From positions 1-46,680 of the IMG/VR virus record IMGVR_UViG_3300021364_000041: a DNA stretch of 46,680 nt; one strand, given 5' to 3'. How positions within the stretch are numbered: position 1 is the first letter of the stretch; the number at the start of each line of letters is the position of its first letter. Position numbers and translations under genes: made by a program. The DNA comes from a virus. Shown here one piece after another: positions 1 through 46,680 of this stretch. Below the pieces are notes generated by a model, which saw only the letters and a program-made list of their open reading frames with translations, did not search any database and was not told the origin of the DNA.

Positions 1-338
1 TGAATGGTAAACTAAATTGTCAACTGTATCAACGTAGTGCAGATATGTTCTTAGGTGTACCATTTAACATTGCAAGTTACAGTCTACTGACACATATGCT
101 AGCACACATCTGTGATCTGGAAGTTGGCGAGTTTGTTTGGACTGGAGGCGACTGTCACATTTATATGAATCACTTAGAACAAGTACAAGAGCAACTAACA
201 AGAGACGAACGTGAACTGCCTTACTTGTTTATGCCTCCGTTCTGTGATTTAGAAACATTATTAAACACACGAACATCAGATTATAAGTTAATAGGCTACG
301 ATCCAATGCCAAGTATTAAAGCGCCAATGGCGGTATAA
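1..338 (+). CDS. thyA: Thymidylate synthase, C-terminal part (5' end outside window)
   Basis: ThyA makes dTMP from dUMP with methylene-tetrahydrofolate, a standard nucleotide-supply gene of T4-like phages (td in T4). The reading frame is open from base 3. The visible 111 residues hold the family's dUMP-binding stretch [20 protein letters not shown], then [14 protein letters not shown] and the C-terminal [14 protein letters not shown], which closely parallel E. coli ThyA to its last residue. The catalytic Pro-Cys-His segment should lie about ten residues upstream, outside the window. The gene ends 11 bp before the next start, on the same strand. No sign of decay is seen in this part. Identification rests on near-continuous motif match and is secure. 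Confidence 0.97.
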
Positions 339-344
339 TAAATA
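337..344 (+). promoter_or_regulatory. T4-type late promoter octamer AATAAATA, 5 nt before ATG 350
   Basis: The octamer fits the NATAAATA late-promoter motif of T4-like phages, where it occupies about -13 to -6. Exactly 5 nt separate it from the ATG at 350, so transcription would begin at the start codon. It overlaps the stop region of thyA. There is no Shine-Dalgarno sequence between it and the ATG. AT-richness makes chance matches possible, but the same 5-nt spacing recurs at 20461, 20497 and 24594. Confidence 0.55.
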
Positions 345-349
345 AATTT

Positions 350-910
350 ATGAAGTATTTTACAAAACTAGATTACCCAGAATACGATTTAGAAAATGCT
401 TTAAACAATTTAATAAAAAATAATTTAATAAATTGGCATCATGGACAAATCTGTATTAATGGAGTAAAAGAAGATCCTAGCAATCAAGCAATTGGTTGCG
501 GTAGTTTATATTGGGATTGGGATAATTCATATTATGATGAAAACAATAAACTTGTAGTGCCAAAACGTACCACAATGTATACAGAAAAAGATTTTACTGT
601 TTTTAATCCTACCTTCAATGGAACAGAATTCGAAGAGATGTATAATATGCTTGTACAACATCATGCTGTAGGAAGAATACGTTTAATGAAATCAAAACTA
701 AAAACTTGTCTAACATGGCATACAGATGATAGTACAAGAATACATTATCCTATTAAGACACATGAAGGATGTCGTATGGTAATCGACGATGAAGTAATGC
801 ATTTACCAGTAAATACTTGGTGGCATACAAATACAAAAAAACCTCACACTGCATTTAATGGTAGTACTGATGATCGTATACATCTTGTTGTTTGTTTATT
901 GGACGAATAA
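350..910 (+). CDS. 2OG-Fe(II) oxygenase, aspartyl/asparaginyl beta-hydroxylase-like
   Basis: A 186-residue protein whose C-terminal half looks like the double-stranded beta-helix of 2-oxoglutarate/Fe(II) oxygenases. The probable iron ligands are His124 and Asp126 in LTWHTDDSTRIHYPI and His166 in KKPHTAFNGS, with Arg176 placed to bind 2-oxoglutarate. The order H-x-D, about 40 residues, H, then R and the phrase RIHYPI are typical of the aspartyl/asparaginyl hydroxylase group. The first 100 residues are not recognised. It is the first gene of a plus-strand set with the SDR and second oxygenase that follow, and has a late-promoter octamer 5 nt before its ATG. Substrate unknown. Confidence 0.7.
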   Translation: MKYFTKLDYPEYDLENALNNLIKNNLINWHHGQICINGVKEDPSNQAIGCGSLYWDWDNSYYDENNKLVVPKRTTMYTEKDFTVFNPTFNGTEFEEMYNMLVQHHAVGRIRLMKSKLKTCLTWHTDDSTRIHYPIKTHEGCRMVIDDEVMHLPVNTWWHTNTKKPHTAFNGSTDDRIHLVVCLLDE

Positions 911-911
911 A

Positions 912-1469
912 ATGTATAATATTGCAATAACAGGACATACCAGTGGACTAGGATTAGTTTTATATCAGCATTTTCCACAAGCAATTGGATTTTCTAGAAA
1001 AAACGGATATAACTTATTAGAAACTGCTAACATTAAAAGTATGATTAATGCTGCACAAGATTGTGACATTTTTATAAACAACGCATTTCCTGCAATTGCA
1101 GCGGATAGTGCCGAAGGTATGAATACACAATTAGATATATTATATAAAATTTACCAACGTTGGGAACATCAACAAAACAAATTAATTATTAACTTAGGAT
1201 CAAATACAAGTGATGGTATCAAAAAACATTTCTGGCCATATGCTGCGGCTAAAGCAGCTACTGATAAAGCATGTGAACAGTTAAGCTATTTGAAAAACGG
1301 ACCATCTGTGTGTAATTTAAGATTCGGTTATATTGATTTACCACATATAAATGAAATGGTACCAAACGAAAAAAAAGTGTCGATTAAAAATGCAATTTCA
1401 GCAGTAGACTATATTATAAGAACATTTGAGACAGGAAATACAATTAGAGAGCTTACTATAATTCCATGA
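912..1469 (+). CDS. Short-chain dehydrogenase/reductase-like protein
   Basis: A 185-residue NAD(P)-binding protein. The N-terminus has the SDR cofactor motif TGHTSGLG (residues 7-14, TGxxxGxG), followed by NNAF in the position of the usual NNAG and by YAAAKAA, which supplies the YxxxK catalytic pair. It is shorter than the typical 240-260 residue SDR, so the C-terminal substrate region is reduced. ATG 912 is chosen because it directly follows the upstream stop (908-910) and places the glycine motif at residue 7; an earlier in-frame start would run into the oxygenase gene. It ends in an ATGA overlap with the next gene. Substrate not deducible. Confidence 0.8.
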   Translation: MYNIAITGHTSGLGLVLYQHFPQAIGFSRKNGYNLLETANIKSMINAAQDCDIFINNAFPAIAADSAEGMNTQLDILYKIYQRWEHQQNKLIINLGSNTSDGIKKHFWPYAAAKAATDKACEQLSYLKNGPSVCNLRFGYIDLPHINEMVPNEKKVSIKNAISAVDYIIRTFETGNTIRELTIIP

Positions 1470-2125
1470 TAGAAATTGATTTACCTGACAATATATTAGA
1501 AAAATTATTGCACTTATCGAAACACGGAAATGCAAGTGAAATGCATGAACTAAGCATTATTGAAGAACAGGATCAAATCGAAGCTATTGTGTCTGAGTTT
1601 ATCGATACAACTTATTACCACTACGGTAACTTGTTTTCACATATTAATCCGTTTACAACGCACGCCGATATTTCTGATTTAAAACAAACTATAATGCTAA
1701 TGCCGATAAGTGCAGATCCATCTCAGCATTTTGTAGTATTCGATCAAAAAATAAACAATTTGTCACCGGTTAGTTGGATATGGAATTTGTTCGACGACAA
1801 AACTGACCAAGAATTAGCAGATATGTATTATCTAAGTGCATTAAAATCTAGACCGTGTGAATATCCATATATATCCGGATTAACCAATCGTCCCATTGAT
1901 CAAGAGTTAATGAAACATTTACCGTTTTCCGATGAGTTTTACTATAGTTTGTCGGGAAAAGCGTGGCCTTATAAACCTGGAAAAGCACTTATATTTTCTG
2001 CAGTACATCCTCATGCAACAGGATTAATGCAAAGCCCTAAAATTGGGTGTACAGTACAATTTAAAGCACCTTATGAAAAAGTTATACTTGGTCTGAATTC
2101 ATCAATACAACACACCCAATTTTAA
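1466..2125 (+). CDS. 2OG-Fe(II) oxygenase-like protein, paralogue of the convergent gene
   Basis: A 219-residue protein with probable iron ligands His66 and Asp68 in FTTHADIS and a second histidine in ALIFSAVHPHATG. It shares layout and phrases with the opposing gene at 2082-2750: VVFDQK versus MVFDQT, a SGLTNRP versus SNLTDKP step, GKALIF versus GKALVF, and a final KIGC strand. The two look like diverged duplicates now placed tail to tail. Translation is coupled to the SDR gene by an ATGA overlap, and the 3' end overlaps the opposite-strand gene by 44 bp. Family assignment is from the metal motif and paralogy; substrate unknown. Confidence 0.62.
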   Translation: MIEIDLPDNILEKLLHLSKHGNASEMHELSIIEEQDQIEAIVSEFIDTTYYHYGNLFSHINPFTTHADISDLKQTIMLMPISADPSQHFVVFDQKINNLSPVSWIWNLFDDKTDQELADMYYLSALKSRPCEYPYISGLTNRPIDQELMKHLPFSDEFYYSLSGKAWPYKPGKALIFSAVHPHATGLMQSPKIGCTVQFKAPYEKVILGLNSSIQHTQF

Positions 2126-2750
2126 ACTCAGACTGATGTGCTGTTCCATGTATTTGACTGGATTTAAATACCAATGCTTTACCTGGATTCCAATTCCATG
2201 CTATACCAGTTAATCCATGATAAAAATCTTTATTACCGTGTGGTAGTAAATCTGCAATTTCATTCGGCAATGGCTTATCAGTCAAATTAGATACATGTTC
2301 AGTGTCGCAGGGTCTGATACCAACTAATACTTCAGACGGCAAATGATCATTGTCTGAATCAGATGTATTTTGATGCGAAGGTCCTGCAGGTTCATGCTTT
2401 TCGTGTACTACTTCTTCAAGTCTCCAACTCATGCCATGACTGTCAAATGTCTGATCGAATACCATTAGCCGTTGTTCGACTTGTGTGTTTTTATAGAGAG
2501 GAACACAAAGATTATATATTCCATTTTTTTTATAACGATCGACATGTAATGGAATAGCTTGTGTATGTGCATAAATGTATGCGGTTTCCATTATATCTGT
2601 GTTTAAATAGTCACCGAACGCACGTTCTCGCAAATCAGCATCTACATTCATATAAAACGGATTTTGATTCGCATTTATATCTACATGTTGTTTAACATAG
2701 TCTAAAAGTAATTCTATTGTACTTTCTTTAATATCAATTTCATGCGGCAT
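2082..2750 (-). CDS. 2OG-Fe(II) oxygenase-like protein
   Basis: About 222 residues from ATG 2750. The likely Fe ligands are His69 and Asp71 in IPLHVDRYKK and a histidine in KSSQIHGTAHQS, and the protein ends in a KIGCVVLM strand. It is a paralogue of the convergent gene at 1466-2125. A TTG at 2774 would lengthen it by 8 residues, but ATG 2750 overlaps the upstream stop by 11 bp, as is usual in this window, so I prefer it. It is second in a two-gene minus unit behind the late-promoter-like octamer at 3379-3386. The tail-to-tail 44 bp overlap leaves no room for a terminator. Confidence 0.65.
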   Translation of the reverse strand: MPHEIDIKESTIELLLDYVKQHVDINANQNPFYMNVDADLRERAFGDYLNTDIMETAYIYAHTQAIPLHVDRYKKNGIYNLCVPLYKNTQVEQRLMVFDQTFDSHGMSWRLEEVVHEKHEPAGPSHQNTSDSDNDHLPSEVLVGIRPCDTEHVSNLTDKPLPNEIADLLPHGNKDFYHGLTGIAWNWNPGKALVFKSSQIHGTAHQSEFKIGCVVLMNSDQV

Positions 2751-3354
2751 GTTCGATATCCAATGTACCGTCAAGACTGAACATCAAAGCAATACGAGGC
2801 TTGTCGCTCATGTTTATCACAGCATGTGGATATCCGATATTTAAGAAATATGCATTGCCATCTTCTAAGTTGTATGCTTCTAATTTACCATCACGTTTAA
2901 AAAGATTAACTACGTTATTTCCGCCGTAAATTGGACAAATGCAACGTACTGCATAACTAACATCATAGTCTACATGAAATGGAATCATCTTACCTGGTGC
3001 TAATTTTGTAATACGTACACGACTAGCAGGAGATTTACACTGCTCTACAATACTTTGAATGTAACTTCCAGTATAATCTTCTGTAGGAACATTATACAAA
3101 TGTTCCTCTCGACGTCTCAGACGTTCTTTAATACTCGCTGTATAAGGAAGTATTTCACTTGGCTCTGTTAAATTAATTTGTTCAAAGTTGTCATATACAT
3201 CTTTTACAAGTTCCATATGGTTATCACAAAGCATTGGATTTGCACTACGTACATCTGTAAACTTTTCTGCTAATCTATCACTTTCAAATCTAAGTTTATC
3301 TAACTCGATATTGAGATTTAAGTTTTCTATTGTAGGTAAGTCTTGCTTTTTCAT
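2740..3354 (-). CDS. 2OG-Fe(II) oxygenase, aspartyl beta-hydroxylase-like
   Basis: A 204-residue protein with a clear jelly-roll metal motif: His127 and Asp129 in IPFHVDYDVSYAVR, His177 in LNIGYPHAVINMS, and Arg187 for 2-oxoglutarate, followed by IALMFSLDG. This is the aspartyl/asparaginyl or prolyl hydroxylase-type fold. The N-terminal 100 residues are helical-looking and not recognised. ATG 3354 is chosen over the in-frame TTG 12 nt upstream because GGAGAA, ending about 6 nt before ATG 3354, is a good Shine-Dalgarno and contains that TTG codon's own bases. It lies downstream of a late-promoter-like octamer. It could hydroxylate a protein or free amino acid; substrate unknown. Confidence 0.72.
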   Translation of the reverse strand: MKKQDLPTIENLNLNIELDKLRFESDRLAEKFTDVRSANPMLCDNHMELVKDVYDNFEQINLTEPSEILPYTASIKERLRRREEHLYNVPTEDYTGSYIQSIVEQCKSPASRVRITKLAPGKMIPFHVDYDVSYAVRCICPIYGGNNVVNLFKRDGKLEAYNLEDGNAYFLNIGYPHAVINMSDKPRIALMFSLDGTLDIEHAA

Positions 3355-3378
3355 GATATTCTCCAATATACTATAATA

Positions 3379-3386
3379 TATTTATT
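3379..3386 (-). promoter_or_regulatory. Late-promoter-like octamer AATAAATA before gene at 3354
   Basis: The octamer matches NATAAATA on the minus strand, 24 nt before ATG 3354. With initiation about 6 nt downstream it would give a leader of roughly 19 nt carrying the GGAG ribosome-binding site. It overlaps the stop codon of the upstream B12 radical SAM gene (3382-3384). This is a conventional leader, in contrast to the leaderless layout elsewhere. Confidence 0.5.
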
Positions 3387-4827
3387 CTTGTCTTTTTTTC
3401 AATTTGTATTCAAAAAAGTTTTCATCGTCGTGTATGTTTATTAATTTATATCCAATAAGTTCGCTCACTTCTCTGAGCTCTTTTGCACGACTAACACGTT
3501 TTTCAAATGTTAAACTTGGAACAACTGTGCTTACCCATTCGGATTCTTTGTTGTTGTCAAATGTATACAGATGACTAAATTTATCTGTCAATGGTGTATT
3601 GTCTAATAGACGCAGTGTTTTTCCAATAGTAATATCTATACCATGTTTATAATAACTGTATTTGTGTAATAAGTCAATACTTTTTTGATGGTCATCATCA
3701 GTTTCTGTCGGATACCCAACTAAAAACATTAGTTGTATTCTTATATCATTCTTTGCACATTGATCCAATGTATAAATCATGTCTTCTTCAGTAAATCCTT
3801 TAATGATATCATTTCGGACTTTTTCACTTCCGCTTTCAATACCAATACTAACAGAATGGCATCCTGCTTTTTTCATATTAACAAAATCGTCTGGTGGCAT
3901 TTGTGTTTCTGATCTACATATAAATTGCCCACTCCAAACTATTTTATCTTGAATATTACTGTTATACCTTGACATTACATAACACAAATCACGAAATGCT
4001 TTCATACTTCCATTGATTAGACTATCCATAAATCTATAAGAAGTTACTCCAAACTTTTCTTTGTTACTAATCATTTCTTGCGCAATATTTTCTCCAGTTC
4101 TAAATCTATAAGTTGGCCATATTGCTGCAACATTGCAAAAAGTACATTTTCGAACACATCCTCTGCTTCCAACAATAGGAATAGAAACTTCACAACTTTT
4201 ATATTTTGGAAAGTCTTTGAAAAAATCTTCGTAATTAGGATATGCTATACTGTTTAAGTCGTTTAATGACGTTTTGTTTTCTTTGTTGTTTACACTAGGA
4301 TGACTTTTGCCCTGTAATATATATTGTATTGCTTCTTCACCTTCGCCGTATACAGCATAGTTTGCTAGTCCGTTATTTAAAAAATATTCGCCTACATCAG
4401 CACTTCCGATACCAGTATCTTCAGTACCATTTCCGCCGACAATTATTTCAACGTTAGGATAAAGTTCTTTTATAATTTTTGAAAATATTATACCTGGATA
4501 AATGTTATAGACACTAAAAAGTCCAATACCAATTCGTTTGCAGTTATCAAATGTGTCTTTATAAATCTGAATATAATCCCTAAAAAGTTGCTCTGCTTGT
4601 ATATGAGCTTCACAAGAACTATCCATATTCTCAATGTTATGTTGCATAAAATAGTTTATCATTGGTTGCAAGTCGATATCTTGATTTTGTATCCATATAT
4701 TCATGTCCTTTGCAACACTATTAAATCCAACTTGTTCAGCTGCTGACTTTATGTAATAAATTCCAGGAGTAGGGCTCGGACTGAATATTTCAACTATTGG
4801 CATACTAACTACAACCAAATCAATCAA
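3382..4827 (-). CDS. B12-binding-type radical SAM protein
   Basis: A 481-residue protein with a Rossmann-like cobalamin-binding-type N-terminal domain (IDLVVVSMP first strand, later IIVGGNGTEDTG and YAVYGEGEEA) followed by a radical SAM barrel with CVRKCTFC, cysteines 224, 228 and 231, for the 4Fe-4S cluster. Enzymes of this layout often methylate or rearrange unactivated carbons in lipids, cofactors or natural products. The classic DxHxxG cobalamin motif is not seen. The start is the TTG at 4827: it opens the first beta strand and has AAGGA 8 nt upstream, whereas ATG 4803 would cut that strand off. It overlaps the upstream sulfotransferase-like gene by 8 bp. Substrate unknown. Confidence 0.88.
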   Translation of the reverse strand: MIDLVVVSMPIVEIFSPSPTPGIYYIKSAAEQVGFNSVAKDMNIWIQNQDIDLQPMINYFMQHNIENMDSSCEAHIQAEQLFRDYIQIYKDTFDNCKRIGIGLFSVYNIYPGIIFSKIIKELYPNVEIIVGGNGTEDTGIGSADVGEYFLNNGLANYAVYGEGEEAIQYILQGKSHPSVNNKENKTSLNDLNSIAYPNYEDFFKDFPKYKSCEVSIPIVGSRGCVRKCTFCNVAAIWPTYRFRTGENIAQEMISNKEKFGVTSYRFMDSLINGSMKAFRDLCYVMSRYNSNIQDKIVWSGQFICRSETQMPPDDFVNMKKAGCHSVSIGIESGSEKVRNDIIKGFTEEDMIYTLDQCAKNDIRIQLMFLVGYPTETDDDHQKSIDLLHKYSYYKHGIDITIGKTLRLLDNTPLTDKFSHLYTFDNNKESEWVSTVVPSLTFEKRVSRAKELREVSELIGYKLINIHDDENFFEYKLKKRQE

Positions 4828-5443
4828 TATTATATTCCTTGAATTTTTTTTCTATTTCTTCAATATTTGGAAAGTATGATTCGTAGTTTACGAGTAAAGA
4901 AAGTTTCTTATGCACTTTACTTGTAAATGTCAAATCTTCATAGTATACAATATTTCCTTCGCAGTTGTTTAAATGTTGCAGTATGTCAAAGAATTGTTCT
5001 AAACTACGATTGTAATCATAATCGACCCAATTAGAGTTTATATCATTTATGTAATTGGTATTTTCGATTTCTACTCCTGCAGTTGACCATTGATTAAAAT
5101 CTTGAAACAAAAAACTTAAAAACCAACGCCACTTATCTTTACGTTTTAGTACAAGAATTTGATCATCTTTATAAAAGTCTTTAAACCATATATTATAATA
5201 ATCTTTTTCTTCTGTTATAAGGTAATTAATATGATGTTTGAATGTGTAATTTCTTCCTTGTGATTTTTCTTCATTAAGCCAATTAATTTTTTCTTCCAAA
5301 CTTAGTTCTGGAGAAATATCAGGATTTAAAAATTCAGATTTTGGCCCAGTAGGATACACATTAGGTAACAGCAAATTTTCTTCTTTAATTTTTTCGTAGA
5401 AATAACTACTGCCTGCACGTGGTGCACTTAATAATACTTTCAT
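4820..5443 (-). CDS. Sulfotransferase-like P-loop protein
   Basis: A 207-residue protein beginning with VLLSAPRAGSSYFYEKI, which resembles the 5'-phosphosulfate-binding loop of PAPS-dependent sulfotransferases (a P-loop variant rich in Ser, Arg and Gly immediately after the first strand). DDQILVLKRKDKWRWFLSF is comparable to the family's conserved arginine strand. The C-terminal half is unremarkable. The gene overlaps the upstream GNAT-like gene by ATGA and runs into the radical SAM gene by 8 bp, so the three are probably co-translated. No sulfate-activating gene is visible here, so PAPS would come from the host. A non-sulfotransferase P-loop protein is the alternative. Confidence 0.55.
   Translation of the reverse strand: MKVLLSAPRAGSSYFYEKIKEENLLLPNVYPTGPKSEFLNPDISPELSLEEKINWLNEEKSQGRNYTFKHHINYLITEEKDYYNIWFKDFYKDDQILVLKRKDKWRWFLSFLFQDFNQWSTAGVEIENTNYINDINSNWVDYDYNRSLEQFFDILQHLNNCEGNIVYYEDLTFTSKVHKKLSLLVNYESYFPNIEEIEKKFKEYNID
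4836..4840 (-). promoter_or_regulatory. Ribosome-binding site AAGGA that selects a TTG start
   Basis: AAGGA lies 8 nt upstream of the TTG at 4827 and too far (about 32 nt) from the alternative ATG at 4803. It supports TTG initiation of the B12-type radical SAM gene and lies within the end of the preceding coding region. Confidence 0.6.
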
Positions 5444-6042
5444 AAGTAATCCCTAGCATCAACTATCAAATCGCTTTTTGGTTGCCATACAAAGTCTGGA
5501 TTTTGTAATCTAATGCTATAAACATACTGTACAATAGGCCCAGTTTTAAATAAGAAATCTTTTTCTAATTCTAAACTATTATACCATTCACCTTGTGTCC
5601 ATTCGTTAAAACTACTAACGGTCATGCGTTTTTTACGCTGATATAATGCATTGATTGCACGTTTTGTAATATCATGTGTCACATAAAGTATTTCAAATCC
5701 TTGTTCCCTAGCCCATGGTATCTGTAATTCTCCCATGCGTAATCCACAATGGGTAAATCTGTAATCTTTAAGTATATGATATCTACATATTCTTACTGCA
5801 GTATCAGGATCATTTGTATAATGACTACGCTCTGCTGCACTAATAGATATAAGTTTATCTTCTACAAAACACATCCATGTTTCGATATTAGGATCGTCTG
5901 GATCATACGATCTTGCTTTGTATTTTTTTAAACTATCGTTGCCTTCTTCTATACTTTTTTCTGCAAATTCCCAAATTTTATCACGATAACTATCTGGATC
6001 TTCGCTGTATCTATAAATCGAAATGTTCGGTTGTGATTGCAT
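5440..6042 (-). CDS. GNAT-like N-acyltransferase
   Basis: A 200-residue protein with a GNAT-like pattern: a strand pair around WMCFVEDKLISISAAERS, then RICRYHILKDYRFTHCGLR where the acyl-CoA-binding turn normally sits, GFEILYVTHD, and NALYQRKKRM near the final helix. Acyl-CoA-dependent acetylation of an amine is the family reaction; the acceptor is unknown. The N-terminal start ATG 6042 lies inside the upstream oxygenase gene, a 32 bp overlap. No glycine-rich R/Q-x-x-G-x-G/A is perfectly preserved, so this is a fold-level guess. Confidence 0.5.
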   Translation of the reverse strand: MQSQPNISIYRYSEDPDSYRDKIWEFAEKSIEEGNDSLKKYKARSYDPDDPNIETWMCFVEDKLISISAAERSHYTNDPDTAVRICRYHILKDYRFTHCGLRMGELQIPWAREQGFEILYVTHDITKRAINALYQRKKRMTVSSFNEWTQGEWYNSLELEKDFLFKTGPIVQYVYSIRLQNPDFVWQPKSDLIVDARDYL

Positions 6043-6805
6043 ATTCTTTATATTTGTTCCAACTTTTTTCTAATAGTTCATGCCACAGTGGCAAATCGTA
6101 AACACCATGTATTACTAATTGTACACGTTCTCTCATTGAGAATCCTCTGTCTACACCATGTTCAAACACAGCACCATCGTATGCAAATGCATTTGTTTCA
6201 GGTGGCAACATTGGATAAATTTGTGTAGCATCACTGTCTCGAGTCATGTAGAAATGTTCATTCTGCCAATCAGTGACACGACTCCATCTGAAATGCAAGT
6301 GACTAGGTGCTTGTGCTTTTAGTATATCGCTTATTGCCAATTCTTCATCATAATGACAAGGTATCGCTTGTGGTGATTGTACAAAAAACGCCTGGTGAAT
6401 TGTTTTGAATGGTAACTCTTTTACATAGTCAATTACTTCAGGAAATGCTTCTAATGCAAAATCGTACCAGTCTGGATCTGCGCCTGCTTGTCCACACATG
6501 TTTGGCTTTAGAAATGTTAATTGTCCAACATTTCTTGTTTGATAGTAGTATTGCTGCAGATCCGGATCTTCTGCTAGGTCTGCTACCAGATCCATGTCAA
6601 CATCTAAGTAAGGAAGATCAACTGGTGTCCACACCATGTTTCTATATCCGTTATATTCGTCATCTAGGCTCAGATACTCGTAACTAGGCCTATCTACTTT
6701 AACAAGTGTACCTGGATCATCATTTATATAACGTCTAACTGGTTCACCGTTTTCTAAATATTCAATCTGGTTTCTTTTTATACGATAGTTATTTGTATTG
6801 TACAT
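6011..6805 (-). CDS. 2OG-Fe(II) oxygenase, aspartyl beta-hydroxylase-like
   Basis: A 264-residue protein with iron ligands His151 and Asp153 in AIPCHYDEELAIS and His216 in GAVFEHGVDRGF, followed by the basic ERVQLVIHGVYDLP strand expected to bind 2-oxoglutarate. The H-x-D to H distance (about 65 residues) and the helical N-terminal part suit the AspH-like family. AGGA lies about 9 nt before ATG 6805. It overlaps the upstream methyltransferase by 17 bp and the downstream GNAT-like gene by 32 bp, and ends in TAG. Hydroxylation of a protein side chain or small molecule are both possible. Confidence 0.7.
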   Translation of the reverse strand: MYNTNNYRIKRNQIEYLENGEPVRRYINDDPGTLVKVDRPSYEYLSLDDEYNGYRNMVWTPVDLPYLDVDMDLVADLAEDPDLQQYYYQTRNVGQLTFLKPNMCGQAGADPDWYDFALEAFPEVIDYVKELPFKTIHQAFFVQSPQAIPCHYDEELAISDILKAQAPSHLHFRWSRVTDWQNEHFYMTRDSDATQIYPMLPPETNAFAYDGAVFEHGVDRGFSMRERVQLVIHGVYDLPLWHELLEKSWNKYKEYAITTEHFDL

Positions 6806-7280
6806 CTAATATTGTCCTATGTCCTACAGGTATGTTTAAATCAAAATCATACCTTGTGTGCTCATAACGGTTAAAATAATTTAAATCCATGTATGGCAAG
6901 TCGTCTGTGTTATTGTTATTTACTTCATGTACAATTGCACGTTTAACTTTGTAAAAATCACAAACTCGTTCAAACATAGCTGCAGGATCCGTATTGTATA
7001 TCAACACACTGCTGAAGACAACAAGATCTGTGCTCATATAGTACAAATTATCCCAGTCTCTAACTTCAAAGCAGTGCTTTGGATACTGTGCACGTGCATA
7101 CTCAACTGGCTCTTCACTAGTGTCAAAACCATAATAGTAATAATCATAATTGGTCAAATAACGATTGAGTTCGCCTGTTCTACAACCTACGTCGGTTATT
7201 CGATTACACTGATGCTGTTTAATAATCTGAGCTATTGTACGATACAGTATACTGGCTTCAGCACTGTCTAAATAACTCAT
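6789..7280 (-). CDS. Class I SAM-dependent methyltransferase-like protein
   Basis: About 163 residues from ATG 7280. The SAM-binding strand-loop is RITDVGCRTGELNRYL (DxGCxTGxL), followed by YYYYGFDTSEEPVEYARAQY, whose aspartate would bind the ribose, and LVVFSSVLIYN in motif IV position. This is a small methyltransferase lacking a large substrate domain. A longer reading frame starts at 7334, but it would overlap the TauD-like gene by 50 bp; ATG 7280 lies 4 nt after that gene's stop and keeps the whole fold. Product and substrate are unknown. It sits between two oxygenases, consistent with tailoring chemistry. Confidence 0.75.
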   Translation of the reverse strand: MSYLDSAEASILYRTIAQIIKQHQCNRITDVGCRTGELNRYLTNYDYYYYGFDTSEEPVEYARAQYPKHCFEVRDWDNLYYMSTDLVVFSSVLIYNTDPAAMFERVCDFYKVKRAIVHEVNNNNTDDLPYMDLNYFNRYEHTRYDFDLNIPVGHRTILDVQYK

Positions 7281-7284
7281 TGCA

Positions 7285-8103
7285 TCAATAGTGTAGTTCT
7301 TCTGCAGGTGTGATGTGTTGATAATCACAAGCAATTCTCCAAAGCAATCTGTTTCTATCTAACACAGGTGTGCGTCTATGCAATGTAGTAAATTGATCCA
7401 TTAACAACAAATCTCCACGTTTGAAGATATGATGATATTGATGTCGACCTCGAAATATGATAGGTTTTAAACGCTCGATAATAGATTCCGGGTCTACTCG
7501 CTTTTTACCTTCCCAAGCACCTACAATAAAATGATATGGAAAATAAAAATAACTAAGACCTGTGTGCGGATGTTCTCCTACTAATGATCTGATGCTACCT
7601 CTATTTTTACTCATAAATTCAAGTTCAGGATCGTCATCGTCTAAATGATACATAGTATTGTTTTGGAATTTTATTTTAATTTTAATATTACGCCAGTACT
7701 CTTGTTCATCTTCACTGAGCATATAAAAAGGATCACTAGTATTACAGATACTCAGTGTGGTATTAATATCTTCTTCAATACAATACAAGCCAATTACAAT
7801 TTTATCTATTAGATGTCTGCTATTACCATTACTGTGCCACCCTAATTCAGTATCGCCGAACATGCCAATTTTTTTCCCGTCACTGTCACGTTTACCTGTG
7901 ACAAGAAAAATTTCTGGATATTTTTTTGGATTCATAAACAAATCGGGAGCTTCGCATTCTCCAAACTGTTTCATAGTTGCAATGTATTCACTTTCGGTTA
8001 GTTGTTGATCGTGAAAGACCACACAACCTGTTTTTTGTAAGTCTTCCGCTATTTTATGTAAGTCTGCGTTTTTAATATCCGCTGTATATCTATTCGGTGT
8101 CAT
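7285..8103 (-). CDS. TauD/TfdA-like 2OG oxygenase with an HxN metal motif
   Basis: A 272-residue protein of the TauD/clavaminate-synthase type. The C-terminal MDQFTTLHRRTPV holds the second histidine (242) and WRIACDY the 2-oxoglutarate arginine (256), both in the canonical context. The first motif reads ELGWHSNGN, so His90 is present but the carboxylate expected two residues later is Asn92. That could mean altered iron binding, a halogenase-like site or loss of activity. AAGGA lies 10 nt before ATG 8103. It overlaps the upstream PLP gene by 14 bp. Close relatives hydroxylate small acids or amino acids; the substrate here is not known. Confidence 0.82.
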   Translation of the reverse strand: MTPNRYTADIKNADLHKIAEDLQKTGCVVFHDQQLTESEYIATMKQFGECEAPDLFMNPKKYPEIFLVTGKRDSDGKKIGMFGDTELGWHSNGNSRHLIDKIVIGLYCIEEDINTTLSICNTSDPFYMLSEDEQEYWRNIKIKIKFQNNTMYHLDDDDPELEFMSKNRGSIRSLVGEHPHTGLSYFYFPYHFIVGAWEGKKRVDPESIIERLKPIIFRGRHQYHHIFKRGDLLLMDQFTTLHRRTPVLDRNRLLWRIACDYQHITPAEELHY

Positions 8104-8875
8104 TGTAATACTGTTCCTTAATAAGATCGGCTATACATATTCTATTTGTATAGTTTCTTTTAAATTTATTATACACTGGATCTTGTGTATTTGCAAGCCA
8201 TACTGCATCACTCGGTTCAAAATTAAGTTCAGCACATATGTTACGCTGATATGGTTCTAGTGTACGATACACAACAGCAGGATCGACACAGTTCATCAAG
8301 TGTTCGCCAAGTCCCATACTATAATAGTTATAATACTTAGCACTTTGATGTAATGCTTGTAAACGCTGATCTGGTTTCCTGCTAAAGTAATAGCCTATTC
8401 TATAGTTACGTAATCCAAAACACTTACTAAAACTGAAAAATACACGTTCAACATTATCTGTTATTGTAATATGCTGTTTAGCAGTACTTAAAAGATATGC
8501 TAAATCTAGCACCACAGGACGATCATCAGGTATATTTCTAAAGTTGCCGTCGTAGCTAGTAGGATTACTAACATAAACAACTTCTCCATCTGTTTTACCT
8601 GTAACCCACTGGTAGTCGCCTGGTGTTATTTCAATGGTTCTATTTTCTTGCCACTGCCAATAGTTAAGAGCTTCAGTTATTCCATTAACAGGGTAAATAT
8701 ATTCAAAATTTGATAAATCAACATAAGGCCGAAGATAGTCTACAATTTTTGTCTCAAGAGTTCGTATGGCAATATGATCTCGAAAACGATAACTTTCAAC
8801 TGCTGATACTACTTCTCGAACAGGGAAAGTTCTTATAGCCATACTCTGATTAAGTATTTGTGTTTGTTTATCCAT
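8090..8875 (-). CDS. Small PLP-dependent aminotransferase-like protein (fold type I)
   Basis: About 261 residues from ATG 8875, shorter than usual class I/II aminotransferases (about 350-400). The order of motifs is right: VSNPTSYDG (Asn104, like the NPxNPTG strand), VVLDLAYLLS (Asp124, pyridine nitrogen partner), and FFSFSKCFGLRNYRIGYY with Lys151 as the PLP Schiff-base lysine. The usual C-terminal arginine that holds the carboxylate is not obvious. A GTG at 8902 would extend it by 9 residues into the desaturase gene; ATG 8875 immediately follows that stop. It could aminate a keto sugar or an amino-acid precursor. It ends in TAG within the start of the next gene. Confidence 0.72.
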   Translation of the reverse strand: MDKQTQILNQSMAIRTFPVREVVSAVESYRFRDHIAIRTLETKIVDYLRPYVDLSNFEYIYPVNGITEALNYWQWQENRTIEITPGDYQWVTGKTDGEVVYVSNPTSYDGNFRNIPDDRPVVLDLAYLLSTAKQHITITDNVERVFFSFSKCFGLRNYRIGYYFSRKPDQRLQALHQSAKYYNYYSMGLGEHLMNCVDPAVVYRTLEPYQRNICAELNFEPSDAVWLANTQDPVYNKFKRNYTNRICIADLIKEQYYNDTE

Positions 8876-8876
8876 A

Positions 8877-9527
8877 TTAAGCGTTTTTAAATATGCCGAC
8901 ACGTATTAGCTGTTGTACTATCCAGCCGCCTGTGTCCCAGCGATGTAGTCGAATACGTCTGAAATTATTGTGATGTTCACGATGGTATCCTTCGCCGGCA
9001 ATTAACAAATTCAACCACGGCACATTTGATCCACCTTCTTCACGATGTCCTATAGTGTTCAATAATCCGAATCCTAATTTAGCGTGTATAAAAGGCATAA
9101 GTGCAAATGCTACAAAGAATTTAAAACTGATCAACAAGCTGATGATCCATACCACTGCTACAATTTTAAACCAATGATGATGGCAGAATACTAAAAGTGG
9201 ATTGGCAAATAAATCTTTTGCATACTTTATAGGTATACGAGGTATGTCCCATGTTGTTAATAATACTTTCCAATATCCTACATGTTTCCAACTGTGTGGA
9301 TCTTCAGGACCATCGCTGTGTACATGATGCATTCTATGACTTGCGATCCATCCAATGGGACTACGAATAACTGCAATCATAAGCATTGCAAGTCCAATAA
9401 CTTCAAACCAAATCGGTACACGGAATTGTTTATGGCAATAATATCTGTGAAGTAAAATACTAGCACCCCAATGAGAAATTAATGTTCCCCATAAGTATCC
9501 GATTATAATTACATATATCCAATCCAT
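8877..9527 (-). CDS. Membrane fatty-acid desaturase (acyl-CoA delta-9 type)
   Basis: A 216-residue integral membrane protein with the three histidine boxes of stearoyl-CoA-type desaturases: HRYYCHK (27-33), HRMHH (64-68) and HREHHNN (182-188), which hold a di-iron centre. Hydrophobic segments lie near 4-18, 40-55 and 115-145. The reaction is O2-dependent insertion of a double bond in an acyl chain at the cytoplasmic face of the membrane. It is somewhat shorter than bacterial homologues (about 270-300) but no box is missing. Start and the upstream stop share one base (TAATG). Carrying it would let a phage change host membrane fluidity or make an unsaturated acyl group. Confidence 0.9.
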   Translation of the reverse strand: MDWIYVIIIGYLWGTLISHWGASILLHRYYCHKQFRVPIWFEVIGLAMLMIAVIRSPIGWIASHRMHHVHSDGPEDPHSWKHVGYWKVLLTTWDIPRIPIKYAKDLFANPLLVFCHHHWFKIVAVVWIISLLISFKFFVAFALMPFIHAKLGFGLLNTIGHREEGGSNVPWLNLLIAGEGYHREHHNNFRRIRLHRWDTGGWIVQQLIRVGIFKNA

Positions 9528-10243
9528 TAAATTTTCCTCACAGCATCGATACTTTCTTGCCAGGTTCGAGTTGCGCTTTCAAAATTAATATTTGCAATAA
9601 CTCTATGTTTATTGCCTCTATTGATTGCTTCGTGCCATTGTTTGACATTCCATAATACAGGTCTATCAGTTAATGCATATCTACAGACTGCTTCATCGTC
9701 TGTTAAAAGATAACGTTCGTTATCTTTGTTGTATGTTTTCCAGTAATACTCACTCCAGTATACTCCTATGCTAGGATCATCGGGTATATATCCATCAACA
9801 TCTTCGTATTCAGGAAAACTTGTAATAGTGTTTTCGTCGCAGCCGGCAATTGGAAAAATTAAACTTGCTACACTTGATGTATAATGATGTCTATGACAAA
9901 AGAATAAATGCTCTACACTTTTAAAACTTGGCTGTGTTATATCACTTTGAAAAAACTTAATTGCTTTTGTAAATCCAATTTCTCCCATTAAGTCGCTTAA
10001 TTCTTTGTACTGTGGAATGTCTGACAAGTATACCACTTGCATTAATGGCTTGTCTGGATCATATAAAGCATAGTGTTCTTTAATATTTTCTTTAAAAAAA
10101 TCACTCTCAGGTTCTTGTGTATATATGTTTGGTAAATGCGAAAATATTTCCATACATTGTTCGTACATCCATTGCATACGATCTGTTAACTCAGGTTCGT
10201 ATACAAAAGGTTTTGATTTTTCAATATCTGTTAATACTGGCAT
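9527..10243 (-). CDS. 2OG-Fe(II) oxygenase-like protein with HxH in place of HxD
   Basis: A 238-residue protein. The C-terminal part PVLWNVKQWHEAINRGNKHRVIANINFE looks like the last strands of a 2OG oxygenase, with His204 as metal ligand and Arg214 for 2-oxoglutarate. The first metal motif position reads FFCHRHHYTSSVASLIFPI, so H-x-D is replaced by a histidine cluster (117, 119, 120). The N-terminal half is unrecognised. It is first in a nine-gene minus unit: AAAGGA lies about 7 nt upstream of ATG 10243 and a late-promoter octamer 19 nt upstream. It might be an active non-classical oxygenase or a cupin that lost hydroxylation. Confidence 0.55.
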   Translation of the reverse strand: MPVLTDIEKSKPFVYEPELTDRMQWMYEQCMEIFSHLPNIYTQEPESDFFKENIKEHYALYDPDKPLMQVVYLSDIPQYKELSDLMGEIGFTKAIKFFQSDITQPSFKSVEHLFFCHRHHYTSSVASLIFPIAGCDENTITSFPEYEDVDGYIPDDPSIGVYWSEYYWKTYNKDNERYLLTDDEAVCRYALTDRPVLWNVKQWHEAINRGNKHRVIANINFESATRTWQESIDAVRKI

Positions 10244-10261
10244 GAGAGTTCCTTTGTATTA

Positions 10262-11383
10262 CTATTTATCTAGAATTTTTCGCTTGGGTATTTTACTATC
10301 AGCACTACTAACACATGCAGGTGTTGTACAAACACGTGGTCCATCAAACAGTTTAAATCCTGTTTCTATATTACCTAGAGGAACATCATGACAACTGTAG
10401 CTACGCTTAATACTACCGTCAGGCTCACGGATAATAATACCGCTATACCCACTTTGACACATCCATCCTTCAAACTTGTTAAATCCGAAAGCATTAAATC
10501 TCTCCGCTTGATCCATATACCATTTTTTGCCTTTACTATCTGTAAACTCTACTTGCATATGCCATGGTACACTTTTGTCGTTTTCGCCTATTGCATAAGG
10601 CGGCAATTCGAAACTTGGCCTTGGACGATCTGCCCATTTTCGCTTTGACTCAGTATACGCCATTTGCGGCATACCGTTCCACAATCGCTGTAACATTTCA
10701 TCTGAATAACCGTCCACGACTCTTGACGCCGTTGGGTCGGATTGTGGCTTGAGGGTAACGTTGATTCCTTGTTCGTGGAAGAATAAAGCATTTTCCCAAT
10801 CTTTTTCAAACCACTCCGGAACCATGACCATATTGATAGTAATTTGTACATCGTGTTCCTGACACAGGATCAACTTGTCTGCAAAGTCCTGCATTTTCTC
10901 ACGTGTATTTAAGTGTTCAGTGTGTAAACTAGCGGTTATACTTGCTCTATGAAACGGTTTTGCACGTTCTACATAGTCCTCAAACCAACTCATCGGTCTA
11001 GAACAGTTACTTGTCATGTGTATACTAGTGTAATTAGTATTAGGCACATCATCAGCCAGATACCCCAATATGTCCAAGTATCCAGGGTGGAAGGTAGGCT
11101 CGCCCCCACTAAGACTAAAGTGAAAACTATTAAATCCATTATCACGTGCTTGCCTCTTTATTTCATCAATAGTCTTAAGACATAAGTCGGTGGGTCTGTG
11201 GTCTTTACGGTCTGATCGGGCGTAGGGCCAACAATAGCTGCAACGATAATTGCAAAACCTACCAAGTAACCAACTAACAGTAAACAAATCTCTGTAAAGA
11301 AGAGTACGTTGACCCACTTGTACGATGTCGTCGTATGGGATTTTGGTAAAATCATATTCACTCCATTTTAAATCTTCAGTCAT
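10262..11383 (-). CDS. Radical SAM protein (GGEPT class) next to a PP-loop ATPase
   Basis: A 373-residue radical SAM enzyme with cysteines 44, 48 and 51 in FCNYRCSYCWPY, the SAM-binding FSLSGGEPTFHPGYLDIL, and a C-terminal region with CQSGYSGIIIREPDG, YSCHDVPLG and a CTTPACV pair that may hold an auxiliary cluster (SPASM-like). The start is ATG 11383, preceded by GGAGAA 11 nt upstream; the longer TTG frame would start inside that site. The lead-in TVSWLLGRFCNYRCSYC resembles TVTWDVGRRCNYDCTYC of the gene at 14243, so these two are paralogues. It lies just after the QueC-like gene and is last in its transcription unit. Substrate unknown. Confidence 0.88.
   Translation of the reverse strand: MTEDLKWSEYDFTKIPYDDIVQVGQRTLLYRDLFTVSWLLGRFCNYRCSYCWPYARSDRKDHRPTDLCLKTIDEIKRQARDNGFNSFHFSLSGGEPTFHPGYLDILGYLADDVPNTNYTSIHMTSNCSRPMSWFEDYVERAKPFHRASITASLHTEHLNTREKMQDFADKLILCQEHDVQITINMVMVPEWFEKDWENALFFHEQGINVTLKPQSDPTASRVVDGYSDEMLQRLWNGMPQMAYTESKRKWADRPRPSFELPPYAIGENDKSVPWHMQVEFTDSKGKKWYMDQAERFNAFGFNKFEGWMCQSGYSGIIIREPDGSIKRSYSCHDVPLGNIETGFKLFDGPRVCTTPACVSSADSKIPKRKILDK
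10263..10270 (-). promoter_or_regulatory. Late promoter octamer GATAAATA embedded in a stop codon
   Basis: Minus-strand GATAAATA lies 19 nt before ATG 10243, predicting a leader of about 14 nt that carries AAAGGA. The same bases encode the last two residues (Asp-Lys) and most of the TAG stop of the upstream radical SAM gene (10262-10264), so promoter and stop codon are superimposed. Confidence 0.65.
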
Positions 11384-11387
11384 AATA

Positions 11388-12101
11388 TTAAAATTCTCCA
11401 AAAGCCCATTTACGTTCTAAACACCACCAGCATTTACCACATGGTTTATATTCAAAATCAGGCTTGTAATATGTGTGTACTGGAATATCTTCGCAACTTC
11501 TTGTTAATTGTAGCAAATCATCAACATTATATTGTTTATACATATCTGCAATAAATCTTTTATCTACATTTACAAATGGCAAGTAATATCCTTTATCAAA
11601 ATATTCCCATGCTGTTTGCCAAGTCGGATTATTTCTATTTGCAGACCTGTCACTAACTTCTAGTGTATTTACTAAGTTAATATTTTGATTGTTTATATTT
11701 TCAACTGTTACATCATCGGGAGGAATTGCTGTAATTCCAGAGATCACACAATCGATTCTGCTTTCCTCAAATAACTGTTTTTCAAAATCTCTTACGTAAG
11801 ACATTTGTTGTGTATCTCTGTAAAAATTATAGTGTATGTCGAAGTTATCAAATTTGAGATTATCGATTGTATAATTTATTACATCAGCAGCTTTACGCCC
11901 ATTCCATCTATGTTTTTCGTCGTTCGAACAACTTATTACATTAATTTTAGTATCGTTACGATTATTATCCTTAAGATATTTAACTATCATATATAATAAA
12001 ATACTACTATCAGCACCGCCACTGCAACGTACACCCAGCTGATGTTTATCATCTGGTATCTCAAAATTTATAGTCTGTTCAAAGCTATCGCTTAATAACA
12101 T
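11388..12101 (-). CDS. QueC-like PP-loop ATPase
   Basis: A 237-residue N-type ATP pyrophosphatase. The PP-loop is CSGGADSS (Ser27 to Ser33). The C-terminus has LTRSCED followed by PCGKCWWCLERKWAF, matching the zinc-binding SCY...CGxCxxCxxR..GF tail of QueC (7-cyano-7-deazaguanine synthase), which turns a carboxylate into an amide and nitrile using ATP and ammonia. No FolE, QueD or QueE is visible, so a true preQ0 route is not shown; a related ATP-dependent amidation is possible. ATG 12101 overlaps the upstream stop by one base (TAATG) and has AGAGGA before it. Radical SAM genes lie on both sides. Confidence 0.8.
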   Translation of the reverse strand: MLLSDSFEQTINFEIPDDKHQLGVRCSGGADSSILLYMIVKYLKDNNRNDTKINVISCSNDEKHRWNGRKAADVINYTIDNLKFDNFDIHYNFYRDTQQMSYVRDFEKQLFEESRIDCVISGITAIPPDDVTVENINNQNINLVNTLEVSDRSANRNNPTWQTAWEYFDKGYYLPFVNVDKRFIADMYKQYNVDDLLQLTRSCEDIPVHTYYKPDFEYKPCGKCWWCLERKWAFGEF

Positions 12102-13060
12102 TATAAATCCTCTTTGATAAATGTATCTCGTTTCATTTGTTTGCAGACTTGCATACACCTAGGCATTGGCTGATCACTATCCCAACTGTTTTGAATACCT
12201 TGCCAAATATCACTATGTATTGCATCTTCAATAGTTGCGTGTTTAAGGTTAATAGTTTGCATATAATCGTTATTTTTTAATAATGATTCAAACTCATCTT
12301 TATGTTCTTCGCTTGCACTATATTCTAACATCTTACTATTTAAATGACAACATGGGATAACATTGCCCATATGGTTAATAAAGATACGTTTTTGATTTCC
12401 GTACTTACAACTAACATATGGTATTTCAGGAGCATTGTCAATCTTTTCCGTTTTTGCAGCCTTGACTGTATCTCCTTTTGATTGTTTACGATGACTGATT
12501 ATTGTTTTAAAACTTTTAAATCCTTCGTCTGTTGCACGTTGTTTAGCTTCTTCAAGTTGGTGTTCGTTATGTTCAAATACAATAAATTGCCAATTGCTAC
12601 GTCCGCCTGCAGCATTAAACGCTCGAAAATTTTGTTCTACTTTTACAAAATTACTTCCTTCTCTGTATACTTCACTAAGTTCATCGCTTCCGTCGATTCC
12701 CCAAGTAACTGCATGACTGCTAGGTAATATACCTGCTAATTCTTCCCACCACTTAGTGGTACGTAAACTGCCGTTGGTAGCAATGTTTATGTGTGCGTTC
12801 CAATCTGCAAAATGTCGTATAATATCAAAAAATTGTGGATGACTAGTTGGTTCATCTACACTACCACAAAAATTAATAATCTTAATATTAGGAAACATTG
12901 ATTTTTGAAAACGTTCACGTATTGTATCTATAGTAATATATTCTTTATTTAATATTTTATCAGCATGTTTTGACAATACACGAAAGCACCCTTTGCATTC
13001 AATATTACAAAAACTAGTAAGCTCTATATCAAGCCATTCGATTGTGTCCATTGTCCACAT
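12101..13060 (-). CDS. Radical SAM protein, HNEHQ subgroup
   Basis: About 319 residues from ATG 13060, which shares one base with the upstream stop and has GAGGAA in front. The cluster cysteines are 18, 22 and 25 in SFCNIECKGC. The usual GGE is replaced by NFCGSVDEPTSHP, and a VFEHNEHQLEEAKQRA segment matches the genes at 23459 and 25933. Later come SCKYGNQKRIFINHMGNVIPCC and a terminal RCMQVCKQM, a SPASM-like cysteine set for auxiliary cluster(s). This is one of three paralogues scattered in the window. It probably modifies a peptide or small molecule; nothing in the sequence names the target. Confidence 0.85.
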   Translation of the reverse strand: MWTMDTIEWLDIELTSFCNIECKGCFRVLSKHADKILNKEYITIDTIRERFQKSMFPNIKIINFCGSVDEPTSHPQFFDIIRHFADWNAHINIATNGSLRTTKWWEELAGILPSSHAVTWGIDGSDELSEVYREGSNFVKVEQNFRAFNAAGGRSNWQFIVFEHNEHQLEEAKQRATDEGFKSFKTIISHRKQSKGDTVKAAKTEKIDNAPEIPYVSCKYGNQKRIFINHMGNVIPCCHLNSKMLEYSASEEHKDEFESLLKNNDYMQTINLKHATIEDAIHSDIWQGIQNSWDSDQPMPRCMQVCKQMKRDTFIKEDL

Positions 13061-13620
13061 TAATACCATTCCTCACTTTGCATTGGGTCAACACTAATTT
13101 CATTTATGTTAATATTCTTTGGTTGATCTATTAACCACTTAATATAATTTGCAGCCGTATCAATATCCATACATTTCCTGTCAGGGTGTTTGTGTTGATT
13201 ATTACTTAATGTACCAAAACTAATATAACTAACTTTCGGTGCACTACTCCACACTCCGCCAATTGCTAATGTATTACTATAATCACGTAGTGCCTTTTTT
13301 TCTGCATTATAAAGCCACGGCTTTCCGTTCTTTACTCTGTCAGTTGTACTACCAATCACTACAATATGTGCGTTATTTTTAACTTCTATTAGCTTTTTAT
13401 ATACAGCATCTAGTAGTACAGTTTGTTGAAACTGCCATAGTGCAGCACAAATAATAATTACATCATTTGTTGAAGCTAAATTAGAAAACTTTGTTCTACC
13501 ATCTGCAGTAGTTAAGTCAATTCCGCCAGCTTGCTTACTTACAAAAGTAGCATCTGGATATAATTTATATAATGCTCCAGCAATACCAAAATCTTTATTG
13601 CCACTAATTAACAAGTTCAT
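13060..13620 (-). CDS. SDR-like NAD(P)-binding protein
   Basis: A 186-residue Rossmann protein opening with LLISGNKDFGIAGALYK, a degenerate SDR glycine motif, then NDVIIICAALWQ in place of the NNAG strand, HIVVIGSTTD and WLYNAEKKALRDYS with the YxxxK pair. It is similar in size and role to the SDR at 912 but the motifs differ enough that they need not be recent duplicates. An ATGA overlap links it to the nitroreductase upstream and a TAATG overlap to the radical SAM gene downstream. A reductase acting on a product of this cluster is plausible; substrate unknown. Confidence 0.65.
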   Translation of the reverse strand: MNLLISGNKDFGIAGALYKLYPDATFVSKQAGGIDLTTADGRTKFSNLASTNDVIIICAALWQFQQTVLLDAVYKKLIEVKNNAHIVVIGSTTDRVKNGKPWLYNAEKKALRDYSNTLAIGGVWSSAPKVSYISFGTLSNNQHKHPDRKCMDIDTAANYIKWLIDQPKNININEISVDPMQSEEWY

Positions 13621-14246
13621 ATTAATACCGTTTGAATTGTCTTGGAATGGGGATTAATATTTTTTAAAACATTTTCATTATCATCTAGTACTGTAGTCCA
13701 TTTATGTTTAGTATTTGGAAATCCTATACCTAGTTGATAATGCGGTTTTTCAAATAATAGCCTGTCGGTTTCTCCTGTTGCTTCTAGCATAATATCAATA
13801 ATGTCATCCGAATCGAAACACTGATTATAGCCAGTTCGATAACCCATTGCATTTGCTGCTAGTGCAACTGCACCGCTACTTATTCCCATAGCTGTTCTGG
13901 AATTTAATAACCATGGATCGTAATGACCTAAACGATTGAATTCTTCACCTACATCTTCGGGCTTAGTCTCAAACCATGTAAAAACAACTGGCGCATCAAC
14001 TTGTGAATTTCTATTAATTGTAGACGGATTGTTTGGATCAATCGCCACATTGTAAAATTTACGGTTGATTGTAGGATCAGTTGACACAACTAACTTGTAA
14101 TATGCTTCATTTGCTTTTGTAGGCATATTTGTTGCTATTTCAATTAATGCATTTACATGATCTTCAGGAACAGTTTGCGTACGATCCCAATTACGTTGAC
14201 AGTGCTCCGCATTACTACTTGCTAAAATTAAATCTTCTATATTCAT
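13617..14246 (-). CDS. Nitroreductase-family flavoprotein
   Basis: A 209-residue protein with a nitroreductase-like layout: an N-terminal helix with CQRNWDRTQTVPEDHVNALIEIAT, the NMPTKANEAYYKLVVST phrase where the FMN-binding strand lies, the diagnostic ISSGAVALAANAMGYRTG helix, and YQLGIGFPNTKHK near the end. Family members use FMN and NAD(P)H to reduce nitro groups, quinones or enones, and some dehydrogenate or dehalogenate. It is tied by ATGA overlaps to the radical SAM gene upstream and the SDR downstream, so it probably acts in the same pathway. No covalent flavin motif seen. Confidence 0.85.
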   Translation of the reverse strand: MNIEDLILASSNAEHCQRNWDRTQTVPEDHVNALIEIATNMPTKANEAYYKLVVSTDPTINRKFYNVAIDPNNPSTINRNSQVDAPVVFTWFETKPEDVGEEFNRLGHYDPWLLNSRTAMGISSGAVALAANAMGYRTGYNQCFDSDDIIDIMLEATGETDRLLFEKPHYQLGIGFPNTKHKWTTVLDDNENVLKNINPHSKTIQTVLI

Positions 14247-15457
14247 TTTGTATTCTCAAATATACTCATATCTTCTATGTGTTGTGGCATGATCTTCATG
14301 AGATCATCACGTTCAATGCTTTTCGGAGTACACATTCCGCAGCCACAATGTTTTCCTGGCCCTAATGGGCATGTAATGATAGGCATTGTTTTATTTTCTA
14401 AGTTATTTCTAAATTCGTCAATGATTTTATCGCACTCTGATATTGTACCAATAGGACCACGTGTACCATCAAAACGTGCTTGACAAGTTTGGTGATGCCA
14501 TATAGTATCTGTTTGTTGTTCAATATGTAAAAAGAACCAGTTGACACTACACTGCCAGTTGCGAAATTTTGCAAAATCTAAGAATGTACTTTTTGTCCAA
14601 CAACCATCACTTCCGCACGTCTCCATTGTTCTACTACCGCAGCAAGGCCTACCTAATTCTCTTGCAAACTTCTTTTCTTCATTTTTCTCTGTTTTGACTG
14701 CACTAGCATTATGCCCGCTTTCGGCTTCAGTTTCTTCTGTAGTCTTGTTTAGTGCAGCATTTTTATCTGCCCAGTAATCTTTCATCCACTGTAACTGTTC
14801 ATCTGTATAACGATGCGCATATGAATTTTTTGAATCTTCATGTTCTCCAATCATGCGTGGAACATATCCAATGCCGTCACGTTCAAACTGCATACATAAG
14901 TCTTTGCATTCATCCCAATATTCTGCGTGGAACATCACATTAATTTTAATCGGAAAGCCTTTCTCAGTTAAGTAATAGATATTGTTTATAACTTGTTTCT
15001 TTAAACTGGCATGAGCTTCAGCATGATAACTAATAGTCATAAAGCCATAATTTTCACAAACACTATCGGCCATCTTTTTACCGAATGCACCATTACTAGT
15101 AATAGTTAAATTCATAAAAAAGTCGTCTTTATACTTTTCTTTATACGTCTGCTGCAACCATTCACCAAACGCTAAAAAGTTTGGATTATTAGTTGGCTCG
15201 CCACCTGTAAAATTAATGTTTAGTCTTTTATTCTTTTTGTAAGGAAACATTAAAGTAGCATAATCAAAAATAAACTGACCGGTTTTCTTTAATGTTTCTA
15301 GATCTGCATGTGGACTAAAGTTATCATGTCTGTGCGGAGGACAATATGTACAGTCGTAATTACAACGTCTGCCTACATCCCATGTTACTGTTAAATTATC
15401 ACCGTCTAATAAGTTAATTGCGGTAAAGTCTTTGTATTCTAATTCTAAATCTTTCAT
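14243..15457 (-). CDS. Radical SAM protein with cysteine-rich C-terminus
   Basis: A 404-residue radical SAM enzyme. The cluster cysteines are 32, 36 and 39 in RCNYDCTYCPPH, with INFTGGEPTNNPNFLAFG as the SAM motif. A long C-terminal part is rich in cysteine (GRPCCGSRTMETCGSDGCW, then CPLGPGKHCGCGMC), enough for one or two auxiliary Fe-S clusters. A charged low-complexity stretch (around residues 235-270, NKTTEETEAESGHN and following) separates the two. It is a paralogue of the gene at 10262 by its lead-in strand. ATGA overlaps join it to both neighbours. Substrate unknown. Confidence 0.88.
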   Translation of the reverse strand: MKDLELEYKDFTAINLLDGDNLTVTWDVGRRCNYDCTYCPPHRHDNFSPHADLETLKKTGQFIFDYATLMFPYKKNKRLNINFTGGEPTNNPNFLAFGEWLQQTYKEKYKDDFFMNLTITSNGAFGKKMADSVCENYGFMTISYHAEAHASLKKQVINNIYYLTEKGFPIKINVMFHAEYWDECKDLCMQFERDGIGYVPRMIGEHEDSKNSYAHRYTDEQLQWMKDYWADKNAALNKTTEETEAESGHNASAVKTEKNEEKKFARELGRPCCGSRTMETCGSDGCWTKSTFLDFAKFRNWQCSVNWFFLHIEQQTDTIWHHQTCQARFDGTRGPIGTISECDKIIDEFRNNLENKTMPIITCPLGPGKHCGCGMCTPKSIERDDLMKIMPQHIEDMSIFENTK

Positions 15458-16848
15458 TTTATTGGAGTCTCCAAATATTCTACTATGCTAGGATGTAGAT
15501 AATCATTATAACACTGATTTCTACTTTTGTCAAATGCTGTGATTTCACGCAACATATTTTTTCTATCTAAATCTGTTGGTTCATAATCTTCCCATTGTTT
15601 TAAAAATGCAATGGCATTTTTTATGTTTATTGCTACTGTATCACTATTCATACTTTCGTACAATTCTATTAATTCTTTTTTAACTTTCTTACTTAAAAAT
15701 TTTACATTGATATATTTGTCTTCAGGCCAAAGTAAATCGACATAAAATACAGACCATTCTGACGCATTGTACTTTGTTAATTCTTCTTTGTATTTTAACA
15801 GCTCCGGCAAATAATGTGCATTTAACGAACTTAACACAACATTAAAACTAAAATTTTTTAAATATTTCATTTTAGGAGTCATCGGAGATTGAATCAATTG
15901 TAATTCTGTTAATAAATTTTTTAAACTCTTATCAACTATATCCCATTGCATTGGATATCTTATATATTCATAGTTTTTACCAATACTATCAATACTAGTG
16001 TTAAGTTGTAATCCTTTAAACTGTTTTAACCTGTTAATGTTTTCATTAGAAAATTTTGTCGCATTTGTATGAAACTCTAAATATATGTTTCTACTAACGT
16101 CTTTTTTAATTGCAGTATCTAAAAATTCTAAGAATGGCTTGCTCATCAATGTTTCGCCGCCAGTGGCTTTGATATGAGTCAATGTATGTATATTATCTAA
16201 TATATTATGCCATTGTTTATTATCTGCAAAATTAACAACTCTGGTACTACCGCCTTCTTTATAATTTATATCATGTTTTAGTAGTTCTGTTCTTCCCCCA
16301 CGATTTTCCCACTGTTTTTTATAATCAAATTGTTGCATTCCGCTAGTGTCTATTTCATTATCAACAAAATATTTATAATCTATTCTTAGTTTATTACTAA
16401 GACCAGGATAACACATACGACAACGTAAGTTACAGTTTTCTCCGAACGCAAAGTCAATACTTTTTAATTCTGGAGTTTTTATTAAATATTGAAATTTATA
16501 ATCATGTTCTGGATCATTTATACCAGGAGGAGTACTTTGCAATCTATAACTCTGATTACTTCCTCTGTCTTCCATTTTCCAACATGTATTACATGCATTG
16601 TGTCGGCGACCTTCTCTCATGGCATGACGAATACTTTCCATTTCTTCACCATAAAATATTTCATTAGCTGTGATATTGTGTGGTTTGTTTTTTAATTTTT
16701 CTTTTATATTCAATGGGTCAGGCGATTCCGGGCGTATACTATTACAACACGGTGATGCATTTAATATACCTGCTTTTTCATCCCATTCTTTAAGTGCTAA
16801 CAATGAAAATGGAAACCAACAGAAAGTATTGTCAGGTTTAGGTTGCAT
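15454..16848 (-). CDS. Twitch-first radical SAM protein
   Basis: A 464-residue protein. An N-terminal cysteine module (Cys10, Cys34-Cys35, and CNTC at 86-89 in ACNTCWKMED) precedes the radical SAM cluster motif CNLRCRMC (139, 143, 146), followed by TGGETL and the shared SIDSIGKNYEYIRYPMQW block. This N-terminal twitch-like layout matches what I know as twitch-domain-containing radical SAM proteins, reported in marine phages; the name is from memory. ATG 16848 overlaps the upstream PP-loop gene by 11 bp. The extra cysteines probably hold an auxiliary cluster or bind substrate. No substrate evidence. Confidence 0.85.
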   Translation of the reverse strand: MQPKPDNTFCWFPFSLLALKEWDEKAGILNASPCCNSIRPESPDPLNIKEKLKNKPHNITANEIFYGEEMESIRHAMREGRRHNACNTCWKMEDRGSNQSYRLQSTPPGINDPEHDYKFQYLIKTPELKSIDFAFGENCNLRCRMCYPGLSNKLRIDYKYFVDNEIDTSGMQQFDYKKQWENRGGRTELLKHDINYKEGGSTRVVNFADNKQWHNILDNIHTLTHIKATGGETLMSKPFLEFLDTAIKKDVSRNIYLEFHTNATKFSNENINRLKQFKGLQLNTSIDSIGKNYEYIRYPMQWDIVDKSLKNLLTELQLIQSPMTPKMKYLKNFSFNVVLSSLNAHYLPELLKYKEELTKYNASEWSVFYVDLLWPEDKYINVKFLSKKVKKELIELYESMNSDTVAINIKNAIAFLKQWEDYEPTDLDRKNMLREITAFDKSRNQCYNDYLHPSIVEYLETPIK

Positions 16849-17707
16849 TTAAAATTCTCTTAGCTTCCTTTTTAGCCCATTGCCTTTCTGCACACCAATA
16901 GCATTGTTTATTAATATCGTCTGTCAATTGATGGCATTCTATCAAAGGACTTACACCATGTTGGTATGTTAAATATGATTCGAAATCGTCTGGGAATAAA
17001 ACTTTATCTCCTTCACAACTACGAGTTGTTTCTAATAATTCTTCCCAACCACGACGGTAATACTGACCCATTATAAATTCTTTTGAAATAAGTTTCCAAG
17101 GAGCGACAATTATCGGATCTCTGTCAGAATCTGCTGGATTAAATTGCGGACATACTCCTTCTTCTATTACTTTTTCTTCGTCCCATCTTCTATCTGCTGG
17201 TCCTTTGTGATGGGGAACACTATCAACAACAGGATTATTTGTGATGAATGTGTACACTGCATCTAAATTATAAGTATATGCAGCGAACCTGTTGAAACTT
17301 TGTGTACATATTCTATCACCGGACGTATTAATTTGTTCAATTATTCCAATTACACCATCTTCAATCTCAGGCGGAATAAAATTCTGTACTCGTTGCATTT
17401 TCACATCAGGAAACATACTTTTAATTTTTTCGTATACTTCGATACTAATCGGAGCTGCCCAAGGTCTATTGTTCCAAACTCTTACATTTGTTAAGAACAC
17501 AACTTCGGTATTGTTTCCGTGTTTTTCAATTAATTCGCATAATATACTTGTTCCAACTGCGCTGTCTGCACCACCACTAACATTTACTCCTACTCTTTTC
17601 CAAGTTGTATCGTATGGGTATAGTGCTTCGTCGACTTGATGTAATACAGCTGGATCTATATTATATATTTCATAACTTTTATTACTTAAACTGACATCAA
17701 ATGTCAT
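16838..17707 (-). CDS. QueC-like PP-loop ATPase, second copy
   Basis: A 289-residue protein with PP-loop NVSGGADSAVG (Ser44 to Ser49) and a C-terminal ETTRSCEGD ... ECHQ ... QCYWCAERQWAKKEA, the same modified QueC-type zinc tail as the gene at 11388. It is about 50 residues longer, with an insertion between the TRSCE and the final cysteines. In the middle, DSVPHHKGPADRRWDEE is unlike any motif I know. It sits between two twitch-first radical SAM genes with 11 bp overlaps on both sides. Each PP-loop gene in the window is thus flanked by radical SAM genes, suggesting an ATP-activated step coupled to radical chemistry. Confidence 0.78.
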   Translation of the reverse strand: MTFDVSLSNKSYEIYNIDPAVLHQVDEALYPYDTTWKRVGVNVSGGADSAVGTSILCELIEKHGNNTEVVFLTNVRVWNNRPWAAPISIEVYEKIKSMFPDVKMQRVQNFIPPEIEDGVIGIIEQINTSGDRICTQSFNRFAAYTYNLDAVYTFITNNPVVDSVPHHKGPADRRWDEEKVIEEGVCPQFNPADSDRDPIIVAPWKLISKEFIMGQYYRRGWEELLETTRSCEGDKVLFPDDFESYLTYQHGVSPLIECHQLTDDINKQCYWCAERQWAKKEAKRILNAT

Positions 17708-19097
17708 CGAAAATTCCTTTCATTTCTTTAAATACTGAGCTAAAACTATTGTTTCGCTGTCTGTCGCACAAACTTAAATATTCTTTAAGTTCAGGCAAAC
17801 GAATGCTCCAATCCTCTGATTCCATAAATTGCAACATACCCTCTAGTCTGCTTATACCATAACTGGCACTTCTCCATGTATCGTAATCAACTTTACCTTT
17901 ATGCCAACTCGGAATACCTTTTTCCCAGTTAGCTTCCCACCACGGATAAAATTCTTCGTACTTACGACGGCATTCTTCTTTGAACCAATTTGGTAGCACT
18001 TTTACATTTAGGTGCGGTGGATGATATACAAAGTGATAGTTGATCCCACCTGCACCAAATGGCCACATGTTGATTTTGTTAAAGTTTTGTTCTAGTTTCC
18101 ATTTGATAAAATCTGGCAGATAATATATATTAAGTGCTTGTACTGCACAAGCAACTGTAATTTCTACATTGTTACTAGTTTCTTTATCAAGTATATGGAA
18201 TACTTCTTCAGTACGTTTCCATTCACTAGGATAACGAATATAACTATTCATTTCGTGTATGCTGTCTACGCTATAATGAAAACGTACTAGTTTAAATTCT
18301 TTCCACAAATCAAATAAATCGTCTCTCCACTCTACACCATTTGAGTTATAACGTAACTCTAACTTGTGTGCAATGCCTTGACGTATTGCTTCTTCAAGTA
18401 TTTCATAATGCTCCTCAATAATAAGACTTTCGCCACCGGCAAAATAAATTTGCTGCATGTTAGGCATTTGTTCATAAAATTGCTGCCAAAATACAGGATT
18501 TTGTTTGTGCCAATTATAGCTGCTACCATTGGTAGACCCTTTGTCGCCCCACTGCATTGTTTCTTTAAGTGATTCATTTTTTACTTCTGGAAACATTGCT
18601 TTCCAATCTTTAATCCATCCACTCGAATCGTGCGGGCTACACATAACACAAGCAAGTTGACATTTAGTGCCAAACCGCAAATCAATGTATGCTAATTGTG
18701 GCGGTACTTCACCGTCTTCTGTTGTGTTAGCAATTAAGTCATCAACATTAACACGCTGACTCCAATAATTTGTCTCCCACATACGTTTGCTATTATGTCC
18801 TGCCGCTTCTTCTTTAAAGCATTTTGTACAACTAGGCGGAATTTCGCCGTTCATCATTTGCTTACGTACATTTTTCATATACTTACTGTTCCAAGCAGTT
18901 TGGAAATCGGTAACATTTAAATTATTAGGACGGCCTTCGTCGTCTTTTAATATACCTACCATGCCGCCATGTTCTTTATCATTTGTAGGACCCACGCTAC
19001 TAGCGTTAGCCGTACAACATACTCTCATTGATCCGTCTGGTCTTGTACTAAGGTGTACCCACGGTAATATACAAAATGTATCACTGGGTTTATTCAT
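17697..19097 (-). CDS. Twitch-first radical SAM protein
   Basis: A 466-residue protein: Cys9 in FCILPWVHL, Cys27-Cys28 in RVCCTANAS, CTKC at 90-93, then the radical SAM cysteines 146, 150 and 153 in KCQLACVMC. The SAM motif is FAGGESLI and the shared block reads SVDSIHEMNSYIRYPSEW. The C-terminal 180 residues are rich in Trp and Tyr and have no clear SPASM cysteines. An ATGA overlap joins it to the upstream radical SAM gene (19094), so two of these enzymes are made in tandem from one mRNA. Substrate unknown. Confidence 0.85.
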   Translation of the reverse strand: MNKPSDTFCILPWVHLSTRPDGSMRVCCTANASSVGPTNDKEHGGMVGILKDDEGRPNNLNVTDFQTAWNSKYMKNVRKQMMNGEIPPSCTKCFKEEAAGHNSKRMWETNYWSQRVNVDDLIANTTEDGEVPPQLAYIDLRFGTKCQLACVMCSPHDSSGWIKDWKAMFPEVKNESLKETMQWGDKGSTNGSSYNWHKQNPVFWQQFYEQMPNMQQIYFAGGESLIIEEHYEILEEAIRQGIAHKLELRYNSNGVEWRDDLFDLWKEFKLVRFHYSVDSIHEMNSYIRYPSEWKRTEEVFHILDKETSNNVEITVACAVQALNIYYLPDFIKWKLEQNFNKINMWPFGAGGINYHFVYHPPHLNVKVLPNWFKEECRRKYEEFYPWWEANWEKGIPSWHKGKVDYDTWRSASYGISRLEGMLQFMESEDWSIRLPELKEYLSLCDRQRNNSFSSVFKEMKGIFDDI

Positions 19098-20461
19098 TTA
19101 ATAACCTCATAAAAGTCTTTCATAATATTTTCTATATTTTGGTTTCGGTGTTTATCAAGTTGCTGTGTATATTTTTTACATTTTTCTCTATAAACATCTA
19201 TATCTTTAGCTTTACTTTCTGTAAACCAATACTGCAATTTTCCACTTTCGTCATAACCAACAGATTCAGTATAAAGTGCAATATTAACAATTCTACGGCG
19301 TAAGGTATCTAGTATTTTCCAATAATTTTGAACTTCTTGCGGATATGATGTGATGTCAGCAAGTATGTTATCTAAATACTCGATAGTAGGAACATATGTA
19401 TTCCAATACCATTTTTCTTTTCCGTATGTATTTAACAGTTTAACACTAAGGTAATTTGGATCATAAAGTAAATCTAAACTTAGTAAAAAGTTTTCACCTT
19501 TTTCAGTTTTAATCCATTTTTTTACATACCATTCAATTAAATTTCTAAGATTAAATATATTATAAATTTGTATAACTGGTGTTAAATTTAATTTAAGATC
19601 ATCTATTAATAATAATTTATCTATATTTTTATTAATTGTTTTCCAATCACTGGGATGTCTGATATAATCATTGAATTCTTCTATACCATCTATACTTCCG
19701 TTTATTACTACACTTTTGAAACTTTTAAATGATTCTATTAGCCTTTGTTGAATATTAGTTAAGTTACTTGTTATCTTTAATCTTATATTTTTACTGTATC
19801 CTTTTTCAACTAGTTTATCTAATAGGTTGTACATATCTTCGTGTAAAGTTGGTTCTCCTCCGACAAACGTAATTTCTTCAATATGCAAAATTTGCTCGTC
19901 GATACTTTTCCATAATTTTTGTGTATTCCACTCATCAACATTGTAATGTTTATAATGTGTTGGTAATCCTTGTTTGTTAAATTGTTGTTGTTCTTTAACA
20001 ATTTGACTACTAAAATGTGGCCAACACATTCTGCATTTCAAATTACACAAATTACTGAGTCTGATATCAAAATATTTAATAGTAGGATCAGTTACAACAC
20101 TGTTTATAGAATCTTTTAACTTTGTTTTCTCAACATGCAGCCATTTTTGATTTTCTTTTCTGCGTTTACTAGGAAGTTCGTCTTTTGTATCTTTATTCCA
20201 TGCACTATAAAATGTTTCTTCTTCTTTAAAACAAATCGAACATTCCTCTAATTTTTCATCTTTTAAAATTCTACTGCGTAGTTCTCGATAGTGATTGCTA
20301 TTCCATATTTCATCTATACTATGCGTATTAACATTATAAGGAACGCCGTTATTATCACGTATAACGTCATGTTTAGATACTTTACAGCATAAACGACATT
20401 GTCCTTCTGTAGTAGTTGCAAAATGTATAAAGGGAAGAATACAAAAATTTTTAAGTGTCAT
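19094..20461 (-). CDS. Twitch-first radical SAM protein, first gene of its unit
   Basis: A 455-residue protein: Cys7 in NFCILPFIHF, Cys25-Cys26 in RLCCKVS, CSIC at 74-77, radical SAM cysteines 139, 143 and 146 in LCNLKCRMC, then TFVGGEPTLHE and SIDGIEEFNDYIRHPSDW. The N-terminal module begins only seven residues from the start, and no other in-frame start is possible without destroying it, so ATG 20461 is firm. A perfect AATAAATA octamer ends 5 nt before this ATG, and no Shine-Dalgarno is present. It heads the ten-gene minus unit that runs to 10262. Confidence 0.87.
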   Translation of the reverse strand: MTLKNFCILPFIHFATTTEGQCRLCCKVSKHDVIRDNNGVPYNVNTHSIDEIWNSNHYRELRSRILKDEKLEECSICFKEEETFYSAWNKDTKDELPSKRRKENQKWLHVEKTKLKDSINSVVTDPTIKYFDIRLSNLCNLKCRMCWPHFSSQIVKEQQQFNKQGLPTHYKHYNVDEWNTQKLWKSIDEQILHIEEITFVGGEPTLHEDMYNLLDKLVEKGYSKNIRLKITSNLTNIQQRLIESFKSFKSVVINGSIDGIEEFNDYIRHPSDWKTINKNIDKLLLIDDLKLNLTPVIQIYNIFNLRNLIEWYVKKWIKTEKGENFLLSLDLLYDPNYLSVKLLNTYGKEKWYWNTYVPTIEYLDNILADITSYPQEVQNYWKILDTLRRRIVNIALYTESVGYDESGKLQYWFTESKAKDIDVYREKCKKYTQQLDKHRNQNIENIMKDFYEVIK

Positions 20462-20466
20462 ACTTG

Positions 20467-20474
20467 TATTTATT
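20467..20474 (-). promoter_or_regulatory. Late promoter octamer AATAAATA, 5 nt before ATG 20461
   Basis: Minus-strand AATAAATA followed by CAAGT and then ATG. Late T4-type transcription starting 6 nt after the octamer would begin at the A of the start codon, giving a leaderless mRNA. It is one half of a divergent pair with the plus-strand octamer 9 bp away. Confidence 0.7.
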
Positions 20475-20483
20475 AACTACGTA

Positions 20484-20491
20484 TATAAATA
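20484..20491 (+). promoter_or_regulatory. Late promoter octamer TATAAATA, 5 nt before ATG 20497
   Basis: This is the exact T4 late-promoter consensus, followed by ATATT and ATG. It predicts a leaderless plus-strand transcript. Together with the octamer at 20467-20474 it forms a divergent promoter pair within the 35 bp between two start codons. Confidence 0.75.
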
Positions 20492-20496
20492 ATATT

Positions 20497-21789
20497 ATGA
20501 AACATAAAACCTATTGTACTTTTCCATTTGACAGTATTGCTCCTAAAAGCTGGAAAAACGGTAGACCGCATCGTGTTACGCCTTGTTGTAATATGAAAAA
20601 TGATACAGACGATCCTATGAATGTAAAGCCTTTAATCGATAAAGGAGCAAGTTTAACAGAAATTTTTAATTCAGATCAATTTACTAAATTAAGAAACGAT
20701 TTGCTGACTGGTGTTAAAAATCCTGCTTGCGAATACTGTTGGAGGTTAGAAGAAAGCACAGGATCTAGTCCCAGACTTACATCAATTGAAGATTTAACAG
20801 AAGTTAAATTATTGCCTCAACTTTCTAAGTTAGATACAATGGTAGACGAATCTTGTAACCTTCGCTGTCGTATGTGTGCGCCAAGTGTTAGCAATAGTTT
20901 ACGTCAAGACTATAATCGTATAGTCGAACTAGACTTACCATTACCGGAATATTATAACGCAAAGCAAGAAGAAAGTCAACAAGATCCATTGGGAAATAAA
21001 AGTTTCTTTGCAATAGGTGAAAAATATCAACAAGAAATTATAGACCTTGCACAACAACTAAACGAATTAAAATTTACCGGAGGCGAGCCGACTACTAGCA
21101 GTGTGTTCTGGAACATAGTAGATTCGATTGACAACAAAAGTAAAATTAAACTACACTTAACAACAAATGGTACTAAATTTAACAATCGTTTTTTGGAAAC
21201 TGCAGCACAGTTCGGTTCTCGTCATTTTACTTTAAGTGTTGATGCTACTCGTAGTACATATGAATATATTCGATATCCATTTAGTTGGAGACAATTAGAA
21301 AAAAATATAGAACACCTGTGCGATACTCAAGATCCTAACACAACAGAAATACATATGTGTTCTGTACTTACTGTTTATAATATGATTAATATAAGAAATT
21401 TAGTAGACTGGATACATCAACACAACTGGTATAATGAACACAAAATTACATGGAAATGTATTCCGGACCCACACCCATATAATAGTTGCTTAGACGTAAA
21501 ATGGGCTGATCCCGAATTAATTGAAATTGCCTGGATGAATATGAGTGTAGCACTAGAAGATGCAACAGAATACACTCGCCCTGCACTACAAAAAACCTGC
21601 AACTATCTTACTAACTGTATGAAAGCTGTACATGACGTAGAACTTGTAAATCAAAAACGCCAACAGCTAAAGCGTGATACACTAACACTCGACATTGTAC
21701 GTGAACAAAACTACGAAGAAATATTGTATCCGCAGATAGCAGACTTTATCTCAAATATTCGAATGACGGATGAACCGCCCAAGCGTTAA
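20497..21789 (+). CDS. Twitch-first radical SAM protein
   Basis: A 430-residue protein from ATG 20497. N-terminal cysteines are 7, 30-31 (TPCCNM) and 78-81 (ACEYCWRLEE); radical SAM cysteines are 120, 124 and 127 in CNLRCRMC. The SAM motif is FTGGEPTTSSV and the shared block SVDATRSTYEYIRYPFSW. An upstream in-frame ATG at 20455 lies inside the divergent gene and would place 14 unrelated residues before the family's short N-terminus, so 20497 is preferred. It is transcribed alone on the plus strand from a consensus late promoter. Its 3' end overlaps the opposite-strand radical SAM gene by 44 bp. Confidence 0.86.
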   Translation: MKHKTYCTFPFDSIAPKSWKNGRPHRVTPCCNMKNDTDDPMNVKPLIDKGASLTEIFNSDQFTKLRNDLLTGVKNPACEYCWRLEESTGSSPRLTSIEDLTEVKLLPQLSKLDTMVDESCNLRCRMCAPSVSNSLRQDYNRIVELDLPLPEYYNAKQEESQQDPLGNKSFFAIGEKYQQEIIDLAQQLNELKFTGGEPTTSSVFWNIVDSIDNKSKIKLHLTTNGTKFNNRFLETAAQFGSRHFTLSVDATRSTYEYIRYPFSWRQLEKNIEHLCDTQDPNTTEIHMCSVLTVYNMINIRNLVDWIHQHNWYNEHKITWKCIPDPHPYNSCLDVKWADPELIEIAWMNMSVALEDATEYTRPALQKTCNYLTNCMKAVHDVELVNQKRQQLKRDTLTLDIVREQNYEEILYPQIADFISNIRMTDEPPKR

Positions 21790-22825
21790 TGTTACGTGAA
21801 CGACTAACCGCTTCCATATATTCTATTAAAGTATGATGATGATCTTCATTGTAAACAGCACGACTTGCCATATTTTCTAATTCTTGGAAACGATCAGTTA
21901 AATTAGTCCAAAGTGATTTACATGCATCAAGTTGATGTAATGTATAATCAATTGCAACAGGTGGCATAGCATGTAAACTAAAGTGCTTAGGTTTTGTACA
22001 TTCGTTAAAAACTATTTTTGTACGTGGCACACGTTCTCTAAATTCTGAGAACCATTCTGCCCAACTGCGAACTGTTAATATGTTAAACGGTTGTACAACA
22101 ATGTTTACATTCATATCATCGCACAACTGTTCTTCTATTGCAGTATCTATGTTGTCTTTTATTGCACGCCAATCTGCAGGATAACGTATAAACTCTAGTA
22201 TAGATCCAGTAGCATCTAAACTAAGTGTTATACACATACGCTTAAATCTCGGTTTATACTTGCGCAAAAACGGCAGCATACGAGTTGCATTTGTTGTAAC
22301 CCAAAGTTCAGTGTCTGCTGTATTTGTTAAACTGTCTAAAAATTCTATACACTTTGGATCAATTGTAGGCTCGCCGCCTGCTACTTTTAATACTCGTAAA
22401 TTAGATAAGTCTACTGGAACATTTACTGTTGTGTTTTCAAACTCACGTGGCACATCTTTAAAGAACTTTTCCATCTCAGGATTGCTGCGAACATAACTTT
22501 CGATTTTACTACTATCCAATGGGCTGCACATATTACACTGTAAGTTACAATAATTGCTTGTACGTACATCTGCATACACAATACCTGTGCTACCGTAGTT
22601 TTTTCTATATTGATCAAACTTTTCTCTAAGTGTAGTTTTATGTAAACTTTGCTCTTGACATATACTACAGTTTGGTATATAGTCATCACTGCTAGCTATT
22701 TGTTCAGCAGGTATGCTAGGATCATAATCTTTAGGTGCCCAAGTTTGTTGATACTGACAACAGGGTGAGATGCGGTCTTGATTAGTTCTATAGAATATGC
22801 CTATGTCCGGAGCACTGCATTTCAT
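21746..22825 (-). CDS. Short twitch-first radical SAM protein
   Basis: A 359-residue member of the twitch-first group with a trimmed N-terminal module: Cys3, Cys22-Cys23 in SPCCQYQ, and CSIC at 53-56. Radical SAM cysteines are 93, 97 and 100 in YCNLQCNMC, followed by VAGGEPTIDPK and SLDATGSILEFIRYPADW. It is the shortest of the eight and may be the minimal form. An ATGA overlap joins it to the SGNH gene upstream. The 3' end lies antisense over the end of the radical SAM gene at 20497. Substrate unknown. Confidence 0.84.
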   Translation of the reverse strand: MKCSAPDIGIFYRTNQDRISPCCQYQQTWAPKDYDPSIPAEQIASSDDYIPNCSICQEQSLHKTTLREKFDQYRKNYGSTGIVYADVRTSNYCNLQCNMCSPLDSSKIESYVRSNPEMEKFFKDVPREFENTTVNVPVDLSNLRVLKVAGGEPTIDPKCIEFLDSLTNTADTELWVTTNATRMLPFLRKYKPRFKRMCITLSLDATGSILEFIRYPADWRAIKDNIDTAIEEQLCDDMNVNIVVQPFNILTVRSWAEWFSEFRERVPRTKIVFNECTKPKHFSLHAMPPVAIDYTLHQLDACKSLWTNLTDRFQELENMASRAVYNEDHHHTLIEYMEAVSRSRNINAWAVHPSFEYLR

Positions 22826-23487
22826 ATTAATTCCTTAGGTATTAAAAATTCTTGTTCGACCCAGTCTGCAACTAGTTCACTTCCTTCAACTCCGAGATGT
22901 CCAAAATCGTCTATTTGTAATTCTTCGAATCTGTCGATTAAATCCTCTATACAAGGATAGTTTATAGGATCTTCACTGCGCCATTTAAATCCAAAATCAA
23001 CTTTACTGTGTAGATTTTCTACTACACTTTCATAGTTGATATAATGAAACTCATTTGGAATTTGGGTAAAATATTCTCTTATGAAAGGAACTTTGGGTTT
23101 ACTATTTCCAGGCCATCCAAATCTCGGAGTACCTAGCCAGCCGCTACTAGAAAAATCGCATAACAATTCTAATTCATTACTATTCCAGAATGTATAATTA
23201 TCACTACGAGATACTAAACAATGGTTTATTTCATCCCATGCGTTCTCTGGCGGCCACAGTGTTAGTCGAACAGGACTAGTATACTGTATTATACAATAAT
23301 CGTACAATTCGTTTATTGTGGCGCATTGATACATGAAGCTACTCCACTGTATACTACTACCCCCTTTGCTAAGATCTAAGAAATTTAAATGAGGATGTCT
23401 TTGACTGAGTATCCAACTCCAGCTATTCTCATAAGGTTGTGTATGTCCTTGGGTGAAACTACATCCCAGTGTTAGAATTGTCGGCAT
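22822..23487 (-). CDS. SGNH-hydrolase-like protein
   Basis: A 221-residue protein with an N-terminal LTLGCSFTQGH block I (Ser as nucleophile, like GDSL), LSKGGSSIQW as a block II glycine turn, and DFGHLGVEGSELVADW, a block V with Asp and His spaced as D-x-x-H. SGNH enzymes cleave or transfer O-acyl esters on sugars and lipids. The canonical block III GxND is not obvious. It overlaps the upstream radical SAM gene by 29 bp and the downstream one by ATGA, an arrangement of SGNH between two radical SAM genes. Confidence 0.75.
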   Translation of the reverse strand: MPTILTLGCSFTQGHTQPYENSWSWILSQRHPHLNFLDLSKGGSSIQWSSFMYQCATINELYDYCIIQYTSPVRLTLWPPENAWDEINHCLVSRSDNYTFWNSNELELLCDFSSSGWLGTPRFGWPGNSKPKVPFIREYFTQIPNEFHYINYESVVENLHSKVDFGFKWRSEDPINYPCIEDLIDRFEELQIDDFGHLGVEGSELVADWVEQEFLIPKELI

Positions 23488-24562
23488 ATGTTATCTCATT
23501 GTGATAAGCACGATTTTTAGCACAAGTACGTATGCAACGGCTTATGTGTAAATTGTGTCTTGGATCAAAACTATCTGCTAGTGTTTGTTGATAATAGTCA
23601 GTATTTAATATGTCTTCGATACTGTGCTGATTTAAATTATTCCAGTCATTTGGAAATACACTATATTTGTCTAATATATTATCTTTATTTTTAAATGCAC
23701 TATCCCACAAAAAACAACAAGGCCACAGTGTACTATTCGCTGTTACAAAAATTTCCTTATCATGATAAAATTTACAACTAATACTATCAACAATTTCTTC
23801 GATTTGTGCTTGACTTTTATTTTCTTGTTGTATAAATTTATCTAACTCTTTTACAACTTCTATTTTACTATGTGCTTTCGCTCCAGTTGTAGTAATAACT
23901 TTTTCTTCTGTTACAACTTTTTTCTGTTCATGATCTTTCTTTTTAATTTTTGCGACCCAATCATGAAATGTATTACGCATTCCTGTCCGAGTAGCAAATC
24001 TAAAGTCTAGTTCTTCTGCACGTTTCCGTGCTGTTTCCAATTCATGTTCATTATGATCAAATACAATATAAATCCAGCTAGCTTCTGCACGTGAACCTGT
24101 GCTATGTCCGCCGTCACTGTATGCTTGCATGTTTCTGTCAATTACATCATACACTGTGTTTACACGATAGATATGGTTTGTTTCTCTATGGCCGTCTACA
24201 CAAAAATGAACCTTTAACTGATCTTTATCATGTTCTCCACTTAGTCTACCGAGTTCATGCCACCAGTCTGCACTATTACGACCGCCATTGGTACTATAGT
24301 GTACACGACCGCCGTGTTCTAATAACCATTTAGTTATTTCCATACAATCTGGATTTACAATAGGGTCTCCCAACACACCGCATAATTTAAATATCTTGTT
24401 TTCAATATGTCTATGATCTGGAAACCAAGTTTTAATTTGTTCTATTGTTAAGTTTTTAGGCTTTATTAGATCTATGTTTTGTGTTCTTGCACACCCAGGA
24501 CAGGCTGCATTGCAGTCACTTGATATTTCAAGTTCTACTCTTTCGATTTTATCTATATTCAT
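23459..24562 (-). CDS. Radical SAM protein, HNEHQ subgroup, with a Lys/Glu-rich insert
   Basis: A 367-residue radical SAM protein with cysteines 17, 21 and 24 in DCNAACPGC, KLCGVLGDPIVNP in place of GGE, and VFDHNEHELETARKRAEELD. Between about residues 205 and 255 lies a charged stretch (KIKKKDHEQKKVVTEE and following) that looks like a flexible linker. SPASM-like cysteines follow in SCKFYHD, PCCFLWD and RCIRTCAKN. It is a paralogue of 12101 and 25933. It starts a minus unit near the CATAAATA octamer at 24589-24596 and ends in TAG. Substrate unknown. Confidence 0.85.
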   Translation of the reverse strand: MNIDKIERVELEISSDCNAACPGCARTQNIDLIKPKNLTIEQIKTWFPDHRHIENKIFKLCGVLGDPIVNPDCMEITKWLLEHGGRVHYSTNGGRNSADWWHELGRLSGEHDKDQLKVHFCVDGHRETNHIYRVNTVYDVIDRNMQAYSDGGHSTGSRAEASWIYIVFDHNEHELETARKRAEELDFRFATRTGMRNTFHDWVAKIKKKDHEQKKVVTEEKVITTTGAKAHSKIEVVKELDKFIQQENKSQAQIEEIVDSISCKFYHDKEIFVTANSTLWPCCFLWDSAFKNKDNILDKYSVFPNDWNNLNQHSIEDILNTDYYQQTLADSFDPRHNLHISRCIRTCAKNRAYHNEITYADNSNTGM

Positions 24563-24580
24563 ATTAAATACTCTGTTAAT

Positions 24581-24588
24581 GATAAATA
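24581..24588 (+). promoter_or_regulatory. Late promoter octamer GATAAATA, 5 nt before ATG 24594
   Basis: GATAAATA followed by TATTT and ATG, again the leaderless 5-nt spacing. It abuts an opposite-strand octamer, so 24581-24596 reads as a near-perfect 16-bp palindrome, a compact bidirectional late promoter. Confidence 0.7.
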
Positions 24589-24596
24589 TATTTATG
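24589..24596 (-). promoter_or_regulatory. Late promoter octamer CATAAATA for the minus unit at 24562
   Basis: Minus-strand CATAAATA lies 26 nt before ATG 24562, predicting a leader of about 21 nt. No strong Shine-Dalgarno follows (only an AGAG). The octamer covers the start codon of the plus-strand gene. Confidence 0.5.
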
Positions 24597-25940
24597 CAAT
24601 ACGATAACGAAGAAAATAAAGGTATGACGGGACAGGAACGTCACGATTACTTAACAAATAAGTATGGCAAGAATTTTTGTTCTAGTCCTTGGAATAGTTT
24701 TCACGAAGGCCCACAGGGATTGGTAAGCACTTGTTGTAAGACCAGAGTTCCGATTGGATGGTCAAATAAACAATCATTTGAAGAAATGTATAATAGCGAC
24801 CATGCAAAGGACACAAGAGCTAAATTTCTCAGAGGCGAAAAGCCAGCACAGTGTAGGGGATGCTGGGTACAAGAAGTAAACGGAGATGTAGCATTTAGTA
24901 GATTAATGGGAAATGCTAATACTAATCTCGACGAAATAGAAAGTTTGGTTGCGGCTACAGATGAAGACGGCACATTACACGAGCATAAGCCGTATTGGTT
25001 AGACTTTTTGTGGACAAACAAATGTAACTTTGCGTGTTTAGGATGCACACCTGAACTTAGTACTACTATTAACAATAATTTTAAAAAAGAATTTTCAATT
25101 CTTAATAGAAACGAATCTGAGTATTTCCCTCATATGAATGAATGGCAAAATAGCGGGGCAAATAAAGTACAGTACGTATTAGATCACGCTGACACTATAC
25201 GAAATATTCACTTAAACGGAGGTGAGCCTTGGTTAAGTGAAGAAACATATGAATTACTTGAAGAATTACTTAAACGTGGATTACATAAAAAGATTTATAT
25301 ATGGAGCCATACAAACGGAAGTATTACTAAAGGATACAAAGGTGTTGACATAGTAAACGATTATCTTGTTCATTGGGGACATCATAATATGGCAAAAGTT
25401 ATCATGAGTAGCGACGGCTACGGGCAAAGGGGTGAATATATACGATGGGGATATAAAGACAAAAAGTGGCTTGAAACATATCACAAGGTGCGTGATGCAA
25501 AACTAGTATTAAATATTCAAACATGTTGGAATGTATATAATGCTCTTACAATTGCAGATATAGGAGAATGGTACATTGATAATTGCCCACCTGACTCTAC
25601 ACCTGGAATGCAACAAATAGTAGATGGATCATTAACAATATGGGATAATCAAACAACATCTCCTAATATGTTACACTATATGCCTGAACTAGTAGAACAA
25701 GCAAAAAACCAATTAATAAAAGCGAAAAACAGTGGAAAGCATCCGAAAAGTTGGAACTTATATTTAGATAGGTGGATTAATTGGTTTAATAAAGAAGATC
25801 CTAAACATACAGAAGATATGGGAAATCTTAAAGCATGGTATGACGGAAATAACGCATTAGATGCAAAAAGAGGAACAAATTTTATAAACACATTCCCAGA
25901 ACTTGCTCCTCTTTATGAAAAAGCACAAACTATTAGTTAA
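24594..25940 (+). CDS. Twitch-first radical SAM protein
   Basis: A 448-residue protein from ATG 24594. N-terminal cysteines are at 29, 47-48 (STCCKT) and 87-90 (QCRGCWVQE); radical SAM cysteines are 144, 148 and 151 in KCNFACLGC. The SAM motif is LNGGEPWLSEE and the shared block SSDGYGQRGEYIRWGYKD is more diverged than in its relatives. A frame open further upstream to 24474 lies in the divergent gene and is not used. It is a single-gene plus unit from a bidirectional late promoter. The 3' end overlaps the next minus gene by 8 bp. Confidence 0.85.
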   Translation: MQYDNEENKGMTGQERHDYLTNKYGKNFCSSPWNSFHEGPQGLVSTCCKTRVPIGWSNKQSFEEMYNSDHAKDTRAKFLRGEKPAQCRGCWVQEVNGDVAFSRLMGNANTNLDEIESLVAATDEDGTLHEHKPYWLDFLWTNKCNFACLGCTPELSTTINNNFKKEFSILNRNESEYFPHMNEWQNSGANKVQYVLDHADTIRNIHLNGGEPWLSEETYELLEELLKRGLHKKIYIWSHTNGSITKGYKGVDIVNDYLVHWGHHNMAKVIMSSDGYGQRGEYIRWGYKDKKWLETYHKVRDAKLVLNIQTCWNVYNALTIADIGEWYIDNCPPDSTPGMQQIVDGSLTIWDNQTTSPNMLHYMPELVEQAKNQLIKAKNSGKHPKSWNLYLDRWINWFNKEDPKHTEDMGNLKAWYDGNNALDAKRGTNFINTFPELAPLYEKAQTIS

Positions 25941-27015
25941 ACTGCTCTGCAAACGGGTCGAATTCTGTACCACATTTCATAGCACATACACCTAACTTAC
26001 CATTTGCTAAACTTTCTTTTGTCCAACTTTCTTCGATGCTCTGTAATATACCACTTCCAAACACATCTTTTAATCCGTGCTCTAGTGCACTTATTCCTAG
26101 TGTACCTCCTGCACGATCAATATGATCCCATATTTGTTCTATACGATAGTCTTTATGCCACCATTTGTACATACGTCCAGCAGTCCAACAGCAAGGCATT
26201 AGCAATCCTTCTGCTGTAATAAAGATGTTTTTTTCTTCTGCTACTTTACACTTAATACTGCAACTATCGTAATAGTCTTTCATACTACCATATGACTTTT
26301 CGATTTCTTTTTGTTTTAATAGTGCCAAATTTTGATTTTCAGTCTTAGTCGGCTTAGCAATAGCTTGTGTTTGTTCGCCTTTACGATTACGTGCTTGATG
26401 TACATCTTTTTGCTTGCTACTTGCTGTAAAGAAACGTGCACTTTTTTTCTTCTGAAAACGTTCGACACCCCATTCATTTGCAAGTGCTTCTGCTTCTTCG
26501 ACCTGATGCTCATTATGTCCAAATATAATATAATCCCATCGTGCTCGGCCGCCTGCATCAATGAACGCTCGCATGTTACGTTCTACGTTAGCCCAGACAA
26601 CATTCTGCCTGTATAGATGATTAGTGTCACTAAGACCATCCACACTAAAAATAACAGTGCCCATTCTACCAAAGACTTGGGCCAATTCACGCCACCACGT
26701 TTCATCTTTTGCTCCTGCATTTGTATTCATACTCAACCACATATTAGGGTTGTGTTCTCTAAAATAACGGAATACTTCTAGTGTATCTCGTGCAACAATA
26801 GGATCACCTAAGTTACCGCACATATACATTGTTTTTAATTGTTTTATAAATTCCGGCTGAAAAATATTCATACAATCTTCTAAACTGAGTTCAGCATTTG
26901 TAATATGACGGTTGTCTACACCACCGTTTTCATTTCTGTCGCACATAGGACACGCTGCTTGACAACGCTGTGTAATTTCCAAATGTACCATTTCTATATC
27001 ATGATAACTATACAT
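25933..27015 (-). CDS. Radical SAM protein, HNEHQ subgroup
   Basis: A 360-residue radical SAM protein with cysteines 18, 22 and 25 in RCQAACPMC, YMCGNLGDPIVAR in place of GGE, and IFGHNEHQVEEAEALANEW. A lysine- and glutamine-rich insert occupies about residues 190-245. SPASM-like cysteines follow in SCSIKCKV, PCCWTAG and VCAMKCGTE. It is the third paralogue of the 12101/23459 group. It overlaps the SGNH gene upstream by 8 bp and is the last gene of the long minus unit. Substrate unknown. Confidence 0.85.
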   Translation of the reverse strand: MYSYHDIEMVHLEITQRCQAACPMCDRNENGGVDNRHITNAELSLEDCMNIFQPEFIKQLKTMYMCGNLGDPIVARDTLEVFRYFREHNPNMWLSMNTNAGAKDETWWRELAQVFGRMGTVIFSVDGLSDTNHLYRQNVVWANVERNMRAFIDAGGRARWDYIIFGHNEHQVEEAEALANEWGVERFQKKKSARFFTASSKQKDVHQARNRKGEQTQAIAKPTKTENQNLALLKQKEIEKSYGSMKDYYDSCSIKCKVAEEKNIFITAEGLLMPCCWTAGRMYKWWHKDYRIEQIWDHIDRAGGTLGISALEHGLKDVFGSGILQSIEESWTKESLANGKLGVCAMKCGTEFDPFAEQFN

Positions 27016-27790
27016 GTAAAATTTTCTCTATTCTGGGTAGTAAAAAGTTGTTTAGTAATATGTTGTTGCCTTCAATATCAAAATGATACCCATCATCAAT
27101 GCAATAGTTTAAAAAATCAGTCATGTCTTCACTTAAAATAAAATCTAAGTATTTTCGATTTTTATTTGTATCGCTTTCTGTTTGACCTCGATGATTAACA
27201 TGTCTATATGCAATGTAAGGAATTTCATTTTCTTTGCATAAATCGACCATTTCTTGTTCCATCATTCTAGAAAACTCCATTGACAACGGACCACATGTAG
27301 ATAAACCATGCAACATATTTTGTATATATGCAGATTTTATTCGACTTGAAGAATCTTTTAAAGATAATAGTGCTGCATTGAGATGAATAACCCCCATGGA
27401 ATTAAAATTATAAGTATCATAGTCGCTTTGAGAATCGTCAAAATCGTATTCATAATAATTTTCAGTCTGACAATACCCACCTTGTTTAAGATTGTTGTTC
27501 AAATTAAATCGATAATTTTCTTCGTCTTTAATAAATGTTTGTCTCATTGATGTTGTGAATTGTAATATGATAAGTTTAAGATCTGTTTTATCTTTAAGTA
27601 ATTCATGTTTGAGTTGATATAGTTGATTTTCTAAGCTACTACAATACTGAGATAAGTTATCAACTGAAAACGGCTTTTCAGCTTCATTTAATTTTATTTG
27701 CAACATTTCAGGCCAACTAATATAAATATCGTCATCTGTACGACTAAATGCTTTGCTAAAACTACATCCTAATACTATTATTTTATTCAT
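27008..27790 (-). CDS. SGNH-hydrolase-like protein
   Basis: A 260-residue protein with IIVLGCSFSKAFSR as block I (Ser nucleophile), and DDGYHFDIEGNNILLNN as block V with the catalytic Asp-x-x-His pair. The middle is mostly helical and not recognised. Expected activity is hydrolysis or transfer of an ester acyl group. It overlaps neighbours by 8 bp on each side, with the small unknown gene upstream and a radical SAM gene downstream, repeating the SGNH-next-to-radical-SAM arrangement seen at 22822 and 33557. Confidence 0.72.
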   Translation of the reverse strand: MNKIIVLGCSFSKAFSRTDDDIYISWPEMLQIKLNEAEKPFSVDNLSQYCSSLENQLYQLKHELLKDKTDLKLIILQFTTSMRQTFIKDEENYRFNLNNNLKQGGYCQTENYYEYDFDDSQSDYDTYNFNSMGVIHLNAALLSLKDSSSRIKSAYIQNMLHGLSTCGPLSMEFSRMMEQEMVDLCKENEIPYIAYRHVNHRGQTESDTNKNRKYLDFILSEDMTDFLNYCIDDGYHFDIEGNNILLNNFLLPRIEKILHV

Positions 27791-28007
27791 TTAAAATCAA
27801 CTCGACGTCCATTCCAGGTCCTGTTTTACTAGGTAAATCGCCGTACTCGTCGACATACCATTCAATAACTGCTTTGTACCATAAATGACTATTATGATGT
27901 GCAAGTTTGTTAAACTTGTAGATGTTATTATTTGTCGCTTGCATTGCACTTAATGCACGTGCACTTTCTTTTTGTAATTCTCTTACTGTAAAATCGTCTA
28001 AATTCAT
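27783..28007 (-). CDS. Small protein of unknown function (74 aa)
   Basis: A 74-residue acidic protein, start ATG 28007 in an ATGA overlap with the methyltransferase-like gene. It contains a helical first half (VRELQKESARALSAMQ) and a Trp/Tyr segment (HLWYKAVIEWYVDEYGDLP). No signal peptide, membrane segment or known motif. Its tight coupling to both neighbours argues that it is a real gene. It might be a carrier or partner protein, but no phosphopantetheine-type DSL serine is present. I do not recognise it. Confidence 0.65.
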   Translation of the reverse strand: MNLDDFTVRELQKESARALSAMQATNNNIYKFNKLAHHNSHLWYKAVIEWYVDEYGDLPSKTGPGMDVELILNE

Positions 28008-28912
28008 TTTCTTCCAATCAACATAAATCTGTTATATAAAAACGTATCCAATGTACCTTTATAATATACTTCGCTCATTGGATATTTTTTTAGTGCAGCG
28101 TTTTCATCTTCAACGCAATTTATATGTTGTTCATTATCGAAATAATCATTTGTTTGTAAACAAATTAATTTACCATCTGGTATATTATGAAACCATGTTT
28201 CGTCCATGTGCTCACAACTGGTATTAATGATTAAATCTGTATTAATTTCTTCAGAAACATGACGACCAAAATCATTTAGTACCTGATGATATACACTATC
28301 TCCGTGCCATTTTAATTCGCCAACATCTTTGATAACAGTTTTGAATTTCCATGAATCGATTACTTCTTTATAATTAAATGTATCAGCGATGCCTGCTGCT
28401 ACTTTGTCAAGTTCATAATTTCGATATCTTTTTATGTTGAACTCTCTATTTAACAATTGATATATTGTTCCGTACCAGCCGCCATAATGTGCTACTTCAT
28501 CAAAATTATTTGCAATTTTTTTAAGCTCATCTATCATCCAAAATTTGCTCATCATTTGTCCACGACTAAAATGATCATTGAAATTAAATAACGCATGATA
28601 AGTTATTGCAGTTGCACTTATTCTTTTTAAATATTCGTCGTTAATACTATGTGAAATATATTTCATCACTTTACGATTATTTAAATATTCATATGATACA
28701 TGATAACTAAAAATTGTATTAAGAAATTCGTGCGTTTCTTCTACATATCCTCTTTGAATTTCATGCAATACTAAATTACGAAGTTTATGTATAGATCCAC
28801 GTACTATACATTCTTTTATGTCATGAAAAAGAGGAGATAGATCAGGCTGATATCTATCAATATACATTTCGATACCGTTAAGCCATAAAAAATCATCATT
28901 TGTTTGATTCAT
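28004..28912 (-). CDS. Putative class I methyltransferase-like protein
   Basis: A 302-residue protein. The C-terminal half looks like a Rossmann methyltransferase: EVAHYGGWYGTIYQLL as a glycine loop, RYRNYELDKVAAGIAD as the acidic strand, LIINTSCEHMDETWFHNIP as motif IV and GKLICLQTNDYF as motif V. The glycine loop is not the standard GxGxG. The N-terminal 120 residues are helical and unrecognised. It overlaps the glycosyltransferase-like gene upstream by 17 bp. An unknown Rossmann enzyme is the alternative. Confidence 0.5.
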   Translation of the reverse strand: MNQTNDDFLWLNGIEMYIDRYQPDLSPLFHDIKECIVRGSIHKLRNLVLHEIQRGYVEETHEFLNTIFSYHVSYEYLNNRKVMKYISHSINDEYLKRISATAITYHALFNFNDHFSRGQMMSKFWMIDELKKIANNFDEVAHYGGWYGTIYQLLNREFNIKRYRNYELDKVAAGIADTFNYKEVIDSWKFKTVIKDVGELKWHGDSVYHQVLNDFGRHVSEEINTDLIINTSCEHMDETWFHNIPDGKLICLQTNDYFDNEQHINCVEDENAALKKYPMSEVYYKGTLDTFLYNRFMLIGRK

Positions 28913-29657
28913 TAAATTGTTCCTCTAACCAATCAAAATCATTTATGTATCCTAATACTTTTGGATTATTTTTGTATACAGTTCCAAAATCTCTTCCTTG
29001 CTGCGCACCCATGATGGCATATTTTCCATACTCACGCTTTTCACCTCGACTACACCATATATCCAGTCTGTACTCATTATCTCTGTTGTCACCGTTAGGA
29101 ATAATAGCACTCGCAAGTTTAGTACATTCTCTAAATGCACTTTTCCAAGTATCAAAAGGATTTGTATTAAATGCCGTTACATTTGATATTTGAAACTTAG
29201 GAACAAATGTACATCCAAGTGTAGTTGTCATATCTACATTCCAGTGTTTAGCATCTAACAGTGCTTTACGTGGAAATAGCTTTGCTCCTCCATATCCATA
29301 CAATAAATCGTTAACAGGATTACGACTACGCCAAACATACACACAGTCTGTTTGTGGGATACTTCCATATTCGAACTTAGAGCTGTTAGGTCTAAATTTA
29401 AAGCTAAATTCTTCTTCCATAACAGCATCAGCATCAATTACATAAAAATGACTGGTCTCTGCTATTTCAGCTGCAGCTTTGTGTGCTTCAAAAATACCTT
29501 TAACACCTTGTACACGCTTTGCGTGAGGTGCAAACATTTGTAGTATTTCAAAATTTTCATCAGCAGTTTCTTCATGATAGCTGATTTGTATTACATCTAA
29601 CAATGTATTCTCCATTGATTCTTTATTATATTTTATTTTTTTAAAAAAGTCAAACAT
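28896..29657 (-). CDS. Glycosyltransferase-like (GT-A) protein, paralogue of 42311-43291
   Basis: A 253-residue protein with a GT-A-like nucleotide-sugar motif HFYVIDADAVM (DxD). It shares with the gene at 42311 the phrases ISYHEETADEN / ISYDEPNADEN, AHKAAA, the NPVNDLLYGYGG / NIVNGLIYGNGG turn and the final DFDWLEEQF / DFDWLSNYF, so the two are clear paralogues. Likely soluble and cytoplasmic. ATG 29657 is used; ATG 29615 is possible and would remove a Lys/Phe-rich tip. It follows the microprotein gene at 29667. Donor and acceptor sugars unknown. Confidence 0.62.
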   Translation of the reverse strand: MFDFFKKIKYNKESMENTLLDVIQISYHEETADENFEILQMFAPHAKRVQGVKGIFEAHKAAAEIAETSHFYVIDADAVMEEEFSFKFRPNSSKFEYGSIPQTDCVYVWRSRNPVNDLLYGYGGAKLFPRKALLDAKHWNVDMTTTLGCTFVPKFQISNVTAFNTNPFDTWKSAFRECTKLASAIIPNGDNRDNEYRLDIWCSRGEKREYGKYAIMGAQQGRDFGTVYKNNPKVLGYINDFDWLEEQFNESNK

Positions 29658-29666
29658 AAATTTTTT

Positions 29667-29783
29667 TTACTCATATATAAAAGGATCTTGCTTTCGCAGT
29701 TCTTCTAATCTTTTTTTCAATCGTTTGCGTTCTTGATAACGAGTGTAGGGAGATATTATCCATCTCCAGATTCTGGTAAACAT
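29667..29783 (-). CDS. 38-residue microprotein ending KQDPFIYE
   Basis: A short gene, start ATG 29783 inside the end of the carbamoyltransferase gene in another frame. GGAG lies 7 nt before the ATG (29791-29794), a good ribosome-binding site. The protein has a Trp/Ile-rich N-terminal tip (RIWRWIISP), a strongly basic helical middle (ERKRLKKRLEELRK) and the tail DPFIYE. Two other short genes in the window (35110-35214 and 37748-37873) share the same three-part layout and the K-x-DPFIY-D/E tail. The N-terminal tip could be a membrane-touching helix. Function unknown. Confidence 0.75.
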   Translation of the reverse strand: MFTRIWRWIISPYTRYQERKRLKKRLEELRKQDPFIYE

Positions 29784-31249
29784 ATTTTAACTCCGTATTT
29801 TTCTGTCCATCGAGTTGCATCTTCTCTAGTATTAACTAAAGGTTCGCCTTTGATGTTTAAACTAGTATTTAACAGCACAGGGCAGCCTGTTTCCGCATGC
29901 CAGCGTTCTAGCAGTTTTCTAAAGCCCATGCTTTGATCAATAGGAACTGTCTGAACCCTAGAGCTGCCGTCCCTGTGTACGATAGCTGGTAATCCAGAAT
30001 TTGTGCAAGTCGATGTGTATTGCATAAAAGGTCCAGTTCTTCCTTCGAAATAATCTTTGGCATACTCGGCGAGGATCGCTGGAGCAAAGGGTCTGAAAAG
30101 CTCTCTGTGTTTGATGTCGTTGACTCTGTCTTTGATCTCTGGTCTTCTTGGGTCTGCGAGTAAACTCCTGTTACCAAGAGCACGAGGACCAAACTCAGCA
30201 CGACCAGCGGCAACACCCACAATACCCGTTGTAAGTAATTCTTGTAATAGTTGCTCAACTGGATAGTCTCCTTCTATATTGTGTCCTGTATAGGCATTTG
30301 GAAACTCCATAAATTCTTGTTTATGAGCAAGTATACAACCTATTGCACTACCTGCATCTCCAGGATTTGGCATTATCCATACCTCTTTAAAGTACTTATA
30401 TGCGATACTGTTAGCAACACAATTAAGTGCACATCCTCCCATTAATACTAGGTTTTTACTGTCTACTAGTTCTGCAGTTGCTTTTACAAACTGTTCAAAT
30501 ATTTCTTCATATATACGTTGGGTGGCTGCAGCAATGTCAGCATAGTCTTGTATAGTATTCAAATCAGTACGCCAATCTAAACATCCTCTGTGACAGTTAC
30601 GTTTGAATAATACACGTGGATCTTTTGCACTAGGCATTTTTTTAATAAAGTCTTGTTTAACAAGATCATAATACTTATCTGCATCGCCTATTGCAGCCAT
30701 ACCCATGAGGATGTATTCGTGTTCTTGTGGCTTTAGTCCAATACGCTGTGTCATAGCACTATACCATATACCCACACTATGTGGATAACGCTGGCTCCAA
30801 CGCTTTCGTAGTTTAGTACCTTTACCTTCCCAGATACTAACTGTATCCCATTCGCCTATACTATCAAGTACAAGTACTGCAGCGTGTGCATGATCAAAAG
30901 GATTAGTATAGTATCCAGCGGCAGCATGACTTAAATGATGACTAGTTGTAGTACAACGAGGTGCATCTTTGTAGAATTTACGCATATATGTAGTAGGAGA
31001 TTCCTTACCAAGTAATGTGTATTGTCCTGCGTATAGTTGTCTTGTCTTTTTAAGCCAAGGTTTTTCGTAAAAGTATATACGATCTGGCTTACCGTATTCA
31101 AGTGCTTCTGTAATCAAGTCTGGATGTAAGTTTTTATCGTTTTTAATACGACTATAGCGTTCACTGTGTGCAGCAAACTCTAATCCACTGTCGTTAAAAA
31201 CTGCAAGGCTAGCATCATGTGCCATTCCTGTCCAGCCCCAAGTAATCAT
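29756..31249 (-). CDS. Carbamoyltransferase, NodU/CmcH family
   Basis: A 497-residue protein. The N-terminal domain begins WGWTGMAHDASLAVF and has HHLSHAAAGYYTNPF and VLVLDSIGEWDTVS, the kinase-like nucleotide and metal site of the family; the C-terminal domain has GRAEFGPRALGNRSLLADP and FRPFAPAIL, the diagnostic carbamoyl-transfer motifs, and ends with LLNTSLNIKGEPLV. The reaction uses carbamoyl phosphate and ATP to carbamoylate a hydroxyl on a sugar or natural product. It is shorter than many relatives (about 550-600) but both domains appear complete. Start in ATGA overlap with the GDPD-like gene. Confidence 0.93.
   Translation of the reverse strand: MITWGWTGMAHDASLAVFNDSGLEFAAHSERYSRIKNDKNLHPDLITEALEYGKPDRIYFYEKPWLKKTRQLYAGQYTLLGKESPTTYMRKFYKDAPRCTTTSHHLSHAAAGYYTNPFDHAHAAVLVLDSIGEWDTVSIWEGKGTKLRKRWSQRYPHSVGIWYSAMTQRIGLKPQEHEYILMGMAAIGDADKYYDLVKQDFIKKMPSAKDPRVLFKRNCHRGCLDWRTDLNTIQDYADIAAATQRIYEEIFEQFVKATAELVDSKNLVLMGGCALNCVANSIAYKYFKEVWIMPNPGDAGSAIGCILAHKQEFMEFPNAYTGHNIEGDYPVEQLLQELLTTGIVGVAAGRAEFGPRALGNRSLLADPRRPEIKDRVNDIKHRELFRPFAPAILAEYAKDYFEGRTGPFMQYTSTCTNSGLPAIVHRDGSSRVQTVPIDQSMGFRKLLERWHAETGCPVLLNTSLNIKGEPLVNTREDATRWTEKYGVKICLPESGDG
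29791..29794 (-). promoter_or_regulatory. Ribosome-binding site GGAG for the microprotein at 29783
   Basis: GGAG lies 7 nt before ATG 29783 and inside the carbamoyltransferase coding region. It supports real translation of the out-of-frame overlapping microprotein gene. Confidence 0.6.
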
Positions 31250-31674
31250 TTTTTATCTCCACATATTCCATATATACCTGTTGTATCTTTTGGTAAAGGT
31301 ATATCTTCTAAGTCTAACCAAACTGCTCGTTTATGACGAGGAAAGACGCCTGGGTAACACCATATGTGTCCATCATTGGTTAGCGTAACTTTATCCGTAT
31401 CATGCCAAAAGCAACGAGTACGCATATCTAATAGTATTTGTAGTGCGTCTAGATCTTTTGCATGGCACCATACACCTGACTGTTGTAAAAAGTTTGTATC
31501 AGCAACTTGCAGTGGTTCGTCATGTCCTAAGTATAGTATTCCACGATGTGCACGTACATCTAATTCAACGTCATACCCTTTATCATAGTATGCAAACTCT
31601 ACGTAGTCTTTGGTGTTCTCCCATGTAGTTTGTACACCGTTGTAATTGCCTCTGTGTGCTATGAATTTAACCAT
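31246..31674 (-). CDS. Small glycerophosphodiester phosphodiesterase-like protein
   Basis: A 142-residue protein whose N-terminal part matches the GDPD barrel: FIAHRGNYNG, WENTKDYVEFAYYDKGYDVELDVR and LGHDEPL supply the His-Arg, Glu-Asn-Thr, Glu-x-Asp and His-Asp catalytic set; VWCHAKD and VWLDLED follow on later strands. Normal GDPDs are about 240 residues or longer, so this is a reduced version with no frameshift visible. It could hydrolyse a glycerophosphoryl or similar phosphodiester. It sits between the nucleotidyltransferase (16 bp overlap) and carbamoyltransferase (ATGA), implying a shared sugar pathway. Confidence 0.75.
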   Translation of the reverse strand: MVKFIAHRGNYNGVQTTWENTKDYVEFAYYDKGYDVELDVRAHRGILYLGHDEPLQVADTNFLQQSGVWCHAKDLDALQILLDMRTRCFWHDTDKVTLTNDGHIWCYPGVFPRHKRAVWLDLEDIPLPKDTTGIYGICGDKK

Positions 31675-32354
31675 AACTCTAAATCCTCTGGTGTTCCAAC
31701 TCCATACATCCGATCAATAGGAACCCGTACTACACGCCCGCCAGAAGCAATAGTTTGGTTGTATGTTGGCGCAAGGTAAAACTCGCCATTTACACGTTCG
31801 TTGTTTGCGATCATTCTGTTAGCACTGTTTTTAAACGTAATCCAATGGCTCCAGTAGTAGTGTCCACTTGTACCATATGTACTAATAGGATTCTTTTCTG
31901 CTACTTCTACAACTATGTCATTTTCTGTTCTAGCATAACTCCATTTAGGATCACGCTCTGGACAATCAAAGGTCATAATAACTCCGTCATTGTCCATTTG
32001 TTCTAAAAATAAATCACTATCCCAATCAATAAACTGATCACAGTTTGTAACAAACATAGCATCTTCTGGGTTCATGTAAGGGTCTGCAGCAAGTACACTA
32101 CATGCTGCACCTTCTGTTAGTGCATCAAGTTCAATAACATGTGCACGTGGATAATAGTCACGTATTCCATCTGCTATATTGTGTTCTTTACGAGTAATGA
32201 AGATATGATTGTCAAATCCTAAGTCAACACTTTCTACTGCTCGCACAAACATAGGTTTCCCACGTACATCTATTAACGGTTTCGGAACAGTATAACCTTG
32301 TTCACGAAAGCGACTACCTTCGCCTGCCATTGGCATGATTAAATTAAAATACAT
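31659..32354 (-). CDS. Sugar-phosphate nucleotidyltransferase-like protein
   Basis: A 231-residue NTP-transferase fold protein. The signature is LIMPMAGEGSRFREQGYTVPKPL near the N-terminus (residues 6-27: GxGxRF plus PKPL), followed by TEGAACSVLAAD, VTNCDQFIDWD (metal-binding Asp) and YGVGTPEDLELWLN at the C-terminus. It would activate a sugar phosphate to an NDP-sugar. There is no bacterial-type C-terminal acyltransferase or dimerisation extension. It starts 3 nt after the radical SAM gene stop and ends in TAG. Sugar identity cannot be read from sequence. Confidence 0.88.
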   Translation of the reverse strand: MYFNLIMPMAGEGSRFREQGYTVPKPLIDVRGKPMFVRAVESVDLGFDNHIFITRKEHNIADGIRDYYPRAHVIELDALTEGAACSVLAADPYMNPEDAMFVTNCDQFIDWDSDLFLEQMDNDGVIMTFDCPERDPKWSYARTENDIVVEVAEKNPISTYGTSGHYYWSHWITFKNSANRMIANNERVNGEFYLAPTYNQTIASGGRVVRVPIDRMYGVGTPEDLELWLNS

Positions 32355-32357
32355 TTT

Positions 32358-33560
32358 TTACCAATCTTTAATAATACTTTCAAGTTCTGGTGCAGCGATT
32401 AATAAACTATTCTGTCTAATACGGTCTAGTGTATTAGTAAAATTAATAGCCCGCTTGCGATATTTTTCCAATTGATTTTGATCGTAAGTTTCACTAGTCA
32501 TATGATATTTTAAAAATTTCCATGTAGAAAATCGACTATCATCTTTAATTCTATTATCCACTAATTCAATTATTTTTTCACGTATATCCATTGGTAGTAA
32601 ATTAATCTCTACATTATGATCAAATCTAGCAGGATTTAAAGCAACATGATTTATATCAAACTGTTCTACCCAGTCTATCAGATCTATTAGACCGCCAATG
32701 GTATACCAACTCTGTGTACTATTTAATCCTAGTACTATGTTATCTAATCCACTGGTAGATAATTTTTTAAAATTGTCATCAATAGTTTTCCAGTCTGTTC
32801 CAAATCTTGCATATTCTGCTCTTTTACCAACAGCGTCTATACTAGCACCAATGTGTACTTTTTTAAAGTGTTTCCACAAATCAATAATATTTTTTCCAAA
32901 ATGATTAAGTTTAAGCATATTGGTATTATAAGTTAGTACGACATTAGTATTATTGTTTTCAATTAAATATTCTAATATATCCCAATGTAATTTACTGATT
33001 AGAGGCTCGCCTCCTGCAAAATACATAGTAGCTAGTTGATTATCTAATTTTGGAATAATATAAGACCTTAAATGTTGATCGGGTGCGGCTGCCTGTACTG
33101 CTTGTGTTCCTTTTGGTCTAAATGTATATCCATCTACTTTGCTGTAATTTTTTATAGCTTCTTGATTTATAAGGCTGCTGTATCCAGGATCACACATAAT
33201 ACATTTCATATTACATAAATTTGTATCACGGATGTCCCACAAACTAATAAAATTATCTGACAACTCACCGGTATCAATAATTGAAATTTGATCCCAAATG
33301 TAAGAGTAACCGTTATTACCTATTTGTCTCATACTACGCTTGCCTATCTTTTCGTCTTCCCAGCATCTATTACATACTGGGTTTTCTATTCCAGATAACA
33401 AATCTTGTCTTAATTGTTTCCAATTTTTATTGTTACGACTATAATCAATATCTTCTACTGTGCTGTCTCCCATGCTATCTACTAGGCAACAAGGCGTAAC
33501 TTTACCATTGGGCTGAATATGGCATCCTCTCCATGCGTATATACATTTTTTATCTGTCAT
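32358..33560 (-). CDS. Twitch-first radical SAM protein
   Basis: A 400-residue protein: Cys6 and Cys13 at the N-terminus, TPCCLVDS (24-25), CNRC at 63-66, then radical SAM cysteines 116, 120 and 123 in LCNMKCIMC. The SAM motif is FAGGEPLI and the shared block SIDAVGKRAEYARFGTDW. It stands alone among sugar and SGNH genes, with ATGA overlap to the SGNH gene upstream and 3 nt to the nucleotidyltransferase downstream. This placement links the radical SAM group to the sugar-modifying genes. Substrate unknown. Confidence 0.85.
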   Translation of the reverse strand: MTDKKCIYAWRGCHIQPNGKVTPCCLVDSMGDSTVEDIDYSRNNKNWKQLRQDLLSGIENPVCNRCWEDEKIGKRSMRQIGNNGYSYIWDQISIIDTGELSDNFISLWDIRDTNLCNMKCIMCDPGYSSLINQEAIKNYSKVDGYTFRPKGTQAVQAAAPDQHLRSYIIPKLDNQLATMYFAGGEPLISKLHWDILEYLIENNNTNVVLTYNTNMLKLNHFGKNIIDLWKHFKKVHIGASIDAVGKRAEYARFGTDWKTIDDNFKKLSTSGLDNIVLGLNSTQSWYTIGGLIDLIDWVEQFDINHVALNPARFDHNVEINLLPMDIREKIIELVDNRIKDDSRFSTWKFLKYHMTSETYDQNQLEKYRKRAINFTNTLDRIRQNSLLIAAPELESIIKDW

Positions 33561-34369
33561 TTTAAATATTCATTAATTACCGGGATAAAAATATCATCAG
33601 CAATTTCTCTCCATTTTTCTTGTATTAAATGTGTGCCGTCTGGATAATATAACTTATTTTTTACATGGTATCCTCGATCTTCTCCAATTGATCGTATACT
33701 CTTGTCTGATATTAAATTTAATTTGCTGGCAACATCATTCGTTAGAGATTTGCTAAGTGAATTAATAGCATCCATTGTCCAGCAAATCGGAATAATATCC
33801 TGTTGTTTTAAAAATTCACTAATTATGTGTATCTTAACAGTTGTATTATATAGTACATGCATATAGTCAAAGTTTAAATGAAAATTTAGAAAATTAACAT
33901 ACTGGTGGGGTGAGATAGGTTCAGTTGCATTTTTATTTATTTTTATATATTTTTTATCCTGTTTAATAGTTTCTGGTGTTGATTGTTTCAATAAATCACC
34001 GGCCGTAATTCTCATCAAATGATAAACATATGTTTCTTCTTCATCAGATGGATGCTGCCAAAAGTTTGATTTAAGATAATCATGCTCAGAACTTCTTTTG
34101 TTTTCTATAGGATATTGAAATCTCCAAGATCCGGGTATTTCCAAAACCACCATGTCTGGTTTTGGATGATTATTTAAATAAGAATAAAGTCTAGGAAAAT
34201 AAGTATCAATACCCATTGCTACTATACCTATGTTATCCACATGAGAAGATATACGTTCACCTATGTATTCAGACCAGGTTAGATCACTACTACGTACAGC
34301 TTGATATCCAGGGTGAGTATTAAATCTATCGTATGTGTGACTAGTTCCTAAAAATGTTATCCGGGCCAC
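33557..34369 (-). CDS. SGNH-hydrolase-like protein (GTG start)
   Basis: A 270-residue protein with ITFLGTSHTYDRF as block I (Ser nucleophile in GTSH), GIVAMGIDTYFPR near block II, VVLEIPGSWRF, and YYPDGTHLIQEKW as block V, giving the Asp-x-x-His pair. GTG 34369 is the start: AAGGA lies 8 nt upstream and the first strand follows at once. It overlaps the unknown gene upstream by 29 bp. An acyl-ester hydrolase or transferase is expected; the substrate may be a sugar. No signal peptide. Confidence 0.72.
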   Translation of the reverse strand: MARITFLGTSHTYDRFNTHPGYQAVRSSDLTWSEYIGERISSHVDNIGIVAMGIDTYFPRLYSYLNNHPKPDMVVLEIPGSWRFQYPIENKRSSEHDYLKSNFWQHPSDEEETYVYHLMRITAGDLLKQSTPETIKQDKKYIKINKNATEPISPHQYVNFLNFHLNFDYMHVLYNTTVKIHIISEFLKQQDIIPICWTMDAINSLSKSLTNDVASKLNLISDKSIRSIGEDRGYHVKNKLYYPDGTHLIQEKWREIADDIFIPVINEYLK

Positions 34370-35084
34370 TGGTAATTTCCTTTATAGCATCTACTACTGT
34401 AGAAAACTGTTGTAACTTATGCCAATACTCTACTGATTTATCCTGCCATTGTGTTTGTGCAGAGAAATTTAATTTTCCGCTACACGCAAAATTAAGAAAA
34501 TAATACTGATTGTCATCATGATTATTAAATAGATTTTTTAATAATTCTATTTCTTCTACCTTATCATTGTAGTCTGTACTATCAATACGAAACGAGGTCA
34601 GTAACTTATCAGCCGAGTCTATAGCTGTCATATCTGTTAGCGAGACATGCGGCATGTCATTATAATCATAGTACAACACTGGTATGGTATCTTTGTTGTA
34701 ATATAATGATAACATTCTGCCGCCGCCTTGGATTAATCTGAGTTTTTGTTTGGCATGCGAATATGATATGCTAGGTCTATATATGATATTCGGCTCTTGT
34801 ATTAGCCAGATCATATGACTAGCTCGCTCTTCAAAATAATACTTGTCAAATCTCAAGTGATTTGAAAGTTTATCATTTGATAGCTGACTATAAGCATGTA
34901 CAGTTTCAAAATTACACTTCATAAAATTTTCAATACTATTATAAAAATCAATAGGAATATTATTCACTTTGCTTATATAATGTTCTTCGTAATAGTCTCT
35001 AAAGTCAGCAGTATAAATTTTACCACCGTTACGTGTGTGATTTTCAAACCAATCTTCTGCTATACTTCTGTCGAATTCAAACAC
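34341..35084 (-). CDS. Protein of unknown function (247 aa, GTG start)
   Basis: A 247-residue protein from GTG 35084, preceded by AAGGA about 11 nt upstream. Visible features are a segment SYSHAKQKLRLIQGGGRMLSLYY with a glycine turn, a DYNDMPHVSLTDMTAIDSADK region, and a final helix before TSGPDNIFRN. No signal peptide, membrane helix or cysteine cluster. I do not recognise the family. It follows the microprotein gene at 35110 and overlaps the SGNH gene by 29 bp, so it is probably part of the same operon. Confidence 0.7.
   Translation of the reverse strand: MFEFDRSIAEDWFENHTRNGGKIYTADFRDYYEEHYISKVNNIPIDFYNSIENFMKCNFETVHAYSQLSNDKLSNHLRFDKYYFEERASHMIWLIQEPNIIYRPSISYSHAKQKLRLIQGGGRMLSLYYNKDTIPVLYYDYNDMPHVSLTDMTAIDSADKLLTSFRIDSTDYNDKVEEIELLKNLFNNHDDNQYYFLNFACSGKLNFSAQTQWQDKSVEYWHKLQQFSTVVDAIKEITSGPDNIFRN
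34378..34382 (-). promoter_or_regulatory. Ribosome-binding site AAGGA for a GTG start
   Basis: AAGGA lies 8 nt before GTG 34369, the same spacing as before the TTG start at 4827. It decides the start of the SGNH gene and lies in the coding region of the upstream gene. Confidence 0.6.
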
Positions 35085-35109
35085 TTAACAATGTGTCCTT
35101 TTTTTCTTT

Positions 35110-35214
35110 TTAATCATATATAAACGGATCTTTTTTCTTAAGGTCTTTGAGCTTACGTCGATAAGCGAGTTCCATTTTAATTTTATTATATATATTCTTT
35201 ATTAATTTAATCAT
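35110..35214 (-). CDS. 34-residue microprotein ending KKDPFIYD
   Basis: A short gene whose ATG (35214) overlaps the stop of the methyltransferase gene as ATGA. The protein has a hydrophobic/basic N-terminal helix (MIKLIKNIYNKIK), a basic middle (YRRKLKDLKKK) and the tail DPFIYD. It is the second member of the family with 29667-29783 and 37748-37873. An alternative in-frame ATG would remove the first 13 residues; the ATGA coupling and the N-terminal helix shared with the other two favour the longer form. Function unknown. Confidence 0.7.
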   Translation of the reverse strand: MIKLIKNIYNKIKMELAYRRKLKDLKKKDPFIYD

Positions 35215-35951
35215 TTTTTGTATAATCCATATATAAATCCACTTGTAAACTCATATGATTCTAATCGTTGCATAGTACTATCATATGTGTTATCTGTATT
35301 TACACTTGACCAGATTAAGTCAGTTTGTGTTTGTTTAGCAATTTGTTTAAACTGTTGTAATGAAATTGTTGTTTCGTATGGATTATCGAATTGATCTCTG
35401 TACCAACTAGTCCGTTGCTGCTCATCGGTTATCCAAGGTGTCATTTTAGTGAATAGCTTATATCTTTTATTTTCTGGATATCTGTTAAAAAAATCAAACA
35501 TAGCTTTTCTGCTTTGATCGTGATATAGTCCAATAAACGTATATTTATTGCTAGAATTAATTGCTAACGCTATCAGATCTTCTATATTGTTATTAGGTAT
35601 ATGATGCAAAACACCGATACTTACTACTGTATCAGCTGACTTTTTAGTTTGTATAATATTTTCCATGAAAAACTGGCTATTATGTCTCTGATGATTTTTG
35701 CTTGTATTAATATTTTCTTGTACAAAATCAATACCAGTTACTGAAACTTGTGGAAAATTTCTAGCAATACGATTGCTTAACCATCCTTGCCCAGATCCCA
35801 TTTCTAAAACAGTTTTACTTTCTTGTATTGCTGATGTTAATTCTGGCCAAGGTGTATCTGATTTTTTTATTTGTGCCTCTATATACTGATATTGAGTTTT
35901 ATTAAACGGTAAATGTTCGTAAAATTTTTTGACTACATTATCAAAAATCAT
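35211..35951 (-). CDS. Class I SAM-dependent methyltransferase
   Basis: A 246-residue protein with the canonical motif I TVLEMGSGQGWLSNRIARNF (ExGxGxG), then VSVTGIDFVQENINTSK (motif II, Asp binding SAM ribose), FFMENIIQTKKSADTVVSIGVLHHIP (motif IV, with His-His-Ile-Pro typical of small-molecule methyltransferases). The remaining half would contact the substrate. It overlaps the SGNH gene upstream by 11 bp and the microprotein downstream by ATGA. It probably O- or N-methylates a sugar or metabolite made by its neighbours. Confidence 0.88.
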   Translation of the reverse strand: MIFDNVVKKFYEHLPFNKTQYQYIEAQIKKSDTPWPELTSAIQESKTVLEMGSGQGWLSNRIARNFPQVSVTGIDFVQENINTSKNHQRHNSQFFMENIIQTKKSADTVVSIGVLHHIPNNNIEDLIALAINSSNKYTFIGLYHDQSRKAMFDFFNRYPENKRYKLFTKMTPWITDEQQRTSWYRDQFDNPYETTISLQQFKQIAKQTQTDLIWSSVNTDNTYDSTMQRLESYEFTSGFIYGLYKK

Positions 35952-36519
35952 TTGTATTACCTTTTTGTAAATTAATAAAATGCTGTGCTACATTTTCATG
36001 CCAACTTGGCCCAGGATGACTGTTATCGTTACCCAATGGATAGTTTGTAAATGGAAAATCCATCATATCAAGTTGATATAAAGTTACATTATGTAGACTA
36101 CAGAAACTTTCTAATAATAATTTATTTTTTAAAAAATTATAATTATCATCTGCATTATTACTAAGCATTACAAAACTCCGATGCCAAATTGTATTTTGTG
36201 TTTCTTTTCTAGTAGGATTAAATCTAACAGGAGTAGAATCATCTAGTATATATTCACGTCTAACTTTCAAAGTCCATAAGACATATATAGATGATGGTCG
36301 ATATTCATTGATGTATTCAATTGCTAGTCTTGCTATTCTATCATTACTACTTCCAGGTTGTCCTGCGTTATAAACACCTATTAGCTCAGGCCAAGATTCC
36401 GGGCCTTGTACTCCTTCGCCCCATGTTGCACTACAACCAAAAGCTGCTAACCCACCTTGAAGTTCAAGATTCCTAGACTGAAATGCTAGTTCATCTTTAT
36501 TAGTATTTTTAAAAAACAT
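35941..36519 (-). CDS. SGNH-hydrolase-like protein
   Basis: A 192-residue protein with GLAAFGCSATWGEGVQGPESW as block I (Ser nucleophile), YNAGQPGSSNDRIARLA as block II glycine/Asn, and NDNSHPGPSWHENVAQHF with candidate His residues for block V. AAAGG lies 6 nt before ATG 36519. It is the third of three consecutive SGNH-like genes (37718, 37065, 36519) with differing sequences, rather than a recent tandem duplication. Expected function is ester cleavage or acyl transfer; substrate unknown. Confidence 0.75.
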   Translation of the reverse strand: MFFKNTNKDELAFQSRNLELQGGLAAFGCSATWGEGVQGPESWPELIGVYNAGQPGSSNDRIARLAIEYINEYRPSSIYVLWTLKVRREYILDDSTPVRFNPTRKETQNTIWHRSFVMLSNNADDNYNFLKNKLLLESFCSLHNVTLYQLDMMDFPFTNYPLGNDNSHPGPSWHENVAQHFINLQKGNTNDF

Positions 36520-36522
36520 TAG

Positions 36523-37065
36523 CTACCTTTCGAGTAATTCATTAATACGCTGCGCTACTAATTCGTTACCCAGTTTAGTTAAATGATTATGATGTCGATT
36601 GCCAGCATGTTTACAATATATATGACTTAAATCAATCATTTCTGGATACTTGTCAGCTATCGTATTAAAAAATGTTATGTGTATACTATTATTTACTCTC
36701 AAACAATCTTGTACTATTTTGTCGTACATGTATCTAAAATATTCATCGTCCCAGATAGTTTCCAATGTATCTATAAATTTTTGTTCTTTTTTATGATATA
36801 TATCTTTAAACAAAATATCACAAAATACATGAGTGCGTAATAATCTACTAGATAACTCTTTATTATTGTCTTTAAGATATACCCTACTAGGGTGAGTATG
36901 ACAAAAAATTACAGTATCATCAGATGAAATTGTTTTAAAATGTTGTTTGTATGTTTTAAGTATTCTGTATTCACTACTACCACGATAGCCGTGTGTTTGT
37001 GCGCCGATCAAATTAGGCCAACCACTGGACCAAGCACTAAAACTATCACCAAACACATAAATCAT
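36523..37065 (-). CDS. SGNH-hydrolase-like protein
   Basis: A 180-residue protein with MIYVFGDSFSAWSSGWPN as block I, the most GDSL-like of the set (GDSF), THGYRGSSEYRI as block II, VIFCHTHPSRVY and a final NRHHNHLTKLGNELVAQ carrying the His of block V. The expected catalytic Asp before that His is replaced by Asn or His, so the triad may be incomplete. ATGA overlap with the SGNH gene upstream; ends in TAG. Function as for its neighbours, with the same uncertainty. Confidence 0.72.
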   Translation of the reverse strand: MIYVFGDSFSAWSSGWPNLIGAQTHGYRGSSEYRILKTYKQHFKTISSDDTVIFCHTHPSRVYLKDNNKELSSRLLRTHVFCDILFKDIYHKKEQKFIDTLETIWDDEYFRYMYDKIVQDCLRVNNSIHITFFNTIADKYPEMIDLSHIYCKHAGNRHHNHLTKLGNELVAQRINELLER

Positions 37066-37718
37066 AATTTACTCCAAATATAATCTGCCCAAGGACCATG
37101 AACGTTGATATTATAATGCCCACTATCAATGTCACCGTTTGTATGCATTGCATACTTGTCATTACTATTAATGTTATTAGCAAATTCTTTAAATGTCATT
37201 GGATCTATTAATGTATTTTCAATCGACTGAAGTTTTACAGCATAAGGCAAATCGACTTGATCCATATTAGGCCAACTATCTATAAACATAAACTTCTTTC
37301 CAGGTAAGTTAGATACAATGCTTTGCATAGAATGCAAATTAATCAAATAATGTAATGCTTGATAATTTTTGGTTTCTACTATTGTTTTAAAATATTTTAA
37401 TCCATATATAAAGTCACATTCTATCTCTTTGTTCAGACTGGTCATGTTACTATACTGTAGCATGTCTTTGTTATTATTTCTAGGATCGTCGTGCATACTT
37501 GCTGACATATTACTAGGTATTTGCACTATAACTATATCATCTGATTTAATTTGATCACGAATAAGCAGTAATTTCATAATTATATAACTCAATGATGCAC
37601 CTGCCATAGCATGATTTACAAACTCGTATCCTTTTGTATGAGCAATTATTTTACTATAACTAGTATCAGAATTAAATCCAACGCTATGGCTTGCTCCCAG
37701 ATTATATAATTTTTTCAT
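37062..37718 (-). CDS. SGNH-hydrolase-like protein, first gene of the long minus unit
   Basis: A 218-residue protein with LYNLGASHSVGFNSD as block I, HAMAGASLSYIIMKL as block II, VIVQIPSNMSAS near block III (Asn), and GDIDSGHYNINVHGPWADYI as block V with Asp-x-x-His. AAAGG lies 8 nt before ATG 37718. It is divergent from the plus-strand microprotein gene, with 29 bp between the start codons, and heads a minus unit running to 25933. No late-promoter octamer is seen on the minus strand here, so its promoter is uncertain. Confidence 0.74.
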   Translation of the reverse strand: MKKLYNLGASHSVGFNSDTSYSKIIAHTKGYEFVNHAMAGASLSYIIMKLLLIRDQIKSDDIVIVQIPSNMSASMHDDPRNNNKDMLQYSNMTSLNKEIECDFIYGLKYFKTIVETKNYQALHYLINLHSMQSIVSNLPGKKFMFIDSWPNMDQVDLPYAVKLQSIENTLIDPMTFKEFANNINSNDKYAMHTNGDIDSGHYNINVHGPWADYIWSKL

Positions 37719-37734
37719 TGAATATACCTTTTAC

Positions 37735-37742
37735 ACTAAATA
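37735..37742 (+). promoter_or_regulatory. Imperfect late-promoter octamer ACTAAATA, 5 nt before ATG 37748
   Basis: ACTAAATA differs from NATAAATA at one position and lies exactly 5 nt before ATG 37748, the same spacing as at 350, 20461, 20497 and 24594. It favours the second ATG as start of the microprotein gene. A single mismatch in AT-rich DNA makes this weaker than the others. Confidence 0.4.
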
Positions 37743-37747
37743 TGTAT

Positions 37748-37873
37748 ATGCTAAATAAAATAATTTCAATATTAACCTATCCAATAACTGTAGTTTCTAA
37801 ATTACAACGTCACCGACGATTTAAAAAGAAAATAGCTGAGATAGAAAAAGAAGATCCGTTTATATACGATTAA
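37748..37873 (+). CDS. 41-residue microprotein ending KEDPFIYD
   Basis: The only plus-strand gene in the right half. ATG 37748 is preferred over the ATG at 37742 because of the promoter spacing. The protein has a hydrophobic N-terminal segment (LNKIISILTYPITVVSKLQ), long enough to touch or cross a membrane, a basic middle (RHRRFKKKIAEIEKE) and the tail DPFIYD. It is the third member of the family with 29667 and 35110. Having its own transcription unit and an independent position argues that it is a real gene. Function unknown. Confidence 0.72.
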   Translation: MLNKIISILTYPITVVSKLQRHRRFKKKIAEIEKEDPFIYD

Positions 37874-37876
37874 TTA

Positions 37877-38539
37877 TTATTTACACTCATATTTCCATTT
37901 ATACATTAACTGTGCCAACTCAAATTCTTCTTCCGTATCAATGTCAATATGCTCACTCATTGTACATGGAAAGTAATCAAAATTTCTGGGAATAGGATAA
38001 CCATCAACTGCTTTAATATCTTTCAATGGTGCCAATATTCCTGCCCATGGTAATTGATATACTGGTTTAAGTTCTTGACTGTAAGCATGATAATGACCTG
38101 GCATAAAGTTAATGCCTATCTTATCGTGATTCATATAAAAATGCTTATGAGGATGTACCACTACTTGATTATTTCCGGTTTCCGTATAACGTTGGTACAT
38201 CTCGTCATATCTATTAAATAGCGGAACCATAGTATTACTATAATTAACCAAGGTATCATCGCTCACTGGTAAACTTTCATATATATGCTTCATAACAATC
38301 GGCCATGGTGGTCCATTTTGTTCATCGCATAAATGCTCTTCACGTTGAATGTATGTAATATGATCTGTGTTTTTCACATCTGGATCATTTGTACTAACAT
38401 ATACATGATCGGCGCCGCTGCGAAGAAACTGTTCTAATTTAATATTCACTAGAGTTTTGCCATTATAAAATTCACGGTGATGTTTATTTGGACATCTACT
38501 ACTGTACATCTTGTACATTGTCATTGCTACCCAGCTCAT
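37877..38539 (-). CDS. CMP-sugar synthetase-like cytidylyltransferase
   Basis: A 220-residue protein. The N-terminus has SSRCPNKHHREFYNGKTLVN, resembling the R-x-x-x-K-N nucleotide loop of CMP-N-acetylneuraminate synthetases, followed by DHVYVSTNDPDVKN (S-T-D/N-D-P-E), and ends HIDIDTEEEFELAQLMYKWK, the family's closing DIDTEEDFELA helix. The product would be a CMP-activated nonulosonate-type sugar. The N-terminal strand before the loop is weak, so function should be treated as probable. ATGA overlap with the gene upstream. Confidence 0.72.
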   Translation of the reverse strand: MSWVAMTMYKMYSSRCPNKHHREFYNGKTLVNIKLEQFLRSGADHVYVSTNDPDVKNTDHITYIQREEHLCDEQNGPPWPIVMKHIYESLPVSDDTLVNYSNTMVPLFNRYDEMYQRYTETGNNQVVVHPHKHFYMNHDKIGINFMPGHYHAYSQELKPVYQLPWAGILAPLKDIKAVDGYPIPRNFDYFPCTMSEHIDIDTEEEFELAQLMYKWKYECK

Positions 38540-38886
38540 ATTACTACTCGGCTCTTATAAGATTCTATTAATTTATTATGAAAATCTTTCCAGGTATAAT
38601 CATAACATTTACTTATAGTAATATCACGATTTTCATCTACAAACCCAAGTTCATAAACATCATCATATTTGTGTATTAAAGAATCAATTTCTTGCCATGT
38701 AGAACCAAGATGTGTATTATTAGCTGGATCTAATTTAGCTAGTACACCTAGCCCTAGTGCTAGTGTTTTATCATTTGGATCGATACCGTTATCTATTAAC
38801 CACTGTGTATATTCATCTGTTAGTCTAACACCGGGAAATTCATGTGGCGAGTGTCTTCCAAAATTTAAAATACACTCACCCAACAT
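38536..38886 (-). CDS. C-terminal fragment of a split gene (unknown function)
   Basis: A 116-residue open frame from ATG 38886, but the frame is open for 17 further codons back to the amber stop of the preceding gene (38938-38940), and those codons read like protein (IDGDDVIHDENISGIQY). Fused through the TAG, the two parts align with the intact gene at 39642-40634: LGKQHIEV-stop-IDGDDVIHDENI against VGKNMMHCVYDDDPSVVRDNML. Later LALGLGVLA matches KNPILGVIS. No ribosome-binding site precedes ATG 38886. It is either a decayed half or a product of amber read-through. Confidence 0.7.
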   Translation of the reverse strand: MLGECILNFGRHSPHEFPGVRLTDEYTQWLIDNGIDPNDKTLALGLGVLAKLDPANNTHLGSTWQEIDSLIHKYDDVYELGFVDENRDITISKCYDYTWKDFHNKLIESYKSRVVI

Positions 38887-38937
38887 ATATTGTATACCAC
38901 TGATATTTTCATCGTGTATGACATCATCGCCGTCGAT

Positions 38938-39642
38938 CTAAACTTCAATATGTTGTTTGCCTAACTGACTATAGTATGCAGTAATCATGCCCCATTGATG
39001 TTGTATATTCTCAAAGCAATCATAATGCTCTGACTGTAATTCATACCGAACTGCTTCTGGATAGTATGTACCATCCTCACGTGGTCCATTATAGTTTAGT
39101 AGTATACATTTTTCGCCGTTGCCCCGTAATATGTTGTTAACAGTTGCTTCTATTTCATGTAAAAGATTATTCAACTCCTGTACATAATATACTGCTTCTG
39201 GATGCTCGGGCTTAAAGTACCAATCACTGGTGTTTTCCACTTGTCCGATTAGTAACTCAAAATGATGATGTAACTCGTTCATCGCATTGCGATACCAATC
39301 CAAGTCTTGAAGATTTTCTTTACTATAGTGAATATCAATATAGGGGTAACCAAACGGATTGTAATAATAGTTTACTTTGCTAATTGCAGTATTCAGAAGT
39401 TCGCTTAATACATCTAAGTTTCTGCTGTAATCGGGTTGATCCCATTCAGTCTGCCAGGCATGAAAACAGAAAGTTTTATTCAGACGTTTACTATTAGACT
39501 TGTTGTTTTCAGATAAAAAGTTATCCTGCATGGTTTCCATCCAAAAGTTGCTAAGTGCATGTCCTGTTGGAGTAAAATAAAGAGTTATCTGATCCTCTAA
39601 CTGATTAGTTTTTCGTAAAGTAACAAAAAATTCTTGAGTCAT
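38938..39642 (-). CDS. N-terminal part of a split gene (unknown function), ends in amber
   Basis: A 234-residue open frame, start ATG 39642 sharing one base with the upstream stop. It is a paralogue of the first two thirds of the gene at 39642-40634 (ITLYFTPTGHALSNFWMETM versus QTISYDIYDNELTRLWRTVI near the N-termini). It ends at a TAG where the paralogue has TAC for tyrosine, and the reading frame continues without another stop to 38536. No domain recognised; aromatic- and His-rich segments (NELHHHFELLIGQ) are visible. A nonsense mutation, a read-through site or a sequence error are all possible. Confidence 0.75.
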   Translation of the reverse strand: MTQEFFVTLRKTNQLEDQITLYFTPTGHALSNFWMETMQDNFLSENNKSNSKRLNKTFCFHAWQTEWDQPDYSRNLDVLSELLNTAISKVNYYYNPFGYPYIDIHYSKENLQDLDWYRNAMNELHHHFELLIGQVENTSDWYFKPEHPEAVYYVQELNNLLHEIEATVNNILRGNGEKCILLNYNGPREDGTYYPEAVRYELQSEHYDCFENIQHQWGMITAYYSQLGKQHIEV

Positions 39643-40634
39643 TATATATCCTCAATTTCTACACTAGATAATTTAAATTGTGTAACTAAGTTATAAAAAT
39701 CATCTTCACCCCAATCATTATATTCATCTGAAATAACTCCTAAGATAGGATTTTTACAATACAAATGTTCAGGTGCTGTGTAGTCTACAAATTCTGATAG
39801 GTCATGCTTATCGATAAATTCTTTCAATGATTTAACATACATTTCGTGTCGATTTTGAAAATTTTTGTTTGTTTTTTCAAAAAAATTGCCTACATGATAT
39901 GTTATCATTGTTTCGCCGCCGATATCAAGTTGAGGACGTAGCATGTTGTCACGAACTACAGATGGATCATCATCGTAAACACAATGCATCATATTTTTTC
40001 CTACAGTAGCATATCCTAACCACAACTGTGCTGGCTTCCAAATTGGTAATTCCACATCCCTGAAGTATTTTTCTCTAAGTTCGTTAGTAACAGGTTCTCT
40101 TAAATCTTTATCAAACAATCCAAAATTACAAACATGAAAATTGGAATAACTTTTATAATCTAAACTAGACGTCTTAATAGCAGATTCAAGTGCATGTATG
40201 TCATGATTGATCTTTTTAAAAGATTTTAAAACTTGATTAGTTTCATCTTCGCCATACTTTTGAGAAAAGGTAATATTGGAAGATGCATCTTCTAATGCTT
40301 CATGAAATCTTTCATGTAAATAATTTAAAACATCTTGTGTGATTTCTTCTAAAGTTTCAGGCCATTCGAGATTTGGATTCATTTTTCGAGCTATATTAAC
40401 ATTGTGTGTAATACGATTATATATTTCTTCCTTGTTCACTTTTGCAGGAAAACTAGTATGTTGACTATAATCTTGCGGTTCTGTAATATCTTGAGATAGT
40501 TTACGTTCTATTACTGTGCGCCATAAGCGTGTCAGTTCGTTATCATATATATCATATGAAATTGTTTGTGTCTCTTCAGAATCGGGTTTTTTCCAATGAA
40601 GTATATATTTAAACAATTTATTAACCTTTCTCAT
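39642..40634 (-). CDS. Protein of unknown function, intact paralogue of the split gene
   Basis: About 330 residues from ATG 40634, which overlaps the upstream radical SAM stop by 14 bp; a TTG further upstream is less likely. Visible phrases are WKPAQLWLGYATVGKNMMHC, RPQLDIGGETMITYHVGNFF and YCKNPILGVISDEYNDWGEDD. It is mostly helical in the first half. I do not recognise the family. Its value here is as the intact relative that shows the next gene downstream is broken or recoded. Position directly after a twitch-first radical SAM gene suggests it could be a partner or substrate of that enzyme. Confidence 0.75.
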   Translation of the reverse strand: MRKVNKLFKYILHWKKPDSEETQTISYDIYDNELTRLWRTVIERKLSQDITEPQDYSQHTSFPAKVNKEEIYNRITHNVNIARKMNPNLEWPETLEEITQDVLNYLHERFHEALEDASSNITFSQKYGEDETNQVLKSFKKINHDIHALESAIKTSSLDYKSYSNFHVCNFGLFDKDLREPVTNELREKYFRDVELPIWKPAQLWLGYATVGKNMMHCVYDDDPSVVRDNMLRPQLDIGGETMITYHVGNFFEKTNKNFQNRHEMYVKSLKEFIDKHDLSEFVDYTAPEHLYCKNPILGVISDEYNDWGEDDFYNLVTQFKLSSVEIEDI

Positions 40635-42273
40635 TACTTTCTTTTGTTGCAGCAAGATATTCTGCACTTTTTAAAATTCCTGTACTAAAATCAGTTTCAT
40701 TTTTGTCTGCATCAAAATTCTTAGCATACTCTTGCATACACACATCATAAAATTCAGCATACTCAGGAAATGTTTTGTGAAAATCTTTACCGCGGCGCTC
40801 GCTGTATTGTTTCATAAAATATGCAAACTTGCTACGATTTCTTTGTATTTCTGGATTTGTAGTTAACCCATCTTCGCCAATTTGTTTTGCTTTAAGAATA
40901 CAACCTATTACATTCCGTTTGAGTTTTAGACATTCATGATCATCAAATTTTTGTGTAATATACCATTCACCATGTCCGAGGTTATCATACATAAAATCTA
41001 CAGCAGGTATTAGATATTTTTCAATCATTTCCTTAGTTAAAATATTTGCATCTAAGAACTGAGGGTGTCTCAAGTAAGGAATGTCAACAGCAATTCGATT
41101 GTGTAATCCAAGACTACGTTCTTTACGTTCAGCAAAAGATCTACTATCAGGAACACTACGATTATATCCTTCTTCTTCTAACCAATTAAAAAATCCTTGA
41201 TAACTAAAACGCTTTTTTAATCCAAGAATCCATTCTAACAGTGACTTAAATGTACTAACACTTAGTACATTGAATGCACACATAAACACTACTTTTGTAC
41301 CTTGTGTTTCATTTAAAAAACTCTCTATATTATTAACAAACAAATTCCAATCCATACCATCACGAATAAAATCATTCTGTGGTCCAGTTGCTTCTGCACT
41401 AGTGTATAACTCAAACTGTTTCACACATCTATTTTCTGTCAGAGTTTTGACTTTATCGATAAATTTGCTCCATAAATCTCCTGGAGGACATGCATTACTA
41501 TTAATAGCAAAAATTAAATTTGGATTAGGGTTTTCTATTAGGAAATCTAAAACTTTAAATGTATCTTTGCTCATCAACGGTTCGCCGCCGGTGATACGAA
41601 AGGTATGCATTTTTTTAGATGCTTCTGGGAACCATTTCCAAAATGCTTCAATATATGGATTATGTTCGTTATTGTTATAATGCTCTTCTTCTTCATTAAT
41701 AGGATTATAAATGTGATTAAACACATCGTATGGGCCTTTTTGTTTAACTTCTTGTGCCCATTTACTGCTAAATGGAGGACCGCAATATGCACAAGCAAAA
41801 TTACATACACGACTAAAACTAACTTCTACATATGTAGGATCAAAATTTTCATCTCCTGTAGATTTTGAAATTATGTCATGATGTGGAGCACTAAATGACG
41901 GAATACTTTTCAATACACGATCACTAATTTCACCATTATCTTCTACACGCCAACAAAAATCACATTCAGAAGGACGTTCTCCATTGAGCATTTCCTTTCT
42001 GAGTTGTTTTTTATATTCAGTATTGTGTAAAGCACTTGGATTATCCTTTAGTTCTTCTAATGGAATTTTGTGTGCACCCGGATGGTGACAACTGTGTGTT
42101 AATCCATTGCCTAAATGCATAGTAACTTGTGTCCATTTAGCCAGACAGAATCCAGGACCTGTATTATTTAACAGATCACGCATTTGATTTCGATTATGTC
42201 CGGTGAGACCGTATTCGTCTTTTTTTGGACCTACCATATCCCATTCATAGTCATTGAGTTTGTTTTGTGTCAT
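40621..42273 (-). CDS. Large twitch-first radical SAM protein
   Basis: At 550 residues the longest radical SAM protein of the window. N-terminal cysteines are 43, 62 (a TSCHHPG variant of the usual paired cysteines) and 104-107 (ECDFCWRVED); radical SAM cysteines are 157, 161 and 164 in VCNFACAYC. The SAM motif is ITGGEPLMSKD and the shared block SAEATGPQNDFIRDGMDW. The extra length is a C-terminal extension beyond the barrel. GGAAAA lies near ATG 42273 and a 37 bp gap separates it from the upstream gene. Substrate unknown. Confidence 0.85.
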   Translation of the reverse strand: MTQNKLNDYEWDMVGPKKDEYGLTGHNRNQMRDLLNNTGPGFCLAKWTQVTMHLGNGLTHSCHHPGAHKIPLEELKDNPSALHNTEYKKQLRKEMLNGERPSECDFCWRVEDNGEISDRVLKSIPSFSAPHHDIISKSTGDENFDPTYVEVSFSRVCNFACAYCGPPFSSKWAQEVKQKGPYDVFNHIYNPINEEEEHYNNNEHNPYIEAFWKWFPEASKKMHTFRITGGEPLMSKDTFKVLDFLIENPNPNLIFAINSNACPPGDLWSKFIDKVKTLTENRCVKQFELYTSAEATGPQNDFIRDGMDWNLFVNNIESFLNETQGTKVVFMCAFNVLSVSTFKSLLEWILGLKKRFSYQGFFNWLEEEGYNRSVPDSRSFAERKERSLGLHNRIAVDIPYLRHPQFLDANILTKEMIEKYLIPAVDFMYDNLGHGEWYITQKFDDHECLKLKRNVIGCILKAKQIGEDGLTTNPEIQRNRSKFAYFMKQYSERRGKDFHKTFPEYAEFYDVCMQEYAKNFDADKNETDFSTGILKSAEYLAATKESNEKG

Positions 42274-42310
42274 TTATCATTTTCCATATCTATAAGTTTT
42301 TAGTTATTTT

Positions 42311-43291
42311 TTATTCCAATGTATCAATTATTTGATCTTCTCTCATTTGAGGACCTGTTCTCGAAGGATTGCGATAAACTGTTTTCCAAAAACGTGAACC
42401 ATCCACACCAATATCAGCAATTTCTAAATCTAATTTGCTACGTAGTTCACTACCAAGTTCTAGTGTATGTTCTTTTAAACGTACAGGATCCCAACTTACA
42501 CCAGTACGTGGGCACAGTTCATTTCCGTCTTCAAATTGCGGAAATAATTCTGTATTAAAGTAATTACTTAGCCAATCAAAATCTCGTACATTACGCCAAT
42601 CCCACTCATGACGTTTGATATTTGTCATATATGCACCGAGGCGTGCACCGTAGATAGCCCACAGTCCGTTTGTTGTATCTTCTCCGATTGTCATCCATAC
42701 CATTAAACGTCTATAGTTTTCTCTAAAAATTTGTTTAAGTTTTTCAGGAGGGACAACATCGCCGTTTTCTAATCCCATCTTAACACCTTCACGAAAACCA
42801 GCACGCCATGCTTGTAGAGGACTACCATTATTGTGTACCCAAGAATACCAGTTATTCATTTGTACGTATTGTATGTTCCAACAAAAATCTACTTGTGCAC
42901 GTTTATCACTCTCAGGTGCAGCTTCGTGTGTACGCATACGATTCACAACATCTACGGGCCACATCTTAATACCGCCGTTGCCATATATTAATCCGTTTAC
43001 TATATTCTTAGCAGCAAAACTAATGACATGACTAGGAGCAATTCGATCCATATCTAACTCTACGTTAAAAAAGTCATCATTGACAATGTTATCGGCATCT
43101 ACTGTAATGAAACGTTCTGTTTCACTTAGTGCTGCAGCGGCTTTGTGTGCTGCGTCACTACCCCATACGCCATGACTACGTTTAGCCCATGGACACTTTT
43201 CTAATAGATCTGCATAGTTTTCATCTGCATTAGGTTCGTCATAACTGATGTATACTATATCAAAATCATTAATACTTACCAGATTCGGCAT
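42311..43291 (-). CDS. Glycosyltransferase-like (GT-A) protein
   Basis: About 326 residues from ATG 43291, preceded by AAGGA at 7 nt; a TTG five codons upstream would lie within that site's lead-in. RFITVDADNIV gives the DxD motif, and the body matches the gene at 28896 (ISYDEPNADEN, AHKAAA, YGNGGIKMWP, DFDWLSNYF). About 75 extra C-terminal residues are absent from the smaller paralogue. It overlaps the 338-residue unknown gene by 23 bp. Probably transfers a sugar to a phage or cell-surface acceptor; donor unknown. Confidence 0.65.
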   Translation of the reverse strand: MPNLVSINDFDIVYISYDEPNADENYADLLEKCPWAKRSHGVWGSDAAHKAAAALSETERFITVDADNIVNDDFFNVELDMDRIAPSHVISFAAKNIVNGLIYGNGGIKMWPVDVVNRMRTHEAAPESDKRAQVDFCWNIQYVQMNNWYSWVHNNGSPLQAWRAGFREGVKMGLENGDVVPPEKLKQIFRENYRRLMVWMTIGEDTTNGLWAIYGARLGAYMTNIKRHEWDWRNVRDFDWLSNYFNTELFPQFEDGNELCPRTGVSWDPVRLKEHTLELGSELRSKLDLEIADIGVDGSRFWKTVYRNPSRTGPQMREDQIIDTLE

Positions 43292-44285
43292 ATTCCAATC
43301 CTTCAAATTTAAAAGTAATATTTTTACCTTCGGGTCCTAATAATATTTTACAAGTTGTAGGATCAACTTTTGTTTTTACAATATATTCCTGATTATATCC
43401 GATACTAGAAAAAGGTATAGTAATGTTGTCTAGTAATATGTTTGGATTGTTTCCGGTCAAAAACATATTAATGTCTTTATATATTTTATGTTCGTGCGGG
43501 TTATTAAAGTTACTACGTATAATCCAACCTTGTGTACTTGGACTTACACTAAACGTTGTAAATTCTTCTGCTGTACTGTCTTTAACATAAGTGTGGAATC
43601 TTTTGTTATTTTGTGCTAGTCCATAATCTGCTGTAACATAGTTTTGTTTAATTTTTAACCCATAACTTTTAAAAATTCTACGAGTTAACACATCAATATC
43701 AGCAAGTGCTATTGTATTTCGTAAATTAGAAAAATCATATAATATGTATCCTTGTTGTATTAAATCTACCGGATCTATTTCTATAGTTTCTATTAATCTT
43801 ATTGGGTTATTTTTTTCAACAATATAAAGTACAATTTTTTCGTAAGCATTATCTCGTTGAATTTTAACTTCACTAGAATTAACTTTTCCTGTTAGCTGAT
43901 ATATTAAATCTGTACTAACATTTACTTCAACCTTGTAGTCGGACAAATATAACACAACGTTAAGATCTTTATTTACCGTTGATTTAACTTTTGGTAGTTT
44001 ACTTAAATAATTTTCTGCTTGTTTTATTCTGAGATAATTTTTCTTTTCGACAAGTTTAAATCCGTCTACTAGATCAGCAACAACATACTTTTTAGTATTT
44101 TTAACACCTTTCATAAGATCCATAACAACAGGATCTGTTGTTTTTAGATAAGGGTCGTGTAACTGTTCTCTAACTTTATTAGAGATGGCGGTAATCTCTC
44201 CCGACCATTCGTCAAAGTACACATAAAAGTTATGCGGCTTCGATGGCGCTTTGACTTGTTCTATTAAACTTATTTCTGAGCTCAT
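43269..44285 (-). CDS. Protein of unknown function (338 aa), possibly virion-associated
   Basis: A 338-residue, strand-rich protein without cysteine clusters, signal peptide or membrane helix. It opens HNFYVYFDEWSGEITAIS and ends VDPTTCKILLGPEGKNITFKF, with a Lys/Val-rich central part. The even beta content and its position between glycosyltransferase-like genes and the small gene at 46014 make a structural or fibre-associated protein conceivable, but this is a guess. It overlaps the upstream glycosyltransferase gene by 56 bp, the longest same-strand overlap in the window. Confidence 0.6.
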   Translation of the reverse strand: MSSEISLIEQVKAPSKPHNFYVYFDEWSGEITAISNKVREQLHDPYLKTTDPVVMDLMKGVKNTKKYVVADLVDGFKLVEKKNYLRIKQAENYLSKLPKVKSTVNKDLNVVLYLSDYKVEVNVSTDLIYQLTGKVNSSEVKIQRDNAYEKIVLYIVEKNNPIRLIETIEIDPVDLIQQGYILYDFSNLRNTIALADIDVLTRRIFKSYGLKIKQNYVTADYGLAQNNKRFHTYVKDSTAEEFTTFSVSPSTQGWIIRSNFNNPHEHKIYKDINMFLTGNNPNILLDNITIPFSSIGYNQEYIVKTKVDPTTCKILLGPEGKNITFKFEGLEYAESGKY

Positions 44286-45111
44286 CTAATATTTCTTCAT
44301 TGATAAAATCTTCATCTCTGTAATGAACGATTCCGCTTCTTATTAAACTATTTTCTATTAGTAATCCATTTTCAATATCAAACCAACTGTTAAATAATTC
44401 TGTCCAGTTTTTAGGAACATCATTTGTCCACAGATGCTGACTCAATGTGTCTATGTCGTAAAAATTATTTAAATTACAAACTATACTACTAGTAACATCT
44501 AAATGTTCTGTTATGATATTACATATAATATTTTTATTAAAACTTTCTGGTTTTATTTCTGTAAACACTGTGTTGTATACAGATCTCCAATCTTGAAAAT
44601 AAGGATCAGCTAACTTAAACCATTCTTGTGCTAAATCAGTTGACAAATCAAAGTACATTAACTGATTGTATAAAAGAGGTAATTCATATTTTAGTTCAAT
44701 TTCAAACGAATTGGCTTTGTTTGTTGGTAAGTTTTTATATGTTCTTGCAAAACTACTAACAGCTAAGTCATAATTTTCAAATTGATCCCAAAGCAAATCA
44801 ATGTCGACATTTAAAAATAGTGTATCATAATCAACATATATAGTTTCATCAAACGGTGTACAGTGAATCATTTGCCACATATTGCTTCCATGAAAGCCGT
44901 CAGCGTGTCCTGTATTACCAAATGGTAGTTCGGTAATGTAGTCGAATGCATGAAAATATTTCGACGATACTAAATCACTTTTACCAGCGTCTACTACTAA
45001 ACATACTTCTGCTGTAGGATCACAGTTTTTGATACTTAATGCAAGTGCATAACTGTACTTGATTTTATCTAAGTCTGTGTCAATTCCTAATGTAATAAAT
45101 CCTCGACTCAT
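44230..45111 (-). CDS. Glycosyltransferase-like protein (GT8-like)
   Basis: A 293-residue protein with an N-terminal GFITLGIDTDLDKIKYSYAL strand-helix, CLVVDAGK, and ETIYVDYDTLFLNVDIDLLWD, the D-x-D nucleotide-sugar/metal motif of GT-A enzymes in a GT8-like context. SGIVHYRDEDF near the C-terminus may supply the second metal-binding His. It has AGAGG in front of ATG 45111 and an ATGA overlap with its upstream neighbour, which has the same fold. Acceptor unknown. Confidence 0.72.
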   Translation of the reverse strand: MSRGFITLGIDTDLDKIKYSYALALSIKNCDPTAEVCLVVDAGKSDLVSSKYFHAFDYITELPFGNTGHADGFHGSNMWQMIHCTPFDETIYVDYDTLFLNVDIDLLWDQFENYDLAVSSFARTYKNLPTNKANSFEIELKYELPLLYNQLMYFDLSTDLAQEWFKLADPYFQDWRSVYNTVFTEIKPESFNKNIICNIITEHLDVTSSIVCNLNNFYDIDTLSQHLWTNDVPKNWTELFNSWFDIENGLLIENSLIRSGIVHYRDEDFINEEILDELRNKFNRTSQSAIEAA

Positions 45112-46013
45112 AGCAGCACCTCTTTAAGATTTTCTTCTATTTTATCAAAATGTCTACTAATTGCACGTTTATTCATAGCATGTAAGTTATAATCTGTATT
45201 TCGAGTAAGTATGTTTTTCCACTGTTCTTGTCTATTATGACTTAGCAATATCCAATCATTCATTCCTTTGATTTCAATTATGTCATCTTTTTGATCCATG
45301 TTACGCATTGGTATTCCCATAAAATCATGCACATAAGATTCATTGTTATATCCGTTTAACAAATGAGTAGCAATACTTACACAAAAGTCTGTTCTAAATA
45401 GTGCTGGCGGAAATTGATATAATAGTGCATAGTAATTCCAGTTTTCTCTAATATGATTCCATGTATCAAAAAATATACGACTTTCTTCACTTTGATCAAA
45501 ATAAACAACTGTACTCCACCAATGATGTATTCCTCCGTCTGACAGTGTCATTTCGTTCATGTACGGACGTTGGTGTTCTAAGTATATAGCATTGCGATGC
45601 ATAGCTATCGGAATTTCAGTATCAAACAGATAGTCGTAAAAATTATTTTTAATAATATAATCTGTATCTAATAACAGTGTTTTTTCAAACGGAGTTAGAT
45701 CAAATACTTCGTGCTTATTACTGTTTAAGAAAGGTGCACTAAATTCTGTCCATGGGCTATCAAAATGTTTACGTGGGTTTTGATCATGTTCTACATCTTG
45801 TATTACAATATGATCAAAACATGCATCGTGCCATTTTTCATCGATACTTTCTTTTAACCAAGTATATCCGCCGTGATCTGTAATGAGACACGTACTATTA
45901 TTTTTCATATTTGCTTTTACATAGCCTGCTGCAACATGTGCAAATCGGATATAATCTAATTGGCTATTGTTGTAAGCAAAAAAGCATATGCCTTTTTCTT
46001 CTTCTTTTGCCAT
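45108..46013 (-). CDS. Glycosyltransferase-like protein (GT-A fold)
   Basis: A 301-residue protein with GICFFAYNNSQLDYIRFAHV, CLITDHGGYTW, and KTLLLDTDYIIKNNFYDYL as the D-x-D motif, followed by IAMHRNAIYLEH and GGIHHWWSTVVYFD, the latter typical of the acceptor side of GT-A enzymes. It is a distant relative of the neighbouring gene at 44230. It starts directly after the stop of the 115-residue gene. A paired action of the two transferases on one glycan is plausible. Confidence 0.65.
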   Translation of the reverse strand: MAKEEEKGICFFAYNNSQLDYIRFAHVAAGYVKANMKNNSTCLITDHGGYTWLKESIDEKWHDACFDHIVIQDVEHDQNPRKHFDSPWTEFSAPFLNSNKHEVFDLTPFEKTLLLDTDYIIKNNFYDYLFDTEIPIAMHRNAIYLEHQRPYMNEMTLSDGGIHHWWSTVVYFDQSEESRIFFDTWNHIRENWNYYALLYQFPPALFRTDFCVSIATHLLNGYNNESYVHDFMGIPMRNMDQKDDIIEIKGMNDWILLSHNRQEQWKNILTRNTDYNLHAMNKRAISRHFDKIEENLKEVLL

Positions 46014-46361
46014 TTACCAATCCATAATTTTTTTAATATTACGTGCACGTTTAATTTTATCCATTTGAATCTTATATTCATTACTTGCTTCGGTATATGC
46101 ACTAATTAAAGAATCTTTAAAATCCGACAAATCTTCAATAACAATTGGATTTTCTTTTGTATCAATTACAATTGCACTATCTTTATCTGATCTTAATAGT
46201 GCATCTACAAAACTAATAGTTTTTTCATCCGCATAAAAAGCACCACCGCCATAGTGAACAGCTTGTAGCACTTGCATACGAGATCTGATATTTCTTTTTT
46301 GATTACTTAAAGTAGTACGATAATTTGCAAATTCGAGGGCCTTCTCGAGTCTCTCATCCAT
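46014..46361 (-). CDS. Small conserved-looking phage protein (115 aa)
   Basis: A 115-residue protein: LEKALEFANYRTTLSNQKRN helix at the start, then SFVDALLRSDKDSAIVIDTKENPIVIED, and a terminal helix ending IKRARNIKKIMDW. I have the impression that proteins of this layout occur in marine T4-like phages near virion genes, but cannot verify it. AAGGAG lies 9 nt before ATG 46361, the strongest ribosome-binding site in the window, implying high expression. It is the first gene of the rightmost minus unit. Function unknown. Confidence 0.7.
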   Translation of the reverse strand: MDERLEKALEFANYRTTLSNQKRNIRSRMQVLQAVHYGGGAFYADEKTISFVDALLRSDKDSAIVIDTKENPIVIEDLSDFKDSLISAYTEASNEYKIQMDKIKRARNIKKIMDW

Positions 46362-46370
46362 AGTGAGTTT

Positions 46371-46376
46371 CTCCTT
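46371..46376 (-). promoter_or_regulatory. Strong ribosome-binding site AAGGAG
   Basis: AAGGAG lies 9 nt before ATG 46361. The remaining intergenic stretch to 46427 is AT-rich (ctaaatatattatattag on the minus strand) and may hold a promoter, but no clean NATAAATA octamer is present. Confidence 0.65.
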
Positions 46377-46427
46377 ATAATTAACTACTAATATAATATA
46401 TTTAGTTCTAAGATGTCAAGTGATTTT

Positions 46428-46680
46428 TTAGTTATCTGCAGGGCTAAAGAAGTCATCTGTTAACTCTACAACCGGATCTGGTGTAACATCAAACGTACTT
46501 GTATTAACAGTAATAATATCAGGCATTAGATATCTAGGTGTTACAGTAAGTGTTCCGTCAATGACCTGATCAAATGAAGTATCATCAAATACTAGTTTAA
46601 AGTGCACTTCTTTACCATCATCTGCCCATTTGCCATAAAGTTTAAAATATCTGTTTGCATAGTTCGAAGAACTGTTTTCT
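46428..46680 (-). CDS. C-terminal part of an unidentified protein (start outside window)
   Basis: An open frame on the minus strand runs from the window edge to a TAA at 46428-46430, giving 83 residues. It contains KLYGKWADDGKEVHFKLVFD, DGTLTVTPRYLMPDIITVN and ends DDFFSPADN. The strand-rich, Val/Thr/Pro-rich character would suit a virion or fibre protein, but I do not recognise it. It is separated from the next gene by 66 bp, one of the larger gaps in the window, suggesting a transcription boundary. Confidence 0.65.
   Translation of the reverse strand, partial: ENSSSNYANRYFKLYGKWADDGKEVHFKLVFDDTSFDQVIDGTLTVTPRYLMPDIITVNTSTFDVTPDPVVELTDDFFSPADN

Follow-up and report, generated by a model that had tools for sequence, protein, structure and literature searches.

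We propose, with a probability somewhat under one half (about 0.48), that the window (the whole 46.7-kb IMG/VR record of an uncultured marine phage) carries a modular, hypervariable T4-like phage island that would tailor the surface glycans of the infected cell by radical chemistry, altering receptors. This reading draws on the orthologues of the island's core among bacterial polysaccharide genes, on the predicted GT-A fold of 28896 (genes are named by their lower coordinate) and the glycogenin-type GT8 matches of 44230 and 45108, on the proximity of related genes to PagP in Vibrio phage K566, on purifying selection in the core, and on a position like that of the pelagimyophage host-recognition cluster. 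The genes are densely packed, with almost no gaps, and the island is bounded by thyA on one side and a tail-fibre module on the other:

3..338, plus strand: thymidylate synthase thyA, partial, left border of the island (profile match, kin contigs)
46014..46361, minus strand: small conserved protein, adjoining the tail-fibre module in kin (kin comparison)
46428..46679, minus strand: C-terminal gene end, at the site of the tail-fibre module in kin contigs (kin comparison)

The window is a fragment lacking a capsid gene. A gp23-type capsid protein is encoded in 10 of 30 kin contigs, and the one kin capsid searched is 69-73% identical to jumbo phage capsids; the capsid-bearing kin appear to be T4-like jumbo phages. 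A separately assembled record (L001/G029) holds a near-identical island with 93.9-100% protein identity and 12 radical SAM genes, evidence that the island is no artefact of assembly.

Searched with PF04055, the window yields exactly 14 radical SAM genes, 13 of them above the profile's cut-off, confirming the number given in a preliminary description of this DNA. The weak one is 24474-25940, whose protein scores 229 bits against NF033640 (NCBIfam N_Twi_rSAM). CxxxCxxC occurs in 14 of the 55 predicted proteins, against 0.125 expected from residue shuffling:

17697..19097, minus strand: N-twitch radical SAM belonging to the core (NF033640 score 411.8 bits)
10262..11401, minus strand: core radical SAM without N-terminal twitch, phrog_1802-like (PF04055, PHROG match)
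25933..27015, minus strand: core radical SAM, C-terminal cysteines after the barrel, twitch/SPASM-like (PF04055, cysteine positions)
15454..16848, minus strand: N-twitch radical SAM (NF033640, alignment, tree)
19094..20461, minus strand: N-twitch radical SAM (NF033640, alignment, tree)
20497..21789, plus strand: N-twitch radical SAM, opposite strand (NF033640, alignment, tree)
21746..22825, minus strand: N-twitch radical SAM (NF033640, just below cut-off)
24594..25940, plus strand: N-twitch radical SAM, opposite strand (NF033640, alignment, tree)
32358..33560, minus strand: N-twitch radical SAM (NF033640, alignment, tree)
40621..42273, minus strand: N-twitch radical SAM, of the clade closest to tail-fibre genes in kin contigs (NF033640, tree)
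12101..13069, minus strand: radical SAM with C-terminal cysteines after the barrel (PF04055, cysteine positions)
23459..24562, minus strand: radical SAM with C-terminal cysteines after the barrel (PF04055, cysteine positions)
14243..15457, minus strand: radical SAM with many C-terminal cysteines, two PHROG matches in common with 10262
3382..4827, minus strand: radical SAM similar to class B methyltransferases that bind B12 (the PhpK family matches best, at a score well under its cut-off); cell clusters L184 and L192 contain homologues

Within the ORFs 20455-21789 and 24474-25940, the internal ATGs at 20497 and 24594, which the preliminary description used, are likelier starts than those of the longer ORFs. 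Since 30 related marine viral contigs carry 3-18 radical SAM genes each, 14 is not unusual. Membership of the viperins (pVip) is not supported, NF038283 scores being at most 42 bits against a cut-off of 180.

Eight of these proteins had been described as one twitch-first family, and NF033640 matches all eight along its whole profile, seven above the 170-bit cut-off (215-412 bits) and 21746 just below it at 160.6. The N-terminal cysteine module described before the barrel is borne out by the alignment, in which C10, C35, C86 and C89 (15454 numbering) are invariant in all eight, as are CxxxCxxC, GGE, N262, S285, R297 (the Arg of YIRYP) and one C-terminal Arg; in 40621, SCH replaces CC and the second cysteine is kept. 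A radical SAM core with an auxiliary cysteine module is common to the eight and the SPASM/twitch enzymes (MoaA, PqqE, SkfB, anSME), but in the eight the module is N-terminal, and by cysteine positions no matching C-terminal auxiliary-cluster set follows the barrel. We found no characterised member of NF033640, a named subfamily; the eight are thus not each part of a well-characterised pathway, and because the family has no known reaction, membership assigns no function.

The origin of the eight differs from what was first suggested. In the tree, each occupies an old clade of its own; all eight clades include relatives from other phages, some also bacterial ones, and a single clade is rejected (p-AU 9.4e-52). 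The supposed expansion is therefore not upheld for this phage, nor is one recent local expansion. Nor is the YIRYP-type block specific to the eight. It begins 52-63 residues past GGE, close to the 60-80 first given, and related S-x-D...R blocks also occur in 12101, 23459 and 25933 (SVDGLSDTNHLYRQN in the last), while the block aligns with SIDGMDNTHDQLRG of SkfB. It is the NF033640 version of the SxD…R element found generally in radical SAM proteins, and thus no marker of a shared substrate. Each paralogue may perform one step on related substrates. The analysis does support placing the eight in a tailoring island, one that also encodes oxygenases, hydrolases and glycosyltransferases:

28896..29657, minus strand: GT-A-fold glycosyltransferase-like, invariant D75/D77 (predicted fold, pLDDT 88.5)
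42311..43306, minus strand: second member of the 28896 GT-A-like family (family alignment)
28004..28912, minus strand: conserved partner without a family match, judged Rossmann/methyltransferase-like on inspection
44230..45111, minus strand: glycosyltransferase, GT8/glycogenin type (profile match)
45108..46013, minus strand: glycosyltransferase, GT8/glycogenin type (profile match)
29756..31249, minus strand: O-carbamoyltransferase
31659..32354, minus strand: sugar nucleotidyltransferase
37877..38539, minus strand: cytidylyltransferase-like (weak PseF match)
11388..12158, minus strand: PP-loop protein with a 24-bit Pfam match to QueC, homologues in cell clusters
16838..17707, minus strand: another protein judged PP-loop-like on inspection, unmatched in Pfam
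2740..9527, minus strand: cassette syntenic with phage Mosig, other genes interleaved, encoding an Asp/Asn hydroxylase, N-acetyltransferase, methyltransferase, TauD, aminotransferase and fatty-acid desaturase

Scanning viral contigs with single proteins as queries, we find 17697 at 81-100% identity in the best 80 contigs; 25933 is matched in 79 of these 80 loci (median 70% identity) and 10262 in 53 (median 83%). The dN/dS of 17697 is 0.05-0.09, and purifying selection on the core genes is strong. The fixed core apparently consists of 17697, 10262, 25933, the GT-A-like protein and 28004, the other paralogues being exchangeable. A horizontal sweep of 17697 was considered and set aside, its conservation about equalling that of the capsid (82% versus 80% mean between contigs). 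In one pair of contigs (G012/G023), the capsids are near-identical (99.7%), yet 17697 differs by 18%, and it must thus have been exchanged or be diverging independently.

The core is not confined to phages. Orthologues of 17697, 10262 and 25933 lie side by side on bacterial chromosomes, some on contigs of 0.33-2.7 Mb, in a phylum holding a Bdellovibrionales MAG, where 55 of 192 genomes contain the NF033640 family with up to nine scored copies each; the GT-A-like and Rossmann-like partners accompany the core there too. Of 81 other neighbours in the cell clusters, 11 are GT2 glycosyltransferases; further neighbours are sugar epimerases/dehydratases, DegT aminotransferases, Bac_transf (undecaprenyl-phosphate sugar transferase type) and UDP-GlcNAc 2-epimerase, the loci fetched being those with the best family scores and the statistics therefore not a random sample. 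Tail genes are not evident in these clusters, so a glycan substrate would explain both the phage and the bacterial settings. The polysaccharide context also speaks against hypermodification of phage DNA or RNA, for which thyA at the border and the weak QueC-like match could be cited; none of the genes run against Pfam or NCBIfam matched QueD or a DNA-transglycosylase, and for lack of these partner genes we reject DNA hypermodification and regard such a role as extremely improbable.

If surface glycans are the target, the island would make and attach unusual sugars, or alter existing ones, on host envelope polysaccharide or glycolipid. Nucleotidyltransferases and aminotransferases would supply activated sugars, which the GT-A- and GT8-like proteins, assigned by fold or profile, would transfer. 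In each N-twitch enzyme, whose cluster ligands are present, the SAM-bound [4Fe-4S] cluster would abstract a hydrogen and the N-terminal auxiliary cluster would serve electron transfer or substrate binding, and each enzyme may epimerise, dehydrate, deoxygenate or couple one particular sugar. Last would come oxygenases and carbamoyl-, methyl- and acetyltransferases, completing the product. The benefit would presumably be changed receptors and the exclusion of competing phages. Against this, no complete NDP-sugar pathway is present and no flippase, polymerase or ligase was recognised in the window, and most glycosyltransferase assignments depend on folds or on weak profile matches, TM-scores being low. 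The neighbours of the 28896 model are SunS, WrtF, RmlT and GalNAc-T, and PDB profile searches with the 28896 and 28004 families returned nothing.

More tentatively, and less probably than not, marine jumbo phages and predatory-type bacteria may share a previously undescribed system in which a fixed three-radical-SAM core and interchangeable N-twitch paralogues yield combinatorial, radical-made surface sugars, a radical counterpart of serotype-converting gene islands. If the island does tailor surface glycans, a wealth of radical SAM sugar chemistry would await exploration in phages, NF033640, with its many copies and no known reaction, would gain a testable function, and superinfection exclusion by phages would be tied to polysaccharides on the surface of predatory-type bacteria.

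In phages, tail-fibre genes lie next to the island, as would be expected of a virion-modifying system, and this counts against a glycan target. In the main rival explanation, which we consider unlikely, the phage would tune its host range by modifying its own virion: radical SAM enzymes would alter residues of the tail fibres or of adjacent virion proteins, which the glycosyltransferases would then decorate. Indeed, in three kin contigs (L087, L104, L126), tail-fibre genes directly precede 46014-45108-44230-42311-40621, an order identical in the window. Furthermore, Agrobacterium phage Atu_ph07 and Sinorhizobium phage Phosso have 3-4 radical SAM genes at the same kind of site, beside a homologous tail-fibre gene, and the operon encodes a ~300-aa protein ending CHxSCHASCHxSRSRR; although these proteins share just 42% identity overall, their tails hardly differ, which makes the tail look like a radical SAM substrate. 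However, those enzymes are SPASM-type without N-twitch and not close to the window's, a search of the marine contigs for Cys-rich protein tails returned mainly PP-loop-like C-termini and no such Cys/His tail or other substrate, and the core also lies among polysaccharide genes in bacterial chromosomes.

The AF2 model of 17697 (pLDDT 88.6) has SkfB and MoaA as its nearest solved folds, and its neighbours include SuiB. SkfB and SuiB are RiPP maturases, and PP-loop, oxygenase, nitroreductase-like and carbamoyltransferase genes would suit a natural-product cluster, so that infected cells might release a small metabolite made by the island, RiPP-like and peptide-derived or of another kind. We judge this distinctly improbable, the genes being closely packed and the gaps between them offering no precursor peptide candidate, though a precursor encoded elsewhere or a larger protein substrate is conceivable. 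Small peptides ending DPFIY[DE], encoded in three intergenic gaps, were considered as precursors and rejected: many phages encode them, in most cases with no radical SAM gene close by, and a radical SAM-like ORF is found at 22 of the 79 new loci listed, which makes them a general aquatic-phage small-protein family.

The island also resembles known phage gene clusters. The pelagimyophage host-recognition cluster, as in Pelagibacter phage Mosig, is likewise a hypervariable island next to tail fibres, and both glycosyltransferases and cassettes of radical SAM genes have been noted there before (PMC7029224); a variable island beside tail fibres is found in L087, L104 and L126, the window's own tail gene being cut. 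Six window genes occur in identical order in Mosig, a SAR11 phage, but Mosig has no close relative of the eight N-twitch paralogues or the three-radical-SAM core, and, unlike pelagimyophages, the capsid-bearing kin group with jumbo phages. The cassette sharing this order contains the fatty-acid desaturase and aminotransferase, which could point to auxiliary metabolism in which the enzymes modify host membrane lipids or cofactors; however, the conserved radical SAM core lies apart from this cassette and has polysaccharide genes as its cellular neighbours, and we give this explanation a very low probability. PagP, a lipid-A gene, also fits it: among isolated phages, carriers are Vibrio phages K566/K567, and in K566 two of the tested radical SAM genes are NF033640 and lie 6-9 kb from PagP. 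Finally, the polysaccharide-modification/metabolite clusters of jumbo cyanophages have glycosyltransferases, carbamoyltransferases, oxygenases and methyltransferases in common with the window (PMC7824862, section 3.4.10), but the word 'radical' is absent from that text, whereas radical SAM enzymes dominate the window.

The window, a complete IMG/VR virus record of 46,680 bases, encodes 14 radical SAM proteins, 13 of which exceed the PF04055 profile cut-off, and CxxxCxxC is present in 14 of the 55 predicted proteins (0.125 expected from residue shuffling), in agreement with the preliminary description. Eight of them do share an N-terminal cysteine module, as stated there: C10, C35, C86 and C89 of the twitch module are invariant in their alignment, together with CxxxCxxC, GGE, N262, S285, R297 (the Arg of YIRYP) and R443. 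All eight are full-length matches to NF033640 (NCBIfam, "twitch domain-containing radical SAM protein"), and seven pass its cut-off. The catalytic cysteines are intact, as are the auxiliary ones, and the same genes are present in a near-identical independent record (L001; protein identity 93.9–100%). Within the minus-strand gene run from 2082 on, only the radical SAM genes 20455-21789 and 24474-25940 lie on the plus strand, with ends overlapping neighbouring genes.

Radical SAM genes (start coordinates) and left cassette of the window
15454, 17697, 19094, 20497, 21746, 24594, 32358, 40621: N-twitch radical SAM
12101, 23459, 25933: three of the other six, with C-terminal cysteines
10262, 14243: radical SAM of another type, common PHROG matches
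3382: resembles B12-binding class B radical SAM enzymes
2740-9527: left cassette; oxygenases, acetyltransferase, methyltransferase, aminotransferase, fatty-acid desaturase, ordered as in SAR11 phage Mosig

The eight had been read as a family expanded in this phage. The other seven are 20–29% identical to 15454. When 147 representatives taken from loci of viruses and cells are placed in one tree, the eight fall at eight separate positions; the nearest relatives of most are in other phages, and the nearest representatives to 17697 are in cells. Furthermore, a smaller, careful tree rejects a single clade (p-AU 9.4e-52), with eight changes in the bootstrap range. The eight lineages are therefore old and have come together in one island, and expansion over-interprets the observation. 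Nor does the YIRYP-type block mark a substrate: the SxD...Y-R block aligns at the SkfB position carrying SIDGMDNTHDQLRG, and non-twitch radical SAM proteins of the island carry their own version (SVDGLSDTNHLYRQN in 25933). The block is the NF033640-family variant of an element that radical SAM proteins commonly carry.

Confirmed relatives in viral contigs number 235 for 17697 (the best 80 being 81–100% identical) and 294 for 40621, with 3–18 radical SAM genes per contig in 30 of the contigs holding them. Vibrio phages K566/K567 are the only matches to 17697 among annotated phage records, and two radical SAM genes of K566 were scored against NF033640, both exceeding its cut-off (193 and 202 bits). 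A PagP-like lipid A acylation gene (L209:18625-19074) lies 6–9 kb from the K566 N-twitch cluster. Between contigs G012 and G023, gp23 is 99.7% identical whereas the 17697 proteins differ by 18%, which suggests that the island has been exchanged or has diverged independently.

In 80 loci fetched with 17697, we found 25933 in 79, 23459 in 79, 28004 in 73, 28896 in 72 and 10262 in 53; these are minimum figures (stretches of ~20 kb at most), and some radical SAM matches are paralogues. Where dS is unsaturated, core genes have dN/dS of 0.05–0.14 (rough, as dS is high) and are under purifying selection. NF033640 carriers make up 55/192 genomes in the phylum to which a Bdellovibrionales MAG belongs; around G031 (titled Neisseriaceae MAG) they are 2/274 in its class (a sample) and 2/399 in its phylum. 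In the former phylum, eight cluster regions (L181, L183, L190, L192/193, L194, L195, L196, L197), from loci picked by best family score rather than at random, hold 17697 and 10262 orthologues next to or near each other and also contain a 25933 homologue; most further contain 28896/42311 or 28004 homologues. Several are on contigs of 0.33–1.6 Mb, with further N-twitch clusters on one 2.7-Mb contig, and the bacterial clusters are thus not misbinned phage contigs. GT2 glycosyltransferases make up 11 of 81 other neighbours, which also include sugar dehydratases/epimerases, DegT aminotransferases, Bac_transf, UDP-GlcNAc 2-epimerase and asparagine synthase.

The 17697 model (pLDDT 88.6) is nearest to SkfB, MoaA and SuiB among solved folds, with low overall TM-scores. 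The 28896 model (pLDDT 88.5) is nearest to the GT-A glycosyltransferases SunS, WrtF, RmlT and GalNAc-T, and at TM-scores of about 0.4 28896 is a predicted GT-A glycosyltransferase; 44230/45108 match glycogenins (E 3e-6). The GT-like partners of the core are conserved, and in bacteria the core is located within polysaccharide loci. We propose that the N-twitch enzymes would tailor envelope-glycan sugars by 5'-deoxyadenosyl radical chemistry, through which the phage may change surface receptors.

The main alternative, that the island enzymes modify virion proteins, draws support from the tail-fibre genes adjoining the island and from a separate radical SAM operon at a like site in Atu_ph07 and Phosso, encoding a protein that ends in CHxSCHASCHxSRSRR. 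These ~300-aa proteins (L207:23679-24599 in Phosso, L206:24449-25339 in Atu_ph07) adjoin a tail-fibre gene and 3–4 radical SAM genes; they are 42% identical overall, with a nearly identical tail, and are candidate radical SAM substrates in cultured jumbo phages.

No capsid gene lies in the window, so its phage class is inferred: T4-type gp23 is present in 10 of 30 related marine viral contigs, and the one searched shares 69–73% identity with the capsid proteins of Phosso, Vibrio 2.275.O and GAP32, all jumbo phages. In three kin contigs (L087, L104, L126), tail-fibre genes, supported by PHROG tail matches in L087 and L126, precede a block 46014-45108-44230-x-42311-40621, and gene order at the right end of the window is identical to this block. 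Its left end carries thyA, which likewise flanks the L045 island. Window genes 2740, 5440, 6789, 7285, 8090 and 8877 are 42–73% identical to Mosig genes in the same order, in an island adjoining the Mosig tail fibres; cassettes therefore move between phage groups. Host-recognition clusters of pelagimyophages are reported to vary by radical SAM cassettes (PMC7029224). The family and the kind of island are known, and what is new is the radical-SAM-dominated variant, with a core common to bacteria.

The few intergenic gaps contain three short ORFs, rich in K/R, that end in (K)xDPFIY(D/E) and belong to a family of small proteins widespread in aquatic phages:
29667-29786, minus strand
35110-35250, minus strand
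37676-37873, plus strand

Follow-up and report, generated by a model that had tools for sequence, protein, structure and literature searches.

What do two QueC-like PP-loop ATPases do among the radical SAM genes of an uncultivated phage? The source record, IMGVR_UViG_3300021364_000041, is a linear virus contig from IMG/VR, and its 46,680 bases form the window analysed here. The minus strand carries a translationally coupled run of ten genes with gaps of −11 to +18 nt (successively −4, −11, −11, −4, −4, −4, −10, −1, +4 and +18 nt from 20461 down to 9527). The run opens with a twitch-domain radical SAM gene (19094..20461, 455 aa), followed by a second one that is the most conserved partner (17697..19097, 466 aa). 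Next come PP-loop ATPase 2 (16838..17707, 289 aa) and a third twitch-domain radical SAM gene (15454..16848, 464 aa). These three radical SAM proteins pass the 170-bit cut-off of NF033640, the NCBI twitch-domain radical SAM family, with 312, 412 and 239 bits, respectively. Further along lie a radical SAM gene with CNYDCTYCPP (14243..15457, 404 aa), which is a recurrent neighbour of the PP-loop family, and a nitroreductase-like gene (13617..14246, 209 aa), which scores 18.9 bits, under the Pfam cut-off, and has a relative in locus L231 that exceeds it. An SDR-like Rossmann protein (13060..13620, 186 aa), so read by us from a weak FabG-like PHROG match alone, also recurs beside the PP-loop family. 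The run continues with a radical SAM/SPASM-like gene (CNIECKGC; 12101..13069, 322 aa), PP-loop ATPase 1 (11388..12101) and a radical SAM gene with CNYRCSYC (10262..11383, 373 aa).

Gene calls were mechanical. For the first PP-loop gene, the likeliest start is the ATG at 12101 (237 aa) and not the GTG at 12158 of the mechanical ORF list, and the radical SAM gene downstream of it most likely starts at 11383. Each PP-loop gene is flanked on both sides by radical SAM genes. According to the preliminary description, neighbouring genes there either overlap by 1-11 bp or stand 4 nt apart, which the measured gaps confirm for the two PP-loop genes.

Both PP-loop ORFs are intact and contain SGGADS and a modified zinc tail (TRSCE...CWWCLERKWA and TRSCE...CYWCAERQWA), as the preliminary description said. 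The tail pattern TGYNNNTGGTGYNNNGARMGNNNNTGGGC has 2 matches in the window, precisely the two PP-loop genes, and 0 in 100 dinucleotide shuffles. The tail cysteines are C203-x17-C221-x2-C224-x2-C227 in PP-loop ATPase 1 and C231-x26-C258-x10-C269-x2-C272 in PP-loop ATPase 2, a deep paralogue of the same family with a TNNP motif. The tail had been written as C(G)xC[WY]WC; the four cysteines are present in both genes, but the literal C(G)xC is missing from 16838-17707. In PP-loop ATPase 1, GITAIPP occupies the place of QueC's GVNAVDYSGYPDC. Pfam QueC matched the tail of 11388 only (24 bits vs. a cut-off of 22), and a PDB sequence search with the single PP-loop proteins gave chance matches only. 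In profile comparison, the 11388 clade matched nine canonical QueC proteins with 97.7% probability and the 16838 clade with an E of 1e-46.

AF2 models of 11388 and 16838 (pLDDT 90.9 and 90.2) were compared with solved structures. The best alignments of the 11388 model are with Cap9 (9nto_B, Z 14.2, 2.7 Å, 162 residues) and QueC (3bl5, Z 12.9), and those of the 16838 model with QueC (3bl5, Z 14.5; 2pg3, 13.7) and QatC (9y01, 12.3). Both predicted models are co-linear with QueC/Cap9 over their full length including the zinc tail, at Z 12.3-14.5 over 162-188 residues. TtuA, NcsA and LarE align with both models as well (Z 10.9-12.7), as they would if the proteins transferred sulphur and the cysteine tail held a cluster or persulfide. 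However, the highest Z for 11388 belongs to QueC and Cap9, outright or in a tie, and that for 16838 to QueC, and the QueC/Cap9 tail C..CGxCxxC is in register with the family tail, making sulphur transfer highly improbable.

Cap9, a QueC-like N-terminal conjugase of type IV CBASS, is both the closest solved structure of 11388 and the top PDB match of its profile, and it shares the SC-E and CGxCxxCxxR tail. The family might thus be a conjugase too, attaching a small carboxylic acid from the radical SAM enzymes to a partner protein at its N-terminus, as also proposed for QatC, which likewise replaces the deazaguanine-binding Tyr/Asp (PMC13279940). We regard this as a minor possibility. A Met-Gly partner was sought and not found: no intact ORF of the window begins with Met-Gly, and an MG[GSTA] start occurs in just 4 of 195 non-radical-SAM neighbours. 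With the PADLOC models of QatC and QueC, matches of 12-18 bits cover nothing but the tail (QatC: 12 bits, tail of 11388 only), and 16838 gives no match. Unlike Cap9, the family lacks the deazaguanine-binding Tyr/Asp, belongs to phage rather than to host defence, has no CD-NTase neighbour in the window, and sits beside radical SAM genes. QatC of the qatABCD defence system resembles the family in having a QueC core with a remodelled substrate site, but carries long extensions at both termini and has QatA, QatB and QatD as partners; Pfam detected no QatA ATPase, QatB or QatD TatD nuclease in the ten-gene run.

Is the family then QueC itself? QueC (7-cyano-7-deazaguanine synthase, PF06508) has in common with it the fold, the SGGxDS loop (found in 205 of 223 motif-bearing ORFs among the matches listed), a P..K segment before the tail, and the TxSC...CGxCxxC zinc tail in register. 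The family tail differs in reading CxWCxERxWA; its columns are conserved by construction because members were collected via the tail motif. We took the deazaguanine-binding motifs of QueC and Cap9 from PMC13329287 and PMC13279940. Among the matches listed, YPDC and YxQxHxxE are each present in 0 of 156 members and VPxRN in 1 of 156, vs. 7, 7 and 8 of 9 canonical QueC controls, respectively; VPxRN and YxQxHxxE are in neither protein of the window. The comparison with QueC by phylogeny that had been called for places the family in its own clade (support 0.98; QueC 0.99). Judged by these sequences, the PP-loop family is not canonical QueC.

The preliminary description reported no FolE or QueD, and both are indeed absent from the window; no que partner genes lie near the PP-loop genes. 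It also allowed for a deazaguanine-like pathway completed elsewhere in the genome. A linear contig of 46,680 bases offers no "rest of the genome", so large related phages were searched for the pathway genes in its stead. FolE was found in 19 and QueD in 8 of 27 records, elsewhere than the PP-loop locus, and TGT, DpdA and canonical QueC in 0 of 27, records that may be incomplete. In seven regions examined, QueD stood outside any que cluster. The preQ0 pathway was rejected because the QueC substrate motifs are missing and pathway partners are absent from the window and the 27 records. For a divergent preQ0/7-deazaguanine enzyme one can cite the FolE and QueD genes, the QueC fold and the zinc tail; with the 7-deazaguanine-binding residues absent, TGT, DpdA and canonical QueC missing from the 27 records and QueD unclustered in the seven regions, we consider it very unlikely.

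The two genes belong to a large QueC-like ligase family, not described before and nearly all viral. On contigs of uncultivated phages, motif scans found more than 200 members as a lower bound. The motif scan of 84,980 cellular genomes gave 63 matches with only 4 real members. Of these, L231 and L234 lie in phage-like cassettes, whereas L233 and L245 come from Bdellovibrionia and have APS-kinase, CysD-like and CysN-like genes next to them. The gene adjoining the Bdellovibrionia members was at first taken for a sulfotransferase, a reading that was dropped as Pfam gave no support, and the N-terminal domain at L188 received no name from Pfam or PHROG. A tblastn search of 50,697 isolate phages with the 11388, 16838 and L012 copies found no family member; the 10262 radical SAM and a conserved 74-aa ORF were likewise without match there, and matches to the 17697 radical SAM reached 23% only. 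In IMG/VR, relatives of 10262..11383 occur on 373 stretches (the best 80 of 373 at least 82% identical) and those of 17697..19097 on 235 (the best 80 of 235 at least 81% identical).

Four lines of evidence support that the family works alongside radical SAM enzymes: the neighbourhood is conserved, reciprocal searches lead back to the family, adjacency clusters on the tree, and some members are fused to radical SAM domains. Among the matches listed, 76 of the 150 non-redundant members that could be tested have a radical SAM gene next to them, as do 41 of 49 members of the 16838 clade; radical SAM frequency is 0.41 at position +1 and has dropped to 0.08 by ±8 genes. Adjacency follows the tree, with 20 changes vs. 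41 when shuffled (the shuffles ignore contig relatedness). Reciprocal searches from two partner radical SAM genes showed the PP-loop family in 40 of 54 and 34 of 58 loci. In L023, L045 and L077, a radical SAM domain and the PP-loop domain are joined in one protein of about 830 aa; the four fusion contigs represent three sequences because L023 and L078 are near-identical across their shared part. These three fused sequences make it possible to produce both domains as a single protein and to examine what reaction they carry out. Twitch radical SAM matches number 7 to 21 in 26 of the 27 large related phage records, and a published T4-like marine genome is described as having 12 radical SAM genes (PMC5332604). 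The available text of PMC5332604 and PMC7029224 on such cassettes makes no mention of a PP-loop partner, fusions or the 74-aa ORF.

Not every member shows the radical SAM link: 47 of 168 members among the matches listed are in loci without a radical SAM gene. In these phages the gene adjoins ribonucleotide reductase (NrdA/NrdB), terminase-like or DNA-polymerase-like genes, which could mean that the enzyme amidates a base carboxylate in DNA hypermodification. The precedent is CmoY, which amidates 5-carboxymethylcytosine in Synechococcus phage S-B43 (PMC12783734). CmoY, however, resembles Asn synthetase rather than QueC, none of the Pfam-scanned window ORFs was recognised as a base-modifying partner, and sites beside core genes may be mere insertion spots. 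We think DNA modification unlikely.

A ribosomal substrate was considered for the same enzymes. The highly conserved 74-aa ORF (27783..28007, minus strand) belongs to the radical SAM island as well, where it precedes the radical SAM gene 25933-27015 on the upstream side, and is a possible partner or substrate; Pfam and PHROG gave it no name. It occurs on 37 viral loci, with a radical SAM gene within two genes after it in nearly all of 35. The NF033640 neighbours would suit a pathway that matures a small protein or peptide, and one RiPP cluster has an Asn-synthetase-like enzyme that forms a nitrile on a peptide (PMC13060819). The ORF, however, is not adjacent to the PP-loop genes, a PP-loop gene is in only 13 of its 35 loci, and its conservation exceeds that of a typical RiPP precursor; we find such a substrate quite unlikely.

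With moderate confidence, we propose instead that this distinct QueC-superfamily clade comprises ATP-dependent ligases serving a multi-radical-SAM tailoring pathway, whose target is likeliest a surface glycan or an attached small building block and not 7-deazaguanine. The support comes from the predicted fold, the motifs, the separate clade, the viral distribution, and the way the genes are linked, and in some cases fused, to radical SAM genes. ATP would be bound via SGGADS, with a zinc-stabilised tail, both by analogy with the superfamily. The radical SAM enzymes encoded next to it would supply a substrate other than 7-deazaguanine, whose carboxylate (or amide) would be adenylated; pyrophosphate would be released and an amine coupled to give an amide, nitrile or amidine. 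An ATP-dependent amide or nitrile step for the radical SAM pathway was proposed at the outset; the QueC-like fold and the radical SAM tie agree with it, and the chemistry itself would be a natural inference from the predicted fold.

A glycan is the most likely target, as loose neighbours suggest: the window has NTP_transferase and cytidylyltransferase-like genes and one carbamoyltransferase. SPASM/twitch radical SAM enzymes frequently act on peptides or proteins, which counts against it. In pelagimyophages, radical SAM cassettes and LPS genes are described in the same island type (PMC7029224). The pathway would be carried in a variable island of T4-like aquatic phages and, if the target is rightly guessed from neighbours, may change the virion or the surface of the infected cell. 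WbpG-type N-sugar amidotransferases (PF06508 cluster 5, PMC13329287) are PP-loop enzymes acting on a surface-polysaccharide sugar, the type of target proposed here, but their published description sets them apart by a CxxC(x)6CxC cysteine arrangement. No cluster described in detail in PMC13329287 fits the PP-loop family.

QueC is listed among globally conserved viral "auxiliary metabolic genes" and read as preQ0 synthesis, as told in PMC9301287. Since 11388 exceeds the Pfam QueC cut-off yet lacks the deazaguanine-binding residues, part of what is counted as viral queC may be this other family, and many ocean-virus "queC" genes may be unrelated to queuosine. Next to Cap9, QatC, LarE and WbpG, the family would add one more case in which the QueC scaffold has been repurposed. 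More tentatively, an uncultivated lineage of T4-like aquatic phages might possess a virus-made biosynthetic pathway in which radical SAM enzymes, QueC-fold ligases and tailoring enzymes modify a macromolecule of the phage or its host in a chemically new way, the QueC scaffold having been repurposed once again for a new carboxylate substrate.

The two QueC-fold PP-loop ATPase genes of the window, PP-loop 1 (11388-12101, minus strand) and PP-loop 2 (16838-17707, minus strand), are part of one coupled run on a linear IMG/VR virus contig of 46,680 bases with 34% G+C. On the minus strand the run spans 20461 to 9527, and its consecutive genes are spaced by -4, -11, -11, -4, -4, -4, -10, -1, +4, and +18 nt. 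It opens with twitch-type radical SAM genes at 19094 and 17697, followed by PP-loop 2, a twitch-type radical SAM gene at 15454, and a radical SAM gene at 14243. A nitroreductase-like gene and an apparent SDR-like gene, the latter label being our reading of its sequence, precede radical SAM 12101, PP-loop 1, radical SAM 10262, and a gene without a name at 9527. This order bears out the preliminary description, which had placed radical SAM genes on both sides of each PP-loop gene. The window contains the zinc-tail pattern two times, and none of 100 shuffles contains it.

Relatives of radical SAM 17697-19097 (minus strand) were found on 235 IMG/VR stretches (the best 80 of 235 being at least 81% identical), and those of 10262-11383 (minus strand) on 373 (the best 80 of 373 at least 82% identical); such conservation is unusually high for variable-island genes. 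Both are absent or nearly absent from 50,697 isolate phages. Radical SAM 21746-22825 differs from its counterpart in the near-identical twin contig L002 by 57 synonymous and 22 nonsynonymous codons, far above its neighbours, which suggests local recombination. A strongly conserved 74-aa ORF (27783-28007, minus strand; 37 IMG/VR loci) had no PHROG match; a 25933-like radical SAM gene nearly always lies within two genes after it, and relatives of 28896/28004 are often ahead of it. Short genes at 22822, 27008, 33557, 35941, 36523, and 37062, interspersed with radical SAM genes, look by eye like SGNH/GDSL hydrolases, with no Pfam confirmation where scanned.

The contigs retrieved through two motif scans of IMG/VR carry at least 223 ORFs with the motif, at least 205 of them with SGGxDS, and at least 168 non-redundant members at 85%. 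The same motif matched 63 times in 84,980 prokaryote genomes, with 4 real matches, and tblastn with three family members found none in the 50,697 isolate phages. Among 27 large records (106-383 kb) reached from these loci, 23 carry the family and 15 have a T4-type gp23 over cut-off; matches to twitch radical SAM number 2 to 21 per record. The only members seen in apparent bacterial chromosomes are on two Bdellovibrionia MAG contigs (L233 and L245), where they adjoin genes for APS kinase, a PAPS-reductase-domain (CysD-like) protein, and a CysN-like GTPase, beside a 232-248-aa gene without a name. Radical-SAM-rich T4-like marine phages are already described (PMC5332604, PMC7029224), and repurposing of the QueC fold is published for Cap9, QatC, LarE, and WbpG (PMC13329287). 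The open-access literature searched held no description of this family, its radical SAM partners, or its fusions.

Among the matches listed, a radical SAM gene adjoins 76 of 150 testable members and 41 of 49 in the PP-loop 2 clade; the frequency of such genes is 0.41 at position +1 and declines to 0.08 at a distance of eight genes. The trait requires 20 changes on the tree versus 41 in shuffles. Reciprocally, among loci that include 6 kb of flank to either side of the radical SAM gene, a PP-loop gene was present in 40 of 54 starting from 17697 and 34 of 58 from 10262. Three distinct sequences (L023, L045, and L077; L078 repeats L023) fuse the two in a single open frame of about 830 aa, with the radical SAM part N-terminal and a PP-loop 2 type behind. 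A second fusion type (L188, 54-1796, minus strand) joins an unnamed N-terminal domain of about 360 aa to a PP-loop; in L166 a free copy of this domain adjoins the PP-loop gene, as do distant relatives in L175, L183, and L213. Among the matches listed, 47 of 168 members lie in loci without radical SAM genes, so the enzyme acts in more than a single pathway. Their neighbours include Asp/Arg-hydroxylase or carbamoyltransferase genes and, as we read the sequences, probable NrdA/NrdB, terminase-like, and DNA-polymerase-like genes. In the marine phage contig L004, just downstream of apparent NrdA and NrdB, the end of a 5-aminolevulinate synthase gene (8841-10034; TIGR01821, 553 bits vs. cut-off 338.55) overlaps the start of a family gene (10031-10717) by 4 nt.

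AF2 models built from alignments of 57 (PP-loop 1) and 44 (PP-loop 2) members had pLDDT of 90.9 and 90.2. PP-loop 1 best matched Cap9 (Z 14.2), then MesJ/TilS (Z 13.0), tied with QueC (Z 12.9 and 12.4); of these three, Cap9 and QueC alone match through the tail to residue 236. PP-loop 2 best matched QueC (Z 14.5 and 13.7), with Z 12.3 each for Cap9 and QatC. Profile comparison of PP-loop 1 relatives with canonical QueC gave a probability of 97.7-98.7%, and the two window clades matched one another at E 1e-46. When 62 family members were sampled for a tree that also included nine QueC sequences and eight further PP-loop proteins, all 62 fell into one clade (support 0.98), separate from QueC (0.99).

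The residues that define QueC are those of YxQxHxxE, VPxRN, YPDC, and a zinc motif (PMC13329287). In both QueC and Cap9 the deazaguanine is bound by the YPDC Tyr and Asp, two residues replaced in QatC (PMC13279940). Among the matches listed, YPDC and YxQxHxxE each occur in 0 of 156 members and VPxRN in 1 of 156, versus 7, 7, and 8, respectively, of nine canonical QueC from bacterial genomes. On these motifs the family is not QueC. Family alignments have a T-x-N-P-like segment at the YPDC place and a near-invariant Arg further on. The ATP site and zinc tail are thus retained, and the substrate site is altered.

Our search confirmed that the window lacks FolE and QueD, as first noticed. The suggestion of a deazaguanine pathway completed elsewhere was not supported: 19 of the 27 large records carry FolE and 8 carry QueD, but TGT, DpdA, and canonical QueC were over cut-off in none of these possibly incomplete records. 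No QueE or QueC was visible beside QueD in the seven regions read. Thus, pterin genes alone do not make a preQ0 pathway in such phages.

Other window genes encode NTP_transferase, a weak cytidylyltransferase match, carbamoyltransferase, and fatty-acid-desaturase-family and TauD-family proteins. In pelagimyophages, radical SAM cassettes lie beside LPS genes in a host-recognition island (PMC7029224). The target of the pathway is a guess from these genes and islands; the enzyme may instead act in conjugating a protein, modifying DNA, or maturing a peptide. Enzymes of the QueC superfamily adenylate their substrate, release pyrophosphate, and allow attack by an amine, and QueC reaches the nitrile via a second round. 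Given this chemistry and the radical SAM link, the PP-loop enzyme would most likely provide the carboxylate-activating step of a multi-radical-SAM pathway.
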